A DNA stretch of 32,632 nt. Origin: a virus. Under the pieces are notes generated by a model that did no database searches, was not told where the DNA came from, and was given only the letters and a program-made list of their open reading frames with translations. A program made the translations under genes and the position numbers. Positions 1 through 32,632 of this stretch are shown piece after piece. The first letter of the stretch is position 1. Every line of letters starts with the position of its first letter. The DNA lies in the IMG/VR virus record IMGVR_UViG_3300023179_000322, positions 1 through 32,632 of that record, one strand, 5' to 3'.

Positions 1-316
1 CTAAACAGTTAGTGGCCACATAAAGAAAGTTTCTTTCAATTAGACTTTTAAAGAATAATGTTGTTAAACCGGCATAGACAAATATCATAAGGTCTACACT
101 AGGTAGTTTGTCATTTTGTGCCATTAAGACTGCAAATAAGGTAGGTATACTGGCAAAGTGCAGAAGAACTATTGTAAGCCAGCCTAATGTATGGGCGCTA
201 ATACGTCCTAAATGATTACGCAGAAACTCCCATATATTTACAGGAATATGTGCTACAAAGCTACCTGTAGATGATAGTGCTTTTTCAAATTTATTTATAG
301 AAGATGTGTCGGCCAA
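1..316 (-). CDS. Partial small membrane protein (C-terminus beyond window)
   Basis: An open frame runs leftward off the edge of the window without a stop, so only about the first 105 residues are visible. I place the start at a TTG (314-316) preceded by a purine-rich AAAGG about ten bases upstream; the next in-frame ATG lies deep in the protein. That start overlaps the end of the hydrolase gene by 26 bases, so it is uncertain. The product has an amphipathic N-terminus, then two hydrophobic stretches that look like membrane helices, one around LGWLTIVLLHFASIPTLFAV and one around DLMIFVYAGLTTLFF. I do not recognise a family. Sitting directly downstream of a lysis-type hydrolase, it could be a holin-like or other membrane protein, but nothing in the sequence proves this. 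Confidence 0.6.
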   Translation of the reverse strand, partial: MADTSSINKFEKALSSTGSFVAHIPVNIWEFLRNHLGRISAHTLGWLTIVLLHFASIPTLFAVLMAQNDKLPSVDLMIFVYAGLTTLFFKSLIERNFLYVATNCL

Positions 317-872
317 TTTTAGCTACCCTTTCTCGTTTCCAACCCGGATTAATGTAGTCTGCATGGAAATACAGTGCATGAGTAAGACTAGGAAGTCTAA
401 AACCTTCTAGTAATACTTTTTTCGCCACTTCCAAACTTTCCTCGTATAGATCAGGATGCTTTGGTTTAAAATTTACATTTCTATCACATACCCAACTAAA
501 TTGGCATAAAACTTTATCATATACAAAATTCTTTTGATATATTACCTTGCAAATATCTCCAGGAAATTTTCCATCACTATTGGCACGGTTAAGAGTTACT
601 TGAGCAACCGCCACCTTACCTTCAAATGGTTCAGATCCTGCTTCGTGATATATATTCTTGGCAAGGCAACCTAACTGCCTTTCTCTCATTTCAGCTGTGA
701 TTTTAGATGCTTCTAAGTTTTCTACTGATCCTATTCTATGTTTTACTGCCCATGACAACATACTAATAGAAAAGTATAAACCAATCATCATCATAAGAAC
801 ACCTAGAACATTAGCAACCTTTGTTTTGGTGCTCTTTCCTGCACGTTCCCTATCTAGCGTAATTTCAGTCAT
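291..872 (-). CDS. SleB-type cell-wall hydrolase with N-terminal membrane anchor (putative phage endolysin)
   Basis: The 193-residue product matches the Hydrolase_2/SleB family of peptidoglycan hydrolases from about residue 64 to the end. The signature YHEAGSEPFEG at 75-85 carries the conserved acidic residue Glu77, and VAVAQVTLNR and a late HALYFHAD also fit the family. Residues 19-43 form one hydrophobic helix after a charged N-terminus, with no signal-peptidase site that I can see. This is the layout of a membrane-tethered or signal-anchor-release endolysin acting in the periplasm. The start is firm: an excellent Shine-Dalgarno (AAAGGAGGTC) sits six to seven bases before the ATG. A candidate sigma70 promoter lies about 50 bases upstream. 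A partial membrane-protein gene overlaps its 3' end. A lysis role is inferred from family and context. Confidence 0.85.
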   Translation of the reverse strand: MTEITLDRERAGKSTKTKVANVLGVLMMMIGLYFSISMLSWAVKHRIGSVENLEASKITAEMRERQLGCLAKNIYHEAGSEPFEGKVAVAQVTLNRANSDGKFPGDICKVIYQKNFVYDKVLCQFSWVCDRNVNFKPKHPDLYEESLEVAKKVLLEGFRLPSLTHALYFHADYINPGWKRERVAKIGRHIFYK

Positions 873-922
873 TTCTGACCTCCTTTCTCGTTAGCGGTAA
901 GAATAATTATGCGGTATTTTAT

Positions 923-951
923 ATTTTAGCTGGAAATAGAGTAAAAATCAA
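923..951 (-). promoter_or_regulatory. Candidate sigma70-type promoter for the SleB hydrolase gene
   Basis: Read on the minus strand, TTGATT (946-951) and TAAAAT (923-928) are separated by exactly 17 bases, 50 bases upstream of the hydrolase ATG. This gives the hydrolase its own transcription start, separate from the methyltransferase operon upstream. The surrounding DNA is AT-rich, so a chance match is possible. Confidence 0.45.
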
Positions 952-962
952 TCTTTTTGGCT

Positions 963-1502
963 TTATTTTTTTCCTATAATCATAAATCTTGAAAATGACC
1001 AATCAGGATAGGTAAAATCTAGTTGTCCTATGTAATTTATTGATCTCAAAGGATATAAGGTTTGAAAGTGTTCTAATGATTCAGAATGAACAAAATGGTC
1101 ATCATGTTTCATGTTGTTACCTTGAATGATTACCCTTTTTCCTGTTTTGATTCTTTCAAACCATTCTAAATCTTTAAAATGTTCACTACTTGTATTAATT
1201 ATAAGATCAGCATCAGAGTCTAATGTGGAGCAATCTAAGGTATGAGCTTTAAACATCCAATTCTGGATAACCCAATTTTCATTTAACATGTCGGCTATAG
1301 GTTTACATAATGGATCAATATCATAACTAAAAATCTTTTTGACTTTAAATTTACCTCTAGACAATAATAGGAATGCTGTTAACCCATACCAACCTCCATA
1401 AATGGCTGTAAGGTCGCTTTTCCATTTTAAATTCTCTAATTCTTCACAAAGCCATAATTTACTAGATATTTGCCCGCTACTAAAGGCATCCTTATCAATC
1501 AT
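963..1502 (-). CDS. Putative class I SAM-dependent methyltransferase
   Basis: The 179-residue product has the order of a small Rossmann methyltransferase: an early glycine-rich turn YGGWYGL at 35-41, followed by a strand ending in YDIDP (60-64) where the acidic residue would bind the SAM ribose. A hydrophobic strand, DLIINTSSEHF, follows at the place of motif IV. It is short for the fold and has no recognisable substrate domain, so the substrate is unknown. Its ATG overlaps the stop of the upstream radical SAM gene in an ATGA, so the two are translationally coupled and form the tail of the three-gene operon 3764-963 (SGNH, radical SAM, methyltransferase). A role in tailoring the same product as the radical SAM enzyme is inference. 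Confidence 0.6.
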   Translation of the reverse strand: MIDKDAFSSGQISSKLWLCEELENLKWKSDLTAIYGGWYGLTAFLLLSRGKFKVKKIFSYDIDPLCKPIADMLNENWVIQNWMFKAHTLDCSTLDSDADLIINTSSEHFKDLEWFERIKTGKRVIIQGNNMKHDDHFVHSESLEHFQTLYPLRSINYIGQLDFTYPDWSFSRFMIIGKK

Positions 1503-3016
1503 TCTGCTAAACTTTTATAAAATTTTTTAAGTTCAGGAAAAACCTTAACAAACTTAAGATCACGTCTTTGATCATATTGGCTAAAAAAAGTATAAAAATT
1601 TCTTCTGGCCGTTTCTAACCTATGTAAATCTGAAGCGCCTTCTTTAAATATTTTGTAATTTCTTTCTAATTTGGCAATCTCAAAATCATAAAATCCTATA
1701 AAGTTTTCTATGTTAGCATTTGTTTTCATAAAATCTAACGCTTCAATAAAATATTTTTCAAAAGAAATTGGTAATACATGAATAGACTGCCACTCTGGGT
1801 TTCTTAACAATGGGATGTCAAACCAAACTCTTTGTTTAGGCTCAATAACATGATCAGGATGTGGATAATAAGGATCATTAATAGGAATAGTTTTTACACC
1901 CTGTATTAGCTTACTATTTTTCTTTCTTAGTTCTAGTATCCAAGCTAAAAAATCTTTAATTTTTGGCACACTTAACACATTGAATGTATTAATAAAAGTT
2001 ATTGTTGTATTAATGGTTTCACCTAAAAATCTATCTATATTATGATTTAATATCTTAAAGTCTAGGCCTGTTCTTATATATTCTGCTTGTGAACCCACAC
2101 TATCAATACTAATAAAAAGTGCAAAATTTTTAACAGGCATACTTACATACCAATTATTACCTGAATTAGGATTAAAACGTTCTTTATCCTCCCAAATTTT
2201 AATTTCTTCTAAGCGTTTAACCTTATGAATAAACTTATCTAAAAGTTCAGCTTTTGGAGGGCAAAAGTTACTTGTTATACTCAATTCTAACCAACTATTA
2301 GGATTAGCGTAGACATAATCTAAAACTCTGTAGAGATTATTGTCCATTAAAGGTTCCCCACCGGTAATCCGAAAAACTTCTAATTTTTTATAAAGCTGAG
2401 GCCACCATTGCCAAAATGCTGTCAAGTAAGGATTTTCCTTACCGCTTATTTTAATAGGCATCAACCCATCTTTGGCCAAATATTCTAAGTCATTGTGCCG
2501 AATCAGATCTCCATCATAATTATAAACATGAATAGGTCCTAAATTATTGATTTCTTCTTCCCAAGTGGTGCTTAGATGCGGACTACAATACATACATTTA
2601 AAATTACAGGCTTGATTAAAATTAACCTCTAAATATCTTGGATCGACTTCTAATGAATCTAGATTATTCAAAATGTCATCTTTGGCATTTTGAGCCCAAT
2701 ATTCACCAGACCTATATATTCTATCACTTCTGGCCCCTGAATCTTCTATTTTCCAACAGTAATGGCATCCTTGTGGTCTTTTACCCTGTAGCATCAATCT
2801 ACGTTCTTTCTTTTTCTGTTTGGTGTTATGTAGGGCACCAGGATTTCTTTTTATATCATCTATGCTAATTTTATGTAATGGTGGATGATAACAACTATGT
2901 GTCATTCCGTTGGTAAAATGCATACTAACTTGTGCCCATTTAGCAAAACACATTGATTTACTAATTTTATCTAATTGTTCTTGGGCGGTATCCGCAGTTT
3001 TATTATAATTACTCAT
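1499..3016 (-). CDS. Radical SAM protein with N-terminal twitch/SPASM-like cysteine domain (paralogue 1 of 3)
   Basis: The 505-residue product carries the radical SAM cluster motif CNFKCMYC (Cys137, 141, 144) and ITGGEPL (217-223), the SAM-binding GGEP element. A later segment, SIDSVGSQAEYIRTG (303-317), is typical of SPASM-group radical SAM barrels. Before the barrel lies a separate cysteine set (Cys23, Cys42, Cys84, Cys87) in the context THSCYHPPLH and CHYCWKIED. It looks like an auxiliary iron-sulfur (twitch-like) domain moved to the N-terminus. The proteins at 19853-21214 and 21223-22674 have the same architecture. The reaction is unknown; relatives modify peptides, proteins or sugars. 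Its ATG overlaps the stop of the SGNH gene by eight bases (ATGAGTAA), so the two are coupled. Compared with its paralogues it has an inserted stretch around residues 265-292. Confidence 0.85.
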   Translation of the reverse strand: MSNYNKTADTAQEQLDKISKSMCFAKWAQVSMHFTNGMTHSCYHPPLHKISIDDIKRNPGALHNTKQKKKERRLMLQGKRPQGCHYCWKIEDSGARSDRIYRSGEYWAQNAKDDILNNLDSLEVDPRYLEVNFNQACNFKCMYCSPHLSTTWEEEINNLGPIHVYNYDGDLIRHNDLEYLAKDGLMPIKISGKENPYLTAFWQWWPQLYKKLEVFRITGGEPLMDNNLYRVLDYVYANPNSWLELSITSNFCPPKAELLDKFIHKVKRLEEIKIWEDKERFNPNSGNNWYVSMPVKNFALFISIDSVGSQAEYIRTGLDFKILNHNIDRFLGETINTTITFINTFNVLSVPKIKDFLAWILELRKKNSKLIQGVKTIPINDPYYPHPDHVIEPKQRVWFDIPLLRNPEWQSIHVLPISFEKYFIEALDFMKTNANIENFIGFYDFEIAKLERNYKIFKEGASDLHRLETARRNFYTFFSQYDQRRDLKFVKVFPELKKFYKSLAE

Positions 3017-3764
3017 CGTTCCAATTTACGTTAGATAAAAGCCATTCAGCGATTTTTTGATGTCCTTTTATGGATGGGTGACCCCTATAGGTATATAGAT
3101 CTAAATAATTAGACAAGATATCGGATAAATCGGGCTTATGGATAATACCTTTACCCCAAGTGTCATTTAAAATGTCTATGCAGGTATTTCCTTTTACATC
3201 CTGTCCTATATATCCTGTAAAATTAAATTGTGATAAAAGCGTTCTTTTTAAATCTAATAAACTTAATGTATCAAATAAATGTAAGAAAAATATTTTAAAT
3301 CCGATGAGTTTAGATAGATTATCTATAATTAATAGAAACATTACTAAATCATTTTCCAAAATAGCGTGTTGATCATCAATTAAAAATTTGTCTATTAGAC
3401 AAGCACCATATGCTTTTGAAACTGTTTTTTCAAATTGTAATAGACTTAGTCTATCTCTTACCAAAGTTGTGAATCCAAAAAAAACTATATCACCTCGAGA
3501 TATTTTTCCATCTCTTATCGTTTGTAACAGAATATCAATTTGAGGAAAAGTCCCAGAACCCCTTTCACTTAAATTAACAAGACCTATTTCTAATCTGTTA
3601 GCAATTATAGAAATAAAACTCACATTGTATTTCAGAAATTGATCTCTGGTATGAAAGTCCATTCCATGAGTCGGATATCTAGCATCCGATTTATCATATT
3701 CATGTTCGAAGTCATCCTGATCTCCAGAAACAAAACTATCACCGAAAGCAAATATTTTCTTCAT
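3009..3764 (-). CDS. SGNH/GDSL-like hydrolase family protein (GDS type)
   Basis: The 251-residue product opens with FAFGDSFVSG, the block I nucleophile elbow of the SGNH/GDSL superfamily, with the serine at position 10. Near the C-terminus GHPSIKGHQKIAEWL supplies a histidine (about 229) at the usual block V place, although the aspartate that normally sits three residues before it is not obvious. Members are esterases, acyltransferases or deacetylases acting on lipids or glycans. Here the neighbours suggest acylation or deacylation of a glycan or of a radical SAM product. It has no signal peptide, so it should act in the cytoplasm. It is first in the operon with the radical SAM gene (8-base overlap). 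Its start lies 26 bases from the divergent epimerase start and has no clear Shine-Dalgarno. Confidence 0.75.
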   Translation of the reverse strand: MKKIFAFGDSFVSGDQDDFEHEYDKSDARYPTHGMDFHTRDQFLKYNVSFISIIANRLEIGLVNLSERGSGTFPQIDILLQTIRDGKISRGDIVFFGFTTLVRDRLSLLQFEKTVSKAYGACLIDKFLIDDQHAILENDLVMFLLIIDNLSKLIGFKIFFLHLFDTLSLLDLKRTLLSQFNFTGYIGQDVKGNTCIDILNDTWGKGIIHKPDLSDILSNYLDLYTYRGHPSIKGHQKIAEWLLSNVNWNDE

Positions 3765-3769
3765 AATTA

Positions 3770-3776
3770 TATTTAA
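3770..3776 (-). promoter_or_regulatory. T4-late-like promoter motif (TTAAATA) before the SGNH/radical SAM operon
   Basis: On the minus strand TTAAATA ends five bases before the SGNH ATG. It mirrors the ATAAATA that lies five bases before the divergent epimerase ATG. T4 late promoters use TATAAATA as the only core element. If it is used here, the transcript would start at or next to the start codon. The motif is short and the DNA AT-rich. Confidence 0.3.
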
Positions 3777-3778
3777 CT

Positions 3779-3785
3779 ATAAATA
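3779..3785 (+). promoter_or_regulatory. T4-late-like promoter motif (TATAAATA) before the epimerase operon
   Basis: TATAAATA at 3778-3785 is an exact match to the T4 late promoter core, placed five bases before the epimerase ATG at 3791. There is no Shine-Dalgarno in the gap, so the mRNA would be leaderless or nearly so. The match is exact but short. Confidence 0.4.
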
Positions 3786-3790
3786 AATCC

Positions 3791-4675
3791 ATGAAGAAAA
3801 TTTGTTTATTAGGTGGCAACGGTTATATAGGTTCTTCGCTTTATAAAAATTTAGACTACAATTTAACATCAATTGATTTATGTTGGTTTGGAAAAGATTT
3901 AGGTCATAGTAAAAAAATAGATGCTGGTTCTCTAACACCCAGTTTTCTTGGACAATTTGACACAATATTACTGTTTTCTGGTCACAGCTCTGTAAAAATG
4001 TGCGAAGGACCTTACGATTCTGTTTTTAAAAATAATGTAAAAGTTTTTGAAAACATTGCCAGCAATTTATTATCTTATCAAACCTTAATTTATGCCAGTA
4101 GTGGCAGTGTTTACGGAAACAAAAGTTTCGAAGCCATTGAGGAAGGGGAATTACAACTTCCGATAAATCATTATGATAAATCAAAACAAGAAATAGATAA
4201 ACTTTGTAGGATTTATCTATCTTCAGGAAAAAAAATTATAGGATTAAGATTGGGAACAGTAAATGGATGGTCACCTAACCTAAGAACTGACCTAATGATA
4301 AATGGTATGGTTATAAAGTCTTTAACTGATATAATGGTAGTCAGCAACTTAGGTATACAAAGGCCTATATTAGGTATAAAGGATTTAGTTAGGGCTATAG
4401 ATAATATAATACAAGATCCAAAACCTGGAGTTTATAACTTGGCTAGCTTTAATACCACAGTGGATGAAGTTTCAAATAATATCTGTAATTTACTCAAAGT
4501 TTCTAGGAATATAGACCAAACACCTGGTGTTATCTATGACTTTTCTATGAATACAAATAAATTTCAAAAGACCTATCAATTTACTTTTAAAGATAGTATT
4601 GATTCGATAGTCACATCACTATTAGATAAAACTTATCAAGTTTCTAATAGAAACCAGTATATAAATTATGTTTAA
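3791..4675 (+). CDS. NAD-dependent sugar epimerase/dehydratase (extended SDR)
   Basis: The 294-residue product begins with the Rossmann motif GGNGYIGSSL (8-17), the GxxGxxG pattern of extended short-chain dehydrogenases that act on nucleotide sugars. YASSGSVYG (101-109) holds the catalytic Ser region, and YDKSK (128-132) is the YxxxK pair, preceded by the typical INHYDKSKQEID context. These are the features of GalE/RmlB-like epimerases, dehydratases or reductases; the exact reaction cannot be told. It leads a three-gene plus-strand operon. The next gene, a sugar C-methyltransferase, starts inside its stop (ATGTTTAA, 8-base overlap). The pair resembles deoxysugar pathways in which a nucleotide sugar is dehydrated, C-methylated and reduced. 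The start lies directly behind a TATAAATA motif. Confidence 0.88.
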   Translation: MKKICLLGGNGYIGSSLYKNLDYNLTSIDLCWFGKDLGHSKKIDAGSLTPSFLGQFDTILLFSGHSSVKMCEGPYDSVFKNNVKVFENIASNLLSYQTLIYASSGSVYGNKSFEAIEEGELQLPINHYDKSKQEIDKLCRIYLSSGKKIIGLRLGTVNGWSPNLRTDLMINGMVIKSLTDIMVVSNLGIQRPILGIKDLVRAIDNIIQDPKPGVYNLASFNTTVDEVSNNICNLLKVSRNIDQTPGVIYDFSMNTNKFQKTYQFTFKDSIDSIVTSLLDKTYQVSNRNQYINYV

Positions 4676-5870
4676 TAATTACTGCCTAGCATGTGGGAGC
4701 ACAAAATTAATATTACAATTAGATTTTGGATCTCAACCGTTAGCGAACAGTTATTTGTCAGATAAAGATCATGATGAGAAAACATATCCACTTGCTGTTA
4801 AATTATGTAAAAAATGTTATCATTTACAATTAAACTTTTCAGTTCCTCAAGAAGAAATTTATAAAAATTATCTTTATCTTAGTGGAACGTCTAACACTTT
4901 AAGCCAATATTGTGATTGGTTTGCCTCTCATGTAACCAAAGAGGTAGGATCGGTAGGATCAGTCATTGATATAGGCTGCAATGATGGCACCCAATTAGAC
5001 TATTTTAAAAACTTAGGATGGGATACATACGGCATAGATCCAGCAGAAAATATCTACAACTTAAGTTCTGTAAAACATACTATTTGGAATAATTTTTTTA
5101 CACGCGATGCTGTTTCATTAATCAATAAAACCTTTGATGTAATAATAGCACAAAATGTAATGGCACATAATCCAAGTCCTCTTGAATTCCTTTTCAATTG
5201 TAAGGCTTTAATGAACGATGATTCTACAATTTATGTTCAGACAAGTCAATGTAACATGATTTTAAATAATGAATTTGATACCATTTACCATGAGCACATA
5301 AATTTTTTTAATTTACAGAGTATGATGAAACTGTGTGAGAGAGCAGGGCTTCATTTAGTTGATATGAAAAAAACTCCTATACATGGAACTAGCTACGTCT
5401 TCGTAATTAAAAAATCTCCTTTGGATGTATATAATTTAGCAAAACTAATGTCTATAGAATATGCAGCAGGATTGTATCAAAAAAATACTTACGATTTGTG
5501 GGCTCAAAAAGTAAACAATATAAGGTTGAACCTTATTGATATTATTGAAATCTATAGAAATGATGGCTTTAGATTAATAGGATACGGTGCTGCTGCTAAA
5601 GGTAACACTTTACTTAATTTTACAAAAATTAAATTAGATTTTATAATTGATGACAATCCTTTAAAACAAAATCTTTATACTCCTGGTATGAAAATTAATA
5701 TAAAATCAATCAATAGTTTAGATACTCTTGATATAAATGAAAAAGTTTTGTTTATTCCATTGGCATGGAATTTTTTTAACGAGATAAAATCAAAAATTTT
5801 ATCAAAACGCTCTAATCCTAACGATAAATTTTTAATCTATTTTCCAGAGGTAAAAATCGATGACATTTAA
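4668..5870 (+). CDS. Sugar C-methyltransferase of the TylC3/NovU type (zinc-binding)
   Basis: The 400-residue product shows all three parts of the deoxysugar C-3' methyltransferase family. First is an N-terminal zinc site CLAC...CKKC (Cys6, 9, 47, 50). Next is a SAM-binding Rossmann core with DIGCNDGT (101-108). Last is a C-terminal domain containing GYGAAAKGNT (305-314). The family's active-site motif YHEH is present at 207-210, followed by INFFN. Enzymes of this group methylate a ketosugar nucleotide (usually TDP-linked) in the cytoplasm to give branched-chain sugars. Its length is normal and no key residue is missing. It overlaps the epimerase upstream by eight bases and the DUF6165-like gene downstream by eleven. 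This is among the most confident functional calls in the window, although the actual sugar is unknown. Confidence 0.9.
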   Translation: MFNNYCLACGSTKLILQLDFGSQPLANSYLSDKDHDEKTYPLAVKLCKKCYHLQLNFSVPQEEIYKNYLYLSGTSNTLSQYCDWFASHVTKEVGSVGSVIDIGCNDGTQLDYFKNLGWDTYGIDPAENIYNLSSVKHTIWNNFFTRDAVSLINKTFDVIIAQNVMAHNPSPLEFLFNCKALMNDDSTIYVQTSQCNMILNNEFDTIYHEHINFFNLQSMMKLCERAGLHLVDMKKTPIHGTSYVFVIKKSPLDVYNLAKLMSIEYAAGLYQKNTYDLWAQKVNNIRLNLIDIIEIYRNDGFRLIGYGAAAKGNTLLNFTKIKLDFIIDDNPLKQNLYTPGMKINIKSINSLDTLDINEKVLFIPLAWNFFNEIKSKILSKRSNPNDKFLIYFPEVKIDDI

Positions 5871-6216
5871 ATTTCCTTTAATAGAACTTGTAGATAGATA
5901 CTGCATTGCCAAATTGAAAATGAATAAATTGCAAGGTGCAAATAAAGAAGAATTTGAATTTTATTCGTCTCAACTTCAAACTATTGACCTTAACATCATA
6001 AAAGAAGAATTAGATCTTTTATATAATGTTCATGAAAGAGTATGGGACCTGGAAGATGACTTCAAAAAATACAGGGTTGAAAATTTGTATAACTTAGAAG
6101 AAATCGGAAGAAGGGCTCTACACGTAAGAGATATTCTACAAGAAAGGTATGATTTAAAAAATAAAATGGCAGAAAAATTAGGAGACCCAGTGAAAGAAAT
6201 TAAGAAATATGGTTAA
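5860..6216 (+). CDS. DUF6165-like small helical protein
   Basis: The 118-residue product is almost entirely charged helix. The N-terminal PLIELVDRYCIAKLKMNKL and the later VWDLEDDFKKY, followed by ALHVRDILQERYDLKNKMAEKLG and ending in EIKKYG, follow the pattern I associate with DUF6165. Members of that family sit beside glycosyltransferases and have the form ELxDKxxILxIK...LWxxEDxIR...NDxRAxLKxxIN. Its function is not known. It is third in the epimerase/methyltransferase operon (11-base overlap with the gene before it), and its last 17 bases overlap the convergent glycosyltransferase gene. A role as a helper or subunit for the sugar enzymes is inference from position. The family assignment is from memory of the sequence pattern and is moderate. 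Confidence 0.6.
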   Translation: MTFKFPLIELVDRYCIAKLKMNKLQGANKEEFEFYSSQLQTIDLNIIKEELDLLYNVHERVWDLEDDFKKYRVENLYNLEEIGRRALHVRDILQERYDLKNKMAEKLGDPVKEIKKYG

Positions 6217-7270
6217 AGATTTCTAATTGATTAAATTCTGGAGTAAGTGACTGATATTTCATATCCATTATAACGTTATAATTATGTTCTAATATTGGTC
6301 TACACTGTGCAATAAAATCTTCTTTTTCTATATTTGTCATACTGCACAATCTTTCAATTTCAACTAAAATAGCTTCTTTTCTCTTTTGATCATCGTTAAT
6401 AAAATTATAGTCTTCATTAATAATAGGATGAAATGTTTTAAATCCTCGTGTGTGTAGATATCCTAAAGCCTCATAGGCTCCATAGACTATAAATGGTCTT
6501 TTACACCAAATTGGTCTATAGGTTTTTTCTGTGCAGTCTGCAAAATGGCCTAGACTTGTTTCTAATACAACATGAAAAAAACTCTCTTGAATGGCTATAT
6601 TTAGGTCGTGATCATTAAAAGTTAGAGATCTACCTATTTGATAGGGAATATTTCTAATCCAACTTTCAATAAGAATTGACTTAGAATTTAAAATGCTTAG
6701 ATAGTTTATTACTTCTTCATTTGAAATTTTTAATAATTTACTAGGATAAGGATATGACCCATTACAGAAAGAATAAACAGCGTCGTCTAATAAACCTCTT
6801 TCTACAAGATCAACAAAAAACCTAAGTCTCCAAGGTTTAAAAGTTCTTGAAAAAATTGATAAAGATTTAGTTGGTTTTTTATCTAATATTAATTTTTCAT
6901 CCAGCAAAACATTAAACATATTAAATCCGTCAACATGAATATCTGGAAAACCTTTCAACCTAAATTGTTCTTTGCACATTTTGGCAGATACCTTATCCTC
7001 ACATACATAGAAAATTTGGTTTTGTGGTAAGTTATATTTTTCTATAATATCTAGAGTGTATTGTGCCATTCCCGGGACATGAGGAACATCGCTGTTTAAA
7101 ATTACAAACTTTAGCGTATTATTTTGTTTAATATTTTTTACAAGGTCGTCATTAATTGCAATTAAATTTCTTGAAAAAACATAGATATTATGAGACTCAA
7201 ATGTTAAATGATCAAAATTTTTTACCTCTAAATGTTTATTTAGAATTGAACTACCTTCGGTATAAATCAT
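6200..7270 (-). CDS. Putative glycosyltransferase (single-domain relative of the 7267-9540 product)
   Basis: The 356-residue product has two Rossmann-like halves. Its C-terminal half carries TEKTYRPI (247-254) and GFKTFHPIINEDY (276-288). The same two motifs recur, in the same order and spacing, at the C-terminus of the gene immediately upstream (SEKTYKAI and GYKTFHPFIDENYD). In GT-B enzymes an E-x-KxxRP block like this contacts the nucleotide of the donor sugar. The segment SRTFKPWRLRF (141-151) corresponds to a MRPHRSF segment in the neighbour. Donor and acceptor are unknown. The ATG overlaps the stop of the upstream gene (ATGA). It is the last gene of the nine-gene minus-strand run 17564-6200, and its 3' end overlaps the convergent DUF6165-like gene by 17 bases. 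Confidence 0.65.
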   Translation of the reverse strand: MIYTEGSSILNKHLEVKNFDHLTFESHNIYVFSRNLIAINDDLVKNIKQNNTLKFVILNSDVPHVPGMAQYTLDIIEKYNLPQNQIFYVCEDKVSAKMCKEQFRLKGFPDIHVDGFNMFNVLLDEKLILDKKPTKSLSIFSRTFKPWRLRFFVDLVERGLLDDAVYSFCNGSYPYPSKLLKISNEEVINYLSILNSKSILIESWIRNIPYQIGRSLTFNDHDLNIAIQESFFHVVLETSLGHFADCTEKTYRPIWCKRPFIVYGAYEALGYLHTRGFKTFHPIINEDYNFINDDQKRKEAILVEIERLCSMTNIEKEDFIAQCRPILEHNYNVIMDMKYQSLTPEFNQLEIFNHIS

Positions 7271-9540
7271 CTTTCAACCATCCAAGGTCCTGATTGCACA
7301 GCTAGATTGTGCAGATTATGTTCAACTATAGGTTTGGCAAACTCTAAGAACTGCGACAGTCCAGTAGCATCTAAGTTGATTAATTTATCTATTTCTTTGG
7401 TTATTAACCACATCCTTTCAGCATCGTTTTCAACACTATCATAATTTTCATCTATGAAAGGATGAAAAGTTTTATATCCATGGTCGTGTAAAAGCCTCAA
7501 AGATTGTGGTCTACCAAGTAGTATAAACGGATGTTTATTAAGAATAGCCTTATAGGTTTTTTCACTGATACACCTTCCTGGACCTGTAAAACCGTCACAA
7601 CTATATCCTATAAATGCAAGAGTTTCTGAAATAATGCTAAAATAAGTATTTTCATAATATGTTTTATCGGCACTGGTATATGACCCCATATTCCTCTGTG
7701 TGAGTTCATCTGTATCCAAATATATAGGCTTTATTCCTTCAATAGATAATCTATGTTCATTCAAAAAATTGTTCCATTGCATATGCCCACCGGCCCATTT
7801 TTTTAACAAATAAAAAAATTCTTCACCTACAGGATACCTGTTAGAATTGTTATCTCCAAGGCTATTATAACTTACATACCCATCTTTAACATATCCTCTA
7901 CTATGGAGATAACTTATTATAAAAGATCTATGTGGTCGCATAATACCATTCAAAAAAATGTATTTTTTATCGTATTTAGATTTATGAAGTGTAATGTTAG
8001 CAAAATTATATTGATCTGGTCTTAGCACTTTTATATGGTTTGCCGCACAACTGGCGGTATAATGATATTCATCAAAACTAAATACCCTAATTCTTCCAAC
8101 ATGGTAACGTCTTGCACAAAAGTCTACCTCCTTATCAATATCCGGACTCATTGAAATTAAAATTATTTTATTTGCGGGAATATTATTTTCAATAACTAAA
8201 AATTTGTATATTCCATCTACTACATTATGATATGCTTCGTGAGCATTAGATAAGATAAGGTAATAATTATCTAAAGTTTTAATCTTATCAAGCAGTTCAA
8301 AGTCTATTAACTCAGGTAAAATTTTATATCGAAATGCTTCAGCATTTAAAAATTCTAAGTAGAAAAATTTGCCCTCTTCAAGTGTTAAAAAATCAATATG
8401 ACTATAAAAAAATTTGCCTTGTAGCCATTTATAATTGAAAGAAACAGATTCCCTAGTAGGCGCTTCTGGAGGGCTGATTACGATCGGAAAATAATTTCTA
8501 TTTAAAATATTAGTGGGCTTATCCAGAGAAATAGGAATTTCTCCTGCCACTTTTAATTCTCCCTTTGTTTCCAATATAAATTCTACCACCTTTTTATCTG
8601 CAATTTCTGATATTGGTCTTAATTCTCCAATATAGCCGTCAGATTCGGAGGTTAGATAATAATAGTCTAATCCTTGTGTCAGATTAATATTGAAATCATA
8701 ATTTGTTAAAAATTTATTATTTCCTTGATTATTTTTTAAATTATCTATAACCTCTAATAAAAATTTTGCATTCCATTTAAACAATGTTGCATAATCTCCG
8801 GTTACATAGGAAGATCTCACCAAATGAAATGAATGAGAATATATTTCTCTAGAATTTAACCAAGGATACTTATCATAGCTATTGTGTGACTTTGTATCTG
8901 CCACAAAATTAGTCAGTCTCCAAGGGAATATTATAGTAGGAATTTTGAGGATATGAGCTAAAACCATTAAGCCACCTTGATATCCTATCACACAGGCTAC
9001 ATGATCATTAAGAAATTTTATTTTATCCTCTATTGGTAAATCTACATTATCTAGAGTAATTACATCAAAGCCAGCTTCTCGAATCAATCTAAAAAAATGT
9101 TGATAAGTATTAAACGGGTAATGTTTATTCTTAGGATATGTATTGTTACTATCTAAGGAGTAAAAAATACTTGTTGGACTGGTATTATGATAACAGGCAA
9201 GTAGAATAAATCTTTTTTTACTTTTTCCTATCTCTTCTTCCCTTCCTTTTATAGTAATATTTTTTACATCTAGATAAGTAGAAAAAAATTTGTTATGGTC
9301 TCTAAGAAAAGGATGTGTTATTTCTTTATTTTCGTCCCATTCCTCCCTAATAGGTCTGTAGGTAACATTTTGTATGTTAAAAATTCTAATTAAATTATTG
9401 ATTAGAATTAAATTTGTATCTTCTGTCGTAGTATAGACATCTAAATCCACATTTAACCCCAAGTAATCTACCAATGAAAGAAAATGTAAATAAGACCCTA
9501 ACCCTCGGCCTCCATCTTTTATATGTAAAGTTTCGCTCAT
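7267..9540 (-). CDS. Large two-domain putative glycosyltransferase
   Basis: The 757-residue product looks like two glycosyltransferase-type domains in one chain. The N-terminal part (about 1-270) opens with KDGGRGLGSYLHFLSLVDYL and has GYQGGLMVLAHILKIPTIIFPW (186 onward). This resembles the donor-binding end of GT9/GT-B enzymes, where a glycine-rich turn precedes a conserved xxAxxLxxPTIxxF strand. A middle section (about 270-430) has no motif I know. The C-terminal part (about 430-757) repeats the fold of the next gene, with SEKTY (659-663) and GYKTF (688-692). A fusion of two enzymes, or a duplicated domain with one copy later freed as the downstream gene, would explain this. Both junctions are ATGA overlaps, with the radical SAM gene upstream and the single-domain transferase downstream. 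Confidence 0.6.
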   Translation of the reverse strand: MSETLHIKDGGRGLGSYLHFLSLVDYLGLNVDLDVYTTTEDTNLILINNLIRIFNIQNVTYRPIREEWDENKEITHPFLRDHNKFFSTYLDVKNITIKGREEEIGKSKKRFILLACYHNTSPTSIFYSLDSNNTYPKNKHYPFNTYQHFFRLIREAGFDVITLDNVDLPIEDKIKFLNDHVACVIGYQGGLMVLAHILKIPTIIFPWRLTNFVADTKSHNSYDKYPWLNSREIYSHSFHLVRSSYVTGDYATLFKWNAKFLLEVIDNLKNNQGNNKFLTNYDFNINLTQGLDYYYLTSESDGYIGELRPISEIADKKVVEFILETKGELKVAGEIPISLDKPTNILNRNYFPIVISPPEAPTRESVSFNYKWLQGKFFYSHIDFLTLEEGKFFYLEFLNAEAFRYKILPELIDFELLDKIKTLDNYYLILSNAHEAYHNVVDGIYKFLVIENNIPANKIILISMSPDIDKEVDFCARRYHVGRIRVFSFDEYHYTASCAANHIKVLRPDQYNFANITLHKSKYDKKYIFLNGIMRPHRSFIISYLHSRGYVKDGYVSYNSLGDNNSNRYPVGEEFFYLLKKWAGGHMQWNNFLNEHRLSIEGIKPIYLDTDELTQRNMGSYTSADKTYYENTYFSIISETLAFIGYSCDGFTGPGRCISEKTYKAILNKHPFILLGRPQSLRLLHDHGYKTFHPFIDENYDSVENDAERMWLITKEIDKLINLDATGLSQFLEFAKPIVEHNLHNLAVQSGPWMVER

Positions 9541-10688
9541 AAAGGATATTTACTATTATTATATATAGCTATATATTTATAAACTTCAGGCCATAATCTT
9601 ATAAATTCTTTTTCCTTATTAGGTAAATCTTTCTCCAATTCTCTAGGATATTTAAAAGCATCTAATGAATTAATCCTTGGAGAATCCATAGATTCTTTTA
9701 ATTTATTATAGATATTTTGAAGTAGATGATTATTCCATTTTTCTTCTTTATGGATATCCAAAACTTTTTCAATCTCCATAAGAGCTATTTTTTTCATAGG
9801 GTTCGGTAATCTAAACACATCTAATCCTGGTATATTCTGTAATAACTGCCAATACATCTGATTAAAATTATTTTTAGTTTTTAAAAAATCATAATATTCT
9901 AAAAGATTGAATGCTGAATATACACAATATAATGGATGTGTATCAAATGGTCTATTATATTCTGCCAATAGATCAAAATTATCATTTAAAGTTTTCCATT
10001 TGGCTCCGTGTCTAACATATTCAAACCTTTCTCCTATAGTTTCGAAACTTACACCCCAAATAGCTTTTTTATTTGATAATAATTTTTTTGCAATACCATT
10101 ATTTTTTAATTCTGTAGATAGATTTGTTAGTATATAATAATTTGAGTCTGGAACAATATCTATGAGCCTATTGTTGGGTTTTTGTAGAAGAGGTTCACCA
10201 CCTAGTAGTTGTATGTTGATGATAGAATCTTTATGCTTTTCTATAAAGGAAAAAATACTATCTTCAGCATGTTCTTTATTAGAATTTACCTTAATACCTT
10301 TAATAGCAGCCCACTGTGAGCTAAAATATTCATAGCAATAATTACAGGTTAAATTACAGGTATTACTCCATCTTAAATCGAGTTTATCAAGACGAAAATA
10401 ATCTTGTTTTACTTCTTTAAATTGTTCCATTAACGGAACTGTATGAATTCTTTCAGTTCTAGCTCCTTTACTTTCTAACTCTTCGCATTGACTACACATC
10501 TTATTCCAATTTCCATCAATGATATCTTGGCGAAGTCCTCTAGCTATAGGTCCATTTAAAATTTCTTCTATTGGTTGTTGATTTATATTTCCTAAATCGC
10601 CTCTTAAAGAGCAACAAGGTTTAACACCGCCATCACTTCCTAGGAAAATACTGGTAAAAGGTAAACTACAAAACGTTGATTTATTCAT
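9537..10688 (-). CDS. Radical SAM protein with N-terminal twitch/SPASM-like cysteine domain
   Basis: The 383-residue product has the radical SAM cysteines CNLTCNYC (111, 115, 118) and the SAM-binding LGGEPLL (162-168). As in its relatives here, a cysteine set precedes the barrel: Cys7 (FCSLPF), Cys25-Cys26 (KPCCSLRGDLGN) and Cys65/Cys68 (CSQCEELESKGARTER). This layout matches the auxiliary-cluster domain usually found after the barrel in SPASM proteins, here placed in front. It is divergent from the THSCYHP group (1499, 19853, 21223) and closer to the protein at 14790-16010. Substrate unknown. It overlaps the upstream SGNH gene by eight bases (ATGAATAA) and the downstream glycosyltransferase by four, so it is embedded in a coupled operon. 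Confidence 0.83.
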   Translation of the reverse strand: MNKSTFCSLPFTSIFLGSDGGVKPCCSLRGDLGNINQQPIEEILNGPIARGLRQDIIDGNWNKMCSQCEELESKGARTERIHTVPLMEQFKEVKQDYFRLDKLDLRWSNTCNLTCNYCYEYFSSQWAAIKGIKVNSNKEHAEDSIFSFIEKHKDSIINIQLLGGEPLLQKPNNRLIDIVPDSNYYILTNLSTELKNNGIAKKLLSNKKAIWGVSFETIGERFEYVRHGAKWKTLNDNFDLLAEYNRPFDTHPLYCVYSAFNLLEYYDFLKTKNNFNQMYWQLLQNIPGLDVFRLPNPMKKIALMEIEKVLDIHKEEKWNNHLLQNIYNKLKESMDSPRINSLDAFKYPRELEKDLPNKEKEFIRLWPEVYKYIAIYNNSKYPL

Positions 10689-11490
10689 ATTTTTTAACTA
10701 TTTGTGGAAAAAGCATAAATGCAAATTTATCATGTATTTCTTGTTTAGGGTGAGTAAAACCATGTGTTTCGCTTTCGTAATCTGTAATTAATCCATATAA
10801 GGATAGATTAGGTGCAATAATAGAATCAAAATTTTCTATCTGATCGCAAATCAGATAAAGAAGATTGTCGTTTTCAGTTTTATTCCAACCTTTATATTGA
10901 CCGTACACAGCATGTGTCCAAACACAAAATACCCTGCCATTTAAATTTTTTGATAAGAGCTCAATATATTTAAGATGGAAAAAATATTGATACATAAAGT
11001 TAAAGGGATTTCCGAATATGGCTACAAATTCTTCGTAAAATTTTTTATTCGGCCAATCAATACCATAAGCTAAATTAGGAGTCCGAATATCTCCATTATT
11101 TAAAAAATATAACCAGCGAGACGGAGATGTGATTCCTACAAGAATTAAGTCACTGTCTTTCAAATAACCATTAGATAAATCATTCTCTATATTAAACACA
11201 GTTCCCTGTAAACTGTTTCCAACAACTGCTCGATTAGAATATTGAAGATCTAATAATTTAGCTAATTTTGCAGAGTAACTTAGCCTATTACACACTTTTT
11301 TGCTGATTTCATTCTTTAATTTTGGGTAGGATGATATAAATTTATCAAAGCCTTCTATACCTATAGATCTCTTTTCTCTATCTAACTCTATCATAGGTTT
11401 ATTTAAAATTATATGATCACTTAATTCTGCACCAAAAGTGAAGCTACAACCATAAGCAACAAGTCTTGTTATGTCTTTTAATTTTACCAC
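10681..11490 (-). CDS. SGNH-like protein with GCS in place of GDS
   Basis: The 269-residue product opens with LVAYGCSFTFGAEL, the SGNH block I context with the serine at 16 but cysteine in place of the usual aspartate (GCS, 14-16). A histidine at about 247 in GFTHPKQEIHDKF fits block V. The middle carries NRAVVGNSLQGT, where the NS may be block II/III. The family covers esterases and acyltransferases. Because the GDS aspartate is not catalytic in the family, activity is plausible. It lies between a B12-type radical SAM gene (7-base overlap upstream) and a twitch-type radical SAM gene (8-base overlap downstream). There is no signal peptide. The biochemical role is not known. Confidence 0.68.
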   Translation of the reverse strand: MVKLKDITRLVAYGCSFTFGAELSDHIILNKPMIELDREKRSIGIEGFDKFISSYPKLKNEISKKVCNRLSYSAKLAKLLDLQYSNRAVVGNSLQGTVFNIENDLSNGYLKDSDLILVGITSPSRWLYFLNNGDIRTPNLAYGIDWPNKKFYEEFVAIFGNPFNFMYQYFFHLKYIELLSKNLNGRVFCVWTHAVYGQYKGWNKTENDNLLYLICDQIENFDSIIAPNLSLYGLITDYESETHGFTHPKQEIHDKFAFMLFPQIVKKYE

Positions 11491-13538
11491 TTGCCTATTC
11501 CTTGATCATTAAATTTAAAACTAAAATCTATCTCTTGACTATTCCTATAATTTTCCATACTTCTATTATATCTATCCATACTCCATAGACTGGCACCTGA
11601 TCCGTCTGGATTAGCCAGTATTCTGGCTCGTTGGGCAGCTAGAGATTCTGCCCTAGTAAAATCTGTGTAACTCCATGCATCCTTGTCTTGTTTGAAATCA
11701 AGATTAAAGTTATATGAATAGTTGCCATTATAATCGATTTTGAAATTATAAGAAGCCATAAAATTTCCTACCAACCGATCGCTAAATTCATTCTTATCTT
11801 TTATTGGGTCAAATATAATATTGATTTCATAACTACCTATTGTTCTATAAAAAATACGTAAAATAGGCCAAATTTCATTAATTAGGCTATCTGCCATAGG
11901 GTTGATATTTGGTTTCAAAATATTAAAATCAAAATTCTCATATTCGATTTCATTAATAGATCCGTCCTGTAACCTATTTAAATTATAAAAGTTTCCAGTA
12001 GTTGGCCTATTCCCACCAGACTCCATACCTAAATAAGTCACCATGTAGTGTAATAAAATATTAAAAGATTTTACCCTAATATGCCTATGTATTTTAGTGC
12101 TGGTATAATCAGTTTTAATCCAATTTCCTAAATAATATAGAGTGCTGATATTATAAAATTCTGGACCTTGACCAACTATTGTATCTGGGGGGATCATAAA
12201 TCCATGCCCGCCTGCCACATCTGTTATATTATTATTCCTATTTCTATACAATAGCAGCAATGTTTCGTAAAAATGTTGTGGTTCTTCTGTTGGAAACCCT
12301 ATTATCCAATTTGTGAAGGCCTCTATTCCTACTTGGTTTCCATGTCTAAAGTTATCTTCAATTTCATCAACTGTTACACCTTTATCCATATCTTGAAGGA
12401 CTTTATTGCTCCCAGATTCAACTCCGTAGGTAAGACTTATACATCCCGAATCCGCCAAATCTTGAAAAAAATCTAAATCCATTCGGCCATCGCATCTGGC
12501 ATAGCCAGTCCAATGAATTTTCAAATCTCTTGCCACCACTCCTTTGCAAAATGCCCTTAATTCATTAAGATTACCATTTACCAAGCTGTCTAAAAACCAT
12601 ATAAAATCTACACCATGATTATAATAAAGATTGGCTACCTCTTCTATTATACTTGTCGCCATTCTGCCTCTATATTTCCAAAAATGTGTCTCACTACAAA
12701 AAACACACTTAGCTATACATCCTCTACTAAGCTCACTATTGACCCCATTAGGCATGCCATAATCATTAAATATGAAATCACTATAGTCGGGTAGAGGTAA
12801 CTGGTCTAAATTGAGTCGTTCTCCTTCTATCTGTCTTATCCACTTTTGTTCATCGTGCCTAACCCCATTCTCAATATCTTCTAAAATTTCTAAAAGTATT
12901 TTTTCACCTTCACCAGTAACAATATAATCAAATTCTTTTATAGGTTGCCAATAACTCTGATGGCATTGCGGGCCGCCTGCTAAAAGTATAGTATTAGGCC
13001 ATCTGGCTTTTATTTCCCGTGCCATAAAATTTGTAGGTTCTTCATTACAATAATACATGCTAAACCCAACAACATCGGGTTTAAAATCTTCTATGATTTG
13101 TAAATATCTTTGAATAATAGGTTCAACATGCACATGTAATTCATTATGATAGGTCTCACCTATCCATTTCCATTCTCTAGAACTATTCCAAGGATCATAG
13201 TCTATACCCCAATCCTGATATTCTCTACTGGCTCTAGCATTAACGTCAAATGCTTTTGTTTCATATCCTGCGCCTTTACTAATCGCTACTAAACGAGCAA
13301 GATTATATGGTGGAAACATCTTCGCCCATTCTGGGAGTAAAAAGAAACATACCTTTGTATTTCGTTTAATATAACTTATATCAATATTTGTGAGATTTTT
13401 TTGCTGAGTTTTCTTTGCATAAGGCAAGATAGCCTGCATCACCTTGACATGCTTATCATCAATATCTATTTCAATTTTAGGTTTATTAACCTTTCTAAGA
13501 CTGAATATTTTAGAATAACCTTTCGGTTTACTATTCAT
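11484..13538 (-). CDS. B12-binding-domain radical SAM protein
   Basis: I choose the internal ATG at 13538 (684 residues) because it gives the 8-base overlap seen at several junctions here. An in-frame ATG at 13568 would add ten residues. Residues about 62-235 form a Rossmann domain like the cobalamin-binding domain of class B radical SAM enzymes (DVVGFSMYY 155-163, LLAGGPQ 185-191, DYIVTGEGE 204-212). The DxHxxG ligand motif is not seen, so base-off cobalamin binding is uncertain. The radical SAM core has CIAKCVFC (Cys274, 278, 281), DSLVNGN and YGVESGSNKVL, a typical B12-radical SAM order. A C-terminal extension of about 200 residues matches nothing I know. Relatives methylate unactivated carbon or phosphorus, or rearrange sugars and peptides. 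It is coupled to the SPASM radical SAM gene upstream. Confidence 0.83.
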   Translation of the reverse strand: MNSKPKGYSKIFSLRKVNKPKIEIDIDDKHVKVMQAILPYAKKTQQKNLTNIDISYIKRNTKVCFFLLPEWAKMFPPYNLARLVAISKGAGYETKAFDVNARASREYQDWGIDYDPWNSSREWKWIGETYHNELHVHVEPIIQRYLQIIEDFKPDVVGFSMYYCNEEPTNFMAREIKARWPNTILLAGGPQCHQSYWQPIKEFDYIVTGEGEKILLEILEDIENGVRHDEQKWIRQIEGERLNLDQLPLPDYSDFIFNDYGMPNGVNSELSRGCIAKCVFCSETHFWKYRGRMATSIIEEVANLYYNHGVDFIWFLDSLVNGNLNELRAFCKGVVARDLKIHWTGYARCDGRMDLDFFQDLADSGCISLTYGVESGSNKVLQDMDKGVTVDEIEDNFRHGNQVGIEAFTNWIIGFPTEEPQHFYETLLLLYRNRNNNITDVAGGHGFMIPPDTIVGQGPEFYNISTLYYLGNWIKTDYTSTKIHRHIRVKSFNILLHYMVTYLGMESGGNRPTTGNFYNLNRLQDGSINEIEYENFDFNILKPNINPMADSLINEIWPILRIFYRTIGSYEINIIFDPIKDKNEFSDRLVGNFMASYNFKIDYNGNYSYNFNLDFKQDKDAWSYTDFTRAESLAAQRARILANPDGSGASLWSMDRYNRSMENYRNSQEIDFSFKFNDQGIGKW

Positions 13539-14793
13539 CTCTAGGCCTTGCTTTAAAATTAATTTCATGGCTAAAAATTTTGTCTATAGACGATACTTGT
13601 CCACATGTATCTGCACAGTAGGCTAATTTACCACATGAAACCGAAGGTTTGGTCCACGAGTCTGCAAAAACCCTGTCTAAGTGACCGCCATCTAATATTT
13701 CTTGTAGGCTATATTTTTCTAAACTAAAATTATCCCACCCGTGCTTATTCATATGATGATGAAGCTGTAAAGTTCTAGTATCCTCATAAACTCCATTAAG
13801 ATGCGTGCCAATATAACAACAGGGCATCACCCTCCCGAAGTTGTCTATAAAAATTTCTTTTCCTTGCGACATCCAAACCTTAGATTTGCATTTAATCTCA
13901 TAGTTATCATAACGAGAATTATCTTCGTGAGATATTCTATCTTCATATACCCTATCAACTGCACGTTGAAAATTCTTGCCTACTTGTTTTGAAGTTTTAA
14001 GTTCTCTGTAATATTCTGGTGAAAATTGATAGACTTGAAGGGGCAGGGTTCCTTTTGGATTTTCTAAACTTCTATTTTTAGGATCTTCAGGTGCTTCAAT
14101 TATGTAATCTAATTCACCTTCTTTGTTCATAACTGGCAATGGTTTTAGCATGTCAAAGTTATTATCTACCCCAAGTGCCTTTTTAGGAATAAATTCATAA
14201 AATCCAAGTTGCTCAGATAAGGTTTTGGCCTCATCAATTTGATGTTCATTATGTTTGAAAATTAAATAATCCCATACTGCCGATCCTCCTCCATCTATGA
14301 AGGCCTTGACATTAGACATTAGGCTTTTCCAATTAACGTTTCGCCTATACAAATGGTTTGTATCCTCTAGACCATCAATACTAAATGTTAGAGCCCAATA
14401 GTTATGTGTTTTTCCAGCAGGATATTTAGAAAATAACTTTCCCATCTTATACCACCAATCTGGTTTTCTCATACCTCCATTGGTATTCATTCTGACGGCT
14501 ATAGGAAATTTAGTATTTGATATATAAGTTAAAATTTCTAAAGTATCACGAGCAGCACCTGCATCGCCATGAACTCCGCAAAATAGTATTAATCTGCATT
14601 TTTTTAATATTTCTGGAGGAAACCATTTTTTAAATTTATCCAATGTAATTTGACCTATTTCTAAATCAGGGCGCACTAAAGGACTATTGTTATGAAATCT
14701 AACACACATAGGACATGCTGCGTTACAGGCATTTGTAAGTTCAATATGCATTTGAACTAATTCTTTACTATTCCAAAAAAGATCACCACTCAT
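13531..14793 (-). CDS. Radical SAM protein with C-terminal SPASM domain
   Basis: The 420-residue product has the classical order. Near the N-terminus CNAACPMC (Cys23, 27, 30) binds the SAM cluster. A barrel follows with MNTNGG and SIDGLEDTNHLYRR. A C-terminal SPASM region then has Cys302, a CC pair at 325-326 (IDNFGRVMPCCYIG), and Cys387, 393 and 397. Such enzymes carry one or two auxiliary clusters; most known members modify peptides (thioether, C-C crosslinks), activate sulfatases, or act on sugars and aminoglycosides. The GGEP SAM-binding motif is replaced by FCGVHGDAG, which is also seen in some SPASM proteins. It overlaps the downstream B12-radical SAM gene by eight bases (ATGAATAG) and the upstream radical SAM gene by four (ATGA). 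Consecutive SPASM, B12 and twitch types suggest successive steps on one substrate, which is inference. Confidence 0.85.
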   Translation of the reverse strand: MSGDLFWNSKELVQMHIELTNACNAACPMCVRFHNNSPLVRPDLEIGQITLDKFKKWFPPEILKKCRLILFCGVHGDAGAARDTLEILTYISNTKFPIAVRMNTNGGMRKPDWWYKMGKLFSKYPAGKTHNYWALTFSIDGLEDTNHLYRRNVNWKSLMSNVKAFIDGGGSAVWDYLIFKHNEHQIDEAKTLSEQLGFYEFIPKKALGVDNNFDMLKPLPVMNKEGELDYIIEAPEDPKNRSLENPKGTLPLQVYQFSPEYYRELKTSKQVGKNFQRAVDRVYEDRISHEDNSRYDNYEIKCKSKVWMSQGKEIFIDNFGRVMPCCYIGTHLNGVYEDTRTLQLHHHMNKHGWDNFSLEKYSLQEILDGGHLDRVFADSWTKPSVSCGKLAYCADTCGQVSSIDKIFSHEINFKARPRDE

Positions 14794-16010
14794 ATTAATG
14801 CACCAAACTCTGGAAATGTTTTTTTAAAATTTTGATTCCTATAGACATCATGTTTTTCTACAATTATTTTAAATTTAATCCAATCTGTAGGATTCGGTGT
14901 CCCATTTAACATAAAGCCTTTAATGCCCTCCACGTGTTGGTTAACATTATGCGTTAAATTATTTTCTACCCTATCCATCTGTTCTGCTATTTTTTCTTTT
15001 ATGTGTTGTGGTAATTTACTAATATTAAAATGAGAAGGATTATGAACTAAATTTAAGTAAATTCCAAAGTCATTCCAATTTGTATGATGTTCTTTAATGG
15101 TTTCTGGAAGATAAAAGGCATTCAGAGAACTAATTGTTATACACCAGCAAATTAGTAGATTGTTATGGTCTTTGTTAAATTGTCGAGCTTTTTCTAAATT
15201 AGCCGTAACGACATCCCACTGTGCAGGATATCTCATATATTCAAACCTTTCACCGACTCCATCTATACTAAAACTTAAATTTACGGCTTTAAAAAATTGC
15301 CAATATTTTATTTCTTCGGGCCAGGTTGTCCCATTAGTATTATAATGTAATTCTATATCTTTAGCGTAACCTTTTTCAACACAAATACGTAAAATCTCCC
15401 ACATCGGTTTACTTAGAAAAGGTTCTCCTCCATAAAAATCAAACTGTCTTATGGTATGAAGATTGTTTTTTAGGTCGTCCCAAAATGGGCTATCTTCATC
15501 ATATGTTTGATGAAATTTTTTCATATTCATTCCATATTGTTTGAAAGAAATGCCATTTTTTTTATGGTTTAAATCATAATCTTCTTTCATCCAAGTAGAG
15601 CTTATTGCAGCAAAGCATGTTCTACATTTTATATTACAAGTATTACCAAGATTTAATTCAAGTTTAGCAAGACCTTCATATGGTTGAATAATTTTATTTG
15701 TTAATTCGTGAGAATACCGATTGTTATCTCTAATTCGTTTACTGGCTCTACCTCCATCTTCTTCTTGCCAACAATGAGAACACGCCCCATGTCGTATACC
15801 ATTGTTAAGACTTTCCCTAATTTCTATTGCGTGTGGATTATTAAAATTTTCTAATATAGAAACTTTGTTTAAGAAAAATTCTTCTTTAGTAGAAACTTTA
15901 TTATAAGGATATTTAATCATACAGCACATCTTACTAGTGCCATCGTTATTTCCACTCATACCGTGATAAGCATTAACACACCAAGTGTATTTGTTTTGTT
16001 CAGTAAACAT
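14790..16010 (-). CDS. Radical SAM protein with N-terminal twitch/SPASM-like cysteine domain
   Basis: The 406-residue product carries CNIKCRTC (Cys125, 129, 132), YGGEPFL (193-199) and FSIDGVGERFEYMRYP, so the barrel elements are intact. The forward cysteine set is Cys11, the pair Cys29-Cys30 (SKMCCMIKYP) and Cys77/Cys80 (CSHCWQEEDGGRASKR). The CC pair and the CxxC followed by E(E/D)xGxRxxxR are shared with the 9537-10688 product, which points to a common ancestor. Start and stop junctions are tight: its ATG shares one base with the stop of the 2OG oxygenase (TAATG) and its stop overlaps the SPASM gene in ATGA. Substrate unknown. Confidence 0.83.
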   Translation of the reverse strand: MFTEQNKYTWCVNAYHGMSGNNDGTSKMCCMIKYPYNKVSTKEEFFLNKVSILENFNNPHAIEIRESLNNGIRHGACSHCWQEEDGGRASKRIRDNNRYSHELTNKIIQPYEGLAKLELNLGNTCNIKCRTCFAAISSTWMKEDYDLNHKKNGISFKQYGMNMKKFHQTYDEDSPFWDDLKNNLHTIRQFDFYGGEPFLSKPMWEILRICVEKGYAKDIELHYNTNGTTWPEEIKYWQFFKAVNLSFSIDGVGERFEYMRYPAQWDVVTANLEKARQFNKDHNNLLICWCITISSLNAFYLPETIKEHHTNWNDFGIYLNLVHNPSHFNISKLPQHIKEKIAEQMDRVENNLTHNVNQHVEGIKGFMLNGTPNPTDWIKFKIIVEKHDVYRNQNFKKTFPEFGALI

Positions 16011-16834
16011 TAGTCTAAAAACTCCGATAATTTGAACATATATTTTTTAAGATTGCCTTGTGATTTATTATCAATATTCACAGGTGGACAATATTTATTT
16101 TGCCTAATGAACACTCTATAATCTATACTGAACCTTACAAGATTAGTATTATTATAACTACTACCATGTAGATGATGCCCAGAAAAACAAATTTCATTTA
16201 GAGGATCTAAGGCTAAAATTAACTTATCATTATCATCAATTTCTTCCAATGGTAAAGGATGTGGTCGTTGATCTGTTTCAATATTTTTAACCGCATCGGA
16301 TCTATAAACCAAGTTCCATTTATCAACATCATAAATTTCACTATTATTTTTGACTGAAAGTTTAAAATATCTAGGACAAATATACATTGAAGAAGCAGAG
16401 GTGACGTTGGCCAGAGATATCCAATGGTTAAGCTGATCTTGTTGACCAGAATACCAAGTGTCTCTGTGCGGAGCATAATTATAAGATACACCTGATTTCA
16501 AATAAAGACTATTAGGAATGATCCGTATTCTAGGAGGATCTATCCAGATGTCATCAATTGAATAGTTTTTATACCTGTGGGCAACTAATTTTGAAACATA
16601 ATTTTTAGATTTTTTTCCGTTAGTGAAGGTTTGTTTTATTGTTTCTACTTTATGAATAAAATCTTTAACTAAGATATCATCTACTCTTAAATTTTCTAGA
16701 GCACTTTCAAAAATATTTTCTGCAACATCTCGAGCGTAATTTCCTAAGACATAAGATTCTTCAACAGGTTGCATAATATTCAACATACCCTGAAAAATTT
16801 TATCTAAAAAAACCAAATTGCTAGAATTAATCAT
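16010..16834 (-). CDS. Putative Fe(II)/2-oxoglutarate-dependent oxygenase (phytanoyl-CoA dioxygenase-like)
   Basis: I place the start at the ATG at 16834 (274 residues), giving the recurrent 8-base overlap (ATGATTAA) with the SGNH gene. An ATG at 16846 would add four residues and has a slightly better purine stretch. The iron-binding facial triad is visible as HRD (His123, Asp125) and a distal His223 in FSGHHLHGSS. An arginine follows at 234 (LVRFSIDYR), where it would hold the 2-oxoglutarate carboxylate. APHRDTWYSG is close to the HxD context of PhyH-type enzymes, which hydroxylate or halogenate small molecules, lipids or sugars. The product may hydroxylate the sugar or peptide handled by its neighbours. 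It is cytoplasmic by sequence. It lies between an SGNH gene and four radical SAM genes of one operon. Confidence 0.75.
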   Translation of the reverse strand: MINSSNLVFLDKIFQGMLNIMQPVEESYVLGNYARDVAENIFESALENLRVDDILVKDFIHKVETIKQTFTNGKKSKNYVSKLVAHRYKNYSIDDIWIDPPRIRIIPNSLYLKSGVSYNYAPHRDTWYSGQQDQLNHWISLANVTSASSMYICPRYFKLSVKNNSEIYDVDKWNLVYRSDAVKNIETDQRPHPLPLEEIDDNDKLILALDPLNEICFSGHHLHGSSYNNTNLVRFSIDYRVFIRQNKYCPPVNIDNKSQGNLKKYMFKLSEFLD

Positions 16835-17564
16835 TTGGACTTTCATAAGGCCTAGGAAATTCCTGTGCCATTTTAATTTTAAATAACGGATTAGGAATTT
16901 CTTTTAAGTAAATTTCATCTCTAATAATTTCATCACATTCTTGTATAATAATAGGATCTATATTCAAATTAAATTCAGGAAATACACGCTGTGTAAATTC
17001 ATAATGTTCGCTAGTTAATGGGTGATGATCTTTTAAACCGAATTTTTTTAAAATCGGATCTATTCGATTTTCATGAATTTCAAATCCTATAGGCATAAAG
17101 GATTCGAAACTTGCTCTGATTATAGAAAAAGCGTCGGCATTTAACCTATTAATATCAGGACTATCACCAGTCATAAGGTGTCGCATGGTCAAAAAATGAA
17201 AGTTAAAACCTTCAAGTATTTTTTGCATAGCGAGTATATAATTTGTAGTCACTATAAATTGCATCCTTTTATCGTAAATTTTTTCTATCAACTCATCGCT
17301 ACGCCAAATATGAGATGGAACCCATTTTCCATCTTTATACCTATCCTCTCTTTCTGGAGCAGTCCAACAAACTATAATAAGATCATCTTTATTAATTTTG
17401 TATTTTTGAAACGCATATAAAATTGAATGAAAAATAAATTGATTACCCATGCCTGCAACGGCAAAATTATAATACCTATCTGGAAATTTTGTTCCTATGA
17501 TATCAGCCCATGTTGGCCACATATATCTTGTAAAACTGCACCCAAATGCGAAAAATCGATTCAT
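16827..17564 (-). CDS. SGNH-like protein with GCS in place of GDS (operon leader)
   Basis: The 245-residue product begins FFAFGCSFTRYMWPTW, an SGNH block I with the serine at 10 and cysteine in the usual aspartate place (8-10). DHHPLTSEHYEF (179-190) supplies an aspartate and histidine in the block V arrangement. GMGNQF may provide the oxyanion asparagine. It is the first gene of the nine-gene minus-strand operon that continues through the oxygenase, four radical SAM genes, another SGNH gene and two glycosyltransferases. A TTAAATA motif sits 21 bases before its ATG. The start codon choice is clear from the motif being at the extreme N-terminus. The role is likely ester or acyl chemistry by family; substrate unknown. 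Confidence 0.68.
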   Translation of the reverse strand: MNRFFAFGCSFTRYMWPTWADIIGTKFPDRYYNFAVAGMGNQFIFHSILYAFQKYKINKDDLIIVCWTAPEREDRYKDGKWVPSHIWRSDELIEKIYDKRMQFIVTTNYILAMQKILEGFNFHFLTMRHLMTGDSPDINRLNADAFSIIRASFESFMPIGFEIHENRIDPILKKFGLKDHHPLTSEHYEFTQRVFPEFNLNIDPIIIQECDEIIRDEIYLKEIPNPLFKIKMAQEFPRPYESPND

Positions 17565-17572
17565 AATTTCTA

Positions 17573-17579
17573 ATAAATA
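17573..17579 (+). promoter_or_regulatory. T4-late-like promoter motif (ATAAATA) before the 17600 operon
   Basis: ATAAATA lies 20 bases before the plus-strand ATG at 17600. It is interleaved with the minus-strand motif for the divergent operon, so the two would share a 36-base intergenic region. A weak AGGA lies just before the ATG. Confidence 0.35.
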
Positions 17580-17585
17580 TAGCTT

Positions 17586-17592
17586 TATTTAA
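17586..17592 (-). promoter_or_regulatory. T4-late-like promoter motif (TTAAATA) before the nine-gene operon
   Basis: On the minus strand TTAAATA lies 21 bases before the SGNH ATG at 17564, almost the same distance as the plus-strand motif has to its own gene. This symmetry supports a pair of divergent promoters of the same class, but the motif is only seven bases long. Confidence 0.35.
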
Positions 17593-17599
17593 TAGGAAT

Positions 17600-18379
17600 A
17601 TGAATAGTTTCAATAAAATTGCAGTGGTTTACAGGGGACATAAAAGAACCTGGGATGTTACCAAAAATAACAATTTTGGTTTTTTCGCAAAACTTGCTAA
17701 CAATGTAGATTACTATGTATCGCTTTGGAACGAAGATGATGTAGTAGAAGACGATATAAGAAGAGATTTTAAAGAACATAATTTAGTAGCTATACAAATC
17801 ATCGATCCTGAAAGTAAGTTCTATAACTACTATGCCGGACCAGCATTTTTGGCCAGTCTAATGATACCGAAAATGATAGAAAATACTGCACATCACCAGG
17901 ACAAATATGATATAGTTATAGATACTAGAATGGATGCATATTTTTTTACACAAACCTATCTTTATCATCAAATGTTTGTGGACAGAAATATGTTGTGGTC
18001 CAACAACGTAGGTTTAATAAATGGGAACATGGGACTAGGAGACCTTGTTTTTATGTCAAATTTACCAACCTTTTGCACTTGGGCCAATAGATTTCATCTT
18101 GTGGAACTGGTAAAAAATCTTGGTGAAGACGTCCATGCATTTAATTACAAGCTAACAAAAAAGTTAGACCTCAATCCTGTTGAGATTCCCTGGTTTAATT
18201 TAAATCTTGTCAGGCCTAATATTTTCCTCGAAAAAGACATTTTTGAGATCCTTACCAATCAGCAATTTTTTCTACCTGTTTTTGGTAAATCTACAAGCTT
18301 CTGGAACACTGAACTGACTATTCACGAAAAAATAATGATAGCCAATAGATTTAAAATGACAAGTTTCGGTGTTATGTAA
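17600..18379 (+). CDS. Putative glycosyltransferase-like protein
   Basis: The 259-residue product starts IAVVYRGHKRTWDVT, then has a strand DIVIDTRMDAYFF (104-116). Its DxxxD resembles the metal-binding DxD of GT-A enzymes. YRGHxRTW at the N-terminus recurs, as far as I recall, in uncharacterised phage and bacterial proteins annotated as glycosyltransferase-like. VFMSNLPTFCTWANRF and a late AxRFxM are consistent with that group. There is no transmembrane helix. It is the first of two plus-strand genes and is followed after one base by the phosphomannomutase gene, which would make mannose-1-phosphate for GDP-sugar donors; the pairing supports a sugar-transfer role. The weak AGGA before the ATG is the only Shine-Dalgarno-like element. 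The activity call is moderate. Confidence 0.55.
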   Translation: MNSFNKIAVVYRGHKRTWDVTKNNNFGFFAKLANNVDYYVSLWNEDDVVEDDIRRDFKEHNLVAIQIIDPESKFYNYYAGPAFLASLMIPKMIENTAHHQDKYDIVIDTRMDAYFFTQTYLYHQMFVDRNMLWSNNVGLINGNMGLGDLVFMSNLPTFCTWANRFHLVELVKNLGEDVHAFNYKLTKKLDLNPVEIPWFNLNLVRPNIFLEKDIFEILTNQQFFLPVFGKSTSFWNTELTIHEKIMIANRFKMTSFGVM

Positions 18380-18380
18380 A

Positions 18381-19076
18381 ATGATTTTAGTCTTCGACAT
18401 TGATGGTGTTCTTACCAATATAGGAGAATGTATTAATAAAGAATTTAGCCTATTCCTACTGAAATTTTTAAACGCACGCACATACTATCTCATAACTGGT
18501 AGCGATATAACTAAGAGTATAAACCAAATTGGCAACGAACTCATAAACAATGCAAAAATCTCCTATCACTGTCTAGGAAATCAATATAAAAAAAATGAAA
18601 CTATTAATCAACGTAACCAATTTACCTTGGTTGAGGAAGAATTAGATTTCATAACACACCTATATAAAACTAGCTTTTGGACAAAAAAATCTGAAACATT
18701 TTTACAGTTAAGACAAGGAAGTATAAATTTTAGTTTAGTAGGTCAATCTGCATCGGATTTAGATAAAATAATCTATGCTGAACAAGATATGATATTACAT
18801 GAACGTTTGAAATTTGTTAACCTTATAAATCAAAATCTCTCTAGATTATCTGCATTCGTAGGTGGTAGAGCCAGTATAGACCTATGTTTAAAAGGGTGCG
18901 ATAAATCTCAAATCTTTAGAGAAATTGGCCACTCTCCCATAACGTTCTTTGGTGATAGATGCAGTCCTGGTGGAGTAGATTATCCTTTAGCAAAACTCTG
19001 TATTGGTGAACATAAAGTCTACGAGATTAAAAATGGATATCTAGAGACATGGGATCTACTTAAAAAAATACTCTAG
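18381..19076 (+). CDS. Phosphomannomutase, HAD-superfamily eukaryotic-type (PMM)
   Basis: The 231-residue product (ATG at 18381, one base after the upstream stop) matches the HAD-type phosphomannomutase family. It has DIDGVLT (6-12) with the nucleophile Asp6 and the acid/base Asp8, and RQGSINFSLVGQ (111-122), the cap-domain sugar-phosphate site. GGRASIDLCLKGCDKSQ (161-177) carries the core lysine, and FFGDRCSPGGVDYPL (189-203) carries the metal-binding aspartates. PMM interconverts mannose-6-phosphate and mannose-1-phosphate in the cytoplasm, feeding GDP-mannose and GDP-fucose. This is the PMM1/PMM2-like fold, unlike the larger bacterial ManB enzymes, and unusual in a phage. A GTG twelve bases upstream is in frame but would overlap the previous gene. 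The last 21 bases overlap the convergent SGNH gene. Confidence 0.88.
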   Translation: MILVFDIDGVLTNIGECINKEFSLFLLKFLNARTYYLITGSDITKSINQIGNELINNAKISYHCLGNQYKKNETINQRNQFTLVEEELDFITHLYKTSFWTKKSETFLQLRQGSINFSLVGQSASDLDKIIYAEQDMILHERLKFVNLINQNLSRLSAFVGGRASIDLCLKGCDKSQIFREIGHSPITFFGDRCSPGGVDYPLAKLCIGEHKVYEIKNGYLETWDLLKKIL

Positions 19077-19856
19077 CTGTGGGGCTAATCTTTCAGCATA
19101 TTTTAGATGTGAATAATCATTTGTGTGTAACCAATAAGATAAAAAATCGTCAGGTCTTTCTATTTTAAGGTAATCACTAGGATCTGTAAATTTGTTTCCT
19201 GCAAATCTCAACACATTATCTATGAAAGTTCTAGTTTGCTGACATAAGTTATAATTAAATTCGGGTTGACTAGGATGTATCCATGCTACCATTGGGATTA
19301 ATGCCAAATTTATAGGCAACAGGCTAATAGATAGAATAGCTTTATAGTAATGATAGATAATATAATCATCATTAAACAAATCAATTTCGGTGTTAGGATT
19401 TACCTTAACCTGAAAAGGCTCATTAATTACATATACATCGAACGGATTAGGTATTTTTTTCCTATTGAATGCCAACATACGGATTGTAGGTTGTAGTCCA
19501 ACTAGGATTAAATCTGTTTCTAGGATGTCTCCATTGACGTAATCTGTAAAAATATCATAGTAAGTTAAATCAATTGGAGCTCCTGGATATGCTTTATAAA
19601 CATTTTCAACATTAAATTTTTTGGCAAGTTGATAATGCCATGTTTTTTTACTCTGGATTATTTCTCTACCATAAGAATCAATTCGATTAGAATTTGGGGG
19701 CAGTTCGTGAAAACGCATGAGAAATTCCCCGTAGCTACATTTTAAACTTTTTTTATAATTATCACAATCACGTTCAGTCATTCCAAGGAGTTCATAATCG
19801 GCAAGTTCTTCCCCTGTAGTAAAACTATCACCATAAGCACGAATCCTTGTAATCAT
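19056..19856 (-). CDS. SGNH/GDSL-like protein (GDS type)
   Basis: The 266-residue product opens with IRAYGDSFTTGEELADYELL, a full block I with the nucleophile serine at 11. Near the end HTNDYSHLKYAERLAPQLEYF supplies an Asp247/His250 pair spaced DxxH as expected for block V. The middle includes YPGAPIDLTYYD, a possible block II/III region. The protein is cytoplasmic by sequence and of typical length. Here the SGNH gene follows its radical SAM partner (ATGA overlap with 19853-21214), the reverse of the order at 3764-1499 and 11490-9537. This swap argues that the two proteins work together rather than merely sharing an ancestral arrangement. Its 3' end overlaps the convergent PMM gene by 21 bases. 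Confidence 0.75.
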   Translation of the reverse strand: MITRIRAYGDSFTTGEELADYELLGMTERDCDNYKKSLKCSYGEFLMRFHELPPNSNRIDSYGREIIQSKKTWHYQLAKKFNVENVYKAYPGAPIDLTYYDIFTDYVNGDILETDLILVGLQPTIRMLAFNRKKIPNPFDVYVINEPFQVKVNPNTEIDLFNDDYIIYHYYKAILSISLLPINLALIPMVAWIHPSQPEFNYNLCQQTRTFIDNVLRFAGNKFTDPSDYLKIERPDDFLSYWLHTNDYSHLKYAERLAPQLEYFFK

Positions 19857-21214
19857 GTTTGACTTCCATATGTTGTATAAACTTCTTTACAGAGATTATA
19901 AAAATTTTCATACTCAGGAAAAGTCTTGAGTAGACTTGTCCCTAATCTCCTATCATTTTCGGTGAAAAAACTATAAAAATCTCTTCGACCATTTTTTATA
20001 GTGGTAGCGTTAACCGGATTTTCCATCATATAATCAGTAACCCTTTTCATTTTTTCAAATTCAACATTACTAAAAATATCTTGTCTATCTTCAATAAATT
20101 TTAAGGTAGATAACTGATGCTCTTTAAAATCATCAGTCAAAATATTAATCATCCAATGTGGTGGTTCTTTAAGATAAGGGGTATCGAAGAGAACACTACG
20201 CGGACCAAGTTCTTTCCTCCAATCTATAATTTTTTCTAAAAGTAATTGAAAGTTTGTCACACATAAAACATTGTAAGTACACATTAGGTTAAGACTATAT
20301 CCTTCATTTATGATGGCCCTCACATTTCGTTCCCAATGTTTACATTTTAGACCAGTTCTCATATATTCAGCTCTAAGTCCCCAACTTTCAATACTGGTAA
20401 AAAACGTTACCCTTCCTATTTTCTTTTGTTCCAATAAACTTCTCAACCTATCTAACAACCTATCAACTCTAGCAAAAGTTACTCCCAAGTTACTATTCAC
20501 AGTGATAGTTAAATTAGGCGCAGGTTCTTTCTCTAATAAGTCAAAAAATTCTAATGCCGCAGGGTTCATTAATGGTTCACCACCAGTGATTCTAAGTGTA
20601 TGTAAATCTTTTCTTAGATCAGGCCACCATTTCCAAAAAGCTTCTATATAAGGGTTTTTATCCTTGGGTCCATAATGTGTTCCATCTTTTAAAAATTCTA
20701 TACCATATTGATTATAGGTTAAATCATGATTACCATGTTTTTTAATTTCTTCCACCCACATGGTGCTTGCTTGAGGGCAGCAATATCCGCACCTAAAATT
20801 ACAGGCATTACCAAAACTTACTTCGAGATACCTTGGATTTACATCAACATCCCAAGGAAGTTTCCCTATTTTTTCAATTAGAGGATGGCTATAGTCACTA
20901 GAACTATGAATCATTCTGTCACTGATATGATCGCCAGATAAATCTTCTATATTCCAACAATAATAACATTCAGGAGGTCTTACACCTTCCAACATCATTT
21001 TCCTTTGCTCTTTTTTCCACTCTGTGTTATGTAAGGCACTGGGATTTTTTTCTATTTCGTGTAATCCGATCCTATGAGGTCTAGGATGATAACAACTATG
21101 ATTGTCTCCTGTATGTAGATAAAGCGTTTGATGTAGCCATTTTTGAGTGCAAAAACTAGGACTTACATTGTTCAGCCTATTTCTGGTTAGTTTAATGTGT
21201 TGTAGATGATCCAT
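19853..21214 (-). CDS. Radical SAM protein with N-terminal twitch/SPASM-like cysteine domain (paralogue 2 of 3)
   Basis: The 453-residue product has CNFRCGYC (Cys138, 142, 145), RITGGEPL and a barrel segment SIESWGLRAEYMRTG. Its forward cysteines, Cys22, Cys41, Cys83 and Cys86, stand in FCTQKW, HSCYHPRPHRIG and CYYCWNIED. ALHNTEWKKEQRKMMLEG in between is nearly shared with the other two members. A final FYSFFTENDRR is also common to the trio. The family function is unknown. It is coupled to the SGNH gene downstream (ATGA) and separated by eight bases from the paralogue upstream. Two adjacent paralogues point to a tandem duplication, which must be old because the sequences differ at many positions. 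Confidence 0.85.
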   Translation of the reverse strand: MDHLQHIKLTRNRLNNVSPSFCTQKWLHQTLYLHTGDNHSCYHPRPHRIGLHEIEKNPSALHNTEWKKEQRKMMLEGVRPPECYYCWNIEDLSGDHISDRMIHSSSDYSHPLIEKIGKLPWDVDVNPRYLEVSFGNACNFRCGYCCPQASTMWVEEIKKHGNHDLTYNQYGIEFLKDGTHYGPKDKNPYIEAFWKWWPDLRKDLHTLRITGGEPLMNPAALEFFDLLEKEPAPNLTITVNSNLGVTFARVDRLLDRLRSLLEQKKIGRVTFFTSIESWGLRAEYMRTGLKCKHWERNVRAIINEGYSLNLMCTYNVLCVTNFQLLLEKIIDWRKELGPRSVLFDTPYLKEPPHWMINILTDDFKEHQLSTLKFIEDRQDIFSNVEFEKMKRVTDYMMENPVNATTIKNGRRDFYSFFTENDRRLGTSLLKTFPEYENFYNLCKEVYTTYGSQT

Positions 21215-21222
21215 AATACCTC

Positions 21223-22674
21223 TTAATTTTTATTATAGGGCTTGGCCTGAAGCAGTTGACAATCTATTACGAAGTCCTGTAATTCAGGAAAATAATCAAG
21301 TAGCCTTCTATTGTTTCGTTTATCATATTCAGTAAAGAAAAGATGAAAATTTTTCATCGCTAATTCTTTATCGAATTTGGTGTCGCTTTTTATCCAATCA
21401 ATTAGACGTTGAACTTTACTTATTTCAAAATCTTTGAAACCTTTAAAAAAGTTTTTCTCTGTTTCTATGTTGTCTTCCATAAATTGTTTGGCTTCCTCTA
21501 AATAATAAACATTTTCTGGATTTATTTTAGGATTCAACCATTCTGGAAATTCTAACTGTGGAATATCAAACCAAATCAACTGCCTATCTTTGTTATAGGT
21601 TCTTCTAAGCTCTAAAATATTTTTTATATAAGTTAAAAAATTAAAATAACTTAGAGATGTAAAAGTAATAATAAAACTAAGACTATGCTTATTACCTTGA
21701 GCAAGGTATTGAGTTATATTTTGATATAAAACTCCAAAGTCCATGCCTTGTCTTATATACTCTGCTTGGGGACCCCAACTGTCTAGGCTGCAAAAAAGTA
21801 AAAAATGGTCTATACAATCATTAGATGTTATCTCATTCAAAGATGTCATAAATTTAGACCACTGTTTACCCGGAGGACAACAATTACTAGTGATACTTAA
21901 TTTAAGATTAGCATTTGGATTTTTTTTGACAAACTCAAACACCTTAAAAGTGCTTTTATCCATCAATGGTTCTCCCCCAGTCATTCTGAATGTATTCAGA
22001 GTTTTATAAATTTCAGGGAACCATTGCCAAAAGGCTTTTAAATATGGATTTGATGGGCTATTATCTGGCCATGTATTATTGTCTTTCATCCAACCTAACT
22101 CATGGTGAGGCCTATCACTGAGGACATAGGATCCATGCTTTTCTATATCGTGCATCCAAGCAGAACTAATATGTGGACTACAATAACTACACTTAAAATT
22201 ACAGCCTTGATTAAAATTAACTTCTAAGTATCTAGGATTAGCATTACCTGTTGATCCTATTTCTAATGCTTCTTCAATGATGCCTTCTTCATAGACATCA
22301 TTACTTCTGTAGGCTCTATCACTTAGTTGACTACCGCTATCCTCTATCTGCCAACAAAAACTACATTCACTAGGCCTTGTGCCCTCAAGCATGAGCTTTC
22401 TTTGTTGTTTTTTATGTTTAGTATTATGTAGAGCACTTACATCAATTTTGATTTCTTCCAAAGGAATATGATGATGTCTAGGATGATAACAACTATGAGT
22501 TTGACCTGTAGGTATATGAATACTAACATTGAACCATTTGGCCAAACAAAAACTAGGGCTAATGGAATTTATTTTTTCATATACAGTATTAGAGTCATAG
22601 AAATAGACTGATTCCAGTTTTCCTCTTTTTTTGATAACCTTATTTCCGCTAACCCCGATAGGCTTTTCTGTCAT
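21223..22674 (-). CDS. Radical SAM protein with N-terminal twitch/SPASM-like cysteine domain (paralogue 3 of 3)
   Basis: The 483-residue product has CNFKCSYC (Cys158, 162, 165), FRMTGGEPL and SLDSWGPQAEYIRQG. The forward cysteines Cys43, Cys62, Cys104 and Cys107 lie in FCLAKW, THSCYHPRHHHIP and CSFCWQIEDSG, followed by LSDRAYRS. It is closer to the 1499-3016 product (FNQxCNFKCxYCSPH in both) than to its immediate neighbour at 19853. About 35 extra N-terminal residues precede the conserved region; an internal start is possible but the ATG used here sits in an ATGA overlap with the upstream repeat-containing glycosyltransferase. Substrate unknown. Confidence 0.85.
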   Translation of the reverse strand: MTEKPIGVSGNKVIKKRGKLESVYFYDSNTVYEKINSISPSFCLAKWFNVSIHIPTGQTHSCYHPRHHHIPLEEIKIDVSALHNTKHKKQQRKLMLEGTRPSECSFCWQIEDSGSQLSDRAYRSNDVYEEGIIEEALEIGSTGNANPRYLEVNFNQGCNFKCSYCSPHISSAWMHDIEKHGSYVLSDRPHHELGWMKDNNTWPDNSPSNPYLKAFWQWFPEIYKTLNTFRMTGGEPLMDKSTFKVFEFVKKNPNANLKLSITSNCCPPGKQWSKFMTSLNEITSNDCIDHFLLFCSLDSWGPQAEYIRQGMDFGVLYQNITQYLAQGNKHSLSFIITFTSLSYFNFLTYIKNILELRRTYNKDRQLIWFDIPQLEFPEWLNPKINPENVYYLEEAKQFMEDNIETEKNFFKGFKDFEISKVQRLIDWIKSDTKFDKELAMKNFHLFFTEYDKRNNRRLLDYFPELQDFVIDCQLLQAKPYNKN

Positions 22675-24647
22675 AGATTTTCCTTGTTTAGATTATATAA
22701 TGATTTAAATTTTTCTGCAAGCCAAATCCTATCATTGATTAATTTATGATCAGTCTCTTCTTTGATAAAATCCAAAGCATGTTGGGCCGCTTGGTTGGCG
22801 AAATTTCCAAATTGGTTTTGAGCACCTTGAGTCCTCCAGACTTCCAGTTCTGAAAACTGTTCATTTGTAGCCAGCTTCACACATTCTCTAAACACGCTTC
22901 TCCAGGTGCTAAATTCATCTGTATTAAATCTTGTGATATTACTAACTGACTCCATGACCTTGACTCCTGGGACGACCGATGTGCTCAAATCTAGAGACTG
23001 CCACTTCCGCATCTTCAGTAGGGCCTGCCGTGGAAACAGCTTGACACCTCCATATCCATAGACAAGATCATTAATAGGATTTCTACTTAACCATATATAA
23101 ACAAATTGTCTATCAAAAAGATCAGGAGAGAAATCGAATGTCCAATCTTCCACCAACCATGCATCCCCGTCTACTACATAAAACATATCAGTTTCTGCGA
23201 TTTCTGCTGCTCGCTTATGTGCTTGAAAAATACCCGTGACGCCATCTACTCTCTTTGCCCACGGAGCTTTAGCCTTTACTCTATTCCAATTTAATTCTGC
23301 GTCTTGTTCGTGATAACTGATAAAAATAATATCTAATTTAGTGGCCATGGTAAGATCTATCATTCCCATATCCTTGACTTTTTTAGATTTTTTAGATAAC
23401 TTGGCTCTTACTACCCAAATTTTTTCTCCGTGATAATCTACATACCATTCGTGAAGATAATCTTTATCATGATAGGGTATTTGATAATCCCATTCTATAC
23501 ATAAATTTTTAATTGCCTTGTTAGTATTAATAATAGTATCTGGACATATATATCCTAAACTTTTATAACCTGAAGGGTTAAGTGCATATTCTATACGTAG
23601 AGCTTCTACATCCTTCATACCTGTAAGTTTAGGATCTAATAAATAGCTATTTGTGTAGGCGAAATCATAATATGGTATTTCTGTTGTAACATTCCGAAAA
23701 CTAAAATCTTCCACAGCGTCATTATAGATTATTCTATAATTAGGGCTCACATACCCTACTACTTTAGACCCTTTAGTTTTGGTAAAAGACATTTTAAAGG
23801 CCCATATTTCATAATCTAGGTCAGGTGTATATTTTGGATCAAGTAGATACACATGTTCATATTCAAAATCATAGTGTGGTATGGCTAGATCGATTTCATA
23901 CTCAAGCCTAGGTAACTTGGAATTATAGGTAATTTTAGGTTGAGGTGATATATAACCTTTGACTACCCAATCTTTACTTTTCCTATACTTAGGCCTGATC
24001 CTGACTACCCATTTTTCTTCATGAGGGGTATGAATTGGATCTAATAGATAAACATTTTCATTTTCACATTCCCAAAATGGAGGCAAAAGTTTATCTAACT
24101 TCAAAGAAAAATCGGGTAGATCGTCATTGAAAATGATTTCAATATCAGGACAGATATCTCCCATATCTCTACTTTCAAGAACTTGTCCTTTTAAAGGTCG
24201 ACACTTATAGGCCCAAACTCTATCTTTAATAGGTGCAAATCTCTTATCGATATACCACACTAATTCACACTTACTTTGATATGGATCTGGCTCAAAATTA
24301 TTGATAGGATCATTGTCAAATGTCATTGATCTATCAAGATCAGGATTTTTCCTCCATACCATCTTAGGTATTTCAATTTCTAATGTCAGATAACCTTTGT
24401 TGAAATCCCAATCTACGGGAAAGAATTTGACTACCCATTCACCTTCATAGGTATAGACTACACATTGATCAACTTCAGGTAAATCTTCTATAAAATAAAA
24501 TGGCCGACTGTCAGATAACCAAGGGTTTACAACCGCAAAGATTTCATTATAGGGACCTAGATTATAAATTTCAGTATCATAGAGCTCTACGCTACCTTCC
24601 CAGGGTATCTGCTTTACTAACTCAGGATCAACTTGATAAATTTCCAT
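22671..24647 (-). CDS. Repeat-containing protein with C-terminal glycosyltransferase-like domain
   Basis: The 658-residue product has two parts. Residues about 129-433 hold four full and one partial repeat of roughly 67 residues. Each runs YLLDPxxTP, then a WAxK/WVVR strand, then GYISPxxxIxYN, an acidic DFSxxL strand and IPYYDFxYxx. Residues about 437-600 form a GT-A-like domain: LDIIFISYHEQDAELNWNRV, then AKRVDGVTGIFQAHKRAAE, then VVDGDAW with a DxD at 493-495, and NPINDLVYGYGGVKLFPR. I know the C-terminal pattern from T4-like marine phage proteins of unproven function. The repeats may bind a glycan or assemble the protein. A TTAAATA motif lies 19 bases before its start, making it the lead gene of a four-gene operon with the two radical SAM paralogues and the SGNH gene. 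Confidence 0.7.
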   Translation of the reverse strand: MEIYQVDPELVKQIPWEGSVELYDTEIYNLGPYNEIFAVVNPWLSDSRPFYFIEDLPEVDQCVVYTYEGEWVVKFFPVDWDFNKGYLTLEIEIPKMVWRKNPDLDRSMTFDNDPINNFEPDPYQSKCELVWYIDKRFAPIKDRVWAYKCRPLKGQVLESRDMGDICPDIEIIFNDDLPDFSLKLDKLLPPFWECENENVYLLDPIHTPHEEKWVVRIRPKYRKSKDWVVKGYISPQPKITYNSKLPRLEYEIDLAIPHYDFEYEHVYLLDPKYTPDLDYEIWAFKMSFTKTKGSKVVGYVSPNYRIIYNDAVEDFSFRNVTTEIPYYDFAYTNSYLLDPKLTGMKDVEALRIEYALNPSGYKSLGYICPDTIINTNKAIKNLCIEWDYQIPYHDKDYLHEWYVDYHGEKIWVVRAKLSKKSKKVKDMGMIDLTMATKLDIIFISYHEQDAELNWNRVKAKAPWAKRVDGVTGIFQAHKRAAEIAETDMFYVVDGDAWLVEDWTFDFSPDLFDRQFVYIWLSRNPINDLVYGYGGVKLFPRQALLKMRKWQSLDLSTSVVPGVKVMESVSNITRFNTDEFSTWRSVFRECVKLATNEQFSELEVWRTQGAQNQFGNFANQAAQHALDFIKEETDHKLINDRIWLAEKFKSLYNLNKENL

Positions 24648-24666
24648 AATAGTTTCATTATGTGTA

Positions 24667-24673
24667 TATTTAA
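24667..24673 (-). promoter_or_regulatory. T4-late-like promoter motif (TTAAATA) before the 24647 operon
   Basis: On the minus strand TTAAATA lies 19 bases before the ATG at 24647, a spacing almost identical to that of the two motifs at the 17564/17600 divergent point. The region is AT-rich, so confidence is limited. Confidence 0.3.
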
Positions 24674-24700
24674 TAAAATCCTAATCACAATTTAGATTTT

Positions 24701-25486
24701 ATGCTAAGGCATACCTTAAATACCAGCATGACAAAATCCTTTAAACATTCAGGAGCCTTTGGTGATCTTATCTATGGCCTAGCCCTGGTCAAATTATTTG
24801 GCGGGGGTGACTTTTATCTGCACCTAGACCAAATCAACTGGATCGGTCAACACTATTACGGCTCAAAACCCAACCCTATACATCAGGGTAGGCTCACCGC
24901 TAAAGACTATGAATTCATGCAGAGCTTTATGCAAAATCAAGCCTATATCTCCAAGTTTGAGATCCTACAGCCTAGTACCGAAATCACACACAACCTAGAT
25001 AGATTCAGGCCCCTGTTTGTGGGCCACCCAGGGAATTATGTGGATATCTATGCCCAGGCCTTTGGGATAAGACAACCTGAAATAAGAGACGCCATGCGAA
25101 ATCTGCCCTGGCTCACTGTGAACACACCTAAGAGGGTAGCAGCCACAGTGATTAATCGCACACATCGTTGGCTACCCCCGACCCTAGCAGCAGAATGGTC
25201 CATGCCTGAATGGCAGCAGGACAGTGTGTTCATAGGACTAGAGGATGAATACAAGGACTTTATCACGGCCACAGGTCTGCACATACCTTGGCACCCTACA
25301 GAAACCATGTTGGACATGGCTGAATGCATCGCAGCCGCTGATCGATTTGTGGGCAATCAAAGCTCTGCCCTGGCTCTGGCCATAGGCCTGGGGGTAAAAT
25401 TTCACTGTGAACGTAGAACAGACCTACCCATAGAGCGCAATGAATGCTACTTTCCCAATCACCCAAATGGTAATTATTTCGGTTGA
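24701..25486 (+). CDS. GT9-like glycosyltransferase (heptosyltransferase superfamily)
   Basis: The 261-residue product has FKHSGAFGDLIYGLALVK (14-31), the N-terminal donor/acceptor loop (GxxGD) typical of ADP-heptose:LPS heptosyltransferases. It also has FVGNQSSALALAIGLGVKF toward the end, which matches the GNDSGxxHLAxALGxP block that holds the nucleotide sugar. The chain is shorter than the usual 320-350 residues, suggesting a compact phage form. Two starts are possible, 24701 or the ATG at 24728 (MTKSFKHSG); neither has a good Shine-Dalgarno. GC is about 50%, far above the genes to its left, so a composition boundary falls just before it. The -35 box of the next promoter overlaps its TGA. 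Donor and acceptor are unknown. Confidence 0.7.
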   Translation: MLRHTLNTSMTKSFKHSGAFGDLIYGLALVKLFGGGDFYLHLDQINWIGQHYYGSKPNPIHQGRLTAKDYEFMQSFMQNQAYISKFEILQPSTEITHNLDRFRPLFVGHPGNYVDIYAQAFGIRQPEIRDAMRNLPWLTVNTPKRVAATVINRTHRWLPPTLAAEWSMPEWQQDSVFIGLEDEYKDFITATGLHIPWHPTETMLDMAECIAAADRFVGNQSSALALAIGLGVKFHCERRTDLPIERNECYFPNHPNGNYFG

Positions 25487-25511
25487 CACGGTCAGTTTTT
25501 GATCATATAAT
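25483..25511 (+). promoter_or_regulatory. Consensus sigma70 promoter for the 25543 gene
   Basis: TTGACA (25483-25488) and TATAAT (25506-25511) are exact consensus with a 17-base spacer. The -35 box overlaps the stop codon of the upstream glycosyltransferase. The sequence just before the -10 (GATCATATA) also occurs at the 28101 promoter. A 5' leader ending ACTGACACAACTAGGAG follows. Confidence 0.85.
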
Positions 25512-25542
25512 ATAACTACACTGACACAACTAGGAGATTTCT

Positions 25543-25692
25543 ATGTACAAGTATGCAATTTGGGTTCGTATCACGGCCTATCAAACTGCCAATACTATCG
25601 TATGGGCCAATAACGACTATGAAGCTAAGATGTTGGCAGAAGCTCAATATGGTCAGGGCAATGTGCTTAACTATACTAGGGTAGATGACTAA
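25543..25692 (+). CDS. Small conserved-type phage protein (49 aa)
   Basis: The 49-residue product starts MYKYAIWVRITAYQT and ends LNYTRVDD. Its central segment WANNDYEAKMLAEAQYGQGNV matches a pattern I associate with small phage proteins, in which an EAKxLxEAQYGxGxV helix-turn follows a beta strand. Function unknown. The start is well supported: a consensus promoter 32 bases upstream and a TAGGAGAT Shine-Dalgarno eight bases before the ATG. It overlaps the next gene by eight bases (ATGACTAA). Sitting between two GT9-like genes, it may simply hitch-hike in the operon or act with them; the sequence does not decide. Confidence 0.78.
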   Translation: MYKYAIWVRITAYQTANTIVWANNDYEAKMLAEAQYGQGNVLNYTRVDD

Positions 25693-26446
25693 ACGACTGG
25701 GTATCATACAGAGTAGGGGCCTGGGCGATATCATAATCGCACTGCCCCTAGCTCATCATTATCACGAACAGGGCTGGCATGTGCATTGGCCCATCGCCGA
25801 ACAGTTCATACCACATGTGGTTAGGCATGTGCCCTGGGTAAAATGGATACCCTTGACTGTGGACCCTGGGCCTTATTTTTATGATACGCCCTATCAAAGA
25901 CTGCGTAACTTTCACTGTGACGAAATCATTAGCCTTTATCAGGCTCTGACCAATCACCCAGAACTGCAGGCCAGACCAGAATTTCAAATCATGAAGTTTG
26001 ATCAGATCAAGTATGCAGAAGCAGGCGTGCCATTTTTAGATAAATGGAGACTGGCAGACTGTGTTACTAGAGATCATGAAGCAGAACAGGCCCTATACCA
26101 ACGCCTGGTCAGCGCGAACAGACCCTATGTGGTGCTGCATCTAGAGGGTTCTGATCATAGAGCAGAATTCGATCGAGCTATCATACCCCAAGATTATGAC
26201 CAAATTGAAGTGACCGCACACACAGACAGTGTGTTTGATTGGCTCACGGTATTAGAGGGTGCTGAAATCTTGATCTGTGTGGACAGTGTGATAGCTAATC
26301 TAGCAGACCAATTCCATATCCCCCAAAAGGTGGAATCCTATTTTATTCCACGTAGTCATATCCAGCTTACCCCAGTGCTCAATGGTCCTTGGCGATGCCT
26401 AGAACCCAGCCCCGAAACTGCACAACGTATTAGAATCTTTCGCTAA
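25685..26446 (+). CDS. GT9-like glycosyltransferase (heptosyltransferase superfamily), second copy
   Basis: The 253-residue product opens with LGIIQSRGLGDIIIALPLAHHY, the GxGDxxxxLP loop of GT9 heptosyltransferases. It later has VLEGAEILICVDSVIANLADQFHIPQKV, the place of the conserved DSGxxHLAxxxGxP donor site, here DSVIANLA. It is shorter than canonical heptosyltransferases, like the copy at 24701. The ATG overlaps the preceding small gene by eight bases. The pair lies next to the adhesin genes, so modification of the tail fibre or of the receptor glycan would both fit. The last bases overlap the convergent adhesin-type gene in CTAA. Confidence 0.65.
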   Translation: MTKRLGIIQSRGLGDIIIALPLAHHYHEQGWHVHWPIAEQFIPHVVRHVPWVKWIPLTVDPGPYFYDTPYQRLRNFHCDEIISLYQALTNHPELQARPEFQIMKFDQIKYAEAGVPFLDKWRLADCVTRDHEAEQALYQRLVSANRPYVVLHLEGSDHRAEFDRAIIPQDYDQIEVTAHTDSVFDWLTVLEGAEILICVDSVIANLADQFHIPQKVESYFIPRSHIQLTPVLNGPWRCLEPSPETAQRIRIFR

Positions 26447-27111
26447 TAGATAATCACTGCACCTGCTCGGCCTGAGTGTCCCCAAGGCAGAACCTTATAG
26501 GCCTCTCTGGGAACCTGACCTGGTGCTGACCACCCTGATCCTACAGTGACTTGACCTAGGCTACTGCTCACTGTAGTCTCTGTGCCAATGTTCATAGTCA
26601 CAGTATCTCCTGGCTCAACTTGACAACCTCTAGCCCACATAAGGCCTGGGCCCTGTTCATGATCAGCTTGCCCTGAGCTGAATATGGCCAATCTAATCCA
26701 TGACACCGTTCTGGGCACTGTCCATGAATGTGTGCCTGTGCCAGTGAATACCAATGCAGCTCCATCTAGGGGATCAGCACGAGCAGTCATTTCCAAGAAC
26801 CTAGTCTGTCTATATGCAGCAACCAGATCAATAAGGTGATCAGGATCACTGAGAGGTCTAGGTTCTGAACGTAGTGTCTGTGCCCAGGCCTGGGATTCCA
26901 TCCAAGTGTCACGATCCGTTTCTGACAAGGTCATAGGATCAAGACGTCTATTCGTGGGATGATGTGCTGCAATATAACGATCCAGATCTGGGCCTGAGAC
27001 CCATGCACCCCCCAGTCTTGGCATGGTAAAATTACCATGTATGGGGTCTGGCCATGTGACACTCATGGTCTCCCTCACCAAATCTAGATCAATAATTTCA
27101 TAATTAGACAT
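26443..27111 (-). CDS. Putative tail fibre or adhesin-associated protein
   Basis: I choose the ATG at 27111 (222 residues) because it overlaps the adhesin stop by eight bases (ATGTCTAA); an ATG 30 bases further upstream is in frame. The N-terminal half (MSNYEIIDLDLVRETMSVTW, then GGAWVSGPDLDRYIAAHHP) is mostly helical and acidic and may be a virion attachment or chaperone-like part. From about residue 125, FTGTGTHSWTVPRTVSWIRLAIFSSG resembles the pG-x-W-x-VP beta entry of glycine-rich phage adhesins. The final GRAGAVIIY resembles their C-terminal strand, and both features are also present in its neighbour. It lies directly downstream of that adhesin gene, so the two probably form one tail-tip unit. 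Function by homology is modest. Confidence 0.6.
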   Translation of the reverse strand: MSNYEIIDLDLVRETMSVTWPDPIHGNFTMPRLGGAWVSGPDLDRYIAAHHPTNRRLDPMTLSETDRDTWMESQAWAQTLRSEPRPLSDPDHLIDLVAAYRQTRFLEMTARADPLDGAALVFTGTGTHSWTVPRTVSWIRLAIFSSGQADHEQGPGLMWARGCQVEPGDTVTMNIGTETTVSSSLGQVTVGSGWSAPGQVPREAYKVLPWGHSGRAGAVIIY

Positions 27112-28081
27112 AGACCTGACACCCTCCAATGGCTCCATCACCGCCTGTATAACTTACAGGAGTGAAATTATAGAACACATAACTTTCTGCGCCACCGCCA
27201 CCATCACCCACATTGGCACCATTGGGTCCATTACCATTACCATATGTATTGCCACCTTGACCACCTGCTCCTAGAGTATTACCACTAACTCCTGTGAGCG
27301 TGATACTGGCCCCCACACCCCCTGTGAACGTGGCTCCCGCACCACCAGCACCTCCGCCTCCTCCACCCGTTATGGCATCTGTGGACCCAGAAGCAGGGCC
27401 ACCTGCATTGGCAGTAGTGGGCTTGCCATAAGGATAGGTATAGGCCGTAGCAATACCACTGTCTCCACCATTACCATTGGTCAACTTGCCTGCGGTGAAT
27501 CTATAATTACTGTTAAAGGTGCGACCACCCCAACCTCCTGTGGCCCAGCAGATTTTAAGGGCTGTGATCTCCCCAGGTAATCGCCAATTAACATAGGTCA
27601 CACTGCCCTCATCCCCCTTGAAAATATTGCCTCCGCCCGGAACACTGCTGATGCCAGAAGCTCCTAGCCCACCAGCAGCCACAACTATGGTTATGGTCTG
27701 CCCTGCTACTACAGGATCTAGACTGCTGATATAACCAGAGACAGCACCTCCTCCACCACCTCCTCCAGCTGAACCACTGTATCCACCTGGTTCCCCATCA
27801 TATCCATTACCCGCTATGGCTCCTCCACCACCGCCTCCACTGCCCACACATAACACATTCATGAGCCCATCTGGCTTGTTGGCAGGTATGGTGAGATAAT
27901 AGGTCCCAGGCGTGAGATAGGTATAGGTCTGCTTGGTGTAGGCTGATAAACCCAAAAAGTCTAACATACTGGTGGGCAAAGGATCTAATCCAGCAGCAGT
28001 TGAAGCAGCCTGCAGGTTAGCAGCAGAAAACTCTGACTGTATTTGACTGAGTGTGATGGGAGGTGATCCGGGTAATGGCAT
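27104..28081 (-). CDS. Glycine-rich tail fibre adhesin
   Basis: The 325-residue product begins with an N-terminal module common in phage virion proteins: ITLSQIQSEFSAANLQAAS followed by a linker to DFLGLSAY. A beta entry YTYLTPGTYYLTIPANKPDG then leads into long glycine-rich runs (GSGGGGGG, SAGGGGGGG, TGGGGGGAGGAG, and a late GDGGGGAES) ending GAIGGCQVYV. Poly-glycine sandwiches of this kind form the receptor-binding tips of T4-like long tail fibres (gp38-type adhesins), so it likely recognises the host surface. The GC-rich glycine codons raise local GC. An ATAAATA motif sits seven bases before its ATG; no Shine-Dalgarno is clear. It is followed, with an 8-base overlap, by a second adhesin-type gene. 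Confidence 0.82.
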   Translation of the reverse strand: MPLPGSPPITLSQIQSEFSAANLQAASTAAGLDPLPTSMLDFLGLSAYTKQTYTYLTPGTYYLTIPANKPDGLMNVLCVGSGGGGGGAIAGNGYDGEPGGYSGSAGGGGGGGAVSGYISSLDPVVAGQTITIVVAAGGLGASGISSVPGGGNIFKGDEGSVTYVNWRLPGEITALKICWATGGWGGRTFNSNYRFTAGKLTNGNGGDSGIATAYTYPYGKPTTANAGGPASGSTDAITGGGGGGAGGAGATFTGGVGASITLTGVSGNTLGAGGQGGNTYGNGNGPNGANVGDGGGGAESYVFYNFTPVSYTGGDGAIGGCQVYV

Positions 28082-28088
28082 ATCTGTA

Positions 28089-28095
28089 TATTTAT
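28089..28095 (-). promoter_or_regulatory. T4-late-like promoter motif (ATAAATA) before the adhesin gene
   Basis: On the minus strand ATAAATA is seven bases from the adhesin ATG at 28081. A structural gene would be expected to use a late promoter, which supports the reading. The very short distance implies a leaderless or nearly leaderless mRNA, as at 3791. Confidence 0.38.
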
Positions 28096-28100
28096 TGAGG

Positions 28101-28129
28101 TTGACAGACCAAGTATGAGATCATATACT
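28101..28129 (+). promoter_or_regulatory. Sigma70 promoter for the 28136 gene
   Basis: TTGACA (28101-28106) and TATACT (28124-28129) are 17 bases apart. Transcription should start near 28136, which is the A of the ATG I assign, so the message may be leaderless. GATCATATA is shared with the promoter at 25483. Confidence 0.78.
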
Positions 28130-28135
28130 GTATAT

Positions 28136-28333
28136 ATGCTGAGACTATTCACCCTGCTAGTCATATTGATCCTTAACACAGGCTGCGGCGATACGGGCTG
28201 TGAATACGAAGACTTTACAATGATAGAACGTGGAGCCAATAGTGAAATCGTCAATATGCTGGTGGTAACCAAATACTGTACTAGGGAACGCTGCCCAGGA
28301 CTACCAGATAGAATCACTTGTAGAGTCAACTAA
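28136..28333 (+). CDS. Small exported, cysteine-rich protein (possible lipoprotein)
   Basis: The 65-residue product begins MLRLFTLLVILILNTGCGDTGC, a strong hydrophobic signal segment followed by cysteine. TGC after LILN recalls a lipobox, but asparagine at -3 is not canonical, so lipidation is doubtful. The mature part has two further cysteines (YCTRERCPG) plus the GCGDTGC pair, suggesting disulfides outside the cytoplasm. An ATG at 28115 is in frame but lies inside the promoter spacer, so I start at 28136. No Shine-Dalgarno precedes it. Short exported phage proteins include superinfection-exclusion and spanin-like factors; nothing here decides between them. Confidence 0.6.
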   Translation: MLRLFTLLVILILNTGCGDTGCEYEDFTMIERGANSEIVNMLVVTKYCTRERCPGLPDRITCRVN

Positions 28334-28402
28334 AAACCCCGCTGTAGCTAATACACTATACAGTGAAAACCCCGCTGTAGAGGTCTGTGAAAAACACAGC
28401 GG
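28333..28402. repeat. Direct repeat AAAACCCCGCTGTAG (two copies) with an inverted arm
   Basis: AAAACCCCGCTGTAG occurs at 28333-28347, starting on the stop codon of the upstream gene, and again at 28366-28380. The second copy pairs with ACAGCGG at 28396-28402 to give a 7-bp stem. Inside its loop CTGTG-AAAAA-CACAG (28385-28399) can form a competing hairpin. Read on the minus strand the stem is followed by GGTTTT, as in an intrinsic terminator. Confidence 0.55.
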
Positions 28403-28405
28403 ATT

Positions 28406-28423
28406 ACACACTCAGAAGTGTGT
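28406..28423. repeat. Perfect 7-bp hairpin with CAGA loop
   Basis: ACACACT (28406-28412) pairs with AGTGTGT (28417-28423) across a CAGA tetraloop. No T-run follows on either side, so it is not a simple intrinsic terminator. It stands four bases after the CCGCTGT/ACAGCGG stem. Confidence 0.55.
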
Positions 28424-28486
28424 GTAGAAGACTGTGAACAATACCATTAAACCTATGACACCATGAGCTCTATGTGTGTGAAATTG

Positions 28487-28552
28487 TGGCTGAATTATGG
28501 CTGAATTGTGACAGAATCATGGCAGAATCATGGCAGAATTGTGATAGGATTT
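28487..28552. repeat. Tandem repeat with 11-bp period (about six units)
   Basis: Six head-to-tail 11-base units fit TGGCWGAATNR: TGGCTGAATTA, TGGCTGAATTG, TGACAGAATCA, TGGCAGAATCA, TGGCAGAATTG and a decayed TGATAGGATTT. One turn of the helix per unit would present each copy on the same DNA face. A further isolated unit, TGGCAGAATTA, lies at 29127-29137, just before the first promoter of the right arm. Confidence 0.75.
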
Positions 28553-28663
28553 TGGTGATTGGTTGAAAAGTATTTTAGTATAGTGCCCCTCCACTTCGCC
28601 AATCTAGGCCTCAAACTGTGTGAAAAATGCCCGATTCTGGTCCACAATTTGGTACAAAAACAC

Positions 28664-28692
28664 TTGATTTTGGTTCAAAAATGCTGTATAAT
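28664..28692 (+). promoter_or_regulatory. Sigma70 promoter of the tRNA pair
   Basis: TTGATT (28664-28669) and TATAAT (28687-28692), 17 bases apart, lie 26 bases before the first tRNA. The -10 is preceded by TGCTG. Both tRNAs would be on one transcript. Confidence 0.75.
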
Positions 28693-28718
28693 ATCTAGTT
28701 TAGACCAGTAAAAAACAG

Positions 28719-28797
<79 letters not shown>

Positions 28798-28800
28798 AAT

Positions 28801-28886
28801 GCCCGTATGGTGAAATGGTAGACACAAGGGACTTAAAATCCCTCGCTCGAAAGGGCGTGCTGGTTCGACTCCGGCTACGGGCACCA
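28801..28886 (+). tRNA. tRNA-Leu (UAA anticodon)
   Basis: The acceptor arms GCCCGTA and TACGGGC pair, and CCA is encoded. The anticodon arm AGGGA-CTTAAAA-TCCCT gives UAA. A long variable arm (CGCTCGAAAGGGCG) marks a class II tRNA, and the T loop is TTCGACT. It follows the Ile tRNA by three bases. UUA codons are frequent in the AT-rich genes to the left. Confidence 0.93.
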
Positions 28887-28951
28887 TATCTATACTATAT
28901 ACAACTCATAACAGTATAGAATACATAATATATAATCCATAACATTCAAGA

Positions 28952-28983
28952 TTATATAAACTACAACTTATAACAGTATACTT
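28952..28983 (+). repeat. 32-bp direct repeat, copy 1
   Basis: This copy starts TTATATAAACTACAACT, continues through TATAACAG and ends TATACTT. It matches the copy at 29045-29076 with a single T/C difference. The starts are 93 bases apart. Confidence 0.8.
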
Positions 28984-29044
28984 ACTATATTATATAACTT
29001 CGAACGTTATGGGTTATAGTATATACAATCTATGACACTATAAG

Positions 29045-29076
29045 TTATATAAACTACAACTCATAACAGTATACTT
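29045..29076 (+). repeat. 32-bp direct repeat, copy 2
   Basis: This is the second copy of the 32-base repeat, differing by one base (CATAACAG in place of TATAACAG). The shorter relative at 28901-28918 has the CATAACAG form. Confidence 0.8.
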
Positions 29077-29145
29077 TATATGATCCATAACGATCACGAG
29101 AGTGCCGTGGCGGATCTACAACACTGTGGCAGAATTACAACAAAG

Positions 29146-29183
29146 ACCCTAGACTTGACCTGGGTACCACTTTTTGCTATAAT
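29146..29183 (+). promoter_or_regulatory. Promoter cassette copy 1 (GACCCTAG + TTGACC-17-TATAAT)
   Basis: TTGACC (29155-29160) and TATAAT (29178-29183) have a 17-base spacer ending in TTTTTGC. The upstream GACCCTAG is shared with the other copies. The expected start of transcription coincides with the ATG at 29190. Confidence 0.85.
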
Positions 29184-29189
29184 ACGAGT

Positions 29190-29528
29190 ATGGACAAAGC
29201 AAAGACAGCCCGCAAAAAGAGAGTAGACCGCACTCACATTATCTATATGCTGGTTGTGGGCGGTCTACGTTACATTGGCGTCACTGCCAAGACTGAGAGC
29301 ACTGTTCTAAAGTCAGTGCGAGCCAGAGCAGCCAAGCATTTCTATCGTGCTCGGACTGAGGCTAAAGACTGGTCACTATGCCATGCTCTACGCCAGTTAG
29401 CAGACAAGAATGAGATTGAAATTCATGTAGTAGAACTGCTACGGGGCAAGGCTGTGGCACATCGTAGAGAAGTAGAAATCCGTAGAGAGTTACGGCCCGA
29501 GTTGAACACGGACTGTAGGGGAGACTAA
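29190..29528 (+). CDS. GIY-YIG-like nuclease domain protein
   Basis: The 112-residue product shows the order of the GIY-YIG domain: IYMLVVGGLRYIGVT (residues about 18-32) for the two signature strands, then RARAAKHFYRAR with the conserved arginine, then a helix, and LNTD at the end in the place of the conserved asparagine. A glutamate in RREVEIRREL could be the metal ligand. It is a single-domain form with no DNA-binding extension, so a homing role is not supported; a phage DNA-processing or anti-host role is as likely. It sits directly on promoter copy 1 with no Shine-Dalgarno, so its mRNA may be leaderless. The basic N-terminus (KAKTARKKR) may bind DNA. Confidence 0.7.
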   Translation: MDKAKTARKKRVDRTHIIYMLVVGGLRYIGVTAKTESTVLKSVRARAAKHFYRARTEAKDWSLCHALRQLADKNEIEIHVVELLRGKAVAHRREVEIRRELRPELNTDCRGD

Positions 29529-29529
29529 C

Positions 29530-29700
29530 ATGCTCTGTCCATATTGCACTGAAAGAGTGCCCGTGTTCTCAGTTCGTTGTCCTCATTGCACTACCTACTA
29601 TGGGCATGGAGCTCTATGGCGGTGGAACATTGTGGTATTCCTGCTAATGACCCTAGGCTTGACAGGGGTATTGATAGTTGCTATAATGTGGATACACTAA
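29530..29700 (+). CDS. Small zinc-ribbon membrane protein
   Basis: The 56-residue product has two CxxC pairs, CPYC (3-6) and CPHC (17-20), forming a probable zinc ribbon. A hydrophobic segment NIVVFLLMTLGLTGVLIVAI follows, long enough for one membrane helix. It starts one base after the GIY-YIG stop. Its second half is encoded by the same bases as promoter copy 2, so one stretch serves as both coding and promoter DNA. There is no strong Shine-Dalgarno; translation by coupling is likely. It could be a fortuitous open frame, but the paired CxxC and clean helix argue for a real protein. Confidence 0.6.
   Translation: MLCPYCTERVPVFSVRCPHCTTYYGHGALWRWNIVVFLLMTLGLTGVLIVAIMWIH
29651..29687 (+). promoter_or_regulatory. 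Promoter cassette copy 2 (inside a coding region)
   Basis: TTGACA (29659-29664) and TATAAT (29682-29687) with a 17-base spacer, preceded by CCCTAGG. About 38 bases are identical to copy 3 except for one position. It drives the gene at 29712. Confidence 0.88.
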
Positions 29701-29711
29701 AGGAGCCAATC

Positions 29712-29870
29712 ATGTATAGTAGAGAATTTAGGGAATTGCCCGTGGGACGCTTGTTCCGCTGTAACGGCAACGACTACTTGAAACAATCCACTCGAACTGC
29801 CCGTATGCTGGCCAATGGCAGAGTGATCTACTTCGGAAAGAGTGAAATCATACACCCAATCGCATACTAA
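29712..29870 (+). CDS. Small phage protein (52 aa), unknown function
   Basis: The 52-residue product reads MYSREFRELPVGRLFRCNG, then KQSTRTARMLANGRVIYFGKSE. It has the strand-turn pattern LPxGxxFxxNGNxxxKxSTRTA...GRVxYFG that I recognise in small proteins of marine phages, none with known function. AAAGGAGCC lies six bases before the ATG, which fixes the start; an upstream extension in the same frame has no such signal. It is the first gene behind promoter copy 2 and is followed ten bases later by the 29881 gene. Confidence 0.75.
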   Translation: MYSREFRELPVGRLFRCNGNDYLKQSTRTARMLANGRVIYFGKSEIIHPIAY

Positions 29871-29880
29871 GGAGCAGACT

Positions 29881-30096
29881 ATGTGGAACTTAGAAGGACA
29901 GCGGATTCGTGCTCGTTACTTTGGCGATCAGGAAGTAGAGGGCCGTGTGGTAGAAAGCCGTGTCAAGTATGGCGGCAGAGTTCAGCACACCGTTGAGTTT
30001 GACCAGCCTATTCAGTTACGGTGGCGAGCACTGAAGGCGGTTCGCATTCTCATAGATCACGAGGAAGTGATTGAAGTTGCGGGGGTGCCACAATAA
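29881..30096 (+). CDS. Small conserved-type phage protein (71 aa)
   Basis: The 71-residue product begins MWNLEGQRIRARYFGDQEVEG, continues SRVKYGGRVQHTVEFDQPI, and is predicted to be all beta. The pattern LEGxxIxAxYxGxxxVxGxVxxSRVxYGGxVxHxVxLDxPI is one I recall from T4-like marine phages, where its role is unknown. AAGGAGCAG sits five bases before the ATG. It shares the transcript of promoter copy 2 and ends just before promoter copy 3. Confidence 0.77.
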   Translation: MWNLEGQRIRARYFGDQEVEGRVVESRVKYGGRVQHTVEFDQPIQLRWRALKAVRILIDHEEVIEVAGVPQ

Positions 30097-30133
30097 CCCT
30101 AGGATTGACAGGGGTATTGATAGTTGCTATAAT
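30097..30133 (+). promoter_or_regulatory. Promoter cassette copy 3
   Basis: TTGACA (30105-30110) and TATAAT (30128-30133), 17-base spacer, upstream CCCTAGG. It is followed by a leader GCAAGTATAGTAAACAACAAGGAGC that nearly recurs after copy 5. Confidence 0.9.
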
Positions 30134-30163
30134 GCAAGTATAGTAAACAACAAGGAGCAGACA

Positions 30164-30301
30164 ATGTATTCATGCTTGAGTGTAGCAGGTGGATGGCAGA
30201 CTATGGTCAAGGCCACTGGCGAACTGATTGGACCCGCATTTCACAGGATTGGTGACTTGTGGGCATGGCAACGTCTTAACCTTTATAAGGATTCAGTATG
30301 A
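30164..30301 (+). CDS. Small phage protein (45 aa), unknown function
   Basis: The 45-residue product MYSCLSVAGGWQTMVKATG continues GPAFHRIGDLWAWQRLNLYK. I do not recognise a family. The short beta-rich start and the WxWQ segment give no functional clue. The start is set by AAGGAGCAG six bases upstream and by promoter copy 3. Its stop overlaps the next ATG in ATGA, so the two genes are coupled. Confidence 0.65.
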   Translation: MYSCLSVAGGWQTMVKATGELIGPAFHRIGDLWAWQRLNLYKDSV

Positions 30302-30519
30302 GATTTTATGACTATATAGCAGTGCTTCGTTTCCCCAACGGTCACGAGGTTGAACAGCCAATCCGTGCTAAGATGCGCTCAGACGCTTTTGACATGGCTA
30401 TGGCCCTGTGCGACATGATGGACACGGAGTTGATTTGCCTTAACAGAGAGGAAGACCAGTATAAGGAGGATCTCCAACTGGAAGCCCTCTATGAAGAACG
30501 TTATGATTTGGGGGACTGA
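30298..30519 (+). CDS. Hypothetical phage protein (73 aa)
   Basis: The 73-residue product MRFYDYIAVLRFPNGHEVEQ is acidic and ends in a charged helix (REEDQYKEDLQLEALYEERY). It has a predicted beta-alpha layout: two strands, then a helix around SDAFDMAMALCDMMD, then an acidic helix. No family is recognised. ATAAGGATTC precedes the ATG and serves as a weak Shine-Dalgarno. It is coupled to the gene upstream and followed after one base by the next ATG. Acidic miniature proteins of this type are common among early phage genes. Confidence 0.7.
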   Translation: MRFYDYIAVLRFPNGHEVEQPIRAKMRSDAFDMAMALCDMMDTELICLNREEDQYKEDLQLEALYEERYDLGD

Positions 30520-30520
30520 T

Positions 30521-30694
30521 ATGCAATATCCAGACTATATGACATGGGCGGACATTGAGGCCTTTGAACTGGACATGGCTCGCTTCTATGAGGATCCCTC
30601 AGTGGAGTTTGACGCGATTAATCGCGAGCTGCGTGAACTGGCCCAGGAAGGGCTAGCAGAGCAGGCAGAACTGTTGGGTTTTTACAACGGCTAG
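30521..30694 (+). CDS. Hypothetical acidic phage protein (57 aa)
   Basis: The 57-residue product MQYPDYMTWADIEAFELDMA continues FYEDPSVEFDAINRELRELAQ and is strongly acidic and helical. I start it at 30521, one base after the upstream stop; an ATG at 30491 is in frame but lies inside the previous gene and has no better signal. GGGGGAC lies six bases before the chosen start. No family recognised. It is the last gene before promoter copy 4. Confidence 0.65.
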   Translation: MQYPDYMTWADIEAFELDMARFYEDPSVEFDAINRELRELAQEGLAEQAELLGFYNG

Positions 30695-30704
30695 AGTGCC
30701 AAAG

Positions 30705-30742
30705 ACCCTGCGGTTGACAGGGTTTCCACTTTTTGCTATACT
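30705..30742 (+). promoter_or_regulatory. Promoter cassette copy 4 with embedded hairpin
   Basis: TTGACA (30714-30719) and TATACT (30737-30742), 17-base spacer containing TTTTTGC. ACCCTG and CAGGGT flank the -35 and can pair as a 6-bp stem with a 7-base loop. Confidence 0.85.
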
Positions 30743-30774
30743 TATTGAACTGAAACACTACACAGGAGCAAGAA

Positions 30775-31116
30775 ATGAATGTGACTGCTGAGCAAGTTCC
30801 CCAAATCGTTGCAGAAGCCCAGAATGCCGCTTACCAAGCCGCTAGCAAGTTCTTCCAGGAGAAGTTAGGCGGGCAGGACCAATACGCCTGCGGCTTTGCC
30901 TGGGTCAACATCTACGGTGTCAAAGGCAATACGCGACTGGGCAAGGCACTGGCCAAGGAAGGTATCCGCAAGGCCTATGGTGGCGGTCTCCAGATGTGGA
31001 ACCCCTCAAAGTTCGGTTGCCAGAACGTAGACACCTTAGAGGTAGGTGCAGAGGCTGCGGCTAAGGTCTTCCAGAAGTACGGCTTCACTGCCTACGCTGG
31101 CAGCAGACTGGACTAA
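30775..31116 (+). CDS. Conserved-type phage protein of unknown function (113 aa)
   Basis: The 113-residue product has a helical N-terminus (VPQIVAEAQNAAYQAASKFF). A distinctive block follows: DQYACGFAWVNIYGVKGNTR, then GGGLQMWNPSKFGCQNVDTLE, and finally AAAKVFQKYGFTAYAGSRLD. I recall this pattern as a well-conserved protein of T4-like marine phages and some bacteria, without known function. Two cysteines, the WNPS motif and the AGSRLD end look like active or binding-site residues. It has its own promoter (copy 4) and a good CAGGAGCAAG six bases before the ATG. Confidence 0.8.
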   Translation: MNVTAEQVPQIVAEAQNAAYQAASKFFQEKLGGQDQYACGFAWVNIYGVKGNTRLGKALAKEGIRKAYGGGLQMWNPSKFGCQNVDTLEVGAEAAAKVFQKYGFTAYAGSRLD

Positions 31117-31126
31117 GGATGCCAAA

Positions 31127-31165
31127 GACCCTAGACTTGACAGGGTCTAGGGTTTTTGCTATAAT
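31127..31165 (+). promoter_or_regulatory. Promoter cassette copy 5 with 9-bp terminator-like hairpin
   Basis: TTGACA (31137-31142) and TATAAT (31160-31165), 17-base spacer. ACCCTAGAC and GTCTAGGGT form a perfect 9-bp stem whose 8-base loop contains the -35, followed at once by TTTT. It therefore also has the shape of an intrinsic terminator. Confidence 0.88.
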
Positions 31166-31193
31166 GCAAATATAGTAAACAAAAGGAGCTGAT

Positions 31194-31481
31194 ATGTTGG
31201 CAACGACTAAAATTGTGCGTCTGTTCGCACGTTTCATTTACACGAAGAGTTTTGGCTATGCTGGCTCTTTTACAGACAAGTGCAAGCAGGACCACAGCTT
31301 GCGGCATGTTGCGTTTAGGCTTTATAGCAAAGCAGAAGCAGACAAGTTGGCTAAAGAACTTGAGACTATGCTTTTTTTAGCAGGCTACACGAATAAAGTG
31401 AAGCGCACGAGTAGCGAGTGCAATGGGCAATTGCGAGTTGGCGGTGGAGAGTATGTGCGAGTGAAGGCACTATTAGGCTAA
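31194..31481 (+). CDS. Hypothetical basic phage protein (95 aa)
   Basis: The 95-residue product is lysine/arginine-rich (TTKIVRLFARFIYTKSFGYA, then HVAFRLYSKAEADKLAKELE). It looks like a small alpha/beta protein in which a strand, a helix with KAEADKLAKEL and a late strand GGGEYVRVKALL follow each other. I do not recognise it. AAAAGGAGC sits six bases before the ATG, under promoter copy 5. It is followed after eleven bases by the 31493 gene. Confidence 0.7.
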   Translation: MLATTKIVRLFARFIYTKSFGYAGSFTDKCKQDHSLRHVAFRLYSKAEADKLAKELETMLFLAGYTNKVKRTSSECNGQLRVGGGEYVRVKALLG

Positions 31482-31492
31482 GGAGATTTATA

Positions 31493-31810
31493 ATGATTAA
31501 ACTTACAAACACAGAATTTGACGCAGGCACTGTTATACACAATTTTGACTGCGACTTTACTGTAACGACTGCTGGCGACGGCTTATGGGGCTGTGAGCCC
31601 GGACGACAGGTGCGTGTTACAGGTATCTGCGTTATACATACTGCCTTTGACGACAGCATTAATACACGAGTAGACGTCACGCACGGTAGCACCTGGGACA
31701 TCTACACTGACACGGCCTTTGAGAGTGCTGTTAGCGGCGCACTGGGCTTTGATGTTGGCTTCACAGAGCAAGGCATGCAGGAAGATGGTCTTGCCAGCAT
31801 GGAGGTATAA
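31493..31810 (+). CDS. Hypothetical phage protein (105 aa)
   Basis: The 105-residue product starts MIKLTNTEFDAGTVIHNFDC and is predicted beta-rich, with four cysteines in the first half at most. No family is recognised. The start is fixed by AAGGAGATTT six to seven bases upstream; the open frame reaches further back, but into the previous gene and without a signal. It shares the transcript from promoter copy 5. Confidence 0.7.
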   Translation: MIKLTNTEFDAGTVIHNFDCDFTVTTAGDGLWGCEPGRQVRVTGICVIHTAFDDSINTRVDVTHGSTWDIYTDTAFESAVSGALGFDVGFTEQGMQEDGLASMEV

Positions 31811-31813
31811 TTT

Positions 31814-32026
31814 ATGACAGTGGTCCGTATTAAAATTCGTAGCGATGATCGCAGACTAGTAGAGCGCTGGACTGCGCCCAGCCAGGGCCAAATTCAAGCA
31901 GAGTTTGACTTAGAGCAGAGTGCCTTCCCAACAGCAGGCTATGGCACTGCAATCTATAACCTTAAAGAAGATCCTACAGGTCTACTATGGCATGCGGAGT
32001 TTACACGAATGAAGAGCTGTGACTAG
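31814..32026 (+). CDS. Hypothetical phage protein (70 aa)
   Basis: The 70-residue product MTVVRIKIRSDDRRLVERWT ends LLWHAEFTRMKSCD. It looks like a small alpha/beta protein. No family recognised. GGAGGTATAA, at the very end of the upstream gene, provides a strong Shine-Dalgarno seven bases before the ATG. Its stop overlaps the next start (GTGACTAG) by eight bases. Confidence 0.7.
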   Translation: MTVVRIKIRSDDRRLVERWTAPSQGQIQAEFDLEQSAFPTAGYGTAIYNLKEDPTGLLWHAEFTRMKSCD

Positions 32027-32246
32027 GAACGAAGTACTACAATGGACAGGAGCCCTGTTTATCATAGCAGGGCATGTTTTAAATACTATAAACTTAGACG
32101 GTTGGAATATATTAGCATTCTTTATAGGTACTATAGCATTCATGGCCTGGGCCCTGCGAGTCAGGAACAGAGCACAGACTGTGGTTAACATTGTAGCGCT
32201 GGTGGTCTGTGCCGCAGGACTGTATAGATGGCTTGTGGCTTTTTAG
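32019..32246 (+). CDS. Small three-helix membrane protein
   Basis: The 75-residue product has three hydrophobic segments: about residues 9-25 (WTGALFIIAGHVLNTIN), 28-45 (GWNILAFFIGTIAFMAWA) and 53-72 (AQTVVNIVALVVCAAGLY), separated by a short loop and by RVRNR. I recall similar small proteins in T4-like phages; a fold relation to half of a PnuC-type transporter is possible but not shown. The start is a GTG at 32019, inside the upstream stop in the recurrent 8-base overlap, with AAGAGC before it. It would sit in the inner membrane. Confidence 0.65.
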   Translation: MTRNEVLQWTGALFIIAGHVLNTINLDGWNILAFFIGTIAFMAWALRVRNRAQTVVNIVALVVCAAGLYRWLVAF

Positions 32247-32252
32247 CCACAA
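32233..32252. repeat. Perfect 8-bp hairpin at the end of the membrane protein gene
   Basis: TTGTGGCT (32233-32240) pairs with AGCCACAA (32245-32252) across TTTT. It spans the stop codon of the upstream gene and lies directly before promoter copy 6. Without a following T-run it is at best a weak terminator; it may shield the mRNA 3' end. Confidence 0.6.
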
Positions 32253-32253
32253 A

Positions 32254-32292
32254 GACCCTACGATTGACTGGGGTATCGAAACTTGCTATAAT
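32254..32292 (+). promoter_or_regulatory. Promoter cassette copy 6
   Basis: TTGACT (32264-32269) and TATAAT (32287-32292), 17-base spacer, upstream GACCCTA. The leader ACACTGAAACACTAAGGAGC matches that after copy 4. Confidence 0.88.
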
Positions 32293-32323
32293 AGCATTAC
32301 ACTGAAACACTAAGGAGCTGACG

Positions 32324-32524
32324 ATGGACAAAGAACTTTTTAAGCGAGATCCCAGAGACTTTGCCTTAAGTCTTGTAGAAGATGGCATGGTGGATCCCAT
32401 GCTCATGCTTCATGCGGCACTGAACTGGCTGAACACGGATGAGGTGCGTGACATGTTGGATGCCAACGAACTGAGCCCACGCTTTGCCTACGATGAGGAG
32501 GATCTAGATGAAGATCGTGTATAA
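32324..32524 (+). CDS. Small conserved-type phage protein (66 aa)
   Basis: The 66-residue product MDKELFKRDPRDFALSLVED continues to VRDMLDANELSPRF and an acidic tail. The VRDMLDANELSPRF block and the DPRxxALxLVEDGxV start are ones I recall from small acidic proteins of T4-like phages and some bacteria, with no known function. AAGGAGCTGA lies six bases before the ATG, behind promoter copy 6. Its last 17 bases overlap the next gene. Confidence 0.78.
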   Translation: MDKELFKRDPRDFALSLVEDGMVDPMLMLHAALNWLNTDEVRDMLDANELSPRFAYDEEDLDEDRV

Positions 32525-32632
32525 CAGACTGCTGGGTGCTTGGTATGTGGTGCGTGGAAGGCATCACACGCCCATCAGTGGTCGTTTTGACACTAAAGAG
32601 GCTGCATTGGCATATCTTAGACAGCGTAACCC
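32508..32632 (+). CDS. Small phage protein, C-terminus beyond window
   Basis: An ATG at 32508 opens a frame of 41 codons that runs off the window. It reads MKIVYNRLLGAWYVVRGRHH, then TPISGRFDTKEAALAYL. The pattern YNxLLGxWYVVRGxHxTPISGRFDxKEAAxxYL looks like small phage proteins I have seen before, without known function. It overlaps the preceding gene by 17 bases; GAGGATC lies about nine bases before the ATG. Confidence 0.65.
   Translation, partial: MKIVYNRLLGAWYVVRGRHHTPISGRFDTKEAALAYLRQRN

Follow-up and report, generated by a model that had tools for sequence, protein, structure and literature searches.

A conserved radical SAM and glycosyltransferase gene island of a T4-like phage that probably builds an unusual decorated sugar

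Introduction

Clusters of radical SAM (rSAM) genes have been on record in T4-like phages since 2010, and no explanation for them is established. The T4-like Campylobacter phages CP220 and CPt10 carry five clustered rSAM genes together with nucleotide-diphospho-sugar transferases, in a block-wise interchangeable module downstream of baseplate lysozyme/PAAR genes for which a role in host metabolism at low oxygen was proposed (Timms et al. 2010, PMC2853527). T4-like marine viral genomes hold up to 12 rSAM genes and an Fe-S carrier (Nishimura et al. 2017, PMC5332604); the accessible part of that report counts the rSAM genes only, and gives no gene order, pathway or association with glycosyltransferase (GT) or SGNH genes. 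The tail-fibre-linked, host-recognition hypervariable region of pelagimyophages contains GTs and rSAM cassettes, and is read as modifying the SAR11 O-chain, with no core described in the accessible text (2020, PMC7029224). A Baltic Sea study counted 261 'ahbD/heme' auxiliary metabolic genes and called functional inferences speculative (PMC9301287); such virome genes could be tailoring rSAM genes like those considered here.

We analysed a viral stretch of 32,632 nucleotides (the window; IMG/VR record IMGVR_UViG_3300023179_000322), derived from an environmental sample, in which a T4-like phage island at 963-24647 encodes what is probably a pathway to an unusual decorated sugar. The window is a fragment without structural markers of its own, and its T4-like, baseplate and fibre context is read from relatives. 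With that context it resembles CP220 in combining clustered rSAM and GT genes near baseplate/fibre genes, but CP220 rSAM proteins matched the N-terminal-twitch (N_Twi) profile weakly, showing general rSAM similarity only; the CP220 proteins tested include no B12-rSAM, no F1-type GT and no convincing SGNH counterpart, and CP220 has an amidinotransferase. The marine multi-rSAM phages are likewise T4-like, and IscA/IscU-like genes adjoin the locus in sister records of the window. In the cultured Vibrio phage K566 (OZ196521), four clustered N_Twi-type rSAM genes are accompanied by genes of GT-A/GT-B-like type and by one for a Gly/Ser/Tyr-rich protein, whereas no B12-rSAM, SGNH or F1-type GT was found in that cluster and the enzymes are about 20-25% identical to those of the window. 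An initial annotation was aware of no published phage pathway combining these genes; as worded this is not supported, since multi-rSAM and GT modules have been published for T4-like phages (PMC2853527, PMC5332604, PMC7029224), although B12-rSAM, SGNH and 2OG genes together are not described in the accessible text of these papers. The precedents are thus similar but less complete, and in that text none of them defines the present core.

Results

Gene content of the island

ORF calling on the window filled 963-24647 with 21 ORFs in five co-directional blocks, neighbours overlapping at start and stop by 1-38 nt or lying less than 60 nt apart; when ORFs of 130 aa or more are counted, the sole gap above 90 nt is the site of a 118-aa gene. 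The features, with flanks, are:

2-316, minus: small membrane protein, lysis side
291-872, minus: cell wall hydrolase, lysis side (PF07486, 87.8 bits)
963-1502, minus: 179-aa protein, methyltransferase-like by a glycine-rich motif only, at the island edge beside the lysis genes
1499-3016, minus: N_Twi rSAM 'A' (NF033640, 298.5 bits)
3009-3764, minus: SGNH-like protein 1 (motif alignment; weak Lipase_GDSL match, E 0.0025, the one SGNH Pfam match)
3791-4675, plus: SDR sugar epimerase/dehydratase (PF01370, 62.9 bits)
4668-5870, plus: sugar C-methyltransferase of TylC3/NovU domain layout (PF08421, PF13489, PF08484)
5860-6216, plus: 118-aa conserved partner of the C-methyltransferase
6200-7270, minus: putative glycosyltransferase, sharing a domain with the C-terminus of the next protein
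7267-9540, minus: 757-aa two-part putative glycosyltransferase (HMM relatives in 56 annotated loci)
9537-10688, minus: N_Twi rSAM 'B' (NF033640, 210.4 bits)
10681-11490, minus: SGNH-like protein 2 (AF2 model, pLDDT 61; PDB matches)
11484-13568, minus: B12-binding rSAM, anchor gene (PF02310 and PF04055, both above Pfam cut-offs)
13531-14793, minus: SPASM-like rSAM (partial NF033640; Cys-rich C-terminus)
14790-16010, minus: N_Twi rSAM 'C' (NF033640, 303.2 bits)
16010-16846, minus: 2OG-Fe(II) oxygenase (TIGR04324, E 1.7e-6, below cut-off; HxD...H motif)
16827-17564, minus: SGNH-like protein 3 (GCSFT motif, block-V HP)
17600-18379, plus: 259-aa protein, possible GT (phrog_13607, a PHROG of unknown function, E 7.9e-8)
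18369-19076, plus: PMM-family HAD-IIB enzyme, phosphomannomutase or sugar phosphatase (PF03332, 61.3 bits)
19056-19856, minus: SGNH-like protein 4 (GDSFT motif; 30% aligned identity to SGNH-like protein 2)
19853-21214, minus: N_Twi rSAM 'D' (NF033640, 299.8 bits)
21223-22674, minus: N_Twi rSAM 'E' (NF033640, 302.3 bits)
22671-24647, minus: GT-A glycosyltransferase of family F1, with repeats at the N-terminus (structure match of C-terminal domain 435-653)
24701-25486 and 25685-26446, plus: conserved flank gene pair (GT-B-like by eye only)
26443-28081, minus: adhesin-like genes (Gly_rich_2, PF21722, 41.9 bits at 27104-28081)

Most of the initial gene-by-gene reading is borne out: about twenty overlapping genes, among them seven rSAM proteins of three architectures (five of the NF033640 family, a SPASM-like and a B12-binding one), an SDR epimerase, a TylC3-type C-methyltransferase, a PMM-family enzyme, four SGNH-like proteins and a 2OG oxygenase, with at least one GT-A. 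Seven independent profile or motif assignments within one contiguous block lie far beyond chance. The DUF6165-like label of 5860-6216 was not confirmed, with no Pfam match even at E<=5, and of the several proteins called glycosyltransferase-like, 22671-24647 retains the name by its fold, whereas 6200-7270, 7267-9540 and 17600-18379 gave no informative family match.

Radical SAM enzymes

Five window proteins pass the curated NCBIfam cut-off of the full NF033640 N_Twi_rSAM model (170 bits) with 210-303 bits, and CxxxCxxC is intact in all seven rSAM proteins. Across 14 aligned N_Twi proteins, C125/C129/C132 and four N-terminal auxiliary cysteines are invariant. In the tree every rSAM position forms its own ortholog clade (100/100 for B, C, D and E), and A is an extra copy whose own branch lies at the base of the D/E group. 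D is the best-conserved member (67-75% identity in seven other phages), E is 58-66% identical to its counterparts, and the divergent SPASM-like protein, with Cys pairs at its C-terminus, keeps its place in relatives at 56-71%. In its N-terminal region, the N_Twi profile matches BtrN, a twitch-domain rSAM aminocyclitol dehydrogenase, at the auxiliary-cluster domain, although the domain order is permuted, the twitch preceding the rSAM core in N_Twi.

In 11484-13568 the B12-binding domain precedes the rSAM domain, and the protein is probably a B12-dependent rSAM C-methyltransferase. It is similar to ApyD, PhpK and TIGR03975, all below cut-offs, and membership in a characterised subfamily was rejected (ApyD, 114.8 bits where the cut-off is 750; TIGR03975, 109.1 where it is 281.85). 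Since ApyD and TIGR03975, its closest relatives, are RiPP C-methyltransferase families, since N_Twi proteins are weakly similar to many peptide maturases, and since structural proteins could serve as acceptor, one could also speculate that the array modifies a ribosomally synthesised, RiPP-like peptide or a side chain of a conserved structural protein, with glycosylation secondary. We consider this quite improbable: the island gaps hold no conserved short precursor ORF besides the 118-aa gene, no RiPP recognition partner was found, and the surrounding enzymes are of carbohydrate type.

Sugar-modifying, SGNH and glycosyltransferase genes

The SDR epimerase is weakly similar to heptose 6-epimerase, and the C-methyltransferase has counterparts of 56-57% identity in relatives L062/L065, where the 118-aa partner (60-61%) again lies beside it. 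The PMM-family enzyme also matches HAD-SF-IIB, below cut-off. The family nearest to the oxygenase, TIGR04324, is the 'sporadic carbohydrate cluster 2OG-Fe(II) oxygenase'. The 179-aa edge protein, with no Pfam match, keeps its place in G016/G005 and L062/L065 at 60-64% identity. A nucleotide-sugar synthase set is absent from the island, so that the island does not show the complete pathway suggested by the initial annotation, and flux may depend on host precursors.

The SGNH-like proteins show the marks of the SGNH/GDSL superfamily, namely the fold and the block I Ser, block II Gly and block V His; G14, S16, G91, R125 and H247 do not vary among 11 proteins, and at block III no invariant oxyanion Asn aligned, the invariant residue being Arg (R125). 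The top PDB matches of the SGNH-like protein 2 model, whose confidence is moderate, are nearly all SGNH/GDSL esterases. Protein 1 has a counterpart of 45% identity in L062/L065, adjoining the B12-rSAM gene, and protein 3 has HMM relatives in 40 loci.

Within the island, fold-level GT-A support is confined to 22671-24647, whose domain 435-653 is confidently modelled and matches mostly GT-A or nucleotidyltransferase enzymes. These include SunS and ppGalNAcT2, which glycosylate peptides or proteins, as well as GtrB and HddC. The acidic DxD-type motif of the GT-A family reads DGD in five of seven aligned rows, the exceptions being L010:1989 and L018. The GT-A gene is fused to an rSAM gene in L011/L022 and overlaps one in L010, L013, L073, L074 and L085. 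As for the other candidates, 6200-7270 is 35% identical over 113 aa to the C-terminus of 7267-9540 and has 33% identity in L062/L065, and 7267-9540 has no PDB match.

Conservation across uncultured phages

A recurrent order is found in IMG/VR: GT-A, NTwi_E, NTwi_D, [SGNH], NTwi_C, SPASM-rSAM, NTwi_B, B12-rSAM, SGNH. From GT-A to B12-rSAM it is kept in L062, L065, L007 and others, and core genes are 42-75% identical across eight phages. Among relatives of at least 12 kb (n=83), 59 have three or more extra rSAM genes beside the B12 enzyme, and the window shares its lysis-side flank and almost the entire island with two sister records. Carbamoyl-, sulfo- and methyl-transferases occur in relatives' loci. 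In some records the B12 enzyme lacks a nearby array: G018 has none above cut-off, and that of G015 is about 67 kb away. The only match in the cellular collection, L139, has by sequence inspection a CMP-sugar synthase resembling KdsB, plus a HAD protein, amid rSAM, SGNH-like and 2OG genes.

The genes are not scattered, unlinked morons in relatives, the outcome by which the initial annotation would have been refuted, since order is kept in many viral contigs with position-specific orthologs. That auxiliary metabolic genes accumulated loosely in a hypervariable hot spot, with no joint function, would fit the different contents of this site in the window and in G016, the lower identity inside than in the flanks, and the module swap of CP220/CPt10; the order of the core, in which each position has its own ortholog clade, and the GT-rSAM fusion make this very unlikely.

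Flanks, membrane components and promoters

The locus is linked to tail-fibre and lysis genes and is T4-like. The lysis-flank genes (61-63% and 66-79% identity) occur in the same flank in G016/L062/L065, and the pair at 24701-26446, with no family match, in that of G016 (52% and 54%). Of the adhesin-like genes, 26443-27141 matches phrog_4474. In about a dozen relative loci the GT-A end carries a fibre-like gene; beside the window's own GT-A gene an F8-type fibre gene is absent.

No recognisable membrane flippase, polymerase or initiating transferase occurs in the island, and a hydropathy scan of 15 relative loci found TM-like segments in 0 of 161 island ORFs, so that an O-antigen/capsule assembly cluster was rejected. 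One window SGNH protein has a single hydrophobic stretch in the hydropathy scan. All four perfect consensus sigma-70 promoters sit in the flank and none in the island; the window shows no enrichment of the T4-type late promoter motif.

These data bear on the main rival to fibre glycosylation, that a host surface glycan (LPS/O-antigen or capsule) is remodelled during infection, leading to superinfection exclusion or receptor change. The GT and tailoring enzymes would act on cytosolic lipid-linked or nucleotide-sugar intermediates, which a host flippase would export. The same interpretation was given, in the accessible text, for the pelagimyophage regions (PMC7029224), the K566 cluster includes an LPS galactosyltransferase-like gene and has a lipid A acylation gene, PagP, directly after the cluster, and GtrB and HddC are among the fold matches. 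Against it stand the missing membrane components, the linkage to fibre and lysis genes, and the promoter distribution, as remodelling is expected early. We regard it as possible but on balance doubtful.

T4-like phages glucosylate their DNA, and by sequence inspection relative G017 has a QueE-like gene. That the island makes a hypermodified base or nucleotide protecting the genome is nevertheless the least likely reading, and a highly improbable one: the QueE-like gene is not part of the island, where neither a DNA base hydroxylase nor a hydroxymethylase was recognised, and the island sits at fibre/lysis modules rather than replication genes.

Discussion

The conserved order, the GT-A/rSAM fusion, the fibre-lysis site and the lack of membrane components reduce the problem to a specific question: on which molecule the product sits. 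Our preferred reading, at a probability of roughly 45%, is that a cytosolic pathway, encoded between the modules for tail fibres and for lysis, makes a radically tailored glycan and attaches it, most likely to tail fibres. We infer the sugar substrate, order of reactions, acceptor and benefit as follows. The SDR epimerase, together with the C-methyltransferase, would remodel host-derived nucleotide sugars; the N-twitch/SPASM array may then oxidise, epimerise or cross-link unactivated sugar carbons, and the B12 enzyme may C-methylate one; the GT-A enzyme, physically coupled to rSAM in some relatives, would transfer the product; and SGNH and 2OG enzymes would decorate it, with carbamoyl-, sulfo- or methyl-transferases in relatives. 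The likeliest acceptor would be the phage's own tail-fibre/adhesin proteins, where the glycan could alter receptor binding or shield the virion.

We favour glycosylated fibres because the family matches are of carbohydrate type and stand in conserved order with one clade per position; because the GT-A fold matches include SunS and ppGalNAcT2 and this gene is fused to or overlaps rSAM; because the 2OG enzyme is nearest a carbohydrate-cluster family, the N_Twi profile matches BtrN and L139 has, by sequence inspection, a KdsB-like gene; because some loci carry a fibre-like gene at their GT-A end, with neither TM-like segments nor a conserved short precursor ORF; and, as negative evidence, because perfect sigma-70 promoters are flank-only. 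Counting against it, no acceptor or nucleotide-sugar synthase set was found, several GT assignments lack family support, N_Twi resembles peptide maturases, the B12 enzyme occurs without an array in some records, late promoters are not enriched, and the window has no F8-type fibre gene beside GT-A. Of the initial interpretation, a linked, conserved phage pathway of carbohydrate-type tailoring enzymes near fibre/adhesin genes stands, whereas its completeness and lack of precedent are not supported.

More tentatively, it is possible that a virus-restricted six-step rSAM core (four N-twitch, one SPASM-like and one B12 C-methyltransferase) performs glycan chemistry unknown in cells on the tail fibres of a large T4-like group, with a variable SGNH/2OG/carbamoyl/sulfo/methyl outer layer diversifying under receptor or defence pressure. 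Scans of the same kind found 301 relatives of the B12-rSAM enzyme in IMG/VR against one in 84,980 GTDB species genomes; the family thus seems nearly confined to viruses, and its chemistry may lack a cellular counterpart.

Conserved order of the island across related phages

The 21 genes of the tailoring island at 963-24647 lie close together in five blocks, each read in one direction. Five of the genes encode radical SAM (rSAM) proteins with an N-terminal twitch domain (N_Twi A to E). The genes referred to below are as follows.

963-1502, g963
1499-3016, N_Twi A
9537-10688, N_Twi B
11484-13568, B12-rSAM, a protein combining B12-binding and radical SAM domains
13531-14793, SPASM-rSAM
14790-16010, N_Twi C
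19853-21214, N_Twi D
21223-22674, N_Twi E
22671-24647, GT-A glycosyltransferase (GT) gene

The B12-rSAM, used as a single-sequence query, returned 18 viral loci, and as a profile 301 viral matches, of which 80 were kept; run against 84,980 species genomes of Bacteria and Archaea, the same two scans gave none and one, respectively. A single N_Twi query found no relatives among viral contigs, its peptide patterns probably being too specific. At least three further rSAM genes were present in 59 of the 83 relatives that reach 12 kb, and among those 59 a GT gene was also present in 52, an SGNH gene in 46 and all three kinds in 40. These counts are descriptive, without a null model, as the HMMs used for counting derive from relatives within the same dataset. 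The 14 loci in which the B12-rSAM appeared solitary are an overestimate, because in four of them (G020, G022, G026 and G028) an N_Twi array is present at a distance of about 10-13 kb, beyond the flank covered, which rules out the solitary reading for these four. Portal_T4, the T4-type portal gene, was found in five related records, and none of the relatives scored above the cut-off of the gp23 capsid model. One 76,827-bp viral contig (L126) has 21 N_Twi model matches, ten of them above the curated cut-off. The only B12-rSAM relative outside the viral collection lies on a Gammaproteobacteria MAG contig, which could be viral or cellular in source, in a run of KdsB-like CMP-sugar synthase, sulfotransferase-like, SGNH-like, 2OG and rSAM genes.

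Two related records, L062 and L065, have kept almost all of the island, with gene-by-gene identities of 27-71%, and their right-hand border is that of the window (g963, cell wall hydrolase, protein X). The core order recurs with small changes as GT-A, N_Twi E, N_Twi D, (SGNH), N_Twi C, SPASM-rSAM, N_Twi B, B12-rSAM, compared with which the window has N_Twi B and B12-rSAM swapped. When 54 N_Twi proteins were placed in a maximum-likelihood tree, positions B, C, D and E formed separate clades over eight phages with 100/100 support, so the four are enzymes that diverged long ago and not recent duplicates. The initial annotation had taken the genes for a single phage-borne island; the opposite case, scattered and unlinked morons in the relatives, is ruled out by the conserved order and the position-specific orthology.

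Family assignments

The proposed family calls were borne out for six of the seven rSAM proteins and for the SDR, C-methyltransferase and PMM-family proteins by profile cut-offs, and for 22671-24647 by a GT-A fold; 'DUF6165' and most other GT calls are unproven. Five island proteins score above the curated cut-off of NF033640 (twitch domain-containing radical SAM), Pfam cut-offs are exceeded by the SDR, C-methyltransferase and PMM-family proteins, and one further rSAM protein is divergent, with a Cys-rich C-terminus. In 14 aligned N_Twi proteins the cysteines of CxxxCxxC never vary, nor do four cysteines in the N-terminal part, and the N-terminal segment of the N_Twi profile matches the C-terminal auxiliary-cluster domain of BtrN, in line with a permuted twitch domain. 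The 2OG protein has a carbohydrate-cluster oxygenase model as its top match, below cut-off. Ser, Gly and His landmarks recur in the four SGNH-like proteins and their relatives, and the predicted model of one of the four matches SGNH/GDSL esterases; the block III Asn is not conserved in the aligned proteins, which have a conserved Arg instead. A confident model was obtained for the C-terminal domain of 22671-24647, which matches GT-A enzymes, SunS and ppGalNAcT2 among them, and whose DGD motif is retained in five of seven aligned rows; the N-terminal repeats of the protein gave AF2 models with pLDDT mostly below 40 and no interpretable structure. GT-A family proteins in two related loci (L010:1989-5891 and L013:1-3174) carry many repeats of roughly 65-75 aa, which resemble degenerate copies of the GT core and differ in number among phages. 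PDB sequence searches with the two-part putative GT (7267-9540), a flank gene and the SGNH alignment gave no useful match, and a RiPP precursor was rejected after a search of the island gaps found no conserved short ORF of that kind.

Flanks and promoters

The IMG/VR record is a linear 32.6-kb fragment with a GC content of about 0.31 as far as 24.7 kb and about 0.48 from there on. An assembly chimera at this step is ruled out, because a related locus, G016, has the same flank genes beside a low-GC island of its own: the window's flanking genes stand at both of its ends (52-79% identity), and the rSAM island between them is a different, diverged one, as it also is in G005, another relative, which has the flank genes of the lysis side. 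The GC-rich half contains two adhesin-like genes (PF21722), a series of small ORFs and a tRNA pair:

28719-28886, tRNA-Met(CAT) and tRNA-Leu(TAA), side by side

This half has four perfect TTGACA-N17-TATAAT promoters, together with several 11/12 sites. At 25483-32292 small ORFs follow a series of sigma-70 promoters that are close to perfect and mostly carry an extended TG ahead of the -10 box; read from these promoters, the stretch would be an early-gene region. In 900-20800, the 19.9 kb of the island covered by one scan, there was no 12/12 site and a total of 116 promoter-like sites against a shuffled expectation of 112.3, and a second promoter scan found no perfect site in the rest of the island. 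The T4 late promoter TATAAATA was dropped as a sign of late expression, its three matches against 6.9 expected being uninformative. At the other end, 2-872 encodes a cell wall hydrolase whose N-terminus has a hydrophobic segment and then a small protein with a TM-like segment, and resembles a lysis cassette that is conserved next to the island.

A candidate pathway and its acceptor

The initial annotation had proposed a complete glycan or glycopeptide pathway directed at virion fibres or the host surface. Judged from their families, the island's parts would fit a soluble pathway in which a sugar is reshaped and transferred. In two related loci (L011/L022) a radical SAM protein and the GT-A domain form one fusion, and in five others the GT-A gene overlaps a radical SAM gene; fibre-like genes adjoin the GT-A end in about a dozen, with lysis genes at the opposite end, and none of the ORFs across 15 related islands has a TM-like segment. 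We tentatively place the acceptor on the virion (probability roughly 0.45), on the basis of the fibre linkage, the lack of membrane components and of early-type promoters, and the protein-glycosyltransferase-like fold matches. The main rival, somewhat less likely, is the host surface, for which the pelagimyophage literature and a PagP gene near the cluster of Vibrio phage K566 speak. By sequence inspection, relatives add carbamoyltransferase-like, sulfotransferase-like and another 2OG-like gene, and five sister records (L079, L011, L022, L065 and L100) carry IscU/IscA-type Fe-S carrier genes near the lysis genes, at a place the window stops short of; cofactor supply for the rSAM array is a plausible role.

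Comparable modules are known: an interchangeable one of five rSAM and GT genes downstream of the baseplate genes in CP220/CPt10 (PMC2853527), 12 rSAM genes in a marine T4-like genome (PMC5332604) and rSAM cassettes within the fibre region of pelagimyophages (PMC7029224). The cultured Vibrio phage K566 likewise has, at 161.5-170.3 kb, a cluster of four N_Twi genes with GT genes. The present locus is therefore a larger, better-defined version of these and not the first of its sort; it is new in literature searches that covered open-licence PMC papers, and a description elsewhere may exist. At the end of the K566 cluster lies a gene for a 225-aa Gly/Ser/Tyr-rich protein (L140:18333-19010), a candidate acceptor or adhesin.
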